Assembly: GCF_036967205.1 (NCBI RefSeq)
Contig: NZ_CP146022.1
Span: 7,626,001 to 7,690,000, forward strand
DNA: 64,000 nucleotides
Direction: 5' to 3'
Origin: Streptomyces sp. Q6
GTDB lineage: Bacteria > Actinomycetota > Actinomycetes > Streptomycetales > Streptomycetaceae
The notes under the pieces: generated by a model
Database searches by the model: none
What the model saw: only the letters and a program-made list of their open reading frames with translations
What the model was told of the DNA's origin: nothing
Position numbers and translations under genes: made by a program
Part shown: in pieces, positions 1 through 64,000 of the stretch
Layout of the letters: each line of letters starts with the position of its first letter
How positions within the stretch are numbered: the stretch's first letter is position 1

Positions 1-674
1 GCCAGCGGCAGCCCCTCCAGCTGGCGGCAGACCTCTTCGAGGGCGGGACGGCCGGCTTCCGTGACGGTGAAGCCGGGCACCGCGGCCGCCGCCCGTTCCA
101 TGAGCAGCACCATGGCGTCGGACTCCGGTCCCGTCTCCGGTCCAGCGCCGGGCGCCGTGCGCGGTCCGGGGACCGGCAGGGGCTCCACGGTCAGGACCTC
201 CTCCCGCGCCGTCCCCAGCGGCCGCCGGCTCGTGGCCAGGATTCGCAGCCCCGGCGCGGCGGCCACCAACTCCTCGACCACCGGACGGAGTTCGTGCGTC
301 AGATGCTCACAGGTGTCGAGGACGAGGAGGAGGTCGCGCTCGGCGAGGTAGGCCGCGAGGGCCTCGATGACCGGGACGCTCGTCTGGTGCGACATCGGCA
401 ACGCCTCGGCGACGGCGTGCGGCAGCAACTCCGCGTCGCGCAGACCCGACAGCGCGACCCACCACACCCCGTCCGCGAACCCCGGCCGCACCTGGGCGGC
501 GACGCTCCGGGCCAGCCGGGTCTTGCCCACGCCGCCGACCCCCACGAGCGTCACCACCCGGTGCGGTTCGAGGGCCCGCGCCACGCGGTCCAGCTCCGTC
601 CGGCGGCCGACCAGCGCCCCGGTCTCCCGGGGCAACTCGCCCACGCGTCGCTCTTGTTGCCTGTCCGTCGCCAT
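1..674 (-). CDS. AfsR/LuxR-type NTPase transcriptional regulator, N-terminal part (cut by window edge)
   Basis: Reading leftward from an ATG at 672-674 gives an open frame that leaves the window. After a short lead it shows LVGRRTELDRV, then a Walker A loop GVGGVGKT (about residues 39-46) and a Walker B-like LLLVLDTCEH (about residues 97-106), followed by an ATSR sensor-type motif. This is the STAND/NB-ARC-like ATPase layout of large actinobacterial regulators that sense a signal and usually carry a C-terminal TPR region and sometimes a LuxR helix-turn-helix. No BTAD or DNA-binding domain precedes the ATPase, so any DNA-binding part must lie beyond the window edge. The family is confident; the exact subfamily and target are unknown. 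Confidence 0.75.
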   Translation of the reverse strand, partial: MATDRQQERRVGELPRETGALVGRRTELDRVARALEPHRVVTLVGVGGVGKTRLARSVAAQVRPGFADGVWWVALSGLRDAELLPHAVAEALPMSHQTSVPVIEALAAYLAERDLLLVLDTCEHLTHELRPVVEELVAAAPGLRILATSRRPLGTAREEVLTVEPLPVPGPRTAPGAGPETGPESDAMVLLMERAAAAVPGFTVTEAGRPALEEVCRQLEGLPL

Positions 675-799
675 CGTTGCACTCACTCCCACGCCGAGTC
701 CCGCTGCACCGTCAGTGCTATCAACTCGGCGGGGTCCCGCGGGGAGTTATGGCTCGATCCGGCGAATCCGGGGCGCCGGTCGGGCCCGGGAACCCGTCG

Positions 800-3751
800 T
801 CACCCGAGGGTGAACGACGCCAGTCGCATCCCTTCGCCGAGCACCAGGTACACGTCGTCCTTGCCGGCGGGTACGCCGTCGAGCGGAGCCGTCACCGTCG
901 CGTAGGCGTACTCCGAGGACGTCCCGGCGAACGCCGCCGACGCGACACGGCGGCCGGTCGGCGATCCGAGCCGCACCTCCAGCGTGCCCGCGGTGCCCGC
1001 GACGCGCGCCGTGAACCGGCCCTTGCCGCTCGCCAGCCGGGCGTCCGCGTACGACACCCACGCGCCGTCCGCGGTCGCCCCCACCGCCGTGCCGCGCGCC
1101 TTCGACTCGTCCACCAGACGGATCGAGGCGTAGTCGTCGAAGTTCTCCGCGCGGGTGGTGCGCGACAGGTCGCGCGGCGCGATGGTCTCGCCGGACACCT
1201 TCCACGTCGTGCGCGCGCGCAGGTCCGAGGACGAGGACCCGGCCCGGATGTCGTACGTGGCCGACTCCACGACCCACCGCGAGCGGGTGACGTCCCAGTG
1301 CGCGAGGTCCCGGGAGGTGAGGCGCAGCCGGACCGTCTTCGTCTCGCCCGGCTTCAGCGACACGCGCCGGAAGGCCTTGAGCTGCTGGATCGGCTGCACG
1401 TCGCGGGACGTGCGCTGGTGGACGTACAGCTGCACGACCTCGTCGCCCGCGCGGCGGCCCGTGTTGGTGACGTCGACCGTGTAGCCCCCATCGAAGCGCT
1501 TCAACTGCCCGTACGCGAAGGTCGTGTAGGAGAGGCCGTGGCCGAAGGGGTAGAGCGGCGTGCCCCGGAAGTACCAGTAGGTGCGCTCGTGCTTGATGAT
1601 GTCGTACTCGAGGATGGACGGGAGGTCGTCCTCGGAGCGGTACCAGGTCTGAGTGAGGCGGCCCGCCGGGTTGGCGTCGCCGAAGACGAGGTCGGCGAGG
1701 GCGTTGCCGGTCTCCTGGCCCGCGTGCGACGTCCAGAGCAACGCCGGTACCTGAGCGGCCAGTTCACCGATCGTCGTCGGGTAGCTGTTCTCGACGATCA
1801 CGACGGTACGGGGATTCGCCGCGACCACCGCCGCCACCAGGGCCGCCTGCGCCGGGGCGATGCCCATGTCGGTGCGGTCGTGGTTCTCGCGGCCGTTGAT
1901 CGCGGGCATCGAGCCGATGACGACGATCGCCGCGTCCTTGCCGGTGACCGCCGCGACGGCCTCCTGCGTGCCGGAGCGCACCACCTCGCGCGTGTAGCGG
2001 GCGGCGGCCGCCTTCTCCACCAGGCCGAGGACGCCGTCGGCGCCGGACGGACCGAGGTAGACCGGCGACGTCCACCAGGAGTCGGCGGTCTCGTACCCCG
2101 CGTACTTCAGGAGGTACGTGCCGTCCGCCTGCTTCTCCAGGCTGAACTGCTGCATCACGTACCAGCCGCCCGGCTGCACCTGGTCGTTGACGAAGCCGCC
2201 GTCGCCGCGGCCCACGTACAGGCCGTTGGCCACCGACCGCAGGGTCACGATGCCGGCGCCCCAGTCGAAGACGTCGAACCGCACCGTCTCCTCGGTGGCC
2301 GCGGCCGTGGTCTCGCGCAGCGGCGCGCCCGCCGTACCGGTGCCCGCCGTCACGTACTTCCCGGTGGACGCGTTGCGCAGGGCGATGCGGTCCACGCCCT
2401 CGCTGCCCGCGACGTCCTTGCCGAGCTTGGCGGCGATGCCGTCCCTCGGCGTCACCGCGTACGGCAGGGTGCCCGCGTACCAGTCCGTGTAGAGGGTGTC
2501 GGCGAGCGGCCCGACCACCGCCACGTCGGCGGACCTGCGCAGCGGCAGCGTGCCACCCGAGTTCTTCAGGAGCACGGCCGCCTTGGCGGCCGTCTCCCGC
2601 GCCAGAGCCCGGTGCGCCGGGGTGTCGATCGCCTCCTTGCCGAGTCCCCCGTAGCGGCCGCCGTTCGGGTCGAACTCGCCGAGGCGGACACGGATCGCGA
2701 GGATGTGGCCCGCGGCCCGGTCGATGTCCGCCTGAGTGAGCAGCCCGTCCGTGAGCGCCTTCTTCACGGCGGTCGTGGTCGGCGCAGAGTCGGCGTCGTC
2801 GGTGGTGTAGCTGTCGATGCCCGCCTTCATCGCGGCGGCGTCGGCCTCGGCGAGGGTCGGGTAGTAGTTCTGCGCGCCGACGCCGGTCACCAGGTTGTTG
2901 GGCGCCCAGGCGTCCGTCACGTTCAGCAGATCGCGGTCGGTCCATGAGCGCACGGCGTCGTTCAGGTCCGGATCGACCGTGCAGGGGCGCCCGTTGACCA
3001 GGTTGTACGCGGACATCACGCCGGTCACCGCGTCCGCCTCGATCGCGGGCCTGAAGGCGGCCTGGTCGTACTCGTGCTTCACGCGCGGCCGCAGGTCGCT
3101 GGAGGTGCGGTCGCGGCGCACCTCGTTGTTGTTCGCGCTGAAGTGCTTGATCGTCGGCGCCGTCTTGAGGTGATCGGGGTCGCCGCCGGTCAGCCCCTTC
3201 CCGTACGCCGTCGAGATCGCGCCGGTCAGATACGGGTCCTCGGAGTAGCCCTCCTCGTTGCGGCCCCAGCGCGGATCGCGCAGCAGGTTCGCCACCGGCG
3301 CCCACAGGTTGAGGCCCCAGCCCGCCGGGCGCTCCTGCTGGAAGCCGCGCGCCTCGTCGCCGACGGCGGAGCCGACGCGCTCGATCAGCTCCGGGTCCCA
3401 GGTCGAGGCGAGCCCGATCGCCTGCGGGAACACGGTCGCCCTGCCGAGCCAGGCGACGCCGTGCAGCGCCTCGGTGCCGGTGCGGAACGACTTGATGCCG
3501 AGGCGGTCGACGGCCGGCTGGTACTGGTGGAACAGCGAGATCTTCTCGTCGAGCGTGAGACGCCCGAGCAGGTCCTTCACCCGGGCCGCCACCGAGTGGG
3601 ACGGGTTCCGGAAGGGGTACGCGGCGGCCGCCGACGCGGGCGGCGCCGCCACGGCCATCAGCGCGCCGGGGACGGCGAGCGCGGCCGTCGCGGCGGCGAG
3701 CAGGTTGCGCCGGCTGATCCCGGTGGTGGCAGGTCTTCCACGGTCGTGCAC
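800..3751 (-). CDS. Secreted GH3 beta-glycosidase with fascin-like insert and CBM6-like tail
   Basis: A 983-aa protein with a Tat signal (SRRNLLAAATAAL, cleavage near ASAAAA). The GH3 N-terminal barrel contains the KHF motif (about 202-204) and the probable nucleophile Asp280 in NVTDAWAP. The second GH3 domain is interrupted at about 455-600 by a beta-trefoil, fascin-like segment (IALRNASTGKYVTAG, LRSVANGLYVGRG). A fibronectin-III-like domain follows (PFGHGLSYTTFAYG onward), and the last ~110 residues resemble a CBM6 (YADARLASGKGRF). It should release terminal beta-linked glucose or xylose outside the cell. It lies 68 bp downstream of two sugar ABC permeases on the same strand and closes that operon, so the importer probably takes up its product. 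Exact substrate cannot be read from sequence. Confidence 0.93.
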   Translation of the reverse strand: MHDRGRPATTGISRRNLLAAATAALAVPGALMAVAAPPASAAAAYPFRNPSHSVAARVKDLLGRLTLDEKISLFHQYQPAVDRLGIKSFRTGTEALHGVAWLGRATVFPQAIGLASTWDPELIERVGSAVGDEARGFQQERPAGWGLNLWAPVANLLRDPRWGRNEEGYSEDPYLTGAISTAYGKGLTGGDPDHLKTAPTIKHFSANNNEVRRDRTSSDLRPRVKHEYDQAAFRPAIEADAVTGVMSAYNLVNGRPCTVDPDLNDAVRSWTDRDLLNVTDAWAPNNLVTGVGAQNYYPTLAEADAAAMKAGIDSYTTDDADSAPTTTAVKKALTDGLLTQADIDRAAGHILAIRVRLGEFDPNGGRYGGLGKEAIDTPAHRALARETAAKAAVLLKNSGGTLPLRRSADVAVVGPLADTLYTDWYAGTLPYAVTPRDGIAAKLGKDVAGSEGVDRIALRNASTGKYVTAGTGTAGAPLRETTAAATEETVRFDVFDWGAGIVTLRSVANGLYVGRGDGGFVNDQVQPGGWYVMQQFSLEKQADGTYLLKYAGYETADSWWTSPVYLGPSGADGVLGLVEKAAAARYTREVVRSGTQEAVAAVTGKDAAIVVIGSMPAINGRENHDRTDMGIAPAQAALVAAVVAANPRTVVIVENSYPTTIGELAAQVPALLWTSHAGQETGNALADLVFGDANPAGRLTQTWYRSEDDLPSILEYDIIKHERTYWYFRGTPLYPFGHGLSYTTFAYGQLKRFDGGYTVDVTNTGRRAGDEVVQLYVHQRTSRDVQPIQQLKAFRRVSLKPGETKTVRLRLTSRDLAHWDVTRSRWVVESATYDIRAGSSSSDLRARTTWKVSGETIAPRDLSRTTRAENFDDYASIRLVDESKARGTAVGATADGAWVSYADARLASGKGRFTARVAGTAGTLEVRLGSPTGRRVASAAFAGTSSEYAYATVTAPLDGVPAGKDDVYLVLGEGMRLASFTLG

Positions 3752-3819
3752 GGCAGGACTCCTTCGATGCGGGTGGCGTCGTACATGCGTGAACTACGTG
3801 AACTACGCGTGGGGGAGGC

Positions 3820-4644
3820 TCACTTGACCGCGCCGGCGGCGATGCCGCGGGTCAGGGTCCGCTGGAAGAGCAGGAAGAAGACGATGGCGGGGAGCACGCC
3901 GAGCAGGGCCGCCGCGTTGGTCATCGTCGCGTCCATCAGACGCTGTCCCTGGAGCACACCGAGCGCCACCGACACCGTCTGGTTGTCGTTGGAGAGCAGC
4001 ATGACGAGCGGGAGCAGGAACTCGTTCCAGGTCCAGATGAAGAAGAAGACGAGCAGGACGCCGATCGTCGGCCGGTTCATGGGCACCACGATCCGCCACA
4101 GGACCTGCCACTTCCCGGCCCCGTCGATCCGCGCCGCCTCGATCACCTCGCGCGGGAAACGCCCGAGGACGGAGGAGAGCAGGTACGTGCCGAACGCCGA
4201 CTGGATCACCGTGAACACAATGATCACGCTGAGCCGGGTGTCGTACAGGTCCGCCTTCTTCGCCAGGAAGTACAGCGGGTAGACCAGCGCCTCCTGCGGC
4301 AGCATGTTCGCCAGCACGAAGAACGCGAGCACCCAGGTGCGGCCGCGCACCCGCCCGATCCCGATCGCGTACGCGGTGAGGACCGAGAGGACCACGGCGA
4401 GCACGGCGACGGAGCCGCTGATGAGGACCGAGTTCCACAGTTTCTGCCCGAAGTCGACGCGCTCCCAGAAGCCGGTGATCCCGTCGGTGTAGAGGCTGTC
4501 GGGCAGGCTGAGCGGGCCGTTGTTCGAGTAGTCCTCGGGCGACTTGAACGCGTTGACGACGACGATCAGGAACGGGGCGATCATGAACAGCGCCGCGACG
4601 CCGAGGGTCACGAGCACCGGGTGACGGCGGATGGCGGCGTTCAC
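3820..4644 (-). CDS. Carbohydrate ABC transporter permease (MalG type)
   Basis: A 274-aa inner-membrane permease with about six membrane segments and the EAA loop (EVIEAARIDGAGKWQVLWRI) that contacts the ATPase. The N-terminal NAFKSPEDY and the C-terminal WNEFLLPLVML stretch are typical of MalG-like CUT1 permeases. The GTG start was chosen because it overlaps the stop of the upstream permease as GTGA, which implies translational coupling, and because an earlier start would run deep into that gene. It works with the next two genes to import an oligosaccharide. No ATPase gene is present, as in many Streptomyces CUT1 systems that share the MsiK ATPase. Confidence 0.92.
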   Translation of the reverse strand: MNAAIRRHPVLVTLGVAALFMIAPFLIVVVNAFKSPEDYSNNGPLSLPDSLYTDGITGFWERVDFGQKLWNSVLISGSVAVLAVVLSVLTAYAIGIGRVRGRTWVLAFFVLANMLPQEALVYPLYFLAKKADLYDTRLSVIIVFTVIQSAFGTYLLSSVLGRFPREVIEAARIDGAGKWQVLWRIVVPMNRPTIGVLLVFFFIWTWNEFLLPLVMLLSNDNQTVSVALGVLQGQRLMDATMTNAAALLGVLPAIVFFLLFQRTLTRGIAAGAVK

Positions 4645-5615
4645 GCGGCCCGTCCTTCCTCGACGTCCTCGGCACGCGTCTGCGCCTTCAGACCGACGAG
4701 CGCGAGTACGAGAATGATCACGGTCAGTACGGTGGAGATGGCGGCGCCGTAGCCGACCTGCGTCTGCTCGAAGAAGGTCGTGTACGAGAAGTACGACGGG
4801 ACGTTCGTCGCCCCGCCGGGGCCGCCCTTGGTCAGGACGTAGATCGCGCCGAAGACCTTGAGCGCGGCGATCGTGCACCACAGGAGCACGACGTGGATCT
4901 CGGGGCGGATCTGCGGCAGCGTGACGTGCCACAGACGGCGCCACCAGCCCGCCCCGTCCAGCTCGGCGGCTTCGTACAACTGCGGGTCCACGCGCTGGAG
5001 TCCGGCCATGAAGACGACGAGCGGGAAGCCGATCTGCACCCAGACCATCACGCCCATCACGGAGTAGAGCGCGAGATCGGGATCGCCCAGCCAGTCCTGC
5101 TGGAGGGAGCCGAGCCCGACCGCCCTCAGGAACGCGTTGAGCGCGCCGTCGTCGGGGGCGAGGATCCAGCTCCACACGATGCCCGCGACCGCGATCGGCA
5201 GCACCTGCGGAAGGTAGAAGCAGGCCCGCAGCACGGTGGTGACCTTGCTGCCGTAGTGCTTGGCGACGAAGTCGAAGAGGGCCGCGGCGAGCACGAGCCC
5301 GACGACGGTCGGCACGATCGCCATGGACAGGACCATGAAGAGGCTGTGCCTGAAGGACGCCCAGAACTGCGCGTCATGGAAAAGCTCACGGTAGTTGGAG
5401 AGCCCCGACCACGTGAGGTCGCCGACCCCCTGCCAGTCGGTGAAGCTCCAGGCCGTGTTCATCGCGAACGGGGCGATGATCACGAGGAGGAAGGCGACTG
5501 CGCCGGGCAGGAGGAAGAGGGCGTACGAGTCGCGGCGGCCGCGGCGCGGCAGGGGTGCGGTCCCGCCGCGCCGGGCCCCTGCCGCGCGCTCCTTGCGAGG
5601 GGCGGCGAGGCTCAT
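4641..5615 (-). CDS. Carbohydrate ABC transporter permease (MalF type)
   Basis: A 324-aa CUT1 permease with a basic, Arg/Pro-rich cytoplasmic N-terminus, a first membrane span at about 31-52 (LFLLPGAVAFLLVIIAPF), five further spans and the EAA loop LYEAAELDGAGWWRRLWHV. TKGGPGGAT near the C-terminus is a MalF-type signature. Start and stop overlap its neighbours by four bases on each side (ATGA upstream, GTGA downstream), so the binding-protein and permease genes are one transcriptional unit. It pairs with the MalG-type permease to form the channel. Confidence 0.92.
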   Translation of the reverse strand: MSLAAPRKERAAGARRGGTAPLPRRGRRDSYALFLLPGAVAFLLVIIAPFAMNTAWSFTDWQGVGDLTWSGLSNYRELFHDAQFWASFRHSLFMVLSMAIVPTVVGLVLAAALFDFVAKHYGSKVTTVLRACFYLPQVLPIAVAGIVWSWILAPDDGALNAFLRAVGLGSLQQDWLGDPDLALYSVMGVMVWVQIGFPLVVFMAGLQRVDPQLYEAAELDGAGWWRRLWHVTLPQIRPEIHVVLLWCTIAALKVFGAIYVLTKGGPGGATNVPSYFSYTTFFEQTQVGYGAAISTVLTVIILVLALVGLKAQTRAEDVEEGRAA

Positions 5616-6934
5616 CCCTTGGACACGCCCTTGTCGTAGGCCGCCTGGAGGGAGTCGAGGTACTTCTCCGGTGAAGCGCTTGCGGTCATCAGCTTCTGCG
5701 TCTCGGAGACGAGCGTCTCGTAGAAGCCGGCGGCCGGCCAGTCCGAGTAGTACGCCAGCCCGTCGTTCTTCGTCAGGGTGTTGAAGTTGTTGATCAGTTC
5801 CTTGGACTTGGGGTCCTTGATGGCGGTGGCGTCGGCGGCGACGGGGACGCCGCCCTTGTTGCCGAGCATGTTCTGGATCTTCTTCGACATGGTGATGTCG
5901 ATGAAGTCGTAGGCGAGTTCCTTGTTCTTCGACTTGGCGGGGACGACCCAGAGGTTGCCGCCGGAGCCCGGGGTGAGCGAGGCGCCGGGGAAGACGCCGG
6001 AGGACCAGTCGAACGTGGCCTCGTCCTGGAACCGGCCGAACCACCACGACCCGGAGAAGATGATCGGGGACTTCTGCTGGAGCCAGGAGACGCCCGCCTT
6101 CTCGGCGGTGGCGCTGGTGGTGTTCTTGTCGATGTAGCCCTTCTTCACCCAGTCGGCGAACGTCTCGGCCGCGTACGTCCAGTCCGCGTCGTGGAAGTCC
6201 GCCTTGCCCTTGAGCTCGTAGCCGTCCACCCAGGAGCGGTCGGCCTTGGTGAGGGCGAGCTGGTAGACGTACTGGTGGGCGAGGTACTCGGCGCCGGCGT
6301 TGGCCAGCGGCGTCACGCCGTTCTTCTTGAACTCGCCCAGTGCGGTGGTGAGTTCGTCGAACGTCGTCGGCACCTTGATGTCGTACTTCTTGAAGAGGTC
6401 CTCGTTGTAGTACGCCATGAGGAACTCGCCGTAGTTCGGCACGCCGTACCACTTGCCGGAGCCCATCGTGCCCGCCGGTGAGTAGCGGCTCGTGGTGGCG
6501 ACGGACGGCGAGAGCAGCTTGTCCCAGCCGCGCTCGCGTACCTCGGCGCTCATGTCGGTGAGCAGGCCCTGCTTGGAGAGCAGGCCCGCCGTGGCGTTGC
6601 CCTTGTTGTACTCCATGATGTCGGGCGCGTCGTCCGAGCCGAGGACCATCGACGCCGTCTTCTGGATCTGGTCGAAGCTCTTCTCCTCGAACTTCACCTT
6701 CACGCCGGGGTGCTTGGCCTCGAACTCCTTGATCGCCTCGTTCCAGGCGGCGCCCATCGCGCTGTTGGCGGCCTCGTAGTGCCACAGCCGCAGCGTCTTC
6801 GCGTCACCGCCGCCGCTGTCGTCGTCGCCACCGCAGGAGGTGAGGGCCAGGGCGCAGGTGAGCGCCACGCCGACGGCGGCCAGGGCGCGGACGCGCCGGG
6901 TTCTCGTGTGCTTGGTGCTCCGGATCGTCAACAT
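5612..6934 (-). CDS. Sugar ABC transporter solute-binding lipoprotein (family 1)
   Basis: A 440-aa extracellular binding protein. The N-terminus has a basic region, a hydrophobic stretch and the lipobox LTSC, followed by a Gly/Asp linker (GGDDDSGGG), so it is a membrane-anchored lipoprotein. The body has the two-lobed family 1 pattern (LRLWHYEAANS near the start; YNEDLFKKYDIKVPTTFDEL about one third in). It is the first gene of the operon and presents an oligosaccharide to the two permeases. The upstream LacI-type palindrome suggests induction by the sugar. The sugar is unknown; the GH3 partner points to a beta-glucoside or xylo-oligosaccharide. Confidence 0.93.
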   Translation of the reverse strand: MLTIRSTKHTRTRRVRALAAVGVALTCALALTSCGGDDDSGGGDAKTLRLWHYEAANSAMGAAWNEAIKEFEAKHPGVKVKFEEKSFDQIQKTASMVLGSDDAPDIMEYNKGNATAGLLSKQGLLTDMSAEVRERGWDKLLSPSVATTSRYSPAGTMGSGKWYGVPNYGEFLMAYYNEDLFKKYDIKVPTTFDELTTALGEFKKNGVTPLANAGAEYLAHQYVYQLALTKADRSWVDGYELKGKADFHDADWTYAAETFADWVKKGYIDKNTTSATAEKAGVSWLQQKSPIIFSGSWWFGRFQDEATFDWSSGVFPGASLTPGSGGNLWVVPAKSKNKELAYDFIDITMSKKIQNMLGNKGGVPVAADATAIKDPKSKELINNFNTLTKNDGLAYYSDWPAAGFYETLVSETQKLMTASASPEKYLDSLQAAYDKGVSKG

Positions 6935-6967
6935 CCGCTGGTTCCCCCAGAGTTCGGCAAGGATCTA

Positions 6968-6981
6968 TCGAAGCGCTTCGA
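6968..6981. promoter_or_regulatory. LacI-family operator in the sugar-operon promoter
   Basis: TCGAAGCGCTTCGA is a perfect 14-bp palindrome with a central CG, as expected for LacI/CebR-family repressors. It lies about 34 bp upstream of the binding-protein ATG, where it could block RNA polymerase. No lacI-type gene is present in the window, so the repressor must be encoded elsewhere. Confidence 0.7.
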
Positions 6982-7240
6982 CGGGTGACGGTATGAGGGG
7001 TGCCGACCGGGCGTCAATGGGCTGTACGCAGCGGCGTGCGAATTGTGCGCGAAACACGGGGACTTACTCCCCGTACGGCGTCATCTACGCGGAAAGACGC
7101 GGCAGTTGATCACAGCGGACCGGGACGATCCCTTGAGCCGGGAAGGCGCGGCGTGTGATGGTGGAGCGATTCGACGCGGGCCTCGTGAGGGAGGGGCCGT
7201 GCGGGACGCCGCCGGGACGGCGGGCGTCAGGCGGCGGGGC
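6982..7240. other. Intergenic region between the sugar operon and the ArsR gene
   Basis: No credible gene. The only structure seen is a 7-bp inverted repeat, ACGGGGA and TCCCCGT separated by 5 bases (7056-7074), which could be a weak terminator for the ArsR transcript entering from the right. The short frames here have no ribosome binding site or recognisable protein. Confidence 0.4.
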
Positions 7241-7660
7241 TCAGTGGCCCGAGCGCGCGATGGGACGGCCCGGGTGCTCGGCGTCCTGGGTGTCCTGGGT
7301 GTCCTCGGCGTCCTCGGTGTTCTGCACGTCCTGGAGTTCGGCCAGCAGGGCGGTCTGGCCGGAGAGGAGCTCGGTGAGGATGCGGCGTGCCGCACGCAGG
7401 AGCTCGGCGACGTCGCCGCCGGCCAGGGCATAGGTCACGGTGGTGCCCTCGCGGGTGGAGACCACGATGCCGGAACGGCGCAGCACGGCGAGTTGCTGGG
7501 ACAGGTTCGAGGGCTCGATGTCGATGTCGAGGAGCAGATCCCGCACGGGCACGGGGCCGTGTTGCAGCAGTTCGAGGACGCGGATGCGCACGGGGTGCCC
7601 GAGCATCCGGAAGAACTCGGCTTTGACCTGGTAAAGGGGCGGCTGCACGGGATCGCTCAC
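7241..7660 (-). CDS. ArsR-family transcriptional regulator
   Basis: A 139-aa winged-helix protein. The HTH region (VKAEFFRMLGHPVRIRVLEL, then SNLSQQLAVLRRSGIV and the wing TREGTTVTYAL) is textbook ArsR/SmtB. It has no cysteines, so it is not a classic thiol metal sensor. The last ~30 residues form an acidic tail (DVQNTEDAEDTQDTQDAEHP) encoded by a 9-bp tandem repeat. The GTG start gives the usual short lead to helix 1. A 20-bp palindrome about 145 bp upstream is the likely autoregulatory site. Target genes are not evident from neighbours. Confidence 0.88.
   Translation of the reverse strand: MSDPVQPPLYQVKAEFFRMLGHPVRIRVLELLQHGPVPVRDLLLDIDIEPSNLSQQLAVLRRSGIVVSTREGTTVTYALAGGDVAELLRAARRILTELLSGQTALLAELQDVQNTEDAEDTQDTQDAEHPGRPIARSGH
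7283..7336. repeat. 9-bp tandem repeat inside the ArsR reading frame
   Basis: Six consecutive 9-bp units of the form GTCCTGGGT/GTCCTCGGC, the last two diverged. The unit length is a multiple of three, so copy-number change would lengthen or shorten the acidic tail without breaking the frame. Confidence 0.75.
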
Positions 7661-7803
7661 TTCCCTGACTCGGGTGACGCGGGTGGTACAGGTGGCGCGG
7701 GGGAGCGGACGCAGCGACCTCGCCTGTCGCTGCGTCCGGTGGCGTCCAATCCTTCCCCGCCGGGTCCGCCGAATCCGAGAGTTCGACAGATGCAGACATG
7801 GAG

Positions 7804-7823
7804 ACTTGAAGAATTCTTCAAGT
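7804..7823. promoter_or_regulatory. Perfect 20-bp palindrome, likely ArsR operator
   Basis: ACTTGAAGAATTCTTCAAGT reads identically on both strands and contains the TTGAA-N6-TTCAA arrangement seen at ArsR/SmtB sites. It lies upstream of the ArsR gene (start 7660) and just past the roadblock gene stop (7849). It has no loop, so it is unlikely to be a terminator. Confidence 0.65.
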
Positions 7824-7848
7824 AGCGGGCAAATGAAAGACGCGGGGG

Positions 7849-8223
7849 TCAGACCTCCAGTTGCTCCTCGGTGCGCTTGAGGTGGTGACGTGCCATGGCG
7901 AGGTTCGACCGGGCCTTGTCGATGACGAGGTAGATGAACAGACCGTTCCCGGTCTTCCCGGCCACGGGGCGGATGAGGTGGTACTGGGTGCCCAGAGTGA
8001 TGAGGATGTCCTCGATCTTGTCCTTGAGGCCCAGAACCTCCATGGTGCGCATCTTGGCGCGGATCACATCGGTGTTGCCGGCCGCGGCGACGGTCAGGTC
8101 CAGGTCCTTGCCGCCGCCCAGGGTGCCGAGCGCCATGCCGCTGGTCCAGTCGACGACCGCGGCGCCCAGCGCGCCTTCGACCTCGGTCAGCAGGGTCTTG
8201 AGGGACACTTCCACACTGGTCAT
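7849..8223 (-). CDS. Roadblock/LC7 domain protein
   Basis: A 124-aa cytoplasmic protein consisting of one roadblock/LC7 fold: LKTLLTEVEGALGAAVVDW, a GLKDKIEDILITLGTQYHLIRP strand segment and a long C-terminal helix (ARSNLAMARHHLKRTEEQLEV). A good Shine-Dalgarno (GGAGGAG) precedes the ATG. In Streptomyces such proteins often sit in conservons beside a sensor kinase, a DUF742 protein and a small GTPase. None of those is next to this gene, so it is an orphan. Roadblock proteins usually modulate small GTPases; the partner here is unknown. Confidence 0.88.
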   Translation of the reverse strand: MTSVEVSLKTLLTEVEGALGAAVVDWTSGMALGTLGGGKDLDLTVAAAGNTDVIRAKMRTMEVLGLKDKIEDILITLGTQYHLIRPVAGKTGNGLFIYLVIDKARSNLAMARHHLKRTEEQLEV

Positions 8224-8412
8224 GGGTTCTCCTCCGGGAGACAGGGGTGGGGCTGATTGCAGGCCCCGGCGGGAACAGTAGGCGGCGCGCGGCCTCCATG
8301 TACGGCATATGCCGAAAGCGGTTGCGGCAGCGGGGCCTGCGCGGTAGAGCGGGCGGCGTGGGACGGGTGCGACGGCGACCTCCTCGCCAAGGCCCGCCCC
8401 GCGGCCGGGTGT

Positions 8413-9114
8413 TCAGTCCGGGACGTAGACCGTGAGCCACTCCGCCTCGCGCGGCCGATAGTCGTGACGGTCCATCAGGCCCGCGACGATCGCCGGGACA
8501 TGGCCGGCTCCGTAGACGACGGCCACGCGGATCGGCTCGTCGGCGCGCGCGTCCAGGATCGCGCCCAGGGCATCCAGGAGCCGCCGGTCGCGCCGGTCGG
8601 TCATCGCGTGTTCCACGTCGCTGTCCGCGAGCATCTCCGCGCGCGCCGTCGCGGGCAGATCGTCGACCGCCAGGTCCTCGTCGAGGAACGCGCGCGGACC
8701 GCGCAGCGCGAACACCAGGCCCATCACCGGAGCCGCGACCAGGAGCAGCACGTACGTCCACCGGGGCAGTTCCTTGAGGTCGGCGATCGCCTCCGCCGCC
8801 GTGACGTCCGGATGGATCACCGGCACCGACTCGGGAAGCAGCGCGTCGTCCCTCTGCTCCGCGAGGCCGTTGCGCCGGCGGCGCGGCGCGAACCGGTAGG
8901 CGAGCGTGAGCGTGCTCACCGCGGCCGACTTCCCCCGGATCCCCTCCAGGACGATGAGGTCGCACGTCCGCAGCCGCCTGCGCACCTGGGAGTAGAACGT
9001 CGGCGAGGCCACGTGCAGCATCGGGAAGACCACGAACTCCAGCGGCGTCCCCCTCCGCCGCAGGGTGATGACGGCGGAACGCACCGCGTACCCGGTCACT
9101 TCGATGATCTGCAT
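8413..9114 (-). CDS. TraB/GumN-like protein with membrane segment
   Basis: A 233-aa protein resembling the TraB/PrgY/GumN group. The N-terminus LEFVVFPMLHVASPTFYSQV and LIVLEGIRGKS match the conserved first motifs, and the C-terminal VAVVYGAGHVPAIVAGL is the GxGH-type motif of the fold. A hydrophobic stretch (WTYVLLLVAAPVMGLVFAL, about 117-135) may anchor it. The ATG at 9112-9114 fits the motif spacing and has a G-rich ribosome site; longer frames upstream lack family similarity. These proteins are suspected metalloproteases or pheromone-shutdown factors. Function here is unknown. Confidence 0.65.
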   Translation of the reverse strand: MQIIEVTGYAVRSAVITLRRRGTPLEFVVFPMLHVASPTFYSQVRRRLRTCDLIVLEGIRGKSAAVSTLTLAYRFAPRRRRNGLAEQRDDALLPESVPVIHPDVTAAEAIADLKELPRWTYVLLLVAAPVMGLVFALRGPRAFLDEDLAVDDLPATARAEMLADSDVEHAMTDRRDRRLLDALGAILDARADEPIRVAVVYGAGHVPAIVAGLMDRHDYRPREAEWLTVYVPD

Positions 9115-9216
9115 GACGACCCCCGTGTACGACGACACGAGTCCGCCCGGGTGTCCGGTTCCGCGGCGCGGGCGCGAGTGGTCAGCGGAGCGCGGTGCGG
9201 AGTCACGCGGGTCGGC

Positions 9217-9232
9217 GTGTACGTTCGTACAC
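9217..9232. promoter_or_regulatory. Inverted repeat upstream of the MFS gene, candidate operator
   Basis: GTGTACG and CGTACAC are perfect 7-bp arms around TT, 56 bp upstream of the MFS start and in the divergent region with the TraB-like gene. The form suits a TetR- or MarR-type repressor of an exporter. No such regulator is adjacent. Confidence 0.5.
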
Positions 9233-9287
9233 ATCCGACTCCGTCCGAGACCCACGCGACCGCGTCGTGTGAGAGAGCACGTCACTC

Positions 9288-10523
9288 ATGGATCTGGCCA
9301 CGCGCCGCCGACGGGCGGCCCTGTTCGTCTTCTTCCTCATACCCGGCCTGTCGATGTCGTCCTGGGTGACGCGCACACCGGACGTCAGGGACCAACTCGG
9401 CGCGTCGACCGCGCAGATGGGGCTGATCCTGTTCGGGCTCTCGGTCGGCTCGATGATCGGCATCCTGTGTTCCGGCGCGCTGGTCGCCCGGTACGGGACC
9501 CGGCCCGTCATGGGCGTCGGCACCGTCCTGGTGGTGCTCAGCGTCGTGGTCATCGGGGTGGGGGCGCTCACCACCTCGCCCTGGGGCGTGGCCGCCGGAC
9601 TCCTCCTCTTCGGCGCGGGGATGGGCGGCGGCGAAGTCGCGATCAACATCGACGGCGCCGAGGTGGAGCAGATCACCGGGCGGACGGTACTGCCCACGCT
9701 GCACGGCTTCTACAGCCTCGGGACCGTCGTCGGAGCGGGCGTCGGCATCCTGTGCACCGCGCTCGCCTTCCCCGTGCAGTGGCACCTCGCCGCCGTCGCC
9801 GTACTCACGGCGGCTCTCTTCGGACACGCCTTCCGCTCCGTCCCGTCCGGGGTCGGCAGGACGCGCGGGACACAGGGCGGTCCGGCCGACGGGGGCGCGG
9901 CGGCCGACACGCAGGTGTGGAAGGACCGGTGGCTGCTCCTGGTCGGCGGCATCATCCTCGCCATGGCGCTCGCCGAAGGCGCCGCGAACGACTGGCTGCC
10001 CCTGCTCATGGTCGACGGCCACGCCATGGCACCCGCCCTGGGCTCCGCCGTCTACACGGGGTTCGCCGCCGCGATGACCCTCGGCCGGTTCGTCGGAGGG
10101 TTCTTCATCGGCCGTCTCGGCCGCAAGCCCGTCGTGCGGGCGAGCGCCGTCTCGGCGACGATCGGCATCGCGCTCGTCGTCTTCTCCGACTCGTCCGCGC
10201 TGGCCGGTGCCGCGGTCCTGTTCTGGGGTCTCGGGGCCTCGCTCGGCTTCCCCGTCGCGCTCTCCGCCGCCGGTGACTCCGGTCCCAACGCGACGGCCCG
10301 GGTCAGCCTCGTGGCGATGATCGGCTACGTCGCGTTCCTCGTCGGACCGCCGAGCCTCGGCTTCCTCGGCGACCACTACGGGCTGCGCTCCGCCATGATC
10401 GTGGTCCTCGCCTTCACCACCGCGGCGATCTTCCTCGCGCCCGCCGTCGGCCGCCGCGCCGACCAGGTCACCCCCGCCGCACCGACGACGTCCGCCGTCG
10501 AGGAGCCCGTCAAGGAGTGCTGA
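9288..10523 (+). CDS. MFS transporter (YbjJ-like)
   Basis: A 411-aa inner-membrane protein with 12 predicted membrane segments. It carries a motif-A-like loop ([13 protein letters not shown]) after the second span and its repeat ([12 protein letters not shown]) in the second half. [16 protein letters not shown] and [16 protein letters not shown] are features of the YbjJ-like MFS branch. The substrate is unknown. It is monocistronic, with a putative operator 56 bp upstream. The ribosome binding site is weak (GAGAG). Confidence 0.85.
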
Positions 10524-10854
10524 GGCAGGGGTGTGTGCGGCCCGGTCGGCCGGGGTGTGTCGTGCACCGGCGGTCCATGGCGACCGGTGCCGCGCTGTGG
10601 GCCTTCGCCCCCGGCGCAGGGCTTCTCACGCTGACTCCCGGTTCGGCCTCGTCCGGTCCGTCGTCGTCATCGGCCTCCGGCTCGCGCTCGGCGACCGACG
10701 GCCCGCTCCCTCCCGTACGACGCGGCGGCCACCACCACGGACCCCGTCCCGACCATGGTCCCGGGCCACATACCGGCCGGGCGCTCCCGAGGCGAAGGTG
10801 GAGGGCACCGGGCAGGTCATCGGGCCGAGCCGAGCGGAGAGGGAGCGAGAAGAC
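10524..10854. other. Intergenic region upstream of the CoA-transferase genes
   Basis: 331 bp with no supported gene. A frame from about 10577 begins with a vaguely signal-like stretch but continues as low-complexity Ser/Gly/Arg sequence and has no ribosome binding site, so it is not called. The region probably holds the promoter of the CoA-transferase operon; a clear ribosome site (GAGGGAGCGAG) is at its right end. Confidence 0.4.
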
Positions 10855-11616
10855 ATGGACAAGGTGGTGGATTCGGCCGCGGTCGCCGTGGCCGACATCC
10901 CGGACGGGGCGACGCTCGCCGTCGGGGGGTTCGGGCTGTGCGGGATCCCGTCGACACTGATCGCCGCGCTGACCCGCACCGAACGGTCGGGGCTGCGGGT
11001 GGTGTCCAACAACTGCGGTGTGGACGACTGGGGTCTCGGCCTGCTCCTCGCGGCCGGCCGGATCGCCCGGATGACGTCGTCGTACGTGGGGGAGAACAAG
11101 GAGTTCGCGCGGCAGTACCTCTCCGGCGAACTGGAGGTGGAACTCACCCCGCAGGGCACGCTCGCCGAGCGGTTGCGCGCCGGGGGCAGCGGCATCCCCG
11201 CCTTCTTCACCCCGGCGGGCGTGGGCACCCAGGTCGAGGAGGGCGGCCTCCCGTGGCGGTACGCCGCCGACGGCAGCGTCGCCGTGGCCTCACCGCCCAA
11301 GGAGGTACGGGAGTTCGCCGGCCGCCGGTACCTGATGGAGGAGTCCATCACCGCCGACTTCGCGCTGGTCCGCGCCGAGGTCGCCGACCGGCACGGCAAC
11401 TGCGTGTTCCACAGCGCCGCGCGCAACTTCAACCCGCTCGCCGCGATGGCGGGCCGCACCACCCTGGTCGAAGCCGAACGCATCGTCGAGGCGGGGGAGT
11501 TGGACCCGGACGCCGTCCATCTGCCCGGCGTGTACGTCGACCGGATCGTCGCCGCCGACCCCACCGACAAGCGCGTCGAGCGCCGCACTGTCCGCCCCGC
11601 CGCCCAGGAGGTCTGA
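10855..11616 (+). CDS. scoA: 3-oxoacid CoA-transferase subunit A
   Basis: A 253-aa alpha subunit of the two-subunit succinyl-CoA:3-ketoacid CoA-transferase family (ScoA/PcaI/AtoD type). It opens with the glycine-rich [17 protein letters not shown] and carries [17 protein letters not shown] and [13 protein letters not shown]. The ATG at 10855 has GAGGGAGCGAG upstream. The enzyme moves CoA from succinyl-CoA to acetoacetate or a similar ketoacid. The beta subunit starts four bases after the stop. A 3-hydroxybutyrate dehydrogenase in the same locus points to ketone-body use rather than beta-ketoadipate. Confidence 0.92.
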
Positions 11617-11619
11617 GCC

Positions 11620-12270
11620 ATGGCACTCGACCGCGACCGGCTCGCCGCCCGCGCCGCCCGTGAACTGCGCGACGGGCAGTACGTGAACCTCGGTATCGGC
11701 CTGCCCACGCTGATCCCGAACCACCTCCCCGACGACATCCACGTCGTCCTGCACTCCGAGAACGGCGTCCTCGGCGTCGGCCCCTATCCCGTGGCGGGCA
11801 CCGAGGACCCCGACCTGATCAACGCGGGCAAGGAGACGGTCACCCTGCGGCGCGGATCCTCGTCCTTCGACTCCGCCGTCTCCTTCGGGATGATCCGCGC
11901 CGGCCGCATCGACGTGTCCGTGCTCGGCGCGATGCAGGTGTCGGCCGGCGGTGACCTCGCGAACTGGATGATCCCCGGGAAGACGGTCAAGGGGATGGGC
12001 GGCGCCATGGACCTGGTGCACGGGGCGCGCCGCCTGATCGTCGTCATGGAGCACACCGCGAAGGACGGCACCCCGAAGATCGTCGACGAGCTGAGCCTGC
12101 CCGCCACCGGGCGCGGCGTCGTGCACCGGATCATCACCGACCTCGCCGTCGTCGACGTGACACCGGAGGGTCTCGTCCTGGCCGAACTCGCCCCGGGCGT
12201 CACCGTCGACGACGTCCGGGCGGCCACCGTCCCCGAGCTGCGGGTCCCGGCGGGCGTCGCGGCCGTCTGA
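11620..12270 (+). CDS. scoB: 3-oxoacid CoA-transferase subunit B
   Basis: A 216-aa beta subunit with the catalytic glutamate in [11 protein letters not shown] (about 46-56), preceded by [27 protein letters not shown]-type sequence ([15 protein letters not shown]) and the C-terminal FDVTPEGL-like [14 protein letters not shown] are also conserved. The Glu forms the acyl-CoA thioester intermediate. It is coupled to subunit A. The stop is eight bases from the stop of the convergent regulator gene. Confidence 0.93.
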
Positions 12271-12278
12271 TCGCCCGC

Positions 12279-14222
12279 TCAGCCGCGGTGGCCCGCCTGT
12301 GAGACGAGGTGGATGCGCAGCGCCAGCTGGATCTCCAGGGCGCGCTCCGGGCTCTCCCAGTCGCGTCCCAGGAGCGCGCCGATCCGCTCGATGCGCTGCA
12401 CCACCGTGTTGACGTGGACGTGCAGCAGATCCTTGGCGCGGATATGGCTGCCGTTGACGGCGAAGTGCGCCTGCAACGTGCGGACCAGCTCGGTGCCCCG
12501 GCGCTCGTCCCACTCCAGGACGGGCCCGAGGACCCTGCGCACGAAGCTCGCCGTGTCCTGCTCCTTGCCCAGGAGGACGCCGAGGAAGCCCAGATCGGCG
12601 GCGCAGGCCCCGTCGCCGCCGAGCCCGAGCACCCGCATCGCGCTCAGGCAGCGGCGCCCCTCGGTGTAGAAGCCGGGCAGTGCTGCCGGGTCCTCGCACG
12701 GGCCCGCGGCGACGACGCTGACGGGGGCGCCGAGTCCCTGCGCGAGGTGGTCGGCGGCGGCGCGGGCGGCGAGGCCCGGCTCCGTGCCGTCGTCGGGGAC
12801 GAGCAGGACGGCGCGCTGCTCGTACTCGCAGCACAGGCCCTCCTTGCCGAAGAGATACCGCTGGGCCGCTGCCGTCAGCTTGTCGTTCGACTCCGTCACC
12901 GCCTCGGCGACCAGGACGAGGTGCGGACGGTTCAGATCGACACCGAGCCGGTGGCCGCGCTCGGCGAGCAGGACGGGATCGCGCCCGGCCCCGTCGAGCA
13001 GATCGGTCAGGAGTCCGCCGCGCACCCGGTTCTCCGTCTCGGCGACGGTACGGCGCAGCAGCAGGAGCAGCGCGGTGATCGTGCCGGCGCGCTCGAACAG
13101 GCGGCGGTCGGGGCCGTCGAGGTCCGGGCGGCCGTGGAAGGCGAGGCTGCCGAGAAGTTCCTGACCGGCGAGGACGGCGCAGTACCAGACGTCTCCCGCG
13201 CGCACGGAACGGCCCTCGGCGCGGGCCCGGCCGACAGCCGTCCTGAGCGCCTCCTGGTCCGGCGCCGTCATCTCCGTACCGCTGTCCGACCGGGCGAGGA
13301 CGTCGCCGCGCGGGTCGAAGATGGTCAGCCGGCCGCCGAGGAACCCGGCCACCGCCTCGGCGACTTCGGACACCTCCGAGCCGCGCAGGACGAGATCGGT
13401 GAGCCGGTCGTGGGCCTCCGCCGCGCGCTGCGTCGACGTCGCGTGCGCCTGGATGACGGCGTTGGCCTCCGTCAGTTCGGCGGCCGCCGCCTTGGCCTCG
13501 GCGAGCGCCTTCGCCGTGTCGATGGCGATCGCGGCGTGCGCGGCGAGCGAGCCGAGCAGCGCCACCTCGTCGGGCGAGAAGCTCCGCGGGCCGCGGTCGG
13601 ACGCGAACAGGACCCCGATGACGTCCCGGCCGCCGGCCCTCCCGGGACCGAGGATCAGCGGCACGCCGAGGATGGCCACCAGCCCCTCGTCCAGGACGCC
13701 GTGGTCGATGGTCCGGGTGTGCCGGAAGCGCTCGTCCGTGCGGTAGTCGGGGGAGGCGTAGGGCCGCCGGGTCTGCGCGACGAGGCCGCCGAGGCCCTCG
13801 CCCAGCTGAAGCCGGAGCTGCTGGAAGGCGAGCGACACCGAGCCGTCCGTGACCCGCATGAAGGTGTCCTCGGTCGCCTCGTCGACCAGGGTGAGGTAGG
13901 CGGTGTCCGTGCCGAGGAGCGTTCTCGCGCGGCGCACGATCGAGTGCAGGACGGCGTCGAGGTCGCGCAGCGCGGCGAGGTCGCCCGCGGTGTCGAACAG
14001 GGCGGTGAGCTCGGCCTCGCGGCGGCGCTGGCGGCGCAGCACCTGCCGGACGCCGAGGGCGGTGGAGACCGCCCGGTCGACCTCCCGCAGGTCCGCTTCG
14101 CCGACGCCGTCGGCGCGGGCCCGCGCGGCCACGGCCATGTACTCCTCGGCGGACGCCTCGGTGCTCAGCAGTTCCACGAGGTGTCCGAGGGCGGCGGCGG
14201 AGCGGGTGGCGAGCTGGGGCAT
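12279..14222 (-). CDS. GAF-domain PucR-type transcriptional regulator
   Basis: A 647-aa regulator. The order is a helical N-terminus, a GAF sensor domain at about 60-230 (LLGTDTAYLTLVDE, GLGGLVAQTRRPYASPDY, HAAIAIDTAKALAEAKAAAAE), a coiled stretch, a PucR-like middle region and a C-terminal HTH_30 helix-turn-helix (RAKDLLHVHVNTVVQRIERI). It sits between the CoA-transferase genes (convergent) and the dehydrogenase gene (same strand, 86 bp upstream), so it is the likely activator for 3-hydroxybutyrate/acetoacetate use. The ligand may be a ketone body or acyl-CoA; that is inference. Confidence 0.88.
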   Translation of the reverse strand: MPQLATRSAAALGHLVELLSTEASAEEYMAVAARARADGVGEADLREVDRAVSTALGVRQVLRRQRRREAELTALFDTAGDLAALRDLDAVLHSIVRRARTLLGTDTAYLTLVDEATEDTFMRVTDGSVSLAFQQLRLQLGEGLGGLVAQTRRPYASPDYRTDERFRHTRTIDHGVLDEGLVAILGVPLILGPGRAGGRDVIGVLFASDRGPRSFSPDEVALLGSLAAHAAIAIDTAKALAEAKAAAAELTEANAVIQAHATSTQRAAEAHDRLTDLVLRGSEVSEVAEAVAGFLGGRLTIFDPRGDVLARSDSGTEMTAPDQEALRTAVGRARAEGRSVRAGDVWYCAVLAGQELLGSLAFHGRPDLDGPDRRLFERAGTITALLLLLRRTVAETENRVRGGLLTDLLDGAGRDPVLLAERGHRLGVDLNRPHLVLVAEAVTESNDKLTAAAQRYLFGKEGLCCEYEQRAVLLVPDDGTEPGLAARAAADHLAQGLGAPVSVVAAGPCEDPAALPGFYTEGRRCLSAMRVLGLGGDGACAADLGFLGVLLGKEQDTASFVRRVLGPVLEWDERRGTELVRTLQAHFAVNGSHIRAKDLLHVHVNTVVQRIERIGALLGRDWESPERALEIQLALRIHLVSQAGHRG

Positions 14223-14308
14223 GACGAGAACCTCGGGGAGGGAAGGGCACGCGCCCCGCGACGGGGACGCACCCGCGAGTGGGGGGGCGGGGAGGGGCGA
14301 TCGGGCGC

Positions 14309-15127
14309 TCAGTGCGCGGTCCAGCCGCCGTCCAGCGGCAGCGACGTGCCGGTGACGAAGCCGGCGTTCTCGGAGCACAGCCACAGCACCGCGGCGGCGA
14401 CCTCCGCCGGCTCGATCAGCCGCTTGATCGCGCTGCGCTCCAGCATGATCCTCTCCAGGACCTCCGACTCGGCGATGCCGTGCGCGCGCGCCTGGTCGGA
14501 GATCTGCGCCTCGACCATGGGGGTGCGTACGTAACCGGGGTTCACGCAGTTCGAGGTGACTCCGTGCGGCGCGCCCTCCAGCGCGGCGACCTTGCTGAGC
14601 CCTTCCATCGCGTGCTTGGCGGCCACATAGGCGCCCTTGAACGGCGAGGCCCGCAGCCCGTGCACGGACGAGAGGTTCACGATGCGGCCCCACCCCTGCG
14701 CGTACATGTGGGGCAGGGTGTGCCGGATGATGCGGAACGGCGCCTCGACCATGATCCGCTGGATGAGGGCGAAGCGCTCCGGCGGGAACTCGTGCAGCGG
14801 CGCGACGTGCTGGAGTCCGGCGTTGTTGACGACGATGTCGACGGCGGTGGGGAGCAGGTCGACGGCGGACGGGTCGGCCAGGTCGCTGACGCAGGCCGTG
14901 CCGCCGATCTCCCCGGCCACCTGGTCGGCGGCCTTCTTCGCCACGTCGAGGACGTACACATGGGCCCCGGCGTCGGCGAGGGCGACGGCGCAGGCGCGTC
15001 CGATGCCGCTCGCCGCACCGGTCACCAGAGCGGTCCGGCCTGCGAGGAAGCGGCCTGCGGCGCCGGACGCGACAGGGCCGGCGAGGGGGGCGGTGGCGTC
15101 GCCCTCAGGGGAGCGGGTGGTGTTCAT
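14309..15127 (-). CDS. 3-hydroxybutyrate dehydrogenase (SDR family)
   Basis: A 272-aa short-chain dehydrogenase. The NAD-binding TGAASGIGRA is at about 36-45, NNAG follows, the catalytic Ser is in NLSSVHG, and YVAAK gives the Tyr-X3-Lys. The C-terminal GTSLPLDGGWTAH matches 3-hydroxybutyrate dehydrogenases. A ~28-residue lead precedes the Rossmann fold. It oxidises 3-hydroxybutyrate to acetoacetate, which the adjacent CoA-transferase would activate. The specific substrate is assigned from both family match and context. Confidence 0.88.
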   Translation of the reverse strand: MNTTRSPEGDATAPLAGPVASGAAGRFLAGRTALVTGAASGIGRACAVALADAGAHVYVLDVAKKAADQVAGEIGGTACVSDLADPSAVDLLPTAVDIVVNNAGLQHVAPLHEFPPERFALIQRIMVEAPFRIIRHTLPHMYAQGWGRIVNLSSVHGLRASPFKGAYVAAKHAMEGLSKVAALEGAPHGVTSNCVNPGYVRTPMVEAQISDQARAHGIAESEVLERIMLERSAIKRLIEPAEVAAAVLWLCSENAGFVTGTSLPLDGGWTAH

Positions 15128-15351
15128 GACCGTCACGGTAGGCAGCGGACCGACCCCGGCACATGGTGCGGGAGCCCATGCCCGGGGCGGGTCACCTGGT
15201 GGCGCCGCACATGGATCGGCCTCACGCGCACCGGGGCGCCGCCGCTGTGCGCGGCTCGCGGACCAGGGCGTACGGGACGTCCGCGAGCCGCAGCCGGTCC
15301 GCCTGGTGCACGCGGCGGGGGCAATACCGGGGATCGGCCCGCCCGTCGCCC

Positions 15352-16590
15352 ATGCTCGACCGCATGGACAACACCGCCGACACCGCCGACACCCCCGTAC
15401 CCCCACCGGACGCCCCGGTGGCCGACGCGACCGCGGAGGAGCGGCACGCGTCGTGGACCGAGCTCTTCTTCGACCTCGTCGTCGTCGCGGGCATCGGGAT
15501 GCTGGCCCATCTGCTGCACGACGTCGGCTCGGCGACGGACGTCTACGTCTACGTGGTGCTCTACCTGGCGTTCTGGACGGCCTGGGCGGACTTCGTCATG
15601 TACGGGAACGTCGCGGGCGAGCGGGTGCGCACGACCAGCATGCTCGCGGCGATGGTCCTGCTCGCGGTGATGGTCGCCGCCGTGCCCGAGGTCAGGGACG
15701 CGCACGGCGCCGCCTTCGCCCTCGCGTACGTCGGGCTGCGGCTGCTCGGGGACCGGATGTGGCGCCGCGGGCAGGTCGTCGTCGACTGGCCGCTGGTGCA
15801 GCTGGGCTTCGGCACGGTGCCGTGGATGGTGTCCGTGTTCGTGGACGCGCCGTGGCGGTACGCGCTGTGGGGTCTCGGCATCGCCGTCGACCTCACCGTC
15901 ATGTTCGCCGTCTCCGGCACCCGGATCCTCAAGGGCGCGCGGGACCGCATGGAGCACATCCGGCGGACCACCCCGGAGCGGGCCGCGGGCATGGAGGTCA
16001 GCGCGCTGCGCACGGACCCCGCCCACCTCGCCGAACGACTGGGCCTGTACGTGATCATCGTGCTCGGCGAAGGCCTGATCCAGGTCATCGACGAGGCGTC
16101 CGAGGCCGAGTGGGACCTCACCCTCGGCGGGGTGACGGCCGGTGCCTTCGCGCTGCTCGTGGCGATCTGGGTGCTCTCGGTGCGCTACGGCTACGCGGCC
16201 GTGCCGCATCTCTCGCCCACCCGGCTGCCCGTGCGGATCGCCATGGCGCTGCACTGCTTCAGCACTGGCGCGCTCGCCGTGCTCGCGACCGGCCTCGGCG
16301 CGGCCGTCGCGCACGTCCACGGTGAACTTCCGGCGCACGTACGGTGGTTGTTGTGCGGGGCGCTGGCCTTCTACTTCGCCCTGGTGTCGCTGACGGCGGC
16401 GCTGCTGGTGGGCGTGCGGTGGCTCCTGTCGAGCGCGCTCCAGTGCACCCTCGCCCCGCTGGTCCTCGGTGCCGTCGGGGGCGGGCTCGGCGCGGTGGCG
16501 CTGGTGTGGGTGCTGGCGGGGATCGCGTACTGGCAGGTGCTGTGGGTGCTCCGGCCGATGCCCTCGCGGCGGCGCTCGCGCGCACGGTAG
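15352..16590 (+). CDS. Low temperature requirement protein A (LtrA)-like membrane protein
   Basis: A 412-aa integral membrane protein with 9-11 hydrophobic segments. The family signature HASWTELFFDLVVVAGI lies near residue 35, with TWADFVMYGN-type sequence and LGLYVIIVLGEGLIQVI in the second half. No strong ribosome site is visible; ATG at 15352 and ATG at 15364 are both possible and differ by four residues. The family was named for a Listeria cold-growth locus but its biochemical role is unclear. It stands alone, ending at a strong bidirectional terminator. Confidence 0.85.
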   Translation: MLDRMDNTADTADTPVPPPDAPVADATAEERHASWTELFFDLVVVAGIGMLAHLLHDVGSATDVYVYVVLYLAFWTAWADFVMYGNVAGERVRTTSMLAAMVLLAVMVAAVPEVRDAHGAAFALAYVGLRLLGDRMWRRGQVVVDWPLVQLGFGTVPWMVSVFVDAPWRYALWGLGIAVDLTVMFAVSGTRILKGARDRMEHIRRTTPERAAGMEVSALRTDPAHLAERLGLYVIIVLGEGLIQVIDEASEAEWDLTLGGVTAGAFALLVAIWVLSVRYGYAAVPHLSPTRLPVRIAMALHCFSTGALAVLATGLGAAVAHVHGELPAHVRWLLCGALAFYFALVSLTAALLVGVRWLLSSALQCTLAPLVLGAVGGGLGAVALVWVLAGIAYWQVLWVLRPMPSRRRSRAR

Positions 16591-16598
16591 TCGCGGCG

Positions 16599-16647
16599 GG
16601 TGCGGGCGGTCAGCTCGGCCCCGTGGTCCGAGCTGACCGCCCGCACC
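16599..16647. terminator. Bidirectional terminator, 20-bp perfect stem
   Basis: 16599-16618 is the exact reverse complement of 16628-16647, with a 9-base loop (CCCCGTGGT). It lies between the stops of the LtrA-like gene (16590) and the convergent secreted-protein gene (16650), the classic place for a shared terminator. There is no T-tract, as is common in Streptomyces. Confidence 0.85.
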
Positions 16648-16649
16648 GG

Positions 16650-17093
16650 TCAGGCGTGCACGTCGACGCCGGTGCGGCAGTCGCTGAACGTGCCCTTCAC
16701 CAGGCAGACCTTCATCGTGTACGTGGCGCCCTCGGCGAGGTTGCCCGTCGCGATGTCCGTGTACGGCGCGGAATACCCGCGGGACGAGGCGACCCGGCCG
16801 GTGCTCAGGGTGACCTCGATGCCGTAGCCGTCCGCCAGTTGGTCGGAGGCGACCAGAGTGTCCCCGGTGGAGAATCCGAGGTCGCCCGGGTCGGCGGCCC
16901 AGGCGCCGTATCCGGCGTATTCGCCGTTGTTGTAGACATTCACGAGAGCCGATCCGTTGGTGTATTCGTACGTCACGAAATACACGTCCGGTGCCGCGCT
17001 CGCGGGGTTCGCCGGACCGGCCAGCACCAGGCCCGTGGCCAGCGCCGTCGCCGCCGCACCGACCGAGGTCGCCTTCTTGAACCGTGCCTTCAC
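16650..17093 (-). CDS. Small secreted protein of unknown function
   Basis: A 147-aa protein with a clear Sec signal peptide: basic start (VKARFKKATS), a hydrophobic core and cleavage near NPASAA-PDVY. The mature part of ~110 residues is rich in Tyr, Gly and Asp, has no domain I recognise, and ends in a likely disulfide pair (two Cys in VCLVKGTFSDCR). The GTG start is preceded by GAGGG. Its composition suggests a small beta-rich extracellular protein. Function is not assigned. Confidence 0.75.
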   Translation of the reverse strand: MKARFKKATSVGAAATALATGLVLAGPANPASAAPDVYFVTYEYTNGSALVNVYNNGEYAGYGAWAADPGDLGFSTGDTLVASDQLADGYGIEVTLSTGRVASSRGYSAPYTDIATGNLAEGATYTMKVCLVKGTFSDCRTGVDVHA

Positions 17094-17261
17094 GATTGCC
17101 CTCGTCTCGCCAGGAGTTGATGTTGAAGCAGCCACATCATTCAGCGTGGACGAGGGCGAGCGCAGTTCGTTTCCGGACAAACTGAAAGCTATGTGTCTTC
17201 TGTGACCGCGCGCCGGTCGCATCGCGGAGACCGGCGGTGCGCGGGACCACGGACCGGAAGG

Positions 17262-17945
17262 TCATTCGGGCGGCAGAATGTCCGCCAGCGCCCGCATGAC
17301 CGGCTCCCGCCGGATGTCGATATGGGTGAACGTGAGGGCCTCCGCGAGTCCGGGACGGCCCGCGCCGATCGCCTGACAGATCTGGCGGTGCTCGGCGCAG
17401 TGCCGGTGCGCGCCGTGCGCGGTGCCGGTCAGCCGGAACAGCCAGTGCATCAGGCCGAGGGTCGGCTGGAAGGACGACTGGAGCAGCCGGTTGCCCGTCA
17501 TGGTGATGAGCTCGGCGTGAAAGGCCGTGTTCGCGGCCGCGATGCCGGCCGCGTCACCGCGCAGGGTCGCCGTCTCCGCCGCGTCCATCACCGTACGAAG
17601 ACCGTCGTGAGCGACGCCGCGCGCCACGAGTTCGGCGGCCCGGCGTGCCGCGAAGACTTCCAGACTCAGCCTCAGGTCGAAGAGTTCCTCGACATCGCGC
17701 AGGGTCAGCCGCCGCACGCGTGCGCCGCGCCGCGGTTCCAGGACGACGAGCCCCTCGGTCGCGAGCCGCAGCAGCGCCTCGCGCACCGGGACGCGCGAGA
17801 CGCCGAGCGCCTCCGCGAGGTCCCGCTCGCGAAGGCGCGAGTCCGGCTCGTACGTCCCGGCGTGGATGCCGGCCCGGATCAGCTCCTCGGTCCGCTCCAC
17901 CTGCGAGACGCCGCAGGGGAGTTCGCGTTCCACGGCGAGGGTCAC
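17262..17945 (-). CDS. GntR (FadR subfamily) transcriptional regulator
   Basis: A 227-aa regulator. The winged HTH is in the first ~75 residues (SRLRERDLAEALGVSRVPVREALLRLATEGLV), followed by an all-helical FCD ligand domain with metal-ligand candidates (FHAEL, HRQI, HIDIRR). It overlaps the upstream amidohydrolase stop as GTGA, so the two are co-transcribed. Three GGTATACC sites in the shared promoter further upstream match the TGGTATACCA-type boxes of FadR-subfamily proteins. It is the likely repressor of the divergent ABC importer and its own operon. Confidence 0.9.
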   Translation of the reverse strand: MTLAVERELPCGVSQVERTEELIRAGIHAGTYEPDSRLRERDLAEALGVSRVPVREALLRLATEGLVVLEPRRGARVRRLTLRDVEELFDLRLSLEVFAARRAAELVARGVAHDGLRTVMDAAETATLRGDAAGIAAANTAFHAELITMTGNRLLQSSFQPTLGLMHWLFRLTGTAHGAHRHCAEHRQICQAIGAGRPGLAEALTFTHIDIRREPVMRALADILPPE

Positions 17946-19450
17946 GTGCGTACGTCCTTCACGGGCGCCGGGTGCCGCCGCGGTGCGCGCAGCGCCGGGA
18001 ACGTCGGCGGGAACAGCGCCTCGGTGGCGCGGCGTTCGGTGTCCCGCTCGCTGTAGGCCGCCCGCATCTTCTGGAACAACTCCTGGGCGCGCCGGGCGAG
18101 TTCGGGCAGGTCGATGCCGGGCAGGGCGCCGTCGACCAGGACCGGGCGGCCCGCGACGACCGAGTCCGTGGCCTGTCGCGCCGTGCCGTTGAGGAGGAAG
18201 GTGCGGACCGGGTCGTCAAGGACGCCGTCCCGGATGTCGTCGAGGGAGAAGGCGACCAGGTCGGCCTGCGCGCCGGGGGCGATGCGGCCCAGGTCGTCGC
18301 GGCCGAGGGCGCGGGCCCCGCCCAGCGTGGCCGCCTCCACATAGTGCTCGGCGGGCGCGGCGTCGGAGCGGCCCTCGGCGATCTTCGCCAGGTGCACACC
18401 GACGTCCATGCCGCGGATCAGGTCCGGCGGGAAGGAGTCCGTGCCCAGGCAGAGGTTGACCCCGGCCTCGCGGTAGGCGCGGAAGGAGTGCAGCATCTCG
18501 CCGTAGCGCAGCGAGGTCTGCGGACAGTGGATCACGGAGACGCCGGTGCGGGCGAGCAGGGCCAGGTCGCCGCGGTCCTCGCCGTGCACGGACGGGTGCC
18601 GGTCGAGGGTGACGGTGTGCGGGATCAGCAGGTTCGGCGCCAACAGGCCGTGTTTGTCGAGGAGTTCGAGCGGCGTCATTCCGTCGTGCCGACGCTGGAT
18701 GATCGCCCGTTCGACCAGGCCCTGGAGCGCGTGCAGACGGACGAGCACCCCGCGTTCGCGCGCGATGCGGGCCGTGTCGCCGAGCAGTTCCTCGGTGAGG
18801 GTCTCGATGCGGCACGGGAGCAGGACGCCGGTGAGCAGCGGGTCGCCGAGGCCGGCCAGGTGGTCGAGGAAGCGGACCGCGTCCCGCAGGCCCGCGCGCC
18901 CTTCCTCCTCGTCGAAGGCGACGTCCCTGGTGCCGTCCGGCAGGACGACGTTGACGCCGGAGCGGTAGGCCGGGCCGAGGTAGCCGCGCAGGCCGATGCG
19001 GCTCGCGGTCCGCGCCATGTCGACCAGTTCGTCGTACGGCTCCGCCCAGCGACTGTGCACCTCGGAGGCGATCGGCATGAAGGTGGTGATGCCGTGCAGG
19101 GCGAGCTGGGCGAGGGCGTACTCGCGGACGGTCGAGCGCTCCCGCGGCGTGAACACGTCGTGGCGGCGCCGCGCGAAGTACTCCGCGGACCACTGGAGAC
19201 CCGGGCCGCGCTCGGGGCCCGCCCAGGAGTCGAGGACCAGGTGGTCGATGTCGGTGAGCGCGTCGAGGTCGATGAGGCCCGGCATCACCAGGGAATCGCC
19301 GAGGTCGCGCTCCCGGTCGACCTCTCCCTCGTAGCGCGGTCCGACGTAGATCACGGTGTCGTCCTGCCACACGACCTCGCCGTCCCGCAGCAGCGCGTGG
19401 CCGCCGTCCTGGTGGGCGAGGATGTGGCGCGCGCGCCAGCGGGTGCGCAT
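17942..19450 (-). CDS. Amidohydrolase-superfamily protein (chlorohydrolase-like) with atypical N-terminal metal motif
   Basis: A 502-aa TIM-barrel amidohydrolase flanked by the small beta-domain. Recognisable parts are LVMPGLIDLDAL at about 55-66, RLHALQG, LIPHTVTLDRHPSVHGED, VIHCPQTS and the C-terminal LCLGTDSFPPDL with the conserved Asp. The usual HxH after PGLID is replaced by LDALTDIDH, so the first metal ligands are missing or shifted. GGAGG precedes the ATG. It likely hydrolyses a C-N or C-Cl bond of a small heterocycle or amide imported by the divergent ABC system. The substrate is unknown. Confidence 0.82.
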   Translation of the reverse strand: MRTRWRARHILAHQDGGHALLRDGEVVWQDDTVIYVGPRYEGEVDRERDLGDSLVMPGLIDLDALTDIDHLVLDSWAGPERGPGLQWSAEYFARRRHDVFTPRERSTVREYALAQLALHGITTFMPIASEVHSRWAEPYDELVDMARTASRIGLRGYLGPAYRSGVNVVLPDGTRDVAFDEEEGRAGLRDAVRFLDHLAGLGDPLLTGVLLPCRIETLTEELLGDTARIARERGVLVRLHALQGLVERAIIQRRHDGMTPLELLDKHGLLAPNLLIPHTVTLDRHPSVHGEDRGDLALLARTGVSVIHCPQTSLRYGEMLHSFRAYREAGVNLCLGTDSFPPDLIRGMDVGVHLAKIAEGRSDAAPAEHYVEAATLGGARALGRDDLGRIAPGAQADLVAFSLDDIRDGVLDDPVRTFLLNGTARQATDSVVAGRPVLVDGALPGIDLPELARRAQELFQKMRAAYSERDTERRATEALFPPTFPALRAPRRHPAPVKDVRT

Positions 19451-19531
19451 GGTGATGCCTCCTGGGGTCGGCGTCGGGGGCGTGGGCGTCGAGTGCGGCT
19501 CGTACGCCGGAGGTTCGTGATCGTACGGCCT

Positions 19532-19539
19532 GGTATACC
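19532..19539. promoter_or_regulatory. GntR operator copy 1 (GGTATACC)
   Basis: Perfect palindrome GGTATACC within TGGTATACCG, 82 bp upstream of the amidohydrolase/GntR operon start. It matches FadR-subfamily boxes and is one of three copies in this divergent region. Confidence 0.75.
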
Positions 19540-19636
19540 GAGAAGGGAAGACGGGTGGTGGGCGGCGCGTGCGGTGCGCCCCACGGAATCCGGTTGAGAG
19601 TCTATTGCCCCGCTATATCGCGGTGTTGAGGCTCCC

Positions 19637-19644
19637 GGTATACC
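19637..19644. promoter_or_regulatory. GntR operator copy 2 (GGTATACC)
   Basis: Second perfect copy, within CCGGTATACCA, 105 bp from copy 1 and 44 bp from copy 3. The 105-bp spacing is about ten helical turns, which could allow looping between bound dimers. Confidence 0.75.
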
Positions 19645-19680
19645 AAAATGTGGCCAGGTCTATCGCGGTCCGCCTCTCCT

Positions 19681-19688
19681 GGTATACC
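19681..19688. promoter_or_regulatory. GntR operator copy 3 (GGTATACC)
   Basis: Third copy, within CTGGTATACCG, ending 43 bp before the GTG start of the ABC permease, a good position to block transcription of the importer. Confidence 0.78.
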
Positions 19689-19731
19689 GTCCCGCCATTC
19701 CCTCCCCCGAGCGCCGAATGGATCACGCGAC

Positions 19732-20784
19732 GTGACGGATTCCCCAGTGCTGCCCGCTCGGCCGCCCTCCGGCGCCGACGGTGACGCCGTCCCCAACTCC
19801 TCGGCAGGCGAGCCGACTTCGGCCTCGGCGCCGATGGCCGCCCGGTCGTTGCTCGGCACCGCCTGGCTCCGCGTCCGCCGGAGCCGCATCGCCCTCGCCG
19901 CCCTCGCCGTGGTGGTCCTCATGGTCCTGTTCGCGGTGTTCGCCCCGCTGCTCAGCGCCCTCGAAGGGCAGGACCCGTACACCACGCGGACGAGCCCCGA
20001 CGTCCTGGACGACTACGGCACCCCCGGCCTGCCGCTCTCCTACTACCGCTACCCGTCCGCCGACCACTGGCTCGGTGTCGAACCGGGCCTCGGCCGCGAC
20101 CTCTTCGCGCGCATGGCGCACGGCGCCCAGGTCTCCCTCGTCATCGCGCTGCTCGCGACGGTCGTCTCCGTCGTCCTCGGTACCGTCCTCGGCGCCGCCG
20201 CCGGCTACTTCGGCGGCAAGGTCGACATGGTCATCAGCCGCGTGATGGACCTCTTCCTCGCCTTCCCGCACCTGCTGCTCGTGCTCTCGCTGACGCCGAT
20301 CCTCCAGTCCCGGCTCGGGGACACGGCGTTGGGGGAGGGCAGCCTGCTGCCGATCGCCTCACTCGTGATCATTCTCGGCTTCTTCGGCTGGGCCTACCTG
20401 GCCCGCGTCGTCCGCGGCCAGGTGCTCTCCCTCCGCGAGCAGGAGTTCGTCGAGGCGGCCCGCGCGTACGGGGCCTCGCACCGGTCGATCATCCTCAAGC
20501 AGATCGTCCCCAACGTGATGGGCGTCGTCCTCGTCTACGCCACGATGATGATCCCCACGAACATCACCGCCGAGGCCGCGCTCTCCTTCCTCGGCGTCGG
20601 CGTCAAGGACCCCACCCCGTCGTGGGGACAGATGCTCAACGCCGCCCAGGCCGGCAACTGGTACCTCACCGACCCCTGGTTCCTCGCCGTACCGGCCGGC
20701 GCCCTGGTGATCACGGTCCTCGCCTTCAACCTGCTCGGTGACGCCGTCCGTGACGCCCTCGACCCCAGGTCCTCCCGTGGCTGA
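19732..20784 (+). CDS. Dipeptide/oligopeptide ABC transporter permease (DppC type)
   Basis: A 350-aa inner-membrane permease. An ~60-residue Pro/Ser/Ala-rich N-terminus precedes [21 protein letters not shown], and the DppC signature [25 protein letters not shown] and EAA loop [21 protein letters not shown] follow. GTG at 19732 was chosen because starts further left would run over the operator. It is the first gene of the importer operon, an unusual order because the binding protein comes second. Confidence 0.9.
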
Positions 20785-20824
20785 ACCCCGTACGGGCAAG
20801 CCAGGAACGACAGGAGCAGCAGCA

Positions 20825-22558
20825 GTGAAACGACGCACCGCGGCGGCGCTCGCCCTGACGGTGGCCGCCGGGCTGACCCTCACCGCCTGCGGCGGTCCGA
20901 AGCCCGCACCGGGCGCGGGCTCCCGCGCCCCCGCCGACGCCTTCGACCCCGTCAAGGTCGGCGACGGCGACCGGACGAGAGGCGGCAACGTCGACGTCCT
21001 GATGTCCGCCGACTTCCAGACCCTCGACCCCGGCAACAGCAACTACGTCCAGACGGCCAACGTCGGCCAGCTCTACTACCGCACCCTCACCATGGCGAAG
21101 GAGGAGGCGGGCAAGCCCCCGACGATCGTCCCCGACCTCGCCACCGACCTCGGCAAGGTCTCCGAGGACGGACTGACCTGGACGTACACCCTGAAGAAGG
21201 GACTGAAGTTCGAGGACGGTTCGCCGATCACCGCGAAGGACGTCAAGTACGGCGTCGAGCGGACCTACGCCCGCGACGTCTACACGCAGGCGCCCCAGGA
21301 GCTGAACGCCGCGCTGTCCGACGACGGGTACAAAGGCCCGTACAAGGGCGGTGACTTCAAGGGCGTCGAGACACCCGACGACCGGACCGTCGTCTTCCGG
21401 CTGAAGCAGCCCTTCGCCGAGTTCCCCGCGCTCGTCTCCCGCTCCAACACCGCGCCCGTGCCCCGCGCGAAGGACACCAAGCTCGACTACACGAACCACC
21501 CCGTCTCCACGGGCCCGTACCGGATCAAGTCCTACGACCGCGGGCGCGCCATGACCCTCGTCCGCAACGAGCACTGGGACCCGGCGAGCGACCCGAACCG
21601 CAGCGCGCTCCCCGACACGTTCACCTTCAGTCTCTCCACCGCCCAGTCCACGATCAGCCAGCAGCTCCTCGCCGACGCCGACCCCACCGCGCTCACCCTC
21701 GACAGCGCGGGCGGCCTCCAGGCCTCCGACGCCGCCAAGCTCGACGAGCCCGACGTCGCCCGGCGTACCGCCTCCGGACTGATCGGCTGCACCGACGTCC
21801 TCGACCTCAACACCGAGACCATCAAGGACCCGGTCGTCCGGAAGGCCATCGCGCTCGCCATCGACCGCAAGGCCATCCACCTCCAGTACGGCGGCGCCCG
21901 CTTCGGCAAGCTCACGCAGTCGTACATCAACCCCGACCAGCGCGGCTACGTCACCCAGCACACCGCCCTCGACCCATCGGGGCAGCCGCAACCGGACAAG
22001 GCGAGGAAACTCCTCGAAGGTCGGGACGTGCCGAAGAAGCTCGTCTACGGATACGCCGACGCGACGCCCCGCTACAAGAACATGGGCACCTCGCTCCAGC
22101 AGAACCTGAAGCAGATCGGCATCGACCTCGAACTGCGCGCCATCCCCGCCGCGAACTACTACACGACCCTCGCCGGCGAGAACATGCCCGACCTGGCCCG
22201 CAGCGGCTGGTGCGGCGGCGCCGACAGCGGCTCGGTGCGCACCACCATCGACCCGAACCTCGGCCCCAGCGTCGACGGCAGGTCCTTCGGCTTCTCCAAC
22301 ATCCCCCGCTACCACGACCCGGAGATCGCGAAGGCCATGTACGCGCTGCGCGGCGAGAACGGCACGAGCGAGGAACTCGGCCGCAAGTGGTCGACGCTCT
22401 TCGACCGCGCCATGCAGGACTATCCGCTCGTCCCGCTGATCAGGAACGTCACCCGCAGCGTCGTCGGCTCCGACATCCGCAACGCGCAGGTCGGCTACTT
22501 CTTCGGCGCCATCGACCTGTCCACCGTGTCCATCGCCTCCGCCTCGGGTAAGGGGTGA
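20825..22558 (+). CDS. ABC transporter substrate-binding lipoprotein (family 5, peptide/opine type)
   Basis: A 577-aa extracellular binding protein. From the GTG at 20825 (CAGGAGC upstream) it has a short basic start, a hydrophobic core and the lipobox LTAC. The body has SADFQTLDPGNSNYVQTA, TWTYTLKKGLKFEDGSPITAKDVKYGVER, the SBP_bac_5 hallmark, and NHPVSTGPYRI. An in-frame GTG at 20777 overlaps the previous gene, but the signal peptide fits the later start. It should capture a peptide-like or small nitrogenous solute for the DppBCDF-type machinery. Confidence 0.92.
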   Translation: MKRRTAAALALTVAAGLTLTACGGPKPAPGAGSRAPADAFDPVKVGDGDRTRGGNVDVLMSADFQTLDPGNSNYVQTANVGQLYYRTLTMAKEEAGKPPTIVPDLATDLGKVSEDGLTWTYTLKKGLKFEDGSPITAKDVKYGVERTYARDVYTQAPQELNAALSDDGYKGPYKGGDFKGVETPDDRTVVFRLKQPFAEFPALVSRSNTAPVPRAKDTKLDYTNHPVSTGPYRIKSYDRGRAMTLVRNEHWDPASDPNRSALPDTFTFSLSTAQSTISQQLLADADPTALTLDSAGGLQASDAAKLDEPDVARRTASGLIGCTDVLDLNTETIKDPVVRKAIALAIDRKAIHLQYGGARFGKLTQSYINPDQRGYVTQHTALDPSGQPQPDKARKLLEGRDVPKKLVYGYADATPRYKNMGTSLQQNLKQIGIDLELRAIPAANYYTTLAGENMPDLARSGWCGGADSGSVRTTIDPNLGPSVDGRSFGFSNIPRYHDPEIAKAMYALRGENGTSEELGRKWSTLFDRAMQDYPLVPLIRNVTRSVVGSDIRNAQVGYFFGAIDLSTVSIASASGKG

Positions 22559-22564
22559 TCCCGG

Positions 22565-23566
22565 ATGGCCGCCTTCCTGCTGCGCCGCCTCGGCGCCACC
22601 GTCGTCCTGCTGATCGTCATCAGCTTCGTCACGTTCACCCTCTTCCACTTCGGCCCGGCCGATCCGGCCGCGGCCGCCTGCGGACAGGAGTGCACACCGG
22701 AACGCGTCGCCGAGGCACGTGTCGCCCTCGGCATGGACCAGCCCTTCTTCACGCAGTACGCGACCTACATGACGGGCCTGTTCCACGGCCGGACGATCGG
22801 GGCGCCCGGCGCCGAATCGCTCTGCCAGTGGCCCTGCTTCGGTATGTCGTTCCAGACCAACGAGGACGTCACCGCCGTCCTCGGACGCGCCCTGCCCTAT
22901 ACCCTGTCCGTCGCCGTCGGCGCGATCGTGCTCTGGACGGTGGCCGGCGTGACCCTCGGAACGCTCGCCGCGCTGCGCCGGAACAAGCTCACCGACAAGC
23001 TGATCGTCGGCGCCGCCTCGATCGGGGTCTCGCTGCCGATCCCCGTCACCGGCCTGCTCCTTCTGCTGATCTTCGTGTCCACCTTCGACGTGCTGCCGTT
23101 CACGACGAACGCCATCACGTCACCGTTCGGGCCCGCCGGATTCGACGGCTGGTTCCTCAACTACCTGCTGCCGTGGGTCGCGTTGGCCGTCCTGTTCAGC
23201 GCGCAGTACATCCGTGTCACGCGCAGCTCCATGCTGGAGACCCTCGGCGAGGACTTCATGCGCACCGCCCGCGCCAAGGGCCTGTCCAGGACGGCGATGA
23301 TCGTCCGGCACGGCGCCCGCGCCGGACTCACGCCCGTCGTCACGATGCTGGGCCTCGACATCGGACTGCTTCTCGGCGGCGCCGTCCTCACCGAGCAGAT
23401 CTTCTCCGTACCGGGCGTCGGCTTCACCGCCGTACGGGCCGCTCAGGCCGGAGATCTGCCGCTGACCATGGCGATCACGCTGCTCGCCGCCTTCTTCATC
23501 ATCGTCGCCAACGTCGTCGTCGACGCCGTCTACGCCGTGATCGACCCGCGAGTGAGGGCCGCCTGA
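22565..23566 (+). CDS. Dipeptide/oligopeptide ABC transporter permease (DppB type)
   Basis: A 333-aa permease with six membrane segments. The N-terminus MAAFLLRRLGATVVLLIVISFVTFTLFH-type span and the EAA loop (DFMRTARAKGLSRTAMIVRHGAR) followed by GAVLTEQIFSVPGVG identify DppB. An ~60-residue periplasmic insert with four Cys lies between spans 1 and 2 (AACGQECTPERV; SLCQWPCFG). It starts six bases after the binding-protein stop and shares one base (TGATG) with the next gene. Confidence 0.92.
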   Translation: MAAFLLRRLGATVVLLIVISFVTFTLFHFGPADPAAAACGQECTPERVAEARVALGMDQPFFTQYATYMTGLFHGRTIGAPGAESLCQWPCFGMSFQTNEDVTAVLGRALPYTLSVAVGAIVLWTVAGVTLGTLAALRRNKLTDKLIVGAASIGVSLPIPVTGLLLLLIFVSTFDVLPFTTNAITSPFGPAGFDGWFLNYLLPWVALAVLFSAQYIRVTRSSMLETLGEDFMRTARAKGLSRTAMIVRHGARAGLTPVVTMLGLDIGLLLGGAVLTEQIFSVPGVGFTAVRAAQAGDLPLTMAITLLAAFFIIVANVVVDAVYAVIDPRVRAA

Positions 23567-24576
23567 TGACCACCAGCCAACCTCTGTTGCACATAAGGGA
23601 CCTGCACGTCACCTTCCCCACCGACGACGGGCTCGTGCACGCAGTCAACGGCATGGACCTCACCCTGGCGCGCGGCGAGACCGTCGGCCTCGTCGGCGAG
23701 TCGGGCTCAGGGAAGACGGTGACCAGCCAGGCGCTCATGGGGCTCCTGAAGGAGACCCGCGCCCGGGTCGACGGCGAGATCCTGCTCGACGGCACCGACC
23801 TCAACTCCCTGACGGAGCAGCGGATGCGGGCCTGGCGCGGCAAGAAGATCGCCATGATCTTCCAGGACCCGCTCTCGGCGATGCACCCCTTCCACACGGT
23901 GGGCGCCCAGATCGCCGAGGCCTACCGCGTCCACAACAAGGTGTCGAGGAAGGCCGCGCACGCCGTCGCCGTCGACATGCTGGGCCGGGTCGGCATCCCC
24001 GACCCGAAGCGGCGGGCCGGCGCCCACCCGCACGAGTTCTCCGGCGGCATGCGCCAGCGCGCGATGATCGCCATGGCGCTGGTCTGCGAGCCCGAACTCC
24101 TCATCGCCGACGAGCCGACCACCGCGCTCGACGTCACCGTCCAGGCACAGATCCTCGACCTGCTCGGCGAGTTGCAGCAGGAGACCGGCACCGCCGTCGT
24201 CCTCGTCACGCACGACCTCGGGGTCGTCGCCGAGGTCTGCCACCACGTCGCCGTCATGTACGGCGGCCAGTGCGTCGAGCGGGGCGATGTCCGGGAGCTG
24301 TTCCGCGACCCGCGCCACCCGTACACCCAAGGGCTGCTCGCCTCCATGCCCACGCTCGGCGAGGACGGCGAACGGCTGCGCCCCATCCCCGGATTCCCGC
24401 CGTCGCTCACCGCGCTGCCGGCCGGATGCCTCTTCGCGGACCGCTGCCCGCAGACGCACCGCGTCCCGGACGGCCGCTGCCACACCGAACGACCGGCGTT
24501 CGTCACGGGCCGGGCCGCCCACCCGTCCCGGTGCCACCAGGAGACCCTCGCCACCGCCGAGGAGGCCACGCGATGA
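23566..24576 (+). CDS. ABC transporter ATP-binding protein (DppD type)
   Basis: A 336-aa ATPase with Walker A GESGSGKT (about 43-50), Q-loop [12 protein letters not shown], signature [15 protein letters not shown], Walker [13 protein letters not shown] and H-loop VTHDLG. The C-terminal region has the cysteine-containing oligopeptide-type motif ([12 protein letters not shown]) that commonly binds an Fe-S centre in DppD/OppD. It overlaps both neighbours by one to four bases. Confidence 0.94.
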
Positions 24577-25589
24577 CCACCGCCGACACGACACCCCTGC
24601 TGGAGGCCGAAGGGCTGACCAAGCACTTCCGGGGACGCGGCGGCCTCCTCGGCCGGGGCGGCTCCCTCGTCAAGGCCGTCGACGGCGTCAGCTTCTCCGT
24701 CGGCGCCGGACGCACCCTCGGGATCGTCGGCGAGTCCGGGTGCGGGAAGTCCACCACCGGGCGGCTGCTGATGCGCCTGCTCGACCCGACGTCCGGGACC
24801 GTGCGCCTCGACGGACGCGACATCACCACGATGAACCGCGCCGAGGCGCAGGAGTACCGTCGCCAGGTCCAGATGGTCTTCCAGAACCCGTCCTCCTCCC
24901 TCAACCCCAGGCAGTCCGTCGGCGCCGCCATCGCCGCCCCGCTGCACGCCCAGCGCGTCGACCCGCCCGGCGGCGTCAAGGCCCGGGTACGCGAACTCAT
25001 GGACCGGGTCGGGCTGCGCCCCGACCACTACAACCGCTTCCCGCACGAGTTCTCCGGCGGCCAGAAACAGCGCGTCGGCATCGCCCGCGCCCTCGCCCTC
25101 GAACCCCGCCTCATCATCTGCGACGAACCGGTCTCGGCCCTCGACGTCTCCGTGCAGGCCCAGGTCGTCAACCTGCTCCAGGACATCCAGGCCGACACCG
25201 GCGTCAGCTACGTCTTCATCGCCCACGATCTGTCCGTCGTACGGCACTTCGCGGACCGGGTCGCCGTGATGTACCTCGGCCGGATCATGGAGAGCGGCGT
25301 CACCCGGGAGGTCTTCGACGACCCCCAACACCCCTACACCCGGGCCCTGCTCTCCGCCGTCCCGCAGCCGGACCCCGAGGCCGACCGGGGCCGCAGGATC
25401 CGGCTCAGCGGCGATCTGCCCACCCCCGCGAACCCGCCGTCCGGCTGTGTGTTCCGTACCCGGTGCCCGGTGCGGCCGCGCCTCGACGCGGCCGCACAGG
25501 CGCGCTGCGCGGGCGAGGTCCCCGCGCTGTCGAGCACCGGCCCCGCCTGCCACTTCCCCGACCGGGCCGTCGCCACGGCGACCGACTGA
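24573..25589 (+). CDS. ABC transporter ATP-binding protein (DppF type)
   Basis: A 338-aa ATPase with Walker [11 protein letters not shown]-loop [14 protein letters not shown], signature [15 protein letters not shown], Walker [13 protein letters not shown] and H-loop [15 protein letters not shown]. The DppF-type C-terminus has [17 protein letters not shown] overlap with DppD. This closes a five-gene importer set (C, A, B, D, F). Confidence 0.94.
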
Positions 25590-25707
25590 CCCTCGTATCC
25601 CCCTGCCCCCTCACTCCCTGTCCCTCTGTCCCCCTCTCCCCACAACCCCGTATCGCTGTGTCCCTCTTCACCTCATCCATCTCTTCCACGTGAGGACTTC
25701 GCACCAC
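25590..25707. other. Pyrimidine-rich spacer before the second amidohydrolase
   Basis: About 90 bases are almost pure C/T on the + strand (runs such as CCCCCTGCCCCCTCACTCC). No gene, hairpin or operator was seen. It separates the importer from the amidohydrolase, which may still be read through as part of the same operon. Confidence 0.5.
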
Positions 25708-26919
25708 ATGCAGATCCGTGACGTCCGCCCCTGGGGCGGCGAGCGCAGTGACGTACAGCTCGACGGCGACCGCATCACCGCGCTCCGCCCGCACGACCCG
25801 CATGCCGAGCCCGCCGGGGACGTCGTCGAAGGCCGGGGCCGGCTCCTGCTGCCCTCCTTCAGCGACGTCCACGTCCACCTGGACTCCACCCGCATCGGCC
25901 TGCCGTTCCGCCCGCACACCGGCGGGCCCGGCGTGTGGACGATGACGATGAACGACCGCGAGAACTGGCGCGACGCCGAAGTCCCGCTGCCCGAGCGGGT
26001 CGCCGGCACCCTGGAGCGCATGATCGCGCGCGGCACGACCCGCGTGCGGACGTACGCGCAGGTCGACGTCGACTGCAAGCTGGAGAAGTTCGAGGCGGTC
26101 GTCGCCGCCAAGGAGAAGTACGGGCATCTCGCCGACGTCCAGATCATGACGTTCCCGCAGGCGGGCATCCTGCGCGAGGCGGGGACCGCGGACTATCTGG
26201 AGGCATCGCTCAAGGCGGGCGCCGACGTGATGGGCGGCATCGACCCCTGCACCCTGGACCGCGACCCCAAGGGCCATCTCGACGTCGTCTTCGGACTCGC
26301 CGAGAAGTACCAGGTGGAGGTCGACATCCACCTGCACGAGCCGGGCGAGCTCGGGGTCTTCTCGACCGACCTGATCCTGGAGCGCGTCCGGGCCCTCGAT
26401 ATGCGGGGCAAGGTGACGATGTCGCACGCCTACGAGCTCGGCTCGGTGAACGAGTCGACGAGCCGCCGCCTCATCGAGGAGTTCGCGGAGCTGGACATCG
26501 CCATGGCGACGGTCGCCCCGGCCGGCCGCGGCCACCTCTCCCTCGTCGCCCTCACCGAGGCGGGCGTCCGCGTCGGCCTCGGCGAGGACGGGCAGCGCGA
26601 CTACTGGAGCCCGTACGGCAACTGCGATCTCCTCGACCGCACCTGGCAATTGGCGTTCACCAACAACTTCCGCCGCGACGAGCACATCGAGATGTGCCTC
26701 GCCGTGGCGAGCATGGGTGGCGCCTCGATCATGAGCCACGACGTGCCCCGCCTCACCGGTGTCACCGACCGCCCGGGTCTCGCCGTGGGCGACCGCGCCG
26801 ATCTGCTCCTCGTCGACGGGGAGACACCGACGAGCGCCGTCATGGACCGGGGGACCGACCGCACGGTGCTGCACGACGGACGGGTGGTGGCCGACGGGCT
26901 CCGACTGACCGCCGGCTGA
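25708..26919 (+). CDS. Amidohydrolase, cytosine deaminase-like
   Basis: A 403-aa TIM-barrel amidohydrolase. It keeps the canonical first motif LLPSFSDVHVHLDSTRIG (HxH at about 50-52), then VDIHLHEPG, VTMSHAYELG and VGLGEDGQRDYWSPYG with the metal-binding Asp, the pattern of the CodA/cytosine deaminase branch. ATG at 25708 is the first start that fits the N-terminal beta-domain. It follows the importer on the same strand, so it probably hydrolyses the imported compound, with the divergent atypical amidohydrolase acting before or after it. Confidence 0.87.
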   Translation: MQIRDVRPWGGERSDVQLDGDRITALRPHDPHAEPAGDVVEGRGRLLLPSFSDVHVHLDSTRIGLPFRPHTGGPGVWTMTMNDRENWRDAEVPLPERVAGTLERMIARGTTRVRTYAQVDVDCKLEKFEAVVAAKEKYGHLADVQIMTFPQAGILREAGTADYLEASLKAGADVMGGIDPCTLDRDPKGHLDVVFGLAEKYQVEVDIHLHEPGELGVFSTDLILERVRALDMRGKVTMSHAYELGSVNESTSRRLIEEFAELDIAMATVAPAGRGHLSLVALTEAGVRVGLGEDGQRDYWSPYGNCDLLDRTWQLAFTNNFRRDEHIEMCLAVASMGGASIMSHDVPRLTGVTDRPGLAVGDRADLLLVDGETPTSAVMDRGTDRTVLHDGRVVADGLRLTAG

Positions 26920-26965
26920 CGGCTCGCCCGCCCGGTCACGGCGACCCTCGGCGGGCCCGCGACGC

Positions 26966-27790
26966 TCAGCTACCGCTCGCCGTCAGCTGCGTGGCGCGTG
27001 CGCCGTCCCTCGGCGCGGGGTCCGCGAGCGCGTCGAGGAACAGGGTCGCCGCCAGCAGGCCCGCGCTGTCCGCCGGAGTGATCCCGTAGCGCCGCACGGT
27101 GTCCTCCAGGACCCCGAAACGCCGCGTGCCCTCCTCGGTGGAGCGACCGCCCGCCTCCAGGACGGCCGCGGCGTCCCGGCGGAGCATGCGCACCGCGAGC
27201 GGCCCCCGGTCGTCGGCCACCGCCGGGTCCTGGCGGCGGGCCATCAGCGCGAGCAGCGCGTCGAGGCGGGCCGCGTTCTCGTCGAGGCCGCAGGCGCGTG
27301 CCTCGTACAGCGCGGGCAGCGCGAAACCCGTCACCAGGGACAGCGCGGCGGCATCGGCCCGCGGGTGCGCGACGCGCTCCGCCCGCGCGCACACCTCGCG
27401 CACCGAGCCGTCGCCGCCGGCCCGCGCGGCCACCAGCGGCAGCAGCACGCGCAGCGCCTGGACCAGCCCGAGGCGGCCGTCGTCGTCCATGATCAGGGCC
27501 TCGGCCTCGTCCCGTACGGCCGCCACGTCCGCGCTCGTGGTGCCGTCGGACGACGCGACCGTGCGGAACGCCTCGTACAACGGCGCGGCGGACGCCGCCA
27601 GCGCCGTGCCCCGCCCGTCGTCGGACGCGCAGTCGGCGAGGCCCGGCTTCCGCGTCAGCAGCGCCTGCGCGGCCACGGCGGCGACCGCCCGCTCGGCGAG
27701 ATCACGGGACAGCGCGTCCCGGCTCCGCGGCAGCCGGGGCAACGGCCGGTCGAGCGATGCGGTGTCACGGGCTGCGGGGGCGGTGCTCAT
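26966..27790 (-). CDS. Degenerate CitG/MdcB-like protein (triphosphoribosyl-dephospho-CoA synthase homologue)
   Basis: A 274-aa protein that aligns by eye with CitG over its length. The N-terminal helix ends in TRKPGLAD (CitG: KPGLVD). The middle has GFALPALYEARACGLDENAARLDALLALM and an AAAVLEAGG stretch, and the C-terminus reads GITPADSAGLLAATLFLDAL (CitG: NLSPGGSADLLALTWFL). The active motifs are lost: the GAHxDM segment is absent, the THKG segment reads DDGRLGLVQ, and GDTNVxxRGG reads QDPAVADDRGP. It is probably not a prosthetic-group synthase. It is convergent with the amidohydrolase, and no citrate lyase or malonate decarboxylase ACP gene is nearby. Confidence 0.6.
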   Translation of the reverse strand: MSTAPAARDTASLDRPLPRLPRSRDALSRDLAERAVAAVAAQALLTRKPGLADCASDDGRGTALAASAAPLYEAFRTVASSDGTTSADVAAVRDEAEALIMDDDGRLGLVQALRVLLPLVAARAGGDGSVREVCARAERVAHPRADAAALSLVTGFALPALYEARACGLDENAARLDALLALMARRQDPAVADDRGPLAVRMLRRDAAAVLEAGGRSTEEGTRRFGVLEDTVRRYGITPADSAGLLAATLFLDALADPAPRDGARATQLTASGS

Positions 27791-28106
27791 GGTGCCTCCA
27801 AGAAGGCGCGACGGTCTGAGGTCCCGCCGCCGTCCGGGCGGACGGGCGGGTGGCCGGCGGATCTCGGACGTGACGACGCCTGCCGAGGGCGTGATGCCCG
27901 TGGAGCGCGGCCGGAGACGGGACGAAGGTCCCGGGAACGCCGTGGCACACGTCCCGCGGCCCCCGGGTCCAAGGGCCCGCGAGCGCGGGCCGCCGCTGTC
28001 GGGATCACGTCATGGCAGCCACCCGCCACCGCGAACGTCCCCACAGCGCCCCGGAGTTGGTCACGCTGCTGGTTCACCCCACCTCTCCCTCCCCAGGAGT
28101 CGCTCT
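27791..28106. other. Divergent intergenic region before the subtilase gene
   Basis: 316 bp with no supported gene, presumably holding the promoters of the CitG-like gene (leftward) and the subtilase (rightward). A ribosome site CCAGGAG lies just before the subtilase GTG. I see no clear operator. Confidence 0.4.
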
Positions 28107-31100
28107 GTGCGTCGCTCTGTGAGACCCAGCAGATCTCGGCACCCCTGGCAGCGGACCGCCGCCGGACTCGCGGCCGCCGCCCTGCTCGCCGTCGCCACCC
28201 CCGCGGCCCGCGCCGCCACCTCCGACGACACGGCGCCCGCGCCCAGCGCGCCGGGCGGCCGGTCCGTCACCGTCACCCTCGTCACCGGCGACGTCGTCGA
28301 CGCCCGCGTGGCCGCCGACGGCCGGGTCCTGTCCGCCGCCCCGCGCCCCGCCGACGGCACCGACCACCCCGCCGCCGTCTGGCAGGACGGCACCCGCACC
28401 TACGTCTTCCCGCAGGGCGTCGAGCGACTGGTGGACGCGGGCCTGGTCGACGCGGCCCTCTTCGACATCGGCCGGCTCGTCGCCGACGGGTACGACGACG
28501 CGCACACCGACACCGTGCCCCTCGTCGTCGCCTACGCGGGCGGCCGCGCGCCGCGCTCGGCGACCCCGGCACCAAGGTCACCGCGACCCTCGACTCGATC
28601 GGCGGCTCAGGGCTCGCCGTCACCAAGAAGTCCGCCGCCGACGCCTGGCGCGACCTCGCGCCGAAGGCCGGGAGCGCCCGCTCCGGCGGCGCCGTCACCA
28701 GGATCTGGCTCGACGCCAAGGTCCACGGCACCGCCGCCGGCGACCTCGGCGCCCCCACCGTCCCCTCACCGGCGCCACCGCCGCCCATCGCGCCGGACTC
28801 GACGGCTCCGGCGTCAAGGTCGCCGTCCTCGACACCGGCGTCGACGCCGACCACCCCGACCTGGCCGGCCGCATCGCCGAGACGAAGGTCTTCGTCACCG
28901 GGCAGGACAGCGAGGACCGCACCGGCCACGGCACCCACACCGCGTCCACCGTCGCCGGTACGGGCGCCGCCTCCGACGGCCGCTACGCCGGCATGGCACC
29001 CAAGGCCGACCTGCTCATCGGCAAGGTCCTCGGCGACGACGGCTCCGGCACCCTCAGCGGCATCGTCGACGGCATGGAGTGGGCCGTCGACCGCGGCGCG
29101 CGGGTCGTCTCCATGTCGCTCGGCGCCGACGGCGCCACGAGCTGCTCAGGACCCGACGTCGAGGCCGTGCAACGCCTCAGCGACAGAGCCCTGTTCGTCG
29201 TCGCGGCGGGCAACGCCTCGCTGCACGGCACCGTCTCCACCCCGGGCTGCGCGCCGAGCGCCCTCACGGTCGGCGCCCTCGACCGCGACAACGCCACGGC
29301 GCCCTTCTCCAGCCGCGGCCCCTCCGTCGACGGGATCTCGGCCAAGCCGGACCTCGCGTCCCAGGGCGTCGGCGTCGTCGCCGCACGGGCCGGCGGGCGT
29401 GGCGACCAGGCGTACCGGTCGATGTCCGGCACCTCGATGGCCACCCCGCACGTCGCGGGCGGCGCCGCGCTCCTCCTCCAGCAGCACCCGGGCCTCGCCC
29501 CGGCCCGGCTGAAGGCGCTCCTCACCTCGTCGGCCGCCGCCACCGACACCCCCGTGCTCGAACAGGGCGCGGGCCCGATGGACGTGGCCCGAGCGATCGA
29601 CGAGCCGGTGACGGCCGAACCCGCGCCGCTCCTCGGCGACTTCGCGTACCCGCAGGCCGGACACGCCTCCGTCGACAAGCCGGTCACCCTCACCAACACC
29701 TCGGGCAAGGACGTCACCCTCGACCTCGCCGTACGGGACGTGCGCGGCGACGACGGCTCCCGGCTCGACGGGTTCGCCGCCCCGGCCCACGACTCCGTCA
29801 CCGTCCCCGCGGGCGGCACCGCCGACGCCGTCCTGCGTATCGACCCGTCGGCCCACCTCGACGCGGGCGACTACGGCACCGTCACCGGGCGACTCGTCGC
29901 CACCGACGGCGACGGAACCCGCGTCGTCGTCCCGTTCGGCGTCCACATGGAGGTCCCGTCCGCCGACCTCACCGTCAAGGGCCTGGACCGGCACGGCGAC
30001 CCCGCCGCGACCCCGTCGGCGTTCCAGCTCTTCGACGACCACCGCGACACGGCCCGCCGCTACGTGCTCGGCTACCCGGACGCCGGCGCCACCACGATCC
30101 GGGTCCCGGTCGGCACCTACGCGCTCAGCGGTCTGATCATGACGCGTGACGCGGCCGGGAACGTGGGCAGCGTCGCCTCCGTCTCCCAGCTGTACGACCC
30201 CGAGGTGACCGTCTCCGGCGACACCACGGTCACCCTCGACGCGCGCGACGCGCGGCGGATCTCCTGGGACACCGACCGGCCCAGCCGGCCGAACGGCTTC
30301 GCGCTCGGTCTCGCCGTCGGCCTCGACGACAGCAAGCGCCTCAAGGCCGGCTACCTCACCTCCGTACCGTCGTACGTGAAGGCGCTGTACGCCCAGCCGG
30401 TCAGCGGCGCCGACGATCTGACCTTCCTCGCCTCCGCCCGGCAGAGCGCACCGCTCGCCGCGCTGACCACCTCCGGCGGCCGTACCCTGGACTCGCTGCC
30501 GGTGCAGAAGGCCACCGAGTTCGACGGTCAGGGGTCGGCCGAGGTCGTGCCCGTCGGCAAGGGCACCGACGCCGCCTTCGCGGCCCACGACCTCAAGGGG
30601 AAGATCGCCCTGGTCGACGCGGGTGTGGGCGGCGGCAACGCCTTCACGTGGAACACCGCCGCCGCGAAGGCCGGCGCCGCCGGAGTCCTCGCCGCGGTCC
30701 CCGACAGCCAGGGCCGCTTCCAGGTCACCGGGCCCGAAGGCGTCCCCCAGGCCACCATCACCTGGGCCGACTCCCTGGCCATCAAGGCGGAGGCGGAGCG
30801 GGGGACGGCGACCGTGTCCTGGTCCGGCACCGCGACCGCCCGCAGCCCGTACCTGTACAACCTCGCGTACACCGCGCACGGCGAGATCCGCCCCGGTGAA
30901 CAGCGCGTCCACGACCACGAGTTGGCCGTGACCGACGCGCGCTACCACGTGCAGGGCGCGGCCGACGCGACGTACTGGTCGGACGTCCAGGTCGGCCTCC
31001 CCGGCCTGGCCGCGGTCTGGGCGGGCGGCACCACGCTGCCGCTCCACGCACCGCAGCGCCGCACGGAGTTCTTCACCGCCACGCCCGACGGCGACGACGG

Positions 31101-31872
31101 CCCCGCCTGGACGACGCTGCTGCGCCGGGAGCTCGGCCCGTACGGCAGCACCGCGTACGACGGACCGCACACCGTTCCGGCGGGCCGCCGCACGGCCCTC
31201 TGGTACAAGTCCCCGTACGGGCCGGTCCGCAACACCTACGACCGTGCGCTGATGACCCGCGACAGCAACCGCCTCAGCTTCGCCCTGGCCCCGTTCGGCG
31301 ACGCGGGCGGCCACGACTCGACGCTCGCCGCCACCGACTACGGAACCCGGCAGCTCCTCGTCGACGGCGAACCGCGCAGCATGACCTCGGGCATGTTCAC
31401 GCTGCCGCAGGAGGACGCGGAGGTCACCTTCCGCCAGACCTGGCGCAGGCCCGCGTCGGCCGTCGACCGTACGGGCCTCGCCCACGCCACCGCCTGGACG
31501 TTCCACTCCTCGGCCGCCGACCAGGGCGCCCAACGGCTCCTGGTCCCGACCGTCGATGTGCCCTCCGACCTGCGCAACGCACGCCCCGCGGGCGAGGCGA
31601 CCAGCATCCGCGTCAGCGCCACGAGCGACGCCGCGGACGGCCCGGTCGTGCCGGCCGACGTGCGGGTGGAGTACGCGTACGGCGACCAGACGACGGTCGA
31701 CGCGGTCACGGACTGGCACACCGCCCGTGTCGTCCGGGCCGACGGCACGTGGACGGCGAAGCTGCCCGCGGACGCCCCGTCCGGCACGTTCGTCCACCTG
31801 CGCCTCGTCGTCGCCGACGGTCACGGCGCGAGCGTGGCGCAGACCCTGGTCCGCGCGTACGAAGTGCGGTGA
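28107..31872 (+). pseudogene. Secreted S8 (subtilisin-family) serine peptidase, frame broken twice
   Basis: From a GTG at 28107 (AGGAG upstream) the protein has a signal peptide (RTAAGLAAAALLAVATPAARA), then a propeptide-like region. The frame shifts by -1 near 28545-28557 and again near 28761-28765. Restoring one base at each place gives about 1255 aa with the full catalytic triad: Asp in VAVLDTGVD, His in DRTGHGTHTA, Ser in GTSMATPHVAGG. A PA-like insert (GKIALVDAGVGGGNAF) and beta-rich repeats follow. Both breaks lie in G/C-rich runs and the rest is intact, so assembly error is the better explanation. If real, secretion and protease would be uncoupled. A strong terminator follows the stop. 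Confidence 0.85.
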
Positions 31873-31879
31873 CACGCCG

Positions 31880-31917
31880 GTGGCCCGGTCCGGTGCTGTT
31901 CGGCCGGACCGGGCCAC
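31880..31917. terminator. Bidirectional terminator, 14-bp perfect stem
   Basis: 31880-31893 is the reverse complement of 31904-31917, with a 10-base loop. It sits between the convergent stops of the subtilase (31872) and the MHS transporter (31933). Confidence 0.8.
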
Positions 31918-31932
31918 GAGGGCGAGACGACG

Positions 31933-33285
31933 TCAGACCCGGGCGGGGACCCCTTGCGGCAGCCCTGCCGACGGCTCGGCGGCGACGCGTCGCAGGTGGT
32001 AGACGCGCAGCCGCAGCGTGCACCAGATGCCGATCACGGAGACGGCCATCAGCGCGAGGGCCGGCGGCCAGTAGGCGCCGCCCGCGAGCGAGGAGAGCCA
32101 GACCGCGGTGACCGGGGCGAACCCCGCGAAGATCAGGTTGCAGACCTGGTAGGAGAGCGAGATGCCGGTGTAGCGGACGTGCGGGGCGAAGCCGTCGGCG
32201 AGGATCGCGGCGATCGGCCCGTACAGCGCCGACATCACGAACCGCATGGCCAGCATCGTCAGGTAGATCAGCACGACGTTGCCGCCGCCCAGGACCATGA
32301 ACTGCGGGAGCGAGAGGAACACGACGCCCGCGAGCCCTCCGACGACGACTTTGTGCGCGCCCACGCGGTCGCCGAGCAGCGCGAGGAACGGGGTGACGAC
32401 GAGTTCCAGGAAGGCGGCCAGGGAGAGCCCGTTGAGCAGCATCGACTCGGACAGGTGCAGTTCGTCGGTGCCGTACGACAGGAGGTAGCTGGTCACGACG
32501 TAGTAGCCGCCGGTGGCCGTGGCCAGCGCGAAGACGCCGACGAGAACCGTCTTCCAGTCCTTGTGCAGGACCTCCGCCACGGGCAGCCGGCCGGGCGATC
32601 CGCCCTTCTCGGCCTCCGCGTGGATGTCCTCCATCACCGGGGAGTCCTCCAGCTTGGTGCGCACCACCAGGCCGATGACGACGAGGACCGCCGAGGCGAG
32701 GAACGGCACGCGCCACCCCCAGCTGTTGAACGCCTCGTCACCGAAGAGGTTCATGAGGCTGAACATGCCGGTGGACAACAGGGCTCCGACGGACGAGCCG
32801 AGCTGGGCGAAGGAGCCGAAGAAGGTCGTCCGGTTCTTGGGCGCGTTCTCCACGGCGATCAGGACGGCGCCGCCCCACTCGCCGCCGATGGCGATGCCCT
32901 GGATGAGGCGCAGCGTGATCAGCAGGATCGGGGAGAGGACGCCGACCTGGTCGTACGTGGGCAGGAGACCGATCGCGAACGAGGCGATGCCCATCATCAG
33001 CAGCGTGATGACGAGGGTCTTCTTACGGCCGACACGGTCGCCGATGTGGCCGAAGACGATGCCGCCGAGCGGGCGCAGCAGGAAGCCGACCGCGAAGGTG
33101 GCGAAGGAGGAGATCGTCTTCAGCGCCGTCGGCATGTCGGCCGGGAAGAACACGTCGTTGAACACGATCGCCGCGGCGGTGGCGAAGGCGTAGAAGTCGT
33201 ACCACTCGATGGACGTGCCGGCCAGGGCGGCCAGGGCTGTCCGCAACGGGCTCCGGGCTGGGGGAGGGGTGGTGCGGTCCGGCAT
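31933..33285 (-). CDS. MFS transporter, metabolite:H+ symporter (MHS) family
   Basis: A 450-aa inner-membrane protein with 12 spans. GTSIEWYDFYAFATAAAIVF near the N-terminus, FLLRPLGGIVFGHIGDRVGRKKTL and RLIQGIAIGGEWGGAVL are signature motifs of the MHS group (ShiA, KgtP, ProP relatives), which import organic acids or zwitterions with protons. GGAGG precedes the ATG. It follows an amidohydrolase on the same strand by 62 bp and probably imports its substrate. Confidence 0.9.
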   Translation of the reverse strand: MPDRTTPPPARSPLRTALAALAGTSIEWYDFYAFATAAAIVFNDVFFPADMPTALKTISSFATFAVGFLLRPLGGIVFGHIGDRVGRKKTLVITLLMMGIASFAIGLLPTYDQVGVLSPILLITLRLIQGIAIGGEWGGAVLIAVENAPKNRTTFFGSFAQLGSSVGALLSTGMFSLMNLFGDEAFNSWGWRVPFLASAVLVVIGLVVRTKLEDSPVMEDIHAEAEKGGSPGRLPVAEVLHKDWKTVLVGVFALATATGGYYVVTSYLLSYGTDELHLSESMLLNGLSLAAFLELVVTPFLALLGDRVGAHKVVVGGLAGVVFLSLPQFMVLGGGNVVLIYLTMLAMRFVMSALYGPIAAILADGFAPHVRYTGISLSYQVCNLIFAGFAPVTAVWLSSLAGGAYWPPALALMAVSVIGIWCTLRLRVYHLRRVAAEPSAGLPQGVPARV

Positions 33286-33347
33286 GGGGACCTCCGGGAC
33301 GAAGGAGACGGGGACGAACGAGCGGGTGAGGCGGCGGGATCGCGCGG

Positions 33348-35003
33348 TCAGCGGCCCGCGGCGGCCCAGGCGCGGGCGCCACCGACCCACGTCTCGCGCA
33401 CGCGGACAGAGGTCAGCTCCTCCACGGGCACGGACAGCGGGTCGGCGTCCAGAACCGTGAAGTCGGCGAGCATGCCGGGCGCGAGGGCGCCGACCGCGTG
33501 CTCGCGGTGCAGGGCGCTCGCCGCCGCCGCGGTGTGGGCGTGCAGCCCCGCCGCCACCGGGAGGCGCAGCGACGTGCCGCCGAGGACGGTGCCGAGCACG
33601 GTGCGCCGGGTCGCCGCGGCGGCCACGGCCTCCAGCGGCGCGGGCGGGGCGACCGGCGCGTCCGAGGAGAACACGACCGGGACACCGGCGTCGGCGCAGT
33701 GGCCCGCCGGGTTGTAGCGGTGGCCCATCTCGCCGATGGCGGTCAACGTGCCGTCCCCGGTGCGCAGATGGTGCTGCGGCTGCATGACGGGGACGACACC
33801 CAGGGCGCCCATGCGGCCGATCTGCTCGTCGGTGGGCAGGCCCGAGTGCTCGACGCGGTGGCGCATGTCGGCGCGGGGCCGGTCCGCCTGAGCCGCCTCG
33901 ATCGCGTCGAGCACCATGCCGATGGCGTACGGGGACTGCGCGTGCGTCGCCGTCTGGAGCCCGGCCGCGTGGGCGCGGCGCACGATCTCCGCGTACTCCT
34001 CGACCGAGTGGTACAGCTGACCGTGGTGGCAGCAGTCCGCGGCGTATCCCTCGGGGAAGTACGCGGTCCAGCCGCCGAGCGTGCCGTCGGCGTAGAACTT
34101 CACGCCCTGGATGCGGAACAGGTCGTCGCCGAAGCCGCGGACGGCGCCGAGTTCGAGCGCGGTGTCGAGCAGCGCCGAGGTCAGGTAGGCCGAGACGCGC
34201 ATCCGCAGCGAGCCGTCGGCGTGGGCCCGCAGATAGGTCTCCATCTCGCGGCGCGACACCTGCGCGTCGCCGATCGTGGTGACGCCCGCGGCGAGGAACA
34301 CCTCCTGCGCGCGCAGCAGATGGTCGGCCATGATCTCGTCCGGCTCGGAGAGGTGGAAGTTCGGGCCGTGGTTGCCGATCTTCACGCCGGCCGGCCCGGT
34401 GAGCAGGTCGCACGCGGCGTCCCACAGCTGTCCGTCGGGCTCCCCGTTCTCGAAGTGGCCGATGGAGCCGCCCTCGGGCGACGGGGTGCCCGCGGTGATG
34501 CGGCAGGTGCGCAGGGTGTGGGAGTTGACGACGCCGCCGTGCCCGGAGGCGTTCATCACGTAGACCTCGCGGTCGTCGGCGACGCGGTCCAGGTCGTGGC
34601 AGTCGGGGTGGCGGCCCTCGGCCAGGCGCCGGTGCTCGTAGCCGAAGCCGCGGACCGGGACACCGGCCGGCAGGTCGCGGGCGGCCTCGCGCAACACCTT
34701 GACCAGGGTGTCGATGTCCGGCACCCGCTCGGGCCGCAGGTCGACCCAGGCGAGGGCCTGCCCGTACATCACGGGGTGGCAGTGGGCGTCGACGAAGCCG
34801 GGGTGGACCAGGCCGCCGTCCAGGGCGAGTTCTTTGTCGACCCGGCCGCCGAGCGCGGCGCGGGCGTCCTCGACGGTGCCGACGTGGACGATGCGGTCGC
34901 CGCGTACGGCGAGCGACTCGGCGCGGACCGGGGTGCCGGCGGCGGCGACCGCGGCACCGGTGACGAGCAGCGTGCGGTCGCGGGACTCAGAGGGGCGGGG
35001 CAT
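33348..35003 (-). CDS. YtcJ-like amidohydrolase (Amidohydro_3)
   Basis: A 551-aa metal hydrolase. The first motif HPGFVDAHCHPVMYG has the HxH ligands (about 74-76). VKFYADGTLGGWTAYF carries the Lys typical of the group, and TATHAQS, MRHRVEHSGLP and VVFSSDAPV complete the set. Such enzymes act on N-substituted amides, formamides or similar C-N bonds. It precedes the MHS transporter in a likely two-gene unit. The natural substrate is unknown. Confidence 0.9.
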   Translation of the reverse strand: MPRPSESRDRTLLVTGAAVAAAGTPVRAESLAVRGDRIVHVGTVEDARAALGGRVDKELALDGGLVHPGFVDAHCHPVMYGQALAWVDLRPERVPDIDTLVKVLREAARDLPAGVPVRGFGYEHRRLAEGRHPDCHDLDRVADDREVYVMNASGHGGVVNSHTLRTCRITAGTPSPEGGSIGHFENGEPDGQLWDAACDLLTGPAGVKIGNHGPNFHLSEPDEIMADHLLRAQEVFLAAGVTTIGDAQVSRREMETYLRAHADGSLRMRVSAYLTSALLDTALELGAVRGFGDDLFRIQGVKFYADGTLGGWTAYFPEGYAADCCHHGQLYHSVEEYAEIVRRAHAAGLQTATHAQSPYAIGMVLDAIEAAQADRPRADMRHRVEHSGLPTDEQIGRMGALGVVPVMQPQHHLRTGDGTLTAIGEMGHRYNPAGHCADAGVPVVFSSDAPVAPPAPLEAVAAAATRRTVLGTVLGGTSLRLPVAAGLHAHTAAAASALHREHAVGALAPGMLADFTVLDADPLSVPVEELTSVRVRETWVGGARAWAAAGR

Positions 35004-35073
35004 GGCAGGGCCTGCTTTCGACCAGGGAGGTTCAGGTGAGCGCCGACAGACGATCGGCTCGCCGAACCATAAA

Positions 35074-35107
35074 GAGACAAACGCCTGATTGGCTAGAGGG
35101 TTGTCTC
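35074..35107. promoter_or_regulatory. Inverted repeat in the promoter of the amidohydrolase/MHS unit
   Basis: GAGACAA and TTGTCTC are perfect 7-bp arms separated by 20 bp, in an AT-richer patch about 70 bp upstream of the amidohydrolase start. Arms lie 27 bp apart start to start, so a protein would contact them on roughly opposite helix faces or as an oligomer. The neighbouring two-module Lrp regulator is the obvious candidate. Confidence 0.45.
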
Positions 35108-35245
35108 AAGAATGTTTGTAAAGTCGAAAGGGCGCTTCGGTTACGGATCGACTGCCGTAGCTGCGGGTGTCGGTATCGATGTCGGTGTCGCTCGGTCGGC
35201 GCTGGTCCTCTCCCCGGTCGTGCTCGGTCCGTGCCCGGCCCGTCC

Positions 35246-36154
35246 TCAGTCCGTGCGCGGGCCCAGGTCGTAGCGCTCCTTGACGATTTCGAGGTGGAGC
35301 CAGCTCTCCACCTCGCGCACGCCGGGCGTCGCGCGCATCTCCTCCAGCGTCGTGCGCACCGTGCCGAACGACTCCGCCGTGATGGTGCCGACCAGCTCCG
35401 CGTGGCCCAGGCAGGTCGACAGGAACGTCACGCGGTCCATCGCGGCGATCCGCTCGGCCGCGGCCGCCGCCGTACCGGTCACCCGCAGGCTGAACCCGCA
35501 GAGATAGCCCATGCCCAGCACGTCGGGGCGGACCAGGGCGACCACCTTGGCCACCCCGCCGTCCAGGAGGCGCAGGGTGCGCGCCCGTGTCGCGCCCGGC
35601 GACAGGCCGACGCGCGCCGCCAGTTCCGCGAAGGCCAGGCGCCCGTCCTCCTCCAGTTCGCTCAGGATCCGCTCGTCGAGGGCGTCCAGATCGCCCTGCG
35701 TGCCGACGGTCGGCTCGTCCGTCAGCAGGTAGGGGTCCTTGACGTGCCGCGTCGCGACCAGGGTGTCCACGGTGCGCACGCCGGGCAGCGCCCGGATCTG
35801 CTCGATGGTCCGCTCGAGCGCGCCGGAGCCCGCCGTGCGCAGCTCGGTCATGATGCTCCGGCGCCCGCTGGTCAGGGTCACGAACGGCGCCTGCGGGAGT
35901 GTGGCGATCGCGCCGGCCACCGGTCCCGCCGCGCCGTCCGTGTCGATCGCCAGGTGCGCGGAGGCGGACAGGCCGCGCACGGACGGATGGACGATCGCCA
36001 CGACCCGTACGGCGCCCGACTCCTGCAAGCGCTGCACGCGCATCCGGGTGGCCGGACGGGACAGGCCCACGTGCTGGGCGAGCGTCTCGTAGGTCAGCCG
36101 TCCGTCGGTCTGCAATGCGCGCACGATGCCGAGGTCGGTCTCGTCCAGGTCCAC
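35246..36154 (-). CDS. Lrp/AsnC-family regulator with two complete modules
   Basis: A 302-aa protein made of two HTH-RAM units. Module 1 (about 1-145) begins LDETDLGIVRALQTDGRLTY with HTH VGLSRPATRMRVQRL. Module 2 (about 155-302) begins LDALDERILSELEEDGRLAF with HTH VGLSPGATRARTLRLL. Each is followed by an ACT-like RAM ligand domain (second: TFLSTCLGHAELVGTIT). It lies between the leftward amidohydrolase/MHS genes and the rightward dehydrogenase/aldolase operon and likely controls one or both. Confidence 0.92.
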   Translation of the reverse strand: MDLDETDLGIVRALQTDGRLTYETLAQHVGLSRPATRMRVQRLQESGAVRVVAIVHPSVRGLSASAHLAIDTDGAAGPVAGAIATLPQAPFVTLTSGRRSIMTELRTAGSGALERTIEQIRALPGVRTVDTLVATRHVKDPYLLTDEPTVGTQGDLDALDERILSELEEDGRLAFAELAARVGLSPGATRARTLRLLDGGVAKVVALVRPDVLGMGYLCGFSLRVTGTAAAAAERIAAMDRVTFLSTCLGHAELVGTITAESFGTVRTTLEEMRATPGVREVESWLHLEIVKERYDLGPRTD

Positions 36155-36374
36155 GTCTTGTCCCCATCCGTGTTCGGTGTTCGCCCTGCGGTGAGCGGGC
36201 CGGGCGCCCGCTCATTGTCGGTCAGCCGGTCAAGGCGCCCACGGGGTGGCCCATGTTCCGTCGATGACCGTCGCCAACGATCGTCTCATCCGGCCTGGAC
36301 AAGTTGTGCAGTCGAAACGTAAGTTCTGATCCTGAACAGCGATCGAATCATTCACCACCTTCCGGGAGGATGCT

Positions 36375-37364
36375 GTGGCGCGACCCCTTGTCGTGATCAC
36401 CGACACCGAGGAGCTTGACCCCGAGCCGGGTGTCCGTCTCCTGACCGAGGGCGGCTGCGACGTCCGCGTGGTGGGCAGCCGCGACCCCGAGGCCATCGCG
36501 GCCGCCGGGCGGGACGCCGTCGCCCTGATCGTGGGCTACGCCCGCGTCGACGCGGCGCTCCTCGACCGGATGCCCGCGGTCCGGATGATCGCCACCATGT
36601 CCGCGGGCCACGACATGATCGACACCGCCGAAGCCGCCCGGCGCGGCCTGTGGGTGACGAACCTGCCCCACGCCGCCACCGAGGACGTCGCCGTGCACGC
36701 CCTCGCACAGGTGCTGAGCCTGACCCGCCGCCTCCCGCAGGCCGACGCCGTCGTCCGGTCCGGCGGCTGGAACACCGAACTGCGCGAAGTGCCGCGCCGC
36801 CCCAGCGAGTTGACGCTCGGCCTGATCGGCATGGGCCGTATCGCCCGCGTCCTCGCCCGGATCGCCGCACCCCTCTTCGGCACCGTGGCCGCCTGCGACC
36901 CCTACGCCGCGGACTGGCCCGAAGGCGTCGAACGGCTCGACCTCGACACGCTCGTCGAGCGCGCCGACGTCCTCTCCCTGCACAGCCCTTCCACCCCGCG
37001 GACCCGGGGCATGGTGAATGCCGGGCTCCTCGCGCGGATGCGTCCCGGCAGCGTCCTGGTGAACGTCTCGCGCGGCGACCTCGTCGACCCCGACGCGCTC
37101 CTCGCCGCCCTCGACAGCGGGCACCTCGCCGGGGCCGCGCTCGACGTCTTCCCCGTCGAACCGCCCCGGGCCGACGACCCCTTGCGCAGCCATCCGCGCC
37201 TGCTGCTGTCGCCGCACAGCGCCTTCCTCTCCGACACCTCGCTGCGCGCCTACGCCACCGCGCCCGCCCACAACGTCCTCGCCTGGCTGACCACCGGGCG
37301 CCCGCACACCCCCGTCGTCGACCCCACGTCCCGTACGTCCCGTATGCAAGGAGCACCCGCGTGA
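36375..37364 (+). CDS. D-2-hydroxyacid dehydrogenase (NAD-dependent)
   Basis: A 329-aa enzyme. The NAD site is GLIGMGRIARVLARI (about 155-169). Catalytic Arg is in VNVSRGDLVD, Glu in LDVFPVEPP and His in LLSPHSAF, all present. The GTG start has GGGAGGA five bases upstream. It reduces or oxidises a 2-oxo/2-hydroxy acid in the cytoplasm. The GTGA overlap with the aldolase gene couples the two, suggesting that one enzyme's product is the other's substrate. Confidence 0.92.
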   Translation: MARPLVVITDTEELDPEPGVRLLTEGGCDVRVVGSRDPEAIAAAGRDAVALIVGYARVDAALLDRMPAVRMIATMSAGHDMIDTAEAARRGLWVTNLPHAATEDVAVHALAQVLSLTRRLPQADAVVRSGGWNTELREVPRRPSELTLGLIGMGRIARVLARIAAPLFGTVAACDPYAADWPEGVERLDLDTLVERADVLSLHSPSTPRTRGMVNAGLLARMRPGSVLVNVSRGDLVDPDALLAALDSGHLAGAALDVFPVEPPRADDPLRSHPRLLLSPHSAFLSDTSLRAYATAPAHNVLAWLTTGRPHTPVVDPTSRTSRMQGAPA

Positions 37365-38146
37365 CCGAGACCCTCGCCACCGCCGTCACGGCCGATGCCG
37401 CCGCGCGAGAGGAACTGCGGCTGCGCCGTGAACTCGCCGCCGTCTACCGCCTGGTCGCGCACTTCCGCATGACCGACCTGATCTTCACGCACATCTCGCA
37501 GCGGCTCCCGGGCCCGGAGAACCACTTCCTCATCAACCCGTACGGGCTGCTCTTCGAGGAGATCACCGCCTCGAACCTGGTCAAGATCGACCTCGACGGC
37601 AACCCCGTCGAGCCCACCCCGCACCCGGTCAACCCGGCGGGCTTCGTGATCCACAGCGCGATCCACAAGGCGCGCCCCGACGCCCACTGCGTCCTGCACA
37701 CCCACACCAAGGCCGGCTGCGCCGTCGCCGCCCAGCAGGCCGGGCTGCTGCCGGTCAACCAGATGTCGATGGAGTTCCACAACCGCGTCGGCTACCACGA
37801 CTACGAAGGCGTCGCCCTCAACCTCGACGAGCAGGAACGCCTCGTCGCCGACCTCGGCCACCACCCCGTGCTCATCCTGCGCAACCACGGCCTGCTGACC
37901 GTCGGGGAGAGCGCCAAGCAGGCGTTCCTGCGCATGTACTACCTGGAGAAGGCCTGCGAGATCCAGGTCACCGCCCAGGCCGCAGGCGCCCCGCTGGTGC
38001 TGCCGGACGAGCAGGTGTGTGAATACACCGCGCAGCAGCTCGCGGGGGAGGCCACCGCCGACTTCCAGGACGACCTCGCGTACGACCTCGCGTGGGCGGC
38101 CCTGCTCCGACTCGTGGAGCGGATCGCACCCGACTACAAGGACTGA
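37361..38146 (+). CDS. Class II aldolase/adducin-family protein
   Basis: A 261-aa protein. After LAAVYRLVAHFRMTDLIFTHIS it has the phosphate-binding-like INPYGLLFEEIT, the metal-binding CVLHTHTKAG (two His) and LRNHGLLTVG (third His). It may be a Zn-dependent aldolase or decarboxylase acting on a small hydroxy acid. Its start overlaps the dehydrogenase stop (GTGA) and AAGGAG precedes it. Substrate is unknown. It ends four bases from the convergent MuiA-like gene. Confidence 0.92.
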   Translation: MTETLATAVTADAAAREELRLRRELAAVYRLVAHFRMTDLIFTHISQRLPGPENHFLINPYGLLFEEITASNLVKIDLDGNPVEPTPHPVNPAGFVIHSAIHKARPDAHCVLHTHTKAGCAVAAQQAGLLPVNQMSMEFHNRVGYHDYEGVALNLDEQERLVADLGHHPVLILRNHGLLTVGESAKQAFLRMYYLEKACEIQVTAQAAGAPLVLPDEQVCEYTAQQLAGEATADFQDDLAYDLAWAALLRLVERIAPDYKD

Positions 38147-38150
38147 ACCG

Positions 38151-39751
38151 CTACACCCCGGTGACCTTGCCGCTCGACGACACGTCATAGACCAGCGTCA
38201 CCGTGCGCCGCCCACCGGGCGGGAGCGTCAGGTCCCAGCGGGCGACGCCGTCGGCGTCGACCGTGTCCGGCGCCGGGGAGCACGCCTCCTTGCGGAGCCG
38301 GACCTCGACCTGTGACACCTCGGAGACCGGGATCCGCTCCCGCAGCGTGACGACCCGCTCGCCGGTCTCGTCCGGGGCGGAGAACCGGGAGAGGTGCAGC
38401 CGGACCGTGCGCGTGGTCACCGTGCGATGGGTGAGGGCCGACGTGTCGCGCGACTCGTCCGTCTCGCGCAGCACCCGGTACGTGTCCGCGCTGCCGAACG
38501 CCAGCTCGCCCGGGGCGCCCGGCGCGGTGAAGGCGAGCGTGCCGCGGCCGGTGAACCCGCTGCCCCTGACCAGGTCCACGGGCCCGGCGAGCAGCGCGTG
38601 CCCCGCGGTGTTCGTGAACCGGACGACTTCCGTGACCAGCGGGGAGAGTTCGGGCGCGCAGGAGTACTCGCTCCGCGTCGCGCACGTCGTCGTGGTGAGC
38701 GGCACGCGGTGGGCGCGTCCGTCACCGGGCACGCGGACCGGCGCGGGGGCGTGCAGGACGCGCACCTCGCCGCCGTCGTCCACGCCCGGCAGGCCGACGA
38801 CCTGGGCCGGGCCCACGTCCGTGATGTCCTCCTCGCGCACCTCGACGTCGACGGTCCGGCGTTCCTCGGCCGAACGGTCGCGCAGGGTCAGCCGGTCCTC
38901 GACGAGGCGCGGCGGCTTCGTGGACGCCGCGGACCGGGCCGTCGAGAGCGTCAGATCCACGTCGGACCAGTCCTCGCCGGTGCGCTGCCACACCACCGCG
39001 TCGGTGCGCAGGGTCAGTTCGCCGTCCGGGCCGAGCGCGGCGCGGTAGGCGGGGCGCCACACGGCGCACGGTGTGACGTGGGTCAGGCGCAGCGCGGCCC
39101 GGCCCGCCGTGCGTGCCCGCAGCGTCAGCTCGATGTGGGCGGTCAGGGACGGCGGCTCGTGCTCGGCGTAGTGCAACGCGTGCCGCGCCTGCCCCAGTTC
39201 GTCGGTGACGGCCGCCAACCGGACCTGCGTGGCGTGCAGTTCGTCCTCGACCGTGTCGCGCTCGGCGTTCACCCGGTCCAACTCGGCCGCCCAGCGCTCC
39301 GGTTCGGACTCCCCGTATCCGGCGCCCTCGCCGATCTCCCGCAGCAGGTCGGCGGCCAGCCTGCCGAGCGCGTCGAGACGGGCGCGGAGCCGGTCGAGCC
39401 GCTGCGCCAGGGCCCGCTCCTCCTCTTCCAGGGCGTGGGCGCGGTGGCGCAGCGGGGAGTCCTCGTCGCCCGGCGGGCGTGGAGCGGGGGGCGTCCAGGC
39501 CCGCACCAGGCGTACGTCGAGGACGGTGGCGTCCGGGTCGCCGGTGAACTCGGCGTGCAGCGTGCGGTCCACGGCGAGCGCGCCGACCGGGCCCAGGAGC
39601 AGCCGCTGGACACCGGCCGCCACCTCCACGGTCGCGGTGCGCTCGATGTGGGCGCGGTCCTCCAGACAGGTCACGGCGGTCACGGGCAGCGGCGTCGCGG
39701 CGGGGGCCGCTCGGCGGGGGCGTCCTCGGAGGGCGCGGCTGGTGTCGTCAT
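38151..39751 (-). CDS. MuiA-like DUF4139 protein (shorter paralogue), N-terminal frame probably broken
   Basis: The main frame is open from a GTG at 39683 (510 aa). However, a better start is the ATG at 39749-39751, seven bases after the upstream stop and preceded by GGAGGAG; its frame (MTTPAAPSEDAPAERPPP) joins the main frame only if one base is added near 39695-39706. The body has a DUF4140-like N-terminal domain, a long helical/coiled stretch at about 80-160 (HALEEEERALAQRLDRLRAR), then DUF4139 (VTPCAVWRPAYRAAL, WQRTGEDWSDVDLTLSTA). The name comes from a 'mucoidy inhibitor' family; biochemical function is unknown. Confidence 0.82.
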
Positions 39752-39758
39752 GGGGGTG

Positions 39759-41792
39759 TCAGCTCCTCCGGTTGCCGCCGGCGAGGGCCTTGGCGGCCGG
39801 GACGCGGATCTCGTAGCCGCCGTCGAGGGCGACCGTGCCGCCCGCGGGCAGCTCCACCCGCCACAGACGGGTGCCGGGGACGTGCGGCTCGGGCCCGTCG
39901 CCGGCCTCGGGGCGTACCCAGTCGGCACGCTCCTCGATGCGCACGTCGGCGTCCGACGTCACGGGGACGCGCTCGCGCACCTCGACGGTGACCGGCCGGG
40001 CGAGGCGATTGGCCAGCTCGACGTGGACGCGGTGGTCGAGGACCGTGGTGGTGTTGCGCAGCCCCGCCGTCGACTCCCGCAGGTCGGTGCGGCGGGCGGC
40101 GCGGATCGACTCGGCGGGCCCGAGCCCCACACGGCCGGTGCCGCCGGGGGCGAGCGTGGGCAGCGCCGCGGTCGGCAGGTGCTCGCCGTCGACCGTGAGG
40201 TCCACGGGGCCCGCCAGGAGCGCCTGATCCGTGGTGTTGGAGACCAGCAGCGTCGCGAACACGGTCGGGTCGACCGACGGCACGCAGACGTACTCGGTGC
40301 GCAGCGCCACCGGGAGCTCCGTCACGGTGACGGTGTGCCAGGTGCCGTCGGACGGGATGTCGGCGGGGGCCGAGGCGTCGAAGCGGTGGTCGAACGAACC
40401 GGCCGACTCGCGCGGCCGCACCGCGTGTCCGGGCAGCGGCAGCGAGGCCACCGAATCCGCGCGGCGACGGTACTCGGAGGCGACCGCGTCGGTGGTCGAC
40501 CCCGGCAGCAGCACACCGCGTCGCGCGCCGTGCTCCTCGGGCCCGGCCAGGACCAGGTCGGCGTAGTCGAGTTCGGCGGTGCTCGGCCGCGGCGGGCCCG
40601 GCACAGGCGGCGGTGGCGGGGAGGCGCCGCCGCCGCGGGGGCCGGGGCCGGTGCGCTGTCCAGGGCGGCGGCGCTGAAGCCACGGGTCGCCCGAGGACGG
40701 ACCGCGCCCGGGGCCGCCGGTACCGCACCCCGTAGGACGGCGGAGCGGACTGGGGCGCGGGCGCGCTCGGCGGCGGTGGCGGCGGCGGTGGCGCGCCCCC
40801 GCGACGAACCCCGCTCCCACCAGCGTCTCGTTCGGGGCCTCCCGGACAGCGGCGGCAGGTCGCGGCCCCGCCGCGTCGTACCCGCTGAACAGGTCGGCGA
40901 GCCCCGCCGGAGGCTCGCGCCAGCCGGACGGTTCGGGCGTGGACCTGCGGCGCCCGATCCGCAGCGAGCGGAGCTTCGGCACGCCGGTGGGCCGCCGCAG
41001 ATCGGCCGTCGACAGGGCGAGGTGGACGCCGGTCCAGTCCTCGCCGGTGCGCTGAGCCACCGAGGCGCGCAGCACGAGCCGCGCGTCACCATCCCCTTGA
41101 CGGTGCGTCAGCCGGTAGGCGGGGGCCCAGACCGCGCCCGGCACGCGGTACTCCACCTCGACCACCACCTCCGCGCCTCCCGCCGCCTCACCCTCCACGG
41201 TGAGGTCGGCCGCGAGGGTGGTGCGGATCGCGGACGACGCGGCGTCCGTGGACGCCCGCTCCAGCCGGTCGGTCGCGACGTCGAGCTCGTGCGCGATCCG
41301 CAGGAGTTCCTCGTCCAGCGCGGCGAGCCCCGCGTGCAACACCGTCAGCCGCTCGTCGACGAACCCCGTGAGGGCGAGCCACGCGTCGACCGGCGTACGG
41401 CGATGCGTGGGGTCGTCGCGCTTGCGGGGCGGCGGGACGGGCCGCAGCGCCGCGATCTCCGCGACGCGCCGCGCCTGCCGGTCCCTGCGCGCCTGCGCCG
41501 CGCCCTGCTCCGCCTGCCACCGCTCGACCGCCCGGTACAACGCGTCGCGGTCCTCCGGCTCCGTCGGCTCCGCCTCGACGACCGGCCGCGCCGCGCCGAC
41601 CCGCAGGCCCGGCGCGTCAAGGACCCGGGCGTTCAGGGAGTCCGGCTCCAGCGACCGGGGCAGTCCGCTCACCCGGACGCGGCCGTCGGGCGGCACGACG
41701 CCGCGGGCACGCCGCCGGCAGACCGCGCCCCGCGCGTACACGACCACCGATGTGAGCGTCGACTCCCACGGCCCTGCCACCGCGTCCGTCAT
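39759..41792 (-). CDS. MuiA-like DUF4139 protein (longer paralogue)
   Basis: A 677-aa frame. It has a DUF4140-like N-terminus (SVVVYARGAVCRRRARG, VRVSGLPRSLEPDSLNARV), a helical region, DUF4139 features (VPGAVWAPAYRLTHRQG, QRTGEDWTGVHLALSTADLR) and a C-terminal beta-domain ending LWRVELPAGGTVALDGGYEIRV. Residues around 330-410 are an Arg/Gly-rich stretch that looks translated out of frame. The neighbouring frame gives a Pro-rich linker (APPPPPPPPSAPAPQSAPP) instead, so three -1 errors summing to one codon may lie between 40610 and 40800. It is followed directly by its shorter paralogue. Confidence 0.83.
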   Translation of the reverse strand: MTDAVAGPWESTLTSVVVYARGAVCRRRARGVVPPDGRVRVSGLPRSLEPDSLNARVLDAPGLRVGAARPVVEAEPTEPEDRDALYRAVERWQAEQGAAQARRDRQARRVAEIAALRPVPPPRKRDDPTHRRTPVDAWLALTGFVDERLTVLHAGLAALDEELLRIAHELDVATDRLERASTDAASSAIRTTLAADLTVEGEAAGGAEVVVEVEYRVPGAVWAPAYRLTHRQGDGDARLVLRASVAQRTGEDWTGVHLALSTADLRRPTGVPKLRSLRIGRRRSTPEPSGWREPPAGLADLFSGYDAAGPRPAAAVREAPNETLVGAGFVAGARHRRRHRRRARPRPSPLRRPTGCGTGGPGRGPSSGDPWLQRRRPGQRTGPGPRGGGASPPPPPVPGPPRPSTAELDYADLVLAGPEEHGARRGVLLPGSTTDAVASEYRRRADSVASLPLPGHAVRPRESAGSFDHRFDASAPADIPSDGTWHTVTVTELPVALRTEYVCVPSVDPTVFATLLVSNTTDQALLAGPVDLTVDGEHLPTAALPTLAPGGTGRVGLGPAESIRAARRTDLRESTAGLRNTTTVLDHRVHVELANRLARPVTVEVRERVPVTSDADVRIEERADWVRPEAGDGPEPHVPGTRLWRVELPAGGTVALDGGYEIRVPAAKALAGGNRRS
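39763..39769 (-). promoter_or_regulatory. Ribosome binding site that decides the start of the shorter MuiA-like gene
   Basis: GGAGGAG on the minus strand, 11 bases before the ATG at 39751. It has no other start to serve, which supports the ATG over the downstream GTG at 39683. Confidence 0.6.
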
Positions 41793-41887
41793 CGCGCCGC
41801 CCTCCCCCTGTGCCGTTCCGCCGGGCCGTCCGTACGCCGTCGACCCGGTCGCAGCGTAGTCGTGGAGAGCGGCCGTACGCTGCCCGT

Positions 41888-42549
41888 ATGGAAGATCGAT
41901 CCGGTCTGCTCAGGGCAGTCGACGCAGCGTTCGCCGTCACCGGCGCGGACACCCCGCCCTGGCCCGATCCGCACGACGGCGGTCCGGGCCGCGACGAGGA
42001 GTACTCGCGGTGCCTGGACCCCGGCAAGTACCGCATCCTCGCGGCACGCGCCGAGGCGTGGGCGACGGTGCTGTCCGCACGCGGCCTCGCCGACCGGGAG
42101 CCGGTCGCCGACGGCGCGGCGGGCCCCCGGTCTGGCGACGCCCTCCCGAGGTCGAGGTCGCCGACGCGATCGTGCTGCGCCCCCGGCGGCCGGACGCCGT
42201 GCCGCTCGTCATCGGCTACGGCGCCATCGACGACGTATCCCGCACGGTCCTGGTGCTCGGCGTGGGAGAACCCGCCGTGCCCCTGGGGATCGTGCCGGAC
42301 TGCGGCTGCGACGCGTGCGACGACGGCTCCGCCGGAATCCTGGAGATGGTCGACGAGAGCGTGCTCGCCGTGATCACCGGAGACGTCGTCCACATCGACG
42401 ACGGGCGGGGCGGGGAGCTGATCGACACACAGGAGAGCCGGTCGGCGAGCAACTGGCGCGGCGCGGGCCGGTCCGACGAGGAGGTGATCGCCGAGGCACG
42501 CGCCGGGCGTTCGCCGTTCGACGTCGTGCGGGGAGAGCCCTGGGACTGA
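41888..42549 (+). pseudogene. DUF6226-like protein, frame broken once
   Basis: From the ATG at 41888 the first ~80 residues (LLRAVDAAFAVTGADTPPWPDPHD, LDPGKYRILAARAEAW) lie in one frame. The rest (VWRRPPEVEVADAIVLRPRRP, VPLVIGYGAIDDVSRTVLVLGVGEPAVPLGIVPDCGCDACDDGS) lies in the -1 frame. Adding one C to the C-run at 42124-42128 joins them (GPPVWRRPPEVEV), giving about 220 aa. This matches the small actinobacterial DUF6226 family as I remember it. The function is unknown. The break is probably an assembly error. Confidence 0.68.
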
Positions 42550-42661
42550 CCGGCGGACGCGGGCTCCCACCAGGTGGGGGCCGCCACGGTCTTCCCCGCG
42601 CGCGGATCCGGTCCGTAGCATCCGCCGCGTCCCGCCGAGCGTCCCACCGCAGGAGGCCGTC

Positions 42662-43450
42662 ATGTCGTCCCGCCCGTCCGTCCTGGCCGCACTGACCTCA
42701 GGGTTGCGCGGCGGATCGATCGAGGTCGTCGACCTCACGTCGCCGCTCTCCTCGACCACGCCCGTCATCCAACTCCCGCCGCAGTTCGGCCAGACGGCCT
42801 CCTTCGAACTGGAGGAGATCAGCCGGTACGACGACCGGGGCCCGGCCTGGTACTGGAACAACTTCCGCAGCGGCGAGCACACCGGCACCCACTTCGACGC
42901 CCCCAACCACTGGGTCACCGGCAAGGCGCTCGGTGACGTCGCCTCCGTCCCCGCGCGGCAGTTGATCGCCCCGGCGGTCGTGCTCGACTTCTCCGCCGAG
43001 GCCGCCGCCGACCCCGACTTCCTCGTCGAGATCGACCACGTGAAGGCGTGGGAGGACGCCAACGGGCCACTCCCTGACGGCGGTTGGCTGCTGCTGCGGA
43101 CCGGGTGGGACGCGCGCTCGCACGCGCAGGAGCCGTTCGTCAACGCCGACGAGAACGGTCCGCACACCCCCGGCCTCTCGCCCGAGTGCGCGCGCTGGGT
43201 GGCGCAGGAGACGCCGGTGATCGGGCTCGGCGTGGAGACGGTGGGCACCGACGCGGGCGCCGCGCACTCCTTCGACCCGGCGTTCCCCTGCCACTCGTAC
43301 CTGATGGGCAGCGGCAAGTACGGGCTGACGCAGTTGCGGAACCTCGGGCGGCTGCCGGCGACCGGCGCCGTCGTCGTCGCGGGACCGCTGCCCATCGTCA
43401 CCGGCTCGGGGGCGCCCGCGCGGATCCTCGCCCTCGTGGAGCGGGCGTGA
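42662..43450 (+). CDS. Cyclase-family metal hydrolase (kynurenine formamidase-like)
   Basis: A 262-aa protein of the cyclase/arylformamidase fold. The metal motif SGEHTGTHFDAPNHW lies at about 76-90, with VDLTSPLSSTTPV near the start and VIGLGVETVGTDAG later. AGGAGG lies seven bases before the ATG. Family members hydrolyse aryl formamides or isatin, or cyclise small acids. It overlaps the ThDP enzyme by GTGA. There is no kynureninase or tryptophan dioxygenase in the window, so kynurenine is not implied. Confidence 0.88.
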   Translation: MSSRPSVLAALTSGLRGGSIEVVDLTSPLSSTTPVIQLPPQFGQTASFELEEISRYDDRGPAWYWNNFRSGEHTGTHFDAPNHWVTGKALGDVASVPARQLIAPAVVLDFSAEAAADPDFLVEIDHVKAWEDANGPLPDGGWLLLRTGWDARSHAQEPFVNADENGPHTPGLSPECARWVAQETPVIGLGVETVGTDAGAAHSFDPAFPCHSYLMGSGKYGLTQLRNLGRLPATGAVVVAGPLPIVTGSGAPARILALVERA

Positions 43451-45089
43451 AGGTCGCGGAGGCCGTCGGGCGGGCGCTCGCCGCGTCCGGCGTCGACCAT
43501 GTCTTCGGCGTCGTCGGCTCCGGCAACTTCCACGTCACGAACGCCCTGGTCGCGGCCGGCAGCCGGTTCGTCGCCGCACGCCACGAAGGCGGCGCCGCCA
43601 CCATGGCCGACGCGTACGCCCGCATGAGCGGAACCGTCGCCGCGCTCAGCGTGCACCAGGGCTGCGGCCTGACCAACGCCCTCACCGGCATCGCCGAGGC
43701 GGCCAAGAGCCGCACGCCGCTGCTCGTCCTCGCGGCCGAGGCGACGTCACCCGCGTCCAACTTCGCCGTCGACCAGGACGCGTTGGCGCGCGCGGTCGGC
43801 GCGGTCCCGCTGCGCGTGACGTCCGCGGCGGACGCGGTCGGGCAGGCCCGCGCCGCCGTCCGCCACGCCCTGTGCGCACGCCGGACCGTCCTGCTCAACC
43901 TCCCGCTGGACGTCCAGGCCGAGGACGTGCCCGACGGCGTGCCCGACCACGTCGCGCCGCCCGACCGGCCGGCCGCCGTGGTGCCGGAGCCGGGCGACAT
44001 CGCGACGCTGACCGGGCTGCTCGACGCCGCGCGGCGGCCCGTCTTCGTCGCGGGCCGGGGCGCCCGCACGCCCGGCGCCAGGGACGCGCTCGCCGCCCTC
44101 GCCGACCGGTACGGCGCGCTCCTCGCCACCTCGGCCGTCGCGCGCGGCCTCTTCGCCGGCGACCCTGGTCGCTCGACGTCTCCGGCGGCTTCTCCTCACC
44201 CCTGGCCGCCGAACTGATCCGCGGCGCCGACCTCGTCGTCGGCTGGGGCTGCGCGCTGACCATGTGGACGACGCGGCACGGCCGGCTGATCGGCCCGGAC
44301 GCACGCGTCGTACAGGTCGACGACGACGCGTCGGCGCTCGGCGTCCACCGCCCCCTGGACCTCGGCGTCACGGGCGATGTCGCCGTCACCGCGCGGCGCG
44401 CCCTGGAGGCCGCGGCCGCCGGCAGCGCGACCGGCTACCGCACCGCGGACGTCCGGAAGGACATCGCCGAGCGGGTGCGCCTGCGCGATGTCCCGTACGA
44501 CGACGAGAGCACCGGCGAGCGCATCGACCCGCGGACCCTGAGCATCGCCCTCGACGACCTCCTCCCGGCCGAGCGGGTCATCGGTGTCGACTCCGGCAAC
44601 TTCATGGGCCACCCGACCATGTACCTGTCGGTCCCGGACCACGAAGGGCTCTGCTTCACGCAGGCGTTCCAGTCGATCGGGCTGGGGCTCGCCACGGCCG
44701 TCGGGGCGGCCCTGGCCCGGCCCGACCGGCTGCCCGTCGCCGCGCTCGGCGACGGCGGCGCCCTGATGAGCGTCGCCGAACTCGACACGGTCCGCCGCCT
44801 CGCCCTGCCGATGGTGGTCGTCGTCTACAACGACGACGCCTACGGGGCCGAGGTCCACCACTTCGGCCCCGACGGACACGCCCTCGACATCGTCGAGTTC
44901 CCGCCCACGGACATCGCCACCGTCGCCCGGGGCCACGGCTTCGAGGCCGTGACCGTACGAACTCCCGTGGATCTCACGGGAGTCGCGGACTGGCTCGCGG
45001 GGACGCGTGCCCGGCCGCTGCTCATCGACGCCAAGGTGACCCGGGACCACGGCGCCTGGTGGCTGGAGGAGGCCTTCCGCGGCCACTGA
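43447..45089 (+). pseudogene. Thiamine-diphosphate-dependent enzyme (acetolactate synthase/decarboxylase type), frame broken once
   Basis: Starts at a GTG overlapping the cyclase stop. The N-terminal Pyr domain has GVDHVFGVVGSGNFHVTNAL and the catalytic Glu in ARHEGGAATMADAYAR. The C-terminal PP domain has GDGGALMSVAELDTV with NDDAYG, the Mg-ThDP motif. The frame shifts at 44163-44165: adding one C to GACCC restores AGDPWSLDVSGGFSSPLAAEL and gives about 547 aa. All cofactor motifs are intact, so an assembly error is likely. It should cleave or form a C-C bond next to a carbonyl; the substrate is unknown and may be the product of the cyclase-family partner. Confidence 0.85.
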
Positions 45090-45124
45090 CGCGCGGACGC
45101 CCGCGCACCCCGTGGCCGCGGACG

Positions 45125-46327
45125 TCAGGCCCGCGCGAGGACCACGGCGGCGTTGTGCCCCCGAAGCCGAAGGACGTGCTGAGCGCGAGGGCCGAGGGTG
45201 CTGCCGGGCGGCCCCCGCGACCACGTCGATGCCGAAGGCCGGGTCGGCCTCGCGCAGCCCGGCGACCGGTGGCACCACGTCGTCGCGCAGCGCCAGGACC
45301 GTCAGCGCGGCCTCGATCGCACCGGCCGCGCCCAAGCTGTGCCCCAGCGCCCCCTTCGCGGAGGTGACGGGCGGCCGGTGCGGGAGCACGCGGGACAGGA
45401 GCGTCGCCTCCATCGCGTCGCCGCGCGGGGTCGACGTGCCGTGCGCGTTGACGTGGTCCACGTCCTGCGGCGCGATGCCGGCGTCGGCGAGCGCGGCCCG
45501 CACCGCCCGCTCGCCCTGACGCCCTTCGGGGTGCGGCGCCACCAGGTGATGGGCGTCCGTACTGGCGCCGTAGCCGACGAAGTGCGCGAGGTGCGGCGCC
45601 GAACGGGCCGCCGCGTGCGCGGGCCGCTCCAGGACGAGGGCGCCCGCCCCCTCCGCGATGACGAAGCCGTCGCGGTCCACGTCGAAGGGGCGCGAACCCC
45701 GGTCCGACAGCGCCCCCAGCTGGCTGAAGCCGGCGGTGATGAGCGGGGTGACGGCCGCCTCCGCTCCGCAGACGATCGCGATGTCGCACTGCCCCGAGTT
45801 GATCAGCAGCCGGGCCGTGCCGAGAGCGTCGGAACCGGCCGCGCACGCCGTCATGACACACAAGGAAGGCCCGGTCACGCCCAGCTGGAGGGTGAGCGCG
45901 GCCGCCGCCATGTTCGGCATGTAGCCGGTGAGGAAGTACGGGGAGACGCTCGTCGCCCCGGAGCGCGCGAGCCGCTCCGTGGCCGTGTCCAGCGCGCGCA
46001 TCCCGCCGATCCCGGTGCCGAGGACCACGCCGACACGGGAGGCGTCCCAGTCGGCGGGGGAGAGCTTCGCCCCGTCGAGGGCCTCGCCCACCGCGGTCAG
46101 CGCCAGCCGGGCCACCGGGTCCAGATGCGCCACGCCGCGCCGCCCCGGGGCAGCTCGTCCACGCCGTCGACCCGGCAGCTCAGGGACACCGGCAGCTCGC
46201 GCAGCGCCGGATCGCGCCGGGCGGTGGCCTGCCCCGACCGCACCGCGGCCCAGGTGGCGGGCGCGTCCCGGCCGGCGGGGGTGACCAGGCCGATGCCGGT
46301 CACCGTCACCGATCCGTCTCGGGTCAC
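45125..46327 (-). pseudogene. Beta-ketoacyl-[ACP] synthase (FabF-like), frame broken three times
   Basis: The GTG at 46327 overlaps the ACP stop (GTGA). The N-terminus VTVTGIGLVTPAGRDAPATWAAV runs to about 46147, where the frame shifts. The long middle holds the catalytic Cys in CVMTACAAGSDALG and the first His in NAHGTSTPRGD. Two more shifts near 45205 and 45160 are needed to read LALSTSFGFGGHNAAVVLARA, with the second catalytic His. Each is fixed by adding one G or C to a run. The restored protein is about 401 aa with the complete Cys-His-His triad. It is probably functional and condenses acyl and malonyl units on the adjacent ACP. Confidence 0.85.
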
Positions 46328-46581
46328 CGGGCCCGCCGCGCGTCGACGCGGGCCGCGAAGTCGGCGAGGGTCAGCTCGCGCAGCTCGTCCTCGGAGACGG
46401 TGACGCCCAGCTCGTCCTTGAGCGTGACGGCCATCTCCACCACCATCAGCGAGTCGATGAGCAGCTCGGTCATCCGGGCGTCGGACCTGACCAGCGCCGG
46501 GTCCACCTCGAACCGGTCGACGAGCAGGCCGGTGACGAGTTCGGTGCCGGGGGAAACGGGGGGTGTCGCGGAGGTACTCAT
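46324..46581 (-). CDS. Acyl carrier protein
   Basis: An 85-aa acidic helical protein with the phosphopantetheine site in LLIDSLMVVEMAV (Ser about 44), a slight variant of the usual DSL(D/A) motif. It starts the leftward ACP-ketosynthase unit and overlaps the ketosynthase start. Because it is unlinked to fabD/fabH it is probably specialised rather than the primary fatty-acid ACP. It lies divergent to a PlsC-like acyltransferase that could use its acyl chain. Confidence 0.9.
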   Translation of the reverse strand: MSTSATPPVSPGTELVTGLLVDRFEVDPALVRSDARMTELLIDSLMVVEMAVTLKDELGVTVSEDELRELTLADFAARVDARRAR

Positions 46582-46655
46582 GGCGGGATGACGCCTTCCT
46601 GTGACGGGGAGATGCGGGACGGTACAGGGACGGACAATCTAGACAGACCACCTCA

Positions 46656-47447
46656 ATGGCACTTTTAGCCTTGCGGTCTCCCGTTTTCAGCAGAAAGTGG
46701 GACCTTGTGATCAAGGAGAACTCCGCAGAGCGGGACAAGGCCCGGAGCGACGCCGTCGACGGCGTGCTCGGCCGGCTGGCCGACGGATACTTCCGCGTCG
46801 AGGTCTCCGGGACCGAGCACATCCCCGCGACAGGCCCGGCGCTGCTCGTGTCCAACCATTCGGGGGCGTGGGGGCTCGACGGCCTCGTCCTCCACAAACT
46901 CCTGCGGGAGCGCACGGCACGCTCGGTCCACTTCTACGTGTCGCCGCTCCTGTACCGGGTCCCGGCGCTCGCGGCGTACGTCAGCCGCCACGGCGCCTTC
47001 ACCGACGACCCCACGCTGGGCCACGACCTCCTCGCGCGGGGCGAACTCGTCGGTGTCTTCCCGGAAGGCACCGACGGCGTCGGCAAGGACTTCTCGCGGC
47101 GCTACCGGCTGCGGCCCTTCAGCCCCGGCTTCGCCGCCACCGCGGTGCTGACCGGCGCGCCGATCGTCCCGGTGTCCGTGGTGGGCGCCGAGGAGACGTA
47201 CCCGAAGCTCGGCGAGATCAGGGCGCTGGCCCGCCGTTTCGACCTGCCGTACTTCCCCGTCACGACGCTGCTGCCGCTGCCGGCGAAATGGCTCGTCACG
47301 GTCGGCGAGCCGATTCCCGCGCCGCCCGCACCGGCGTCCTTCGCGCGCCGCGCCGCGGTGACGCGACGGCTGTGCGACGAGGCGTGGTTCACCGTGCAGG
47401 GCATGATCGACCGCGATCTGCGGCGCCGCACGACCCCGTTCTGGTAG
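46656..47447 (+). CDS. 1-acylglycerol-3-phosphate acyltransferase-like protein (PlsC family)
   Basis: Up to 263 aa. The acyltransferase motifs are present: SNHSGAWGLDG (His-X4-Asp-like), LVGVFPEGTDGVGKDF and the hydrophobic APIVPVSVVGAEETY. It esterifies a fatty acyl group, perhaps from the divergent ACP. Start is uncertain: ATG at 46656 has no clear ribosome site and puts a TTA at codon 4, while GTG at 46707 (VIKENSAERD) has GTGGG upstream and excludes it. A strong terminator follows the stop. Confidence 0.82.
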   Translation: MALLALRSPVFSRKWDLVIKENSAERDKARSDAVDGVLGRLADGYFRVEVSGTEHIPATGPALLVSNHSGAWGLDGLVLHKLLRERTARSVHFYVSPLLYRVPALAAYVSRHGAFTDDPTLGHDLLARGELVGVFPEGTDGVGKDFSRRYRLRPFSPGFAATAVLTGAPIVPVSVVGAEETYPKLGEIRALARRFDLPYFPVTTLLPLPAKWLVTVGEPIPAPPAPASFARRAAVTRRLCDEAWFTVQGMIDRDLRRRTTPFW

Positions 47448-47451
47448 GACC

Positions 47452-47486
47452 CCTGGCCCCCGTCCGCCGGACGGACGGGGGCCAGG
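47452..47486. terminator. Terminator, 15-bp perfect stem
   Basis: 47452-47466 is the reverse complement of 47472-47486 with a 5-base loop (CCGGA), four bases after the acyltransferase stop. Confidence 0.85.
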
Positions 47487-47538
47487 GGCCTTCGGGGCCT
47501 TCGGGGCCTTCGGGGCCTTCAGGGCCTTCAGGGCCGGA
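47485..47538. repeat. 9-bp tandem repeat between convergent genes
   Basis: Four perfect copies of GGGGCCTTC, one AGGGCCTTC and a partial sixth unit, directly after the acyltransferase terminator and ending just before the stop of the P450-like gene. Non-coding by position. Confidence 0.85.
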
Positions 47539-47541
47539 CTC

Positions 47542-48977
47542 TCAATGCGCCAGCCACTCGGCGGCCTTGCGGGCGTCGGCGGCAGCGCGCGTGCAGCGTT
47601 CGGCGTGGGCGAGCAGCGTCATACGGCACTGCTCGCCGAAGGCGTCGTGGTCCCAGCCCGGCTGCCGCGCGCACTGCGCGAGGCGGCGCGCGTGCTCCTG
47701 GAGGCTCCGGGCGCTCGCCGACACGAGCGCCGCGTAGTGCGGGGCACCCCGCCCGGCGGCAGGCCCGGCCGTCGCGCCCGGCAGACCGGGCCCGGAACCT
47801 TCGCCGGGGACGCCGCGCCGGTCTCGGCCAGGGCGATGGTGAGCGACGCCGCGGGCAGCGTGCCCGGCAGCGCCTCGGGGTCCAGGCGCGAGCCGCAAAG
47901 GACCGGCTCGGCGCGCCGCGTCAGGGCCCGCAGGAGTTCGACGGCGGCGGACACGGCGAGCTCGGCGGCGGCGCACGGTGCGGGCGCCGCGCACAGCGCT
48001 GTCGACGGGTCCTCCGATGCCGGGACGAGCCCCTCGTCCTCGTCCAGGTCGCGGAGCCAGGCGGTCGCGCACAGGATCTCCGTGCCCGTCTCGACGGTCA
48101 TGTCCCGCCACGCGAACGGCGCCGTCACCTCGTGCACCGTGGCGGCCAGGGGCGGATAGCGGCGCAGCGCCTCGGTGACCGTCAGCTCGATGTGGTCCGC
48201 TCCGGGCAGCGGCGGCCTGACCGTCAGGAGCGCCAGGGCCTGCGGCGCCGTCTCCGTGAGCGCGCGCGTGACGATCTCCAGGGCGTGCTCGACGACGGCG
48301 TCGTCCCCGATGGCCGGGGGAGTGGCGTGCGTGTCGTGGACGTACGGCTCGACGCGGCGGCGCAACGCCGCAGCGCGGTCGGCGTGTTCGTCCGGCTCGG
48401 TCGACCGGAGCGTGGCCTCCAGGATGTCGCCGATGAGCGGGTCGTCGGCGGCGGCGTCGCCGAGGACGAGGCGCCGGGCGAGCCGCCGGGTGACGGCGCA
48501 CCAGTCGTCGCGGGACACGCTCCCGTCGGCCTGCCGCGCGGCGAGCAGCTCACGGGCCTCTTCGACGGCGAGGGAGCGCACGCGCGGCAGCAGGGCGCGC
48601 AACGGCAGCTCGGGCGCGGCATGCGGGCTCAGCGTCGAGCGGCGCCCCTCGTCGCTGAGGGCGGTGACCCGGCCCCGCGCCCCCGCCTCCTCGGCCCGCC
48701 CGACGAGCGTGAACGCGTCGTCCACGCTGAACGGCATCAGGAACGTCCCGAACGCCGTGCGCAGCCGCGTCGGCCGCCCGTCCGCCGCGCGCCGGATCTG
48801 CGCCAGCCCCTGCCGCGTCAGCTGCCGCCGCGTGAAGGACGTCAGCCCGAGGGCGCGGGCCGGGGCGTCGATCCAGGACCACCGCTGGGCCGCGAAGGCC
48901 GCGCTGACCAGCGCGTTCTCCAGAGGCCACGCCGTGGCGGGACGGCGGGGGGCGGTGGTGGTGTCACCGGCGTTCAT
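47542..48977 (-). pseudogene. Cytochrome P450-like protein with degenerate heme loop, frame broken once
   Basis: From ATG 48977 the frame is open to about 47807, then shifts by -1; adding one C there (SPGEGSGPGLPG) gives about 478 aa. The K-helix ExxR is present as TEALRRYPPLAATVHEV, and the segment MTVETGTEILCATAWL fits a P450 beta-strand/meander region. The heme loop reads ALCAAPAPCAAAELAVSA: the Cys and trailing LA are kept, but the glycines and Phe of FxxGxxxCxG are lost, and the I-helix Ala-Gly-x-x-Thr is not seen. A C-terminal ~80-residue helical extension follows. It may not be an active monooxygenase. Confidence 0.65.
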
Positions 48978-48994
48978 CGATGGTCTCCGTCCGG

Positions 48995-50409
48995 TCATTT
49001 GTCGAGCAGTTGGTAGGGCTGGTTGGAGACGATCTCGCCCTCGTAGGCGGCGAGCAGGTCGTTGACCCGGCCGCGGTGGGGCAGCGTGTCGCCGCTCAGG
49101 GTGCCCGCGTACGCCTGCGGGGCGTGCGACAGCGGGTAGTCGTACCGCTCGTCCAGCCAGGTCAGTTCGAGCCAGCCGTCGGGGACGTCGCGTGCGGCGG
49201 CGGGGCCCCGCCCGTCGAGTCCGGGGATCACGTCGTGCTTGTTGACGAGGCTCACGATCTGCACCGACGGGTCCACGGGCCGCTTGTTGTCGATCGGCGA
49301 ACCGACGGTGACCACGTGCGTCAGCCGGTACGTCGTCACGACGTCCAGGTCGCACGCGAGGTTCATGGCGGTGATCCCGCCGAGGCTGTGTCCCACGACC
49401 AGCAGCTCTGAGCCGGCCGGGACCCCGGCCCGCGTCAGCAGGTTCTTGACCGCCCGCGTGTACGTCGTGTCGGTGCGCAGTACGCCGTCGAACGCGCCGA
49501 CGAGGTCCTGCGGGGTGCTGTTGCTCACCCGGCCGAAACTCGTGCCCGGCAGTAGCAGCACGTGCCGTGTGGCGCCGTCCGCGCACGCGACCCTGCGCAA
49601 CAGGGCGAGACCGTGGTTGCCGAGCGCGGAGATGTCGTCGAGGTAGCTGACGATGTCGTTGGCCGAGCGGGTCAGGACCTGGGCGAGCATCGCGTCGGGC
49701 GCGACCCGCTCGGCCCGTCCGGGACCCGGGTTGAAGTGCCGGATGAGCCCGGCGGGCAGACCGAAGAACGGCTCCGTGGTGGGAACTCCGCCGCCCAGCG
49801 TCACCCACGCGAAGCTGTCGTTGGTCGGGTTCTCGTCGAGGAGCCCGTTCAGCGCGAGCAGCTCCATGATCACCGGGCTGACGGTGGTCAGGGTGCGGGT
49901 GACTCCCATCAGGTCGACCAGCTTGCGGGCGGTGCGCAGCGCCTCGACGCGGCGGCCGCCGATCACAGCCGCCGTGAGCCGGCGGGCCAGCGGATCCGCC
50001 AGGTTCGGGTGCTCGCGGGCCGCGGCCTCGATGCGCAGCGCGAACGCGTCGACCGCCATCGCCACGCAGGCGGGCCGCCGGCGGGCCATCGCGCCCAGCG
50101 ACCGGAACGTCTCGCCGACGAGCCCGCCGTTCGCGGCGAGGCCGAGACCGGCGGGGTTCGTCAGCGCGCGGGCGGCGGCGACCGCGGCGCCGAACCCCAC
50201 CCCGGGCGTCGCACCGCTTCGAGCCCCACCCGCCAGCTGGAGGCGGCCGCCGTGAGTTCGGCGCCGGTCTGCCGGGCGGCGAGCGCGGCGTCGGCGAGCA
50301 GCACCGACGCCGCGATCATCAACTCCGTCTCGGTCCCGGCTTCGACCCCGGCCCCGGTCCCGTGCCTGGTCCCGGTCTCGGGTTCCGCCTCGACTGTCTG
50401 GGCTGCCAT
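48995..50409 (-). pseudogene. Lipase-like alpha/beta hydrolase, frame broken once
   Basis: ATG 50409 has GAGGTGG upstream. The first ~70 residues (MAAQTVEAEPETG, LADAALAARQTGAELTAAAS) are in one frame. After about 50200 the frame shifts; adding one G (PGVGFGAAVAAA) joins them to give about 471 aa. The C-terminal half is an alpha/beta hydrolase: oxyanion strand HVLLLPGTSFGR, nucleophile elbow VVGHSLGGITAMNLA, candidate Asp in NKHDVIPG and His in LSHAPQAY. The N-terminal ~200 residues are helical and unassigned. It lies 17 bp upstream of the P450-like gene, likely one unit. Confidence 0.75.
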
Positions 50410-50859
50410 CCGGCCACCTCGTCCCGTACGTGCTCACGTGTTCGGTCTTGGCCCGCCCCAGAGCAGTAGACCGTGGGCACCGTGACGCGGCAGGGCTGTG
50501 CGGGCCACTCGGGTGACTCACGGACAGTGAGCGCCGGCCCGGCGCACGCCCTCCCGAAGGGCGCCGGCCGCGGGGGCGCCGTCCACGCCTCCGCCGCGAG
50601 CGAGGGAACTGTGGCGAACCGCTTCCGAACCCCGATGACCGGTACCAGGAGGGAAGGGCGCACAGACCGCCCGCGCATGCCGCAGGCGCGTCAGCGGGCA
50701 CGGCCCCGACGCGCTCCCCGGCGGCGACAACAGCGAACGCGCCCTGCTCACCCTGCGCGCCTTCGACGCCATGCTGCGCGGCGAGGACGCCGACCACGTC
50801 GCGGCCCTGTGGGCACCAACGAACTCGGCGGCCTCTCCCGTCCCCCCGGCGGGCAGTCC
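50410..50859. other. Intergenic region between the lipase-like and MerR genes
   Basis: 450 bp with no gene I can support. Short frames on both strands are Arg/Pro/Gly-rich, lack ribosome sites and match no family. A leftward promoter for the lipase-like/P450-like pair is expected near 50420-50480. The segment 50700-50860 could be a decayed remnant of another gene (it contains a DNSERALLTLRAFDAMLRGEDADHV-like fragment split here into DNSERALLT and LRAFDAMLRG on the + strand), but this is weak. Confidence 0.35.
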
Positions 50860-51807
50860 CTAGGCCGCCGCCTGTCCGACCTGCGCGTCGAGCGCCGCCA
50901 GCAGCCAGTCGTGCGCGGACCCGGGCGTCGGCTCCGGCGGCGCGCCCGCGGGCGTCGTCAGCTCGGCGACCAGTTCCCAGTAGCCGTCGAGCCGCGGGTC
51001 GACCGCGAGCTGCCCCGCGAGCCCGCGACGGAAGTCCGGGGTGTCGCGCAGCCCGTGCACCCGCGCGTACGTCTCCACGAAGCAGTCAAGTGCCTCGCCC
51101 GCGTACGGAGTTCGCCCCGCGCGCAGATCCCCGTACGCCAGCTCGTACGCCTCGGCGAGTCCGGCGTAGAGCAGCGCGGACTCGCGGGCCCCGGCCTTCT
51201 CGTGCGCGGCGGGCTGGCTCGGCTCCGCGTCCGAGCACGGGCGCGTGACCAGCGCGTACAGCCGCGCGAAGGCGAGGACCTGGGCGGGCGTCGGGTCGTC
51301 GGGCGGTTGCGGGACCGCGACCTCCAGGAACGCCGCTCGCGCCGCCGCCGACATCCGCGGCGGCAGCCAGCCGCGCCAGAACCCGGCCACGGGTGCCGTG
51401 CTCGGCGGCGCCCCCACCGACCCGACGAGCCGCAACCGGTCGGCGCGCTCCTCGGGCGGACACTCGTGTACGAGGTGCAGCGCGGCCTCCTGCCAGCGCA
51501 GCGCGCGGAGCCGGGAACCGAGCGTGCGCAACTGCCCGGCGACGGCGTCCTCCAGGACGGCCTGCGCCCCGGCCCGCTCCTCGACGACCCTTCCGATCTC
51601 GGACACCGGCAGGCCCAGTTCGCGCAACGACCGGATCAGGCGCAGCCGTTCGAGCGCGGCGGGCGCGTAGCGGCGATGACCGCCGCTGCTGCGCGCGTGC
51701 TCGGGCAGCAGCCCTTGTTCCGAGTAGAAACGCACGGTCTTGACGGTCGTCCCCGCGTGCTCGGCGAGTTCGCCGATGCTCCACAGGCCCTCCGGCGGCA
51801 ACGTCAC
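50860..51807 (-). CDS. MerR-family transcriptional regulator
   Basis: A 315-aa regulator. The MerR HTH and wing are at about 8-75 (WSIGELAEHAGTTVKTVRFYSEQGLLP, SSGGHRRYAPAALERLRLI), followed by a coiled dimerisation helix and a ~190-residue helical effector domain. It starts at GTG 51807. The intergenic region to the divergent hydrolase holds a partly symmetric GAACCTCCCTC/AGGGGGAGTTC element at 51810-51831, a plausible MerR-type site. It probably controls the hydrolase and itself. Confidence 0.9.
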   Translation of the reverse strand: MTLPPEGLWSIGELAEHAGTTVKTVRFYSEQGLLPEHARSSGGHRRYAPAALERLRLIRSLRELGLPVSEIGRVVEERAGAQAVLEDAVAGQLRTLGSRLRALRWQEAALHLVHECPPEERADRLRLVGSVGAPPSTAPVAGFWRGWLPPRMSAAARAAFLEVAVPQPPDDPTPAQVLAFARLYALVTRPCSDAEPSQPAAHEKAGARESALLYAGLAEAYELAYGDLRAGRTPYAGEALDCFVETYARVHGLRDTPDFRRGLAGQLAVDPRLDGYWELVAELTTPAGAPPEPTPGSAHDWLLAALDAQVGQAAA

Positions 51808-51809
51808 TT

Positions 51810-51831
51810 GAACCTCCCTCAGGGGGAGTTC
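51810..51831. promoter_or_regulatory. Partly symmetric element, candidate MerR operator
   Basis: Left arm GAACCTCCCTC and right arm AGGGGGAGTTC pair imperfectly (7 of 11). It lies between the divergent MerR and hydrolase genes, immediately upstream of the MerR start, so it also includes that gene's GGAGG ribosome site; the symmetry may be partly due to that. Confidence 0.35.
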
Positions 51832-51916
51832 CTAACCTACCGGCGACTCGAACGCGGCCGGTACGAGGGACGCCGCCGCGCGAGAAGACGTACACCCGTA
51901 CTGCTGAGGAGCGGAC

Positions 51917-53461
51917 ATGACCGTGTTCATTCTGGTGCCGAGTGTCTTCACCGGGGGAGCCGTGTGGGACGAGACGGCGGGGCGGCTGGCGGCCGCGGGC
52001 GCGAAGGTCCATGTCGTGGACCCGCTGAGCGGGGACCGGGCGGACCTGGAGACGCACATTGGCCAGGTCGTCGGCGAGATCGACGCCGCCGGGTCCGCGG
52101 CCGACCGGGACGTCGTGCTGGTCGGACACGGCTACGGGGCGTATCCGGTGCTCGGCGCGGCGGACCGCAGGGCGGAGCGCGTCGCCCGGATCGTCTACGT
52201 GGACTCCGCCCTGCCGAACGACGGCGCACCCGCCCTCGCCGTCGTCCCCGACCAGGAGTTGCGCGCACGGCTGGGCGCGCAGGGGCCGGACGGCGGGGAA
52301 CTGCCGGTTCCCGCGTCGCCGCAGGAGTGGCAGCGGTGGGGCAGCACCGCCGGTGTTCCCGACAGCACGTGGGAGAAGCTCACCGCGCTCGGCTCCCCGC
52401 AACCGCTCGGCACCCTGGTGGAGCCGCTGCGTCTGACCGGTGCGGCGGCGGAGATCCCGACCAGCGGCGTGCTCTGCGCGGAGAACGGCAGCACCCTCGC
52501 CATGGTCCGCCTCGTCGTGGGTCTCGGCGATCCCGCCCTCCAGGTGCTGACACGCCCCGGCGTGACCTTCTTCGAACTGCCCACCGGCCACTGGCCGATG
52601 CTGTCCTGTCCGGCGGAACTCGCCGACATCCTGCTGCGGGCGGCGGCCGGGGAGGGGGAGCGACTGGCCGTGCCGCAGACCGACGCTCCGGCCGAACTGC
52701 CGGGCTACCAGCGGCCGTTCCTGCTGGACCTCCCCGACATCCCGCGCGAGCGCCACGGGAACATCGACCTCTATCTGCCCCGGGCCACCGAGACCGCCGA
52801 GACCTCCGGCGCCCCCGACGGCCCGCTGCCCGCGATCGTCTTCGTGCACGGCGGCCCCGTTCCCGAAGGGCTCATCCCCACCCCGCGTGACTGGGAGACC
52901 CTCAAGGGATACGGGCGTTACGCGGCGAGCCGCGGCGTGATCGGCGTGACCGTCGACCACCGGCTGTACGGCCTGACCGACTATCCGAGGGCCGCCGCGG
53001 ACGTGGCCGAGGCCGTGGAGCGGGTCCGCGAGGACCCCCGGGTCGACGCGGACCGGATCGCCCTGTGGTTCCTCTCCGGCGGCGGACTGCTGACCGCGGA
53101 GTGGATCGGCGCGCGGCCCCCGTGGCTGCGCTGCCTGGCGGCCGGCTATCCGATCATGGCGCCGATGCCCAACTGGGGTCTGCCGTCCGGCCGGTTCCGC
53201 CCGGTGGAGGCGGTGGCACGGGCGGGCGCGGACGCCCCGCCCTTCGTCCTGCTGCGCGCCGGCCTCGAAGCGCCCGCGATCGCGGCGACGGTCGCGGACT
53301 TCGTGACGGCGGCCGAGTCCGCGGGCGCCCCGGTCGAGATCATCGACGTACCGCATGCGCGGCACGCCTTCGAGGGCCTCGACCACATCGACGAGACCCG
53401 GGACGCCGTGCGGTCGGCGATGGCGCGGGTCATCGGCCGGCTGGGGACACCGTCCCACTGA
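51917..53461 (+). CDS. Fused double alpha/beta-hydrolase; first domain lacks its nucleophile
   Basis: A 514-aa protein with two hydrolase folds. Domain 1 (about 1-255) starts TVFILVPSVFTGGAVWDETA and has a nucleophile elbow VVLVGHGYGAYPVL, where the expected Ser is Gly, although the terminal TGHWPMLSCP keeps the His. Domain 2 (about 270-514) has the oxyanion HGGPVPEG, an elbow WFLSGGGLLTAEW with Ser, and HARHAFEG with His. Only the second domain therefore looks catalytic. GAGGAGCGG precedes the ATG. It is divergent from the MerR gene. Confidence 0.85.
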   Translation: MTVFILVPSVFTGGAVWDETAGRLAAAGAKVHVVDPLSGDRADLETHIGQVVGEIDAAGSAADRDVVLVGHGYGAYPVLGAADRRAERVARIVYVDSALPNDGAPALAVVPDQELRARLGAQGPDGGELPVPASPQEWQRWGSTAGVPDSTWEKLTALGSPQPLGTLVEPLRLTGAAAEIPTSGVLCAENGSTLAMVRLVVGLGDPALQVLTRPGVTFFELPTGHWPMLSCPAELADILLRAAAGEGERLAVPQTDAPAELPGYQRPFLLDLPDIPRERHGNIDLYLPRATETAETSGAPDGPLPAIVFVHGGPVPEGLIPTPRDWETLKGYGRYAASRGVIGVTVDHRLYGLTDYPRAAADVAEAVERVREDPRVDADRIALWFLSGGGLLTAEWIGARPPWLRCLAAGYPIMAPMPNWGLPSGRFRPVEAVARAGADAPPFVLLRAGLEAPAIAATVADFVTAAESAGAPVEIIDVPHARHAFEGLDHIDETRDAVRSAMARVIGRLGTPSH

Positions 53462-53546
53462 CCCGGACACCGGGATCCGCAGAACCGCCCCACGGCCGAC
53501 GGTCGTCCGTTCCAATGGAGGTCTGGTCCTGGCGGGAAGGAACGGC

Positions 53547-56546
53547 ATGCTGGGGAACGGGGAGCCACGAGGGACGCTCGGACTCAGGGGCGAGTTCGAG
53601 CGGGACGTCTACCACGAGGTGCTGGGCGCGGCGCTCGACCGGCCCGACGTGACCGAGCGCATAGGGGTGCGGCCCGCCGTCACCCGCGCCGCGGTCCAGC
53701 ACGTCATGACCACCGACCCCGACCGCATCGCGCGGGCCCTGCGGCAGCACTCCCGCTTCCTCGCGGCGGCCCGTCTCACCCAGACCACCGTCCTCGCCCT
53801 CCACCGCGAGGTGCTCCGCGCGCGACGCTGGGCACGGCAGGACCGCGACGAACGGGGCCTGGGGCCCGCGCCGTTACCGTGGCTGCGGACGGGAACCCGC
53901 AGACTCCGCGCGCTGGTGCTCTGCGCCGCGCTCCTGTCCGTCGCCGTGCTGGGCCGCAGCATCGTGGGCGTCCTCCTGATGGTCGGCGTGCTGGTGCTCG
54001 GCGCGGTCGGCCTGTGGCGGACGGACCGCGCCGTGCGGCAGCGGATGGCCGAGCCGCACAGCGGTCTCGTGCTCGGCGCGCTCGGCACGGTCGTCGGCCT
54101 CGTCCTCGGGGGAGTGGTGCTCGCGCGGACCTGGCCGGTGCTCCTCGTCGCGACCGTCGTGCTCGGCATCCTGGTCGTCCGGCACCCGCCCTCCCGCGAG
54201 GGCCTCTCGTACGGGAAGGACGCGGCGGTCGCGCTGACCGTCATCCCGCCGCTGTTGCTGCTCTGTGAGGCCGAACTCCAGCTGTGGCGCAGGGAGTTCC
54301 GGCGCGCCGACCTCACCGCCGACGTCCACAACGTGATCGCGTCCCTGCTCGGCGCCGACCCCGACTCGGTGTGGATCCCCCTGGACGCCACCGGCCTCAA
54401 GCAGGGGTACGCGGACGAACTCGTCGTCCCCGTCGACTCGATGAAGCGGCTCGACACCAAACTCGGCCAGCTCCAGGGCGGCACCGTCGCCGTCAGCGGC
54501 CCCCGCGGCGCCGGCAAGTCGACCCTGCTGGGCAACACGGCCCAGCCGGAGGACTTCTCGGTGCTCGTCCAGGCCCCGGCGGGATACGCGGCGCACGACT
54601 TCCTGCTCCTGCTGTTCACCACCGTCTGCGAGCGGTACATCGAGTGGCGGGGTCACCAGGCGCCCCGCTACGACGACCTGTCCCGGTTCCGCAGGATGCT
54701 GCGCAACGCCACGGGCAGATCGCGCCGCCTGCTGGGCCGCACGCTGGTTCTCCTCCTCGCGTTCGTCCTCCTGGCCTTCGGTGTCGCGCCCGGCCTGCGC
54801 GCCCTCCAGGACTGGAACGGCGGCGTGCTCCTGCACGGCATCGTGGACGTGACACAGATCGGCCGCGACGCCGCCGAGAACTCCTGGGCGGGCAACCGGC
54901 CGACCGCCGCCCTGGTCCTGCTCCTCGCCGCGTTCCTGCTCTTCCAGCTGAGCCGGGCCAGCTGGCTCGGCCCGGGGGTCCGGCTGCTGTGGAACACGGT
55001 GTGCGTCCTCGGCGGCCTCTGCCTGTTGCTCTGGAGCGTCCTGGACTTCCTCTACGACGACAGCATCACCCGGCACTGGGCGGATTTCCGGGAGAGCGGC
55101 CCGACGGACGAGGAGGGCCGGCCCACCGGTGCGCCGCTGGCGGTACTGATGGTCAGCTTCGTCCCGCTCTTCGTGGCCTCGCACTGGTACGGCAAGAGCA
55201 AGACGCTGATGCGCGGCGGCCGGGACCGGTGGAAGGGCTGGGGCGCTGTCGTGATCACCGCGGGAGCGGGCATCGGCGGCATCGCCGCGCCCCTGGCCTA
55301 CCTGTGGCACAACGAGCACACCCGGCCCATCGTCCTCGACACCGGCAATCTGCCCCGCTCGGCCCTGTTCGCCCTCGGCGTCGTCCTGATCAACGTACGG
55401 GTACGGCTGCACCACACACCCGAGGTGCCGGACCTCGTGCAGGACTGCCGTACGCAACTGCTGCGACTGCGCACCGTCCAGACCGCCACGACGACGCTGA
55501 CCGGCGCGGCCCCCGTCGTCACCCTGGGCAGCCAGCACGCCGCGTCCCTGACCTCGCTGCCGCCCCGGTTCCCCGAACTGGTCGAGGACTTCAGGAGCCT
55601 GCTCGCCCGGATCGCGCTCGACGCCCACGAGAAGGACAAGCGGGTCGTGATCGCCGTCGACGAACTGGACCGGCTCGGCACCGACACCCGCGCCCTGGAG
55701 TTCCTCGGCGAGATCAAGGCCGTCCTCGGCATCCCGCACGTCCACTTCCTGCTCTCCGTGGCCGAGGACGTCGGCGCCGCCTTCATCCGCCGCGGCCTGC
55801 CGCACCGCGACGCCACCGACAGCTCCCTCGACGACGTCCTGCACGTCCAGCCGTGCACCCTGGAGGCGTCCAAGGCCATCCTCGACCGGCGCGCCGAAGG
55901 CATCCCCGAGCCGTACGTGCTGCTCGCGCACGCCCTGTCCGGCGGCATCCCGCGCGACCTGATCCGCTACGCCCGGCGCATCGTGGAGATGCAGCAGCAC
56001 ACCAACTCGCACGAGCTGGCCACCGTCTGCCACCGTCTCGTGGTCGAGGAACTCGCCGACACCCTGGCGGGGTTCCGCATCCTGCTCGGCAAGCAGGAGT
56101 GGTCCGCGCGCAGCAGTGAGGTCCTCACCCGCTTCCGCGGTCTGACCACGCTGCTGCGCACCTCGACCGGGGCGTCCGAGGCGCGGAACGGGGCACTCAT
56201 CGAAGCCCTCCAGAACTTCGCGTTCCACCCGCTGCCCCCGGCCCCCGGCATCCCGGAGAGCGCGGTCAGGCTCGTCGACGAGGCCACCGCCTACGCGTAC
56301 CTGGCGCTGACCTTCCTGGAGGTCTTCGCGGGCCCCGGGTTCGCCGTACGGCGCGTCGCGGCCGCCGCGACGGGGCCCGACGGCGACCCGAACCTGCTGG
56401 CCGAGGCCCGCCAGGAGCTGGCCGTCTCCCCGCACAGCGCCCGTACGCTCCTGGACGCGGTCCGCCGGGCCTGGAACCTGCCGGTCCCCGACGGCGGCGA
56501 GCCGCTGCACATCGTCATTCCGGCGCCGGGAGCGGCGACGCCCTGA
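53547..56546 (+). CDS. KAP-family P-loop NTPase with membrane segments and a TTA codon
   Basis: A 999-aa protein. Walker A GPRGAGKST is at 318-326 and Walker B VIAVDELDR at about 702-709. Between them are about 380 residues with four or more membrane spans (e.g. RTLVLLLAFVLLAFGVAPGL; AALVLLLAAFLLFQLS), the hallmark of KAP NTPases. Before Walker A are further spans at about 122-225. The N-terminal ~100 residues are helical and unassigned. SGGIPRDLIRYARRI is a KAP-like C-terminal motif. Codon 110 is TTA (53874-53876), so translation would depend on the bldA tRNA. KAP proteins organise membrane complexes and occur in some phage-exclusion systems. GGAAGGA precedes the ATG. The 3' end overlaps the convergent GntR gene by 32 bp. 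Confidence 0.88.
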   Translation: MLGNGEPRGTLGLRGEFERDVYHEVLGAALDRPDVTERIGVRPAVTRAAVQHVMTTDPDRIARALRQHSRFLAAARLTQTTVLALHREVLRARRWARQDRDERGLGPAPLPWLRTGTRRLRALVLCAALLSVAVLGRSIVGVLLMVGVLVLGAVGLWRTDRAVRQRMAEPHSGLVLGALGTVVGLVLGGVVLARTWPVLLVATVVLGILVVRHPPSREGLSYGKDAAVALTVIPPLLLLCEAELQLWRREFRRADLTADVHNVIASLLGADPDSVWIPLDATGLKQGYADELVVPVDSMKRLDTKLGQLQGGTVAVSGPRGAGKSTLLGNTAQPEDFSVLVQAPAGYAAHDFLLLLFTTVCERYIEWRGHQAPRYDDLSRFRRMLRNATGRSRRLLGRTLVLLLAFVLLAFGVAPGLRALQDWNGGVLLHGIVDVTQIGRDAAENSWAGNRPTAALVLLLAAFLLFQLSRASWLGPGVRLLWNTVCVLGGLCLLLWSVLDFLYDDSITRHWADFRESGPTDEEGRPTGAPLAVLMVSFVPLFVASHWYGKSKTLMRGGRDRWKGWGAVVITAGAGIGGIAAPLAYLWHNEHTRPIVLDTGNLPRSALFALGVVLINVRVRLHHTPEVPDLVQDCRTQLLRLRTVQTATTTLTGAAPVVTLGSQHAASLTSLPPRFPELVEDFRSLLARIALDAHEKDKRVVIAVDELDRLGTDTRALEFLGEIKAVLGIPHVHFLLSVAEDVGAAFIRRGLPHRDATDSSLDDVLHVQPCTLEASKAILDRRAEGIPEPYVLLAHALSGGIPRDLIRYARRIVEMQQHTNSHELATVCHRLVVEELADTLAGFRILLGKQEWSARSSEVLTRFRGLTTLLRTSTGASEARNGALIEALQNFAFHPLPPAPGIPESAVRLVDEATAYAYLALTFLEVFAGPGFAVRRVAAAATGPDGDPNLLAEARQELAVSPHSARTLLDAVRRAWNLPVPDGGEPLHIVIPAPGAATP

Positions 56547-57225
56547 CGCCCGACGGGGCGTCCGGAGCGTCGGTGAGACTCCGCCATGTCCGCACGAGCT
56601 GGCTGAACTCCTTCACCTGCACCAGGACATGGTCCCGCGCCGCGTTCTCCGCGGTCTCGGCGTCGCCGCGCGCGACGGCCCCGGCGATCTCGCGGTGCTC
56701 GGCGAGCGAGCGCCGCATCCGGTCCGGCACGCGCAACTGCAACCGGCGGTAGGGCTGGAGGACCCGCTTGAGTGCGTGGGCCTGCTGCCCGAGGTAGTCG
56801 TTGCCGCAGGAGTCGTAGACGATCCCGTGGAACTGGGCGTTCGCGTAGTAGTAGAGGTCGGCGTCCCCGGCCAGGGCGTGCGTCTCGCACTCCTGGAGGG
56901 CCCTGTCGAGTGCGTCGAGCGCGTCCCGCTCTATGCGGCGCGCGGACAGCCGGGCCGCCATGCCCTCCAGCTCCGCCATCACCTCGAACCGCTCGGCCAG
57001 CTCGGACACGCTCAACTCGGTGACGTACGTGCCCTGCTTGGGCCGGATCCGGACGAGTCCCGACCGCTCCAGGGCCTGGAGCGCCTCGCGGATCGGCGTG
57101 CGGGAACAGCCGAACTCGCGCTCGAGCCGCACCGGATCGAGCCGCTCGCCGGGCCGGTAGCGACCGTCGACGACAGCGTTCTCCAATGCGTCCCGCACCC
57201 GCTGGGACTCCGGGACCCGAACCAT
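56515..57225 (-). CDS. GntR (FadR subfamily) regulator of the malonate operon
   Basis: A 236-aa regulator with a winged HTH at about 10-75 (RLDPVRLEREFGCSRTPIREALQALERSGLV) and an FCD ligand domain (YANAQFHGIVYDSCGN, LAEHREIAGAVARGD). ATG 57225 is supported by GGAGG six bases upstream; a GTG two codons earlier would overlap that site. It is divergent from the malonyl-CoA decarboxylase gene, the arrangement of MatR in rhizobia, and probably responds to malonate or malonyl-CoA. Confidence 0.9.
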   Translation of the reverse strand: MVRVPESQRVRDALENAVVDGRYRPGERLDPVRLEREFGCSRTPIREALQALERSGLVRIRPKQGTYVTELSVSELAERFEVMAELEGMAARLSARRIERDALDALDRALQECETHALAGDADLYYYANAQFHGIVYDSCGNDYLGQQAHALKRVLQPYRRLQLRVPDRMRRSLAEHREIAGAVARGDAETAENAARDHVLVQVKEFSQLVRTWRSLTDAPDAPSGVRASPLPAPE

Positions 57226-57306
57226 GTGCACCTCCGACCGCCCAGGTTATCCGGGCTGCTCCAAGGGCTGGCGCCGCCCACTGATGTGACCTACGGTACG
57301 AGCGTT

Positions 57307-57333
57307 ATATACATCACGGCGCACGATGCATAT
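57307..57333. promoter_or_regulatory. Candidate GntR operator in the malonate promoter
   Basis: ATATACAT and ATGCATAT form arms of an inverted repeat (7 of 8 pairs) with an 11-bp spacer, in the AT-rich part of the divergent region. The left arm is part of TTATATACA, similar to the TTGTATACAA-type boxes of FadR-subfamily proteins. Confidence 0.5.
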
Positions 57334-57381
57334 CTGAAACGGAGCTGCTCGCTGCGCTCTCGTCCGTTTTGAGGGGCGGAG

Positions 57382-58641
57382 ATGGAACGTCATGACAACC
57401 GGCTCCTGGCCGAGCTGTTCCCGGCACTCGACGTCCTGATGAGCGATGTCGGCGAGGCCTCGATGCGCACGGTCGCCGCCCGTGCGCTCGACGCGTACGC
57501 CGCACTCGACGACGCGGGCAAGCGCGCCTTCTTCGCCCACATCACCCGGACCTACGACGTCGACGCCGACCGGGTCCGCGCCGCCTACCGCCGCTGGGAG
57601 GCGGCCAGGGACGCCGGTGGCCAGGGCGCGGACGAACTGGTCCGGCTCTTCGACGTGGTCGAACCGGCCCGCCAGCAACTGCTGCGCCGGATGAACCACG
57701 CGCCGCACGCCACGCTCGCCCTGGTCCACATGCGCGCGGACCTGCGCCGCCTGATGGGCGACCACCCCGAACTGCGCCCGCTCGACCACGACTTCCACCA
57801 CCTGCTCACCTCCTGGTTCAACCGCGGCTTCCTGCGCATGGCGGAGGTCACCGGCGACTCGCCCGACGCGCTCCACTGCGACCTGTTGCGCGGCGAACGG
57901 GTCCACCCGATGGCGACCACGGACGAGCTGCGCCGCAGGCTGCTGCCCGAGGACCGCCGGATCTACGCGTTCTTCCACCCGGCCACCGGGGACGTGCCGT
58001 TGATCTTCGTGGAGGTCGCCCTCGTCCGCGGCCTGCCCGACAGCATCGCCCCGCTCCTCGAACCCGGCCCCGCGATCAGCCCCGCGGACGCGGACACCGC
58101 CGCGCTGTACTCGATCAACAACGCCCTGGACGGGCTCGCCGGGGTCTCCTTCGGCAGCTTCCTCATCAAGCAGGTCATCGAGCAGGTGGGGGAGCAGCTG
58201 CCGCACCTCACCCGGTTCGCCACACTGTCCCCGATCCCGGGATTCCGTGCCTGGCTCGCCGAGACCGCCCCCGGAGACCCCGAAGTGCGGTCCCTGGTCG
58301 CCGAGTTGGACGCCTTCGACGGCGTACGGGACCTCGCCGCCGCGGACGTCGAGCGGCTCAGGCCCCGGCTGTTCGCGGCACTCGCCCGGTACATCGCCGT
58401 CGAACGACGCGACGACGGCCGGCCCCTCGACCCGGTCGCCCGCTTCCACCTGGGCAACGGAGCCGCCGCCTGGCAGCTGAACTGGCCGGCCGACGGCGCG
58501 GCGAGGGCCTGGCGGCAGGCGTACGGAGCGATGATCAACTACCGCTACGAACCGCAGGAGTTGGAGCGCCGTCACGAGGACTTCGTGCGCCACCGCACCG
58601 TGGCCCTCGGAGGCCCGCTGCGCGCCTCGCTTCAGACGTAG
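57382..58641 (+). CDS. matA: Malonyl-CoA decarboxylase
   Basis: A 419-aa enzyme converting malonyl-CoA to acetyl-CoA and CO2. Family motifs are DADTAALYSINNALDGLAG followed by VSFGSFLIKQVIEQV, RFATLSPIPGFRAWL with the conserved Ser region, and near the C-terminus DPVARFHLGNGAAAWQLNW with the catalytic His. The N-terminal helical domain is complete. It is the first gene after the divergent GntR gene; matB follows after a hexamer repeat. GGGGCGGAG lies before the ATG. Confidence 0.94.
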   Translation: MERHDNRLLAELFPALDVLMSDVGEASMRTVAARALDAYAALDDAGKRAFFAHITRTYDVDADRVRAAYRRWEAARDAGGQGADELVRLFDVVEPARQQLLRRMNHAPHATLALVHMRADLRRLMGDHPELRPLDHDFHHLLTSWFNRGFLRMAEVTGDSPDALHCDLLRGERVHPMATTDELRRRLLPEDRRIYAFFHPATGDVPLIFVEVALVRGLPDSIAPLLEPGPAISPADADTAALYSINNALDGLAGVSFGSFLIKQVIEQVGEQLPHLTRFATLSPIPGFRAWLAETAPGDPEVRSLVAELDAFDGVRDLAAADVERLRPRLFAALARYIAVERRDDGRPLDPVARFHLGNGAAAWQLNWPADGAARAWRQAYGAMINYRYEPQELERRHEDFVRHRTVALGGPLRASLQT

Positions 58642-58647
58642 CCCTGC

Positions 58648-58725
58648 ATCCAGATCCAGATCCAGATCCAGATCCAGATCCAGATCCAGATCCAGATCCA
58701 GATCCAGATCCAGAACCAGAACCAG
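58648..58725. repeat. Hexanucleotide tandem repeat between matA and matB
   Basis: Eleven perfect copies of ATCCAG (58648-58713) followed by two AACCAG. It starts six bases after the matA stop and ends about 40 bp before the matB ATG. It is non-coding; the unit is a multiple of three, but no reading frame depends on it. Confidence 0.95.
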
Positions 58726-58767
58726 AACCCGAGCCGGACACCGCAGAACGAGAAGGACACCCCTCCG

Positions 58768-60336
58768 ATGGCATCCGCATCCGACACGCCTAGGTCCCTG
58801 CCCACACCCGACCCCACCCCCTTCTCGACCGTCCACCGGTCGTTCACCGAACAGGCCGAGCGGCAGCCCGACAAGGTGCTCTTCGAGCTGCCCGACGGCC
58901 GCGGCATCACCTACCGCGAGACCGCGCAGACCGTGCGGCGGATCGCGGCGCGGCTGATCGCGGACGGCGTCAGCCCCGGCGACCGCGTCGCCATGCAGGT
59001 GGAGAAGTCCCCCGAGGCCATCGCCCTGTATCTGGCCACGCTGCAGGTGGGCGGCGTCTTCCTGCCCCTCAACACCGCGTACACCGGCGCCGAGATGGAC
59101 TACTTCATCGGCGACGCGCGCCCCCGCGTCCTCGTCTGCTCACCGGAGCGTCGAGCCGAGCACGAGCGCCGGGCCGGTGAGGAACTCGTCGTCGAGACCC
59201 TCGGCGTCGACGGTGACGGCAGCCTCCTCGACACGGACGCCCGCCACGAGGACGTCGTCGACGCGGGCCCCGACGACCCGGCGGCGATCCTCTACACGTC
59301 CGGCACCACCGGCCGCTCGAAGGGCGCCGTCCTCACCCACGGCAACCTCGCCTCCAACTGCCGGGCCCTGCTCGACGCGTGGCGGTTCACCGGCGAGGAC
59401 CGGCTGATCCACGCTCTGCCGATCTTCCACGTCCACGGCCTCTTCGTCGCCGTGAACATGACCCTGGCGGCGGGCGCCTCGCTGTACTACCTGCCGAAGT
59501 TCGACGCCGAGGCGATCACGGACCTGCTGCCGCGGGCCACGGTCCTGATGGGCGTGCCGACCTTCTACACCAGGCTGCTCACGGTCGACCGGCTCGGCCC
59601 GGAGACCTGCGCGTCGATGCGCCTGTTCGTCTCCGGTTCCGCACCGCTGCTCGCGAGCGACCACGAGGCCTTCGAGGCCCGTACCGGCCACGCCATCCTG
59701 GAGCGCTACGGGATGACGGAGACCGGCATGAACACCACCAACCCGTACGAGGGCGGACCGCGCAAGCCCGGCACCGTCGGCAAGCCGCTGCCCGGGATCG
59801 AGATCCGCGTGGTGGACGCGGAGACCGGCGAAACCCTGCCCGACGGCGAGGTCGGCAGCATCGAGGTGCGCGGCCCCAACGTCTTCGCCGGGTACTGGCG
59901 GATGCCCGAGAAGACCGCCGCCGAGTTCCGCGCGGACGGCTTCTTCATCACCGGCGACCTGGGCCGCGTCGACGAGGACGGCTACCTCCGCATCGTCGGC
60001 CGCGGCAAGGACCTCGTGATCTCCGGCGGCTTCAACGTCTACCCGAAGGAGATCGAGGAGCTCCTCGACGCCCATCCCAAGGTCCTCGAATCGGCCGTGA
60101 TCGGCGTCCCGCACCCCGACTTCGGGGAGACCGTGGTCGCCGTCGTCGTCCCCCTGGCGGGCCAAGAGCCCGAGGAGAAGGAGTTGTTGGACTTCGTCGC
60201 CGACGACCTGGCCCGCTTCAAGCACCCGCGCGCCGTGCGGGTCGTCGAGGCGCTGCCGCGCAACGTCATGGGCAAGGTCCAGAAGGCCGAACTGCGCAGC
60301 CGCTACCAGGACCTGTTCCTCGGCACGGACGGCTGA
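58768..60336 (+). CDS. matB: Malonyl-CoA synthetase
   Basis: A 522-aa acyl-AMP ligase forming malonyl-CoA from malonate, ATP and CoA. ATP motif YTSGTTGRSKGAVLTHGNL (about 173-191), ERYGMTETGMNT, GDLGRVDEDGYL, and the catalytic Lys in LPRNVMGKVQK are all present. FKHPRAV is typical of the MatB branch. GAGAAGGA precedes the ATG. It supplies malonyl-CoA to the decarboxylase, so imported malonate is turned into acetyl-CoA; it could also feed polyketide or fatty-acid synthesis. Confidence 0.94.
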   Translation: MASASDTPRSLPTPDPTPFSTVHRSFTEQAERQPDKVLFELPDGRGITYRETAQTVRRIAARLIADGVSPGDRVAMQVEKSPEAIALYLATLQVGGVFLPLNTAYTGAEMDYFIGDARPRVLVCSPERRAEHERRAGEELVVETLGVDGDGSLLDTDARHEDVVDAGPDDPAAILYTSGTTGRSKGAVLTHGNLASNCRALLDAWRFTGEDRLIHALPIFHVHGLFVAVNMTLAAGASLYYLPKFDAEAITDLLPRATVLMGVPTFYTRLLTVDRLGPETCASMRLFVSGSAPLLASDHEAFEARTGHAILERYGMTETGMNTTNPYEGGPRKPGTVGKPLPGIEIRVVDAETGETLPDGEVGSIEVRGPNVFAGYWRMPEKTAAEFRADGFFITGDLGRVDEDGYLRIVGRGKDLVISGGFNVYPKEIEELLDAHPKVLESAVIGVPHPDFGETVVAVVVPLAGQEPEEKELLDFVADDLARFKHPRAVRVVEALPRNVMGKVQKAELRSRYQDLFLGTDG

Positions 60337-60374
60337 TCCCGCTCCACCGAACCGGACCCCGCATCCCCGAAGTC

Positions 60375-60422
60375 CCCCAGCCCCAGCCCCAGCCGCAGTC
60401 CCAGTCCCTGTCCCAGTCCCCT
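60375..60422. repeat. Imperfect hexanucleotide repeat between matB and madL
   Basis: Eight consecutive hexamers of the CCCCAG/TCCCAG type (three perfect CCCCAG, then variants), 40 bp after the matB stop and 25 bp before the madL start. It is a different unit from the matA-matB repeat but has the same position and unit length. Confidence 0.8.
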
Positions 60423-60446
60423 GTGTCTCTCAGTGTGGAGCAGACG

Positions 60447-60869
60447 ATGGTCATATACGGAGTGGCAGCGCTCGCCGCGTGCCTGCTCATAGGCACGTTG
60501 GTCGGTGAACTGCTCGGCGTCGCCGTCGGCGTCGACGCGAATGTGGGCGGCGTCGGATTCGCCATGATCCTGCTGGTCCTCGTCACCCACTGGCTCCGCC
60601 AGAAGGGCCGGTTCCCCGAGGTCACCGAGCAGGGCGTGCTCTTCTGGAGCGCGATGTACATACCGATCGTCATCGCCATGGCGTCCAGCCAGAACGTGGT
60701 CGCGGCCGTCACCGGAGGACCGATGGCGATCCTGGCCGGCCTCGGCGCGCTGCTCGCCGGAGGCGCCCTGGTGCCCGTGCTCGCGCGGATCGGTGAACCC
60801 GCGGAGCCGCTGCCACCCCTGACGCCGGTGGCCGAGACGGCGGCCGCCGACGAGAAGCAGGGGGCCTGA
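60447..60869 (+). CDS. madL: Malonate transporter subunit MadL
   Basis: A 140-aa membrane protein with four spans (IYGVAALAACLLIGTLVG, GVGFAMILLVLVTHWL, GVLFWSAMYIPIVIAMA, ILAGLGALLAGGALVPVL). YGVAALAACLLIGTLVGELLG and ANVGGVGFAMILL match MadL of the Malonomonas malonate:Na+ symporter. GGAG precedes the ATG at 60447. It forms a two-protein symporter with MadM, whose gene starts one base after the stop. Confidence 0.92.
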   Translation: MVIYGVAALAACLLIGTLVGELLGVAVGVDANVGGVGFAMILLVLVTHWLRQKGRFPEVTEQGVLFWSAMYIPIVIAMASSQNVVAAVTGGPMAILAGLGALLAGGALVPVLARIGEPAEPLPPLTPVAETAAADEKQGA

Positions 60870-60870
60870 C

Positions 60871-61635
60871 ATGGAGCGCGTCACCGCGGTCTTCGAGGCC
60901 AACGGTCTCGTCGTGGCCTTCGCCGTCGTCGGCGCCCTGATGCTGGTGTCCGCCTGGCTGTCCAAGCGGCTGACGCGCGGCCGGTTGCAGGGCTCGGCCA
61001 TCGCCATCCTGCTCGGCCTCGTCCTCGCCTACTGGGGCGGATCGGTGTCCGGCGGCGAGCACGGCCTCTCCGACTTCGCCGCCCTGTCGGGTCTCGGCCT
61101 CATGGGCGGGGCGATGCTGCGGGACTTCGCGATCGTCTCCACCGCGTACGGGGTCGACCTGCGCGAGATCAAGCGGGCCGGGCTGATGGGCGGGCTCTCC
61201 ATCCTGCTGGGCGTTCTCGTCTCCTTCGTGGTGGGGGCGGTCGTCGCCTCGCTCTTCGGCTACACGGACGCCGCGTCGATGGCGACGATCGGCGCCGGAG
61301 CGGCCACGTACATCGTCGGTCCCGTGACCGGCACCGCGGTCGGCGCGAGCTCGGACGTGATCGCGCTGTCCGTCGCGGCCGGTCTGGTCAAGTCGGTCGT
61401 GGTGATGATCGGGACGCCGCTCGTCGCGCCGCTCATCGGCCTGAACAACCCGAAGTCCGCGATGGCGTTCGGCGGACTGCTCGGCACGACCTCCGGGGTG
61501 GCCGGCGGGCTCGCGGCCACGGACAAGCGCCTCGTGCCGTACGGCGCCATGACGGCCACCTTCTACACCGGCGTCGGCTGCCTGCTCGGCCCCTCGCTCC
61601 TGTACGTGACACTGGGGGCGATCGTCGGCGGCTGA
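60871..61635 (+). CDS. madM: Malonate transporter subunit MadM
   Basis: A 254-aa membrane protein with seven or more spans. LVVAFAVVGALMLVSAWLS, the GLMGGAMLRDFAIVSTAYGVD stretch (split here as GLMGGAMLRDF and AIVSTAYGVD) and SLFGYTDAASMATIGAGAAT identify MadM. It partners MadL for sodium-coupled malonate import. Last gene of the malonate operon, with one base between it and madL. Confidence 0.92.
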   Translation: MERVTAVFEANGLVVAFAVVGALMLVSAWLSKRLTRGRLQGSAIAILLGLVLAYWGGSVSGGEHGLSDFAALSGLGLMGGAMLRDFAIVSTAYGVDLREIKRAGLMGGLSILLGVLVSFVVGAVVASLFGYTDAASMATIGAGAATYIVGPVTGTAVGASSDVIALSVAAGLVKSVVVMIGTPLVAPLIGLNNPKSAMAFGGLLGTTSGVAGGLAATDKRLVPYGAMTATFYTGVGCLLGPSLLYVTLGAIVGG

Positions 61636-61659
61636 CCGGGGCCGCTCACCCGCAGACGG

Positions 61660-62157
61660 TCACCCGGAGGCGGTCACCTTGGCGACGAACGCCGCGACGT
61701 TCGCCGTCGTCCGCTCGATCTTCTCCTCCAGGGTGAGCGTCTCGTGCAGCCGCGAACCCGCACCGGCGTCCTTCTTGCCGCGCACATAGAGGGAGCACGC
61801 GAGGTCGCTGCACATGTAGGCGCCCACGGAGTTCCCCTGCTTGCCCGCCTTCCCCGCCTTGGGGGCCACCAGCAGGGAGACACCGCCCGTGTGGGTCGTC
61901 ACGCACAGCGAGCACATGCTGCGCCGCGTCTGCCCCACGGTCGAGTGCGACGCGCGCAGCGCCAGCGCGCGCAGGTCGCCGTCGATCTCGGCCACGAGGT
62001 AGCCGCGGTCCGGCGCCTGCGGGTCTCGCCAGCCGAAGAAGTCCAGGTCGTCCCACGGGCGCTCGGCCAGATCGTGCGGCACGAACAGGCGCTTGGCCTC
62101 GCCCTTGCTGCAATTCACGAACGCGGACCGGATCTCTCGCTCAGTCAGTGCCTTCAT
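61660..62157 (-). CDS. FBP (FusB/elongation factor G-binding)-like zinc protein
   Basis: A 165-aa protein with an N-terminal LTEREIRSAFVNCSKGEAKRL helix and a C-terminal treble-clef zinc site: CSLC (about 81-84) and CSDLAC with four residues between the Cys (about 119-124). This matches the FBP domain of FusB-type proteins, which bind EF-G and free stalled ribosomes; in Streptomyces the role is unproven. ATG 62157 was preferred to one at 62199, which lies inside the operator. It is divergent from a TetR gene. Confidence 0.85.
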   Translation of the reverse strand: MKALTEREIRSAFVNCSKGEAKRLFVPHDLAERPWDDLDFFGWRDPQAPDRGYLVAEIDGDLRALALRASHSTVGQTRRSMCSLCVTTHTGGVSLLVAPKAGKAGKQGNSVGAYMCSDLACSLYVRGKKDAGAGSRLHETLTLEEKIERTTANVAAFVAKVTASG

Positions 62158-62172
62158 ATGGCCGAGGCTAAA

Positions 62173-62193
62173 TTGCCTAAAGGCTTTAGGCAA
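62173..62193. promoter_or_regulatory. TetR-type operator between the FBP and TetR genes
   Basis: TTGCCTAAA and TTTAGGCAA are perfect 9-bp arms around GGC, 16 bp upstream of the FBP start and 36 bp upstream of the TetR start. TetR proteins typically bind such short-spaced palindromes in divergent promoters. Confidence 0.75.
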
Positions 62194-62228
62194 ATGCATA
62201 ATGAGTTTCGGCGAAGGAGAGGGTGCTC

Positions 62229-62822
62229 ATGGTGCGAGCGGGACTGAACCCGGAACGTCTGGCGCGGGCCGGTGCGGAGCTGGCCGACGAGGTCGGCTTC
62301 GAGCAGGTCACCGTCTCGGCGCTGGCCCGCAGGTTCGACGTCAAGGTCGCGAGCCTGTACTCGCACATGAAGAACTCGCACGACCTCAAGACCCGGATCG
62401 CCCTGCTCGCCCTGGAGGAGCTGGCCGACCGCGCCGCCGAGGCGCTCGCCGGGCGGGCCGGCAAGGACGCCCTGATCGCCCTGGCGAACGTCTACCGGGA
62501 CTACGCCCGCGAGCACCCCGGCCGGTACGCCGCCGCCCAGTTCCGCCTCGACCCGGAAGCCGCCCTGGCCAGCGCCGGCGTGCGGCACGCGCAGATGACC
62601 CGCGCACTGCTTCGCGGCTACGACCTGACCGAACCGGACCAGACCCATGCCGTCCGGCTGCTCGGCAGCGTCTTCCACGGCTACGTGAGCCTGGAGATGG
62701 GCGGCGGCTTCAGCCACAGCGCCCCCGACTCGGACGAGACGTGGACCCGCACGCTCGACGCCCTGGACGCGCTCCTGCGGAACTGGCCTGCGCCCGAACC
62801 CCGTACGACACAGACAGGTTGA
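62229..62822 (+). CDS. TetR-family transcriptional regulator
   Basis: A 197-aa regulator with N-terminal HTH (LARAGAELADEVGFEQVTVSALARRFDVKVASLYSHM) and a TetR_C-type helical ligand domain with the conserved RLLGSVFHGYVSLEMGGGF, the WHG-type pattern. ATG 62229 is 10 bases after AGGAG; the GTG at 62223 is too close. It overlooks a perfect palindrome shared with the divergent FBP gene and is followed after three bases by the SGNH hydrolase, which is probably co-transcribed. Confidence 0.92.
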   Translation: MVRAGLNPERLARAGAELADEVGFEQVTVSALARRFDVKVASLYSHMKNSHDLKTRIALLALEELADRAAEALAGRAGKDALIALANVYRDYAREHPGRYAAAQFRLDPEAALASAGVRHAQMTRALLRGYDLTEPDQTHAVRLLGSVFHGYVSLEMGGGFSHSAPDSDETWTRTLDALDALLRNWPAPEPRTTQTG

Positions 62823-62825
62823 GCC

Positions 62826-64000
62826 ATGACCACCGAGCACGACGGACACCCCGCGCACCCCGAGGGCGGCGGCCCCGGCGGACGTCCCTGGATCACCACC
62901 CCGGTCACCGCCGGGCTGCTGCGCGGCGCCCTCGACGTCGAGCGCACCGAGCTCGGGCTGCTGCCGCACCGGCTGCCCGGCCGGGCCCGCGCCCAGAACA
63001 CGGACGGGCAGCTGGCCATGGCCGAGTCCCAGCCCTCCGGTGTCCGCCTCGCCTTCCGCACCCGTGCCACCGCGATCGAGCTGGACACTGTGCCGACCAA
63101 GCGCGTCTACGCGGGGATGCCGGCGCGCCCCGACGGCCTGTACGACCTCGTCGTCGACGGCCGCCTCGCAGGTCAGGGGAGTGTCGCGGGCGGCCACACC
63201 GTGAGCATCGACATGGCCGCGGGCACCTTCGAGCGCACGCCGGGACGCCCCGGCACCGTCCGCTTCACGGGCCTGTCCGACGCCTCGAAGAGCATCGAGA
63301 TCTGGCTCCCGCACAACGAGACCACCGAGCTCGTCGCCCTGCGCACCGACGCCCCCGTCGACGCCGCCGCGGACACGGGCCGTCCGGTCTGGCTGCACCA
63401 CGGCAGCTCCATCAGCCACGGCTCCGACGCCGCGAGCCCGGCCACCACCTGGCCCGCGCACGCCGCGTCCCTCGGCGGCGCCGACCTGATCAACATGGGC
63501 TTCGGCGGCGCCGCGCTCCTGGACCCCTTCACGGCGCGCGCCATGCGCGACACCCCGGCCGACCTCATCAGCGTCAAGATCGGCATCAACGTCGTCAACT
63601 ACGACCTGATGCGGATGCGCGCCTTCGGGCCCGCCGTCCACGGCTTCCTCGACACGCTGCGCGACGGCCACCCCACCGCGCCGCTCCTGGTCGTCTCGCC
63701 GATCCTCTGCCCGATCCACGAGGACACCCCGGGCCCCGGCGCCCCCGACCCCGCGTCGTTCGGCACCGGCCGCATCACGTTCATGGCGACGGGCGACCCG
63801 GCCGAGACCGCGTACGGGAAGCTCACGCTGCGCACCATCCGGGACGAGCTCGCCCGCGTCGTGGCGCAGCGCGCGGCCGACGACCCGCACCTGTACCACC
63901 TCGACGGCCGCGAGCTCTACGGCGAGGCCGACCACGCGGCGGCGCCCCTGCCCGACGCCCTGCACCCCGACGCCGCCACCCACCTGCGCATCGGGGAGCG
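62826..64000 (+). CDS. SGNH/GDSL-family hydrolase (cut by right window edge)
   Basis: At least 391 residues, no stop before the edge. An N-terminal ~180-residue beta-rich domain (RLAFRTRATAIELDTV) precedes the hydrolase: block I HHGSSISHGSDA with the nucleophile Ser, block II GFGGAAL with Gly, block III IGINVVN with Asn, and block V LPDALHPDAATH with Asp and His. It lacks a signal peptide. Family members are esterases or lipases; substrate unknown. It begins three bases after the TetR stop, so TetR, palindrome and hydrolase form one regulated unit. Confidence 0.9.
   Translation, partial: MTTEHDGHPAHPEGGGPGGRPWITTPVTAGLLRGALDVERTELGLLPHRLPGRARAQNTDGQLAMAESQPSGVRLAFRTRATAIELDTVPTKRVYAGMPARPDGLYDLVVDGRLAGQGSVAGGHTVSIDMAAGTFERTPGRPGTVRFTGLSDASKSIEIWLPHNETTELVALRTDAPVDAAADTGRPVWLHHGSSISHGSDAASPATTWPAHAASLGGADLINMGFGGAALLDPFTARAMRDTPADLISVKIGINVVNYDLMRMRAFGPAVHGFLDTLRDGHPTAPLLVVSPILCPIHEDTPGPGAPDPASFGTGRITFMATGDPAETAYGKLTLRTIRDELARVVAQRAADDPHLYHLDGRELYGEADHAAAPLPDALHPDAATHLRIGE

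What the first reader, a model, noticed from the sequence alone, without database searches (positions are those of the whole stretch)
28545..50410. Cluster of single-base deletions in homopolymer runs breaks at least eight genes
Between 28.5 and 50.2 kb, frame breaks occur in the subtilase (2), the shorter MuiA-like gene (1), the longer MuiA-like linker (probably 3, cancelling), the DUF6226-like gene (1), the ThDP enzyme (1), the ketosynthase (3), the P450-like gene (1) and the lipase-like gene (1). Every one is a -1 shift repaired by adding a G or C to a run of G/C, and each repair restores a known motif. None was found in 1-28 kb or 50.4-64 kb. This points to local assembly errors rather than gene decay, and matters for any annotation of this window.
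Basis: partly seen in the sequence, partly recalled or inferred. Interest (0 to 1): 0.75.

Follow-up and report, generated by a model that had tools for sequence, protein, structure and literature searches.

The report
Genome-wide sequencing errors mimic broken genes
The broken genes seen in this stretch of a Streptomyces-like chromosome are very probably one-base losses in the published sequence, not real gene damage, and they are not local: the same errors turn up across the genome wherever the DNA is extremely rich in G and C, even inside core genes.

Summary
The frame breaks are real features of the sequence record. I confirm nine breaks of one-base-loss type in six genes (subtilase 2, DUF6226 1, ThDP enzyme 1, ketosynthase 3, 'P450-like' 1, lipase-like 1). 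The break claimed in the shorter MuiA-like gene is not supported; those in the longer MuiA-like linker are undecided. Strict calls are absent from 1-28 and 50.5-64 kb. But the cluster is not local. In 57 sampled 20-kb stretches of the same genome a strict test finds 55 deletion-type and 7 insertion-type breaks; 74 loci of relatives (1.0 Mb) give 4 and 5. The deletion rate climbs from 1.6 per 100 kb where local G+C is under 76% to 32 above it (39 in 241 bins; relatives 1 in 231). hemA (sole copy), dnaX and infB are split the same way while relatives carry them whole, so gene decay is very unlikely. Best explanation: G/C-run lengths under-called in a long-read assembly and left uncorrected where G+C is extreme. 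Platform and polishing history are inferred; no reads were available.

The parts
28119..31872 (+). subtilase (S8) gene, broken twice: frame changes at about 28535-28577 and 28726-28776
   Evidence: model intervals 28535-28558 and 28760-28776; 11 of 11 relative proteins switch frame; Peptidase_S8 in the downstream piece
41888..42549 (+). DUF6226 gene, one frame break at about 42117-42150
   Evidence: both pieces match consecutive parts of PF19736; model interval
43447..45089 (+). ThDP-dependent enzyme, one frame break at about 44158-44173
   Evidence: 8 of 8 relative genomes change frame at 44160-44166; TPP_enzyme_N/M and M/C on the two sides; downstream piece resembles solved ThDP enzymes of acetolactate synthase and benzoylformate decarboxylase type
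45125..46344 (-). beta-ketoacyl synthase gene, three frame breaks at about 46139-46151, 45192-45198 and 45157-45160
   Evidence: 3 of 3 relatives for the first; the two C-terminal ones cleanly in 2 of 3 relatives; ketoacyl-synt starts at profile position 85 in the open piece
46345..46582 (-). acyl carrier protein gene next to the ketosynthase, not broken; the model's switch at 46341 is this gene junction
   Evidence: PP-binding PF00550 E 1.9e-07; model
   Evidence: 4 of 5 relatives change frame; Pfam gives 0 families for the pieces and for a relative's open frame
48995..50577 (-). lipase-like (Lipase_3) gene, one frame break at about 50197-50221; upstream end taken from the clean homologous match of L085
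   Evidence: main match stops at 50206 in 5 of 5 relatives; N-terminal part in another frame; Lipase_3
38151..39683 (-). shorter MuiA-like gene (DUF4140-DUF4139), no break supported
   Evidence: both domains complete in one frame
39759..41792 (-). longer MuiA-like gene (DUF4140-DUF4139), linker at about 40.60-40.82 kb undecided
   Evidence: one frame in the relatives' full-length matches shown; weak lean to another frame inside the linker

Best explanation
The frame breaks are consensus errors of the sequence record: single bases missing at short G/C runs (typically four left) in an assembly closed with long reads. They occur over the whole genome but mostly where local G+C exceeds about 76%, where correction of the draft evidently failed, most simply because accurate short reads are scarce in such DNA. 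Shown: deletion bias, run context, G+C dependence, genome-wide spread, split core genes, intact relatives. Inferred: that it is error at all (no reads), long-read origin, and failed polishing as the cause of the G+C threshold.
For: Genome-wide: 55 deletion-type vs 7 insertion-type strict breaks in 57 stretches of 20 kb (binomial 2e-10); the 37 stretches not used in training give 28 vs 4. Controls: 20 stretches of four complete relatives 1 vs 0, 15 Streptomyces/Streptacidiphilus loci 1 vs 1, 14 homologue loci 0 vs 2, 25 core-gene loci 2 vs 2: together 4 vs 5 in 1003.6 kb; deletions differ at 2e-11, insertions do not (0.78). G+C: 39 of 55 breaks in the 241 of 2280 500-base bins with G+C of 0.76 or more; relatives 0 in 189 such bins and 1 in 42 more. 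Simulated one-base losses are caught about equally from 0.66 to 0.78 (0.43-0.60 strict; only 8 trials above 0.78, 5 caught). Window: 3.16 strict deletion-type breaks expected from local G+C at 28-50.5 kb, 4 seen (plus 1 insertion-type call); 1.01 and 0.55 expected on the flanks, 0 seen; 8 of 9 confirmed breaks at local G+C of 0.76 or more. Runs: 40 of 51 well-placed breaks hold a G/C run of 4 or more against 38% of GC-matched positions (6e-9). G/C runs of 6 or more are depleted in the GC-rich bins (21 in 120.5 kb vs 55 in 94.5 kb of relatives, 7e-7), not elsewhere (248 in 1019.5 kb vs 215 in 786 kb, 0.22). Core genes: the only hemA lies in two frames, in one frame in 7 of 7 relatives; dnaX in two frames against 6 of 9 relative loci compared; infB in two frames, while 8 of 8 relatives whose locus covers it have it in one. 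Published passages read: one-base-short G/C runs of 4-10 bases (PMC11649196), deletions mostly after runs of four to five (PMC12007338).
Against: No reads and no second assembly of this strain are held, so error is inferred. The model is not clean: L047 9531 is an OppB/OppC gene junction, 4 of 55 calls have a gain below 10, and its strict call inside infB (L159 1410) is false, since intact relatives give switches at the same place; infB's true frame change, near base 475 of L159, was found by homology alone. Of 15 sampled places whose two pieces were searched in NCBIfam, 6 show one family on both sides, 2 are ambiguous, 1 is the junction and 6 match nothing. Run depletion is not seen against the 15 Streptomyces/Streptacidiphilus loci (3 in 19 kb, as low as here), nor in the window's own GC-rich bins (5 in 12.5 kb). 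One window break lies at local G+C 0.746. rho shows no break. A truncated IF-2 or DnaX might still work, and a 5-aminolevulinate-synthase-like gene exists below the family cut-off, so no single core gene is proof.
Confidence: 0.92

Rival explanations
1. Real gene decay: the region 28.5-50.2 kb is a dying gene cluster that has collected frameshifts.
For: The broken genes in the window look accessory by name (protease, lipase, ketosynthase, DUF6226), and no reads exist here.
Against: The same breaks occur over the whole genome and in hemA, dnaX and infB; the rate follows local G+C; coding statistics stay strong on both sides of the breaks; the local number is what G+C predicts.
Confidence: 0.03
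2. A real genome-wide contraction of G/C runs in this strain (mutator lineage) that happened recently.
For: Would give deletion bias at G/C runs everywhere, with coding statistics still intact.
Against: Core genes are split; slippage should favour the longest runs, whereas 0 of 51 placed breaks sit at a run of 6 or more and 33 of 51 at a longest run of exactly 4; a G+C threshold is not expected of slippage.
Confidence: 0.03
3. Programmed frameshifting or phase-variable tracts in these genes.
For: Breaks lie at G/C runs; dnaX is a frameshifting gene in some bacteria (recalled).
Against: Tracts are short; relatives have the same genes in one frame at the same place; unrelated genes are hit alike.
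Confidence: 0.01
4. A variant of the best explanation: plain long-read-only homopolymer error with no polishing effect.
For: CP074402.1 (L034) shows 6 deletion-type and 1 insertion-type strict breaks in 21 kb; its sequencing method was not looked up.
Against: In L034 the breaks sit at ordinary G+C (0.71-0.73), in this genome mostly above 0.76, which asks for a G+C-dependent second step.
Confidence: 0.25

Closest known systems
Gene-fragmenting indel errors of long-read assemblies (Kastor paper PMC12007338, passages read; Watson and Warr 2019, seen only as cited there)
   Same: One-base deletions at short homopolymers make false pseudogenes; most follow runs of four to five
   Different: Here mostly confined to local G+C above about 76%
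One-base-short G/C homopolymers of 4-10 bases in PacBio-derived assemblies of a high-G+C bacterium (PMC11649196, passages read)
   Same: G/C runs one base short
   Different: There 3, 5 and 8 differences per genome; here, by my own rough extrapolation, several hundred
Nocardiopsis eucommiae CP074402.1, stretch L034
   Same: Same deletion-biased break signature
   Different: Not tied to extreme local G+C

Membership tests
Consensus homopolymer-deletion error of a long-read assembly | excess of one-base deletions over insertions, above background | tested here: met
   55 vs 7, 2e-10; relatives 4 vs 5
Consensus homopolymer-deletion error of a long-read assembly | sites at homopolymer (G/C) runs | tested here: met
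   40 of 51 at runs of 4 or more vs 38% expected
Consensus homopolymer-deletion error of a long-read assembly | long runs depleted where errors are dense | tested here: inconclusive
   met against all relatives pooled (7e-7), not against the 15 Streptomyces/Streptacidiphilus loci, nor in the window itself
Consensus homopolymer-deletion error of a long-read assembly | hits genes regardless of need, including core ones | tested here: met
   hemA, dnaX, infB split; rho not
Consensus homopolymer-deletion error of a long-read assembly | absent at the same genes in relatives | tested here: met
   the DUF6226 gene had no relative to compare, and L086 shows no switch at the P450-like gene
Consensus homopolymer-deletion error of a long-read assembly | raw or accurate reads disagree with the record | not testable with these tools
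   no reads held
Pseudogene cluster (gene decay) | confined to dispensable genes | tested here: not met
Pseudogene cluster (gene decay) | local concentration beyond the genome's background | tested here: not met
   4 strict deletion-type breaks seen, 3.16 expected from local G+C
Phase-variable or programmed frameshift site | long tract, or the same split kept in relatives | tested here: not met
   0 of 51 at runs of 6 or more; relatives in one frame

The most novel reading that the evidence does not exclude
The record is right: this strain is a recent hypermutator in which short G/C runs in the most GC-rich DNA have lost a base at hundreds of places, with core genes rescued by ribosomal or transcriptional slippage.
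Probability: 0.02. Interest if true: 0.85.

Novelty: not a real feature. Interest (0 to 1): 0.2.

Why it matters
As biology it is ordinary: the six genes are very likely whole in the living strain. As data quality it matters. A species-representative genome rated 99.99% complete shows false-looking frame breaks at about one per 20 kb by a test that caught about half of simulated ones, concentrated in its most GC-rich genes. Pseudogene counts, gene-loss claims and cluster predictions drawn from it will be wrong in a biased way. The local G+C dependence also gives a read-free test for this kind of error in other high-GC genomes.

Tried and rejected
Rejected: a local assembly fault (the number is what local G+C predicts from elsewhere in the genome); gene decay (core genes); detection bias with G+C (simulation); model false positives in GC-rich DNA as the main cause (1 deletion-type call in 231 such bins of relatives). 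The model's switch at 46341 is the ACP-ketosynthase junction, and its single insertion-type call at 45201 is the net of the two nearby one-base losses. My first reading of infB, from the model call at L159 1410 and the comparison, was wrong; the check showed that call to be false and placed the frame change near base 475 of L159. Confidence was lowered from 0.94 to 0.92 for that and for the run-depletion results against. A 20-kb-scale correlation of G+C with break count was weak (rho 0.28, p 0.035); the signal is at 0.1-1 kb scale. Broad homopolymer counts were uninformative until split by local G+C. TIGR01821 was searched to see whether a 5-aminolevulinate synthase could replace hemA: best match 305.6 bits, under the cut-off of 338.55, with one TGA inside, so a bypass is not excluded. 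Literature searches with 0 papers; one search listed 8 of 15 papers and was not pursued; passages of PMC11261834 were seen and not used. PDB search of a relative of the 'P450-like' gene gave 2 weak hits (E 0.13 and 0.44). A plasmid-collection search of the region gave 12 records with partial matches of low identity and was not followed.

Full report
What was asked. The window is 7626001-7690000 of the 8.57-Mb main contig of a two-contig, 8.95-Mb genome rated 99.99% complete. Of 29 loci found by one window protein 14 are Streptomyces; that the genome is a Streptomyces is inferred.

The observation. I built a three-periodic coding model from 171 long open frames of 20 control stretches and let it follow frames through the DNA, charging each frame switch. 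Switches at gene overlaps were told apart from switches where both frames stay open at least 90 bases (the strict set). Proteins of relatives were laid on the window and pieces were searched against Pfam. Nine breaks in six genes are confirmed: subtilase (2), DUF6226 gene (1), ThDP enzyme (1), ketosynthase (3), the gene called P450-like (1) and the lipase-like gene (1). The tenth, 39700 in the shorter MuiA-like gene, is not supported: its two domains are complete in one frame. The cancelling breaks in the longer MuiA-like linker are undecided. For the P450-like gene one relative of five (L086) shows no switch, and no search supports the name P450. The DUF6226 gene rests on Pfam and coding statistics alone, as no fetched relative matched it.

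Not local. The strict test on 57 stretches of 20 kb from the same genome gave 55 deletion-type and 7 insertion-type breaks; 28 of 57 stretches hold at least one deletion-type break and one holds six. The 37 stretches not used in training give 28 and 4. Relatives: 20 stretches of four complete genomes 1 and 0; 15 loci of 14 Streptomyces and one Streptacidiphilus 1 and 1, 14 homologue loci 0 and 2; 25 loci around hemA, dnaX and infB 2 and 2. Together 4 and 5 in 1003.6 kb: insertion-type calls are at background in this genome, deletion-type calls far above it (2e-11). Of the 29 loci, 28 gave 3 and 2, and one, CP074402.1, gave 6 and 1.

Tied to G+C. In 500-base bins the deletion-type rate is 0, 0, 0.6, 1.4, 1.2 and 4.3 per 100 kb in the classes below 0.76, then 22, 41 and 133 per 100 kb in the classes 0.76-0.78, 0.78-0.80 and above: 39 breaks in 241 bins against 16 in 2039. 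Relatives have 231 bins of 0.76 or more with one deletion-type call. Simulated one-base losses are caught at 0.29 to 0.60 in the classes with at least 17 trials and without a steep rise at 0.76; above 0.78 there were only 8 trials (5 caught). From these rates the window should hold 1.01, 3.16 and 0.55 strict deletion-type breaks in 1-28, 28-50.5 and 50.5-64 kb; it holds 0, 4 and 0, plus one insertion-type call that is the net of two losses. That is why the breaks look clustered.

Run context. Of the 51 breaks placed with a gain of at least 10 (4 of 55 dropped), 33 have a longest nearby G/C run of exactly four and 7 of five; GC-matched positions would give 14.4 and 4.7. In GC-rich bins this genome has 21 G/C runs of six or more in 120.5 kb, relatives 55 in 94.5 kb; in other bins there is no difference. 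Against this, the 15 loci used as reference have only 3 in 19 kb, and the window's own GC-rich bins have 5 in 12.5 kb, so depletion of long runs is weak support.

Core genes. Of 15 sampled places whose two pieces were searched in NCBIfam, 6 match successive parts of one family (a mannosyltransferase, afsR, hemA, a FakA/YloV-type gene, a SigK-type sigma factor, a LivG-type transporter part), 2 are ambiguous, 1 is a junction of two genes and 6 match nothing. hemA is the only match of its family in the genome and lies in two frames; 7 of 7 relatives carry it in one. I then chose infB, dnaX and rho as genes with GC-rich segments. dnaX is split: the proteins of 6 of 9 relative loci match both parts in different frames, the other 3 show one part only. 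infB is split too: its first 90 or so residues lie in one frame and the rest in another, with the change near base 475 of L159 (local G+C 0.77), while 8 of 8 relatives whose locus covers the gene have it in one frame; the ninth locus starts inside the gene. The model's own call further inside infB is false. rho shows no break. That these genes are needed is established knowledge, not a result here. Each has a caveat: a shortened IF-2 or DnaX may work, dnaX is frameshifted on purpose in some bacteria (recalled), and hemA might be bypassed. Together, in one genome, they make decay very unlikely.

Mechanism. One-base losses at short homopolymers are a known error of long-read assemblies (passages of PMC12007338; of PMC11649196). 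What this genome adds is the steep dependence on G+C. The simplest reading is a draft corrected with reads that cover poorly above about 76% G+C. This step is inference: neither the platform nor the polishing of this record was seen. The contrast with CP074402.1, whose breaks lie at 0.71-0.73, fits two different error histories.

Size of the problem. 55 strict deletion-type breaks in 1.14 Mb, found with about half sensitivity, point to several hundred over the genome; this is an extrapolation, and some of the 55 are false.

Verdict. The six genes should be treated as intact until reads say otherwise.

Noticed in passing
window 45125-50577: Ketosynthase, acyl carrier protein, PlsC-type acyltransferase, an unclassified protein and a lipase-like protein form a block with counterparts, in part or whole, in five fetched relatives (G081, G078, G012, G083, G074), perhaps a lipid-making cluster; the unclassified protein matches no Pfam family even in a relative.
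   Followed up: partly
L034 (CP074402.1), whole 21-kb stretch: Nocardiopsis eucommiae record has 6 deletion-type and 1 insertion-type strict breaks in 21 kb, at ordinary G+C, a probable second error-laden record.
   Followed up: partly
L156 (G000:C1:7488816-7489877): 5-aminolevulinate-synthase-like gene with one TGA inside the match, below the family cut-off.
   Followed up: no
L048 about 12085-13427: PcaR/PcaU-type regulator pieces match overlapping profile parts, as if two IclR-type units were fused or doubled.
   Followed up: no
window 38151-41792: Two DUF4140-DUF4139 (MuiA-like) genes side by side; several relatives match both.
   Followed up: no
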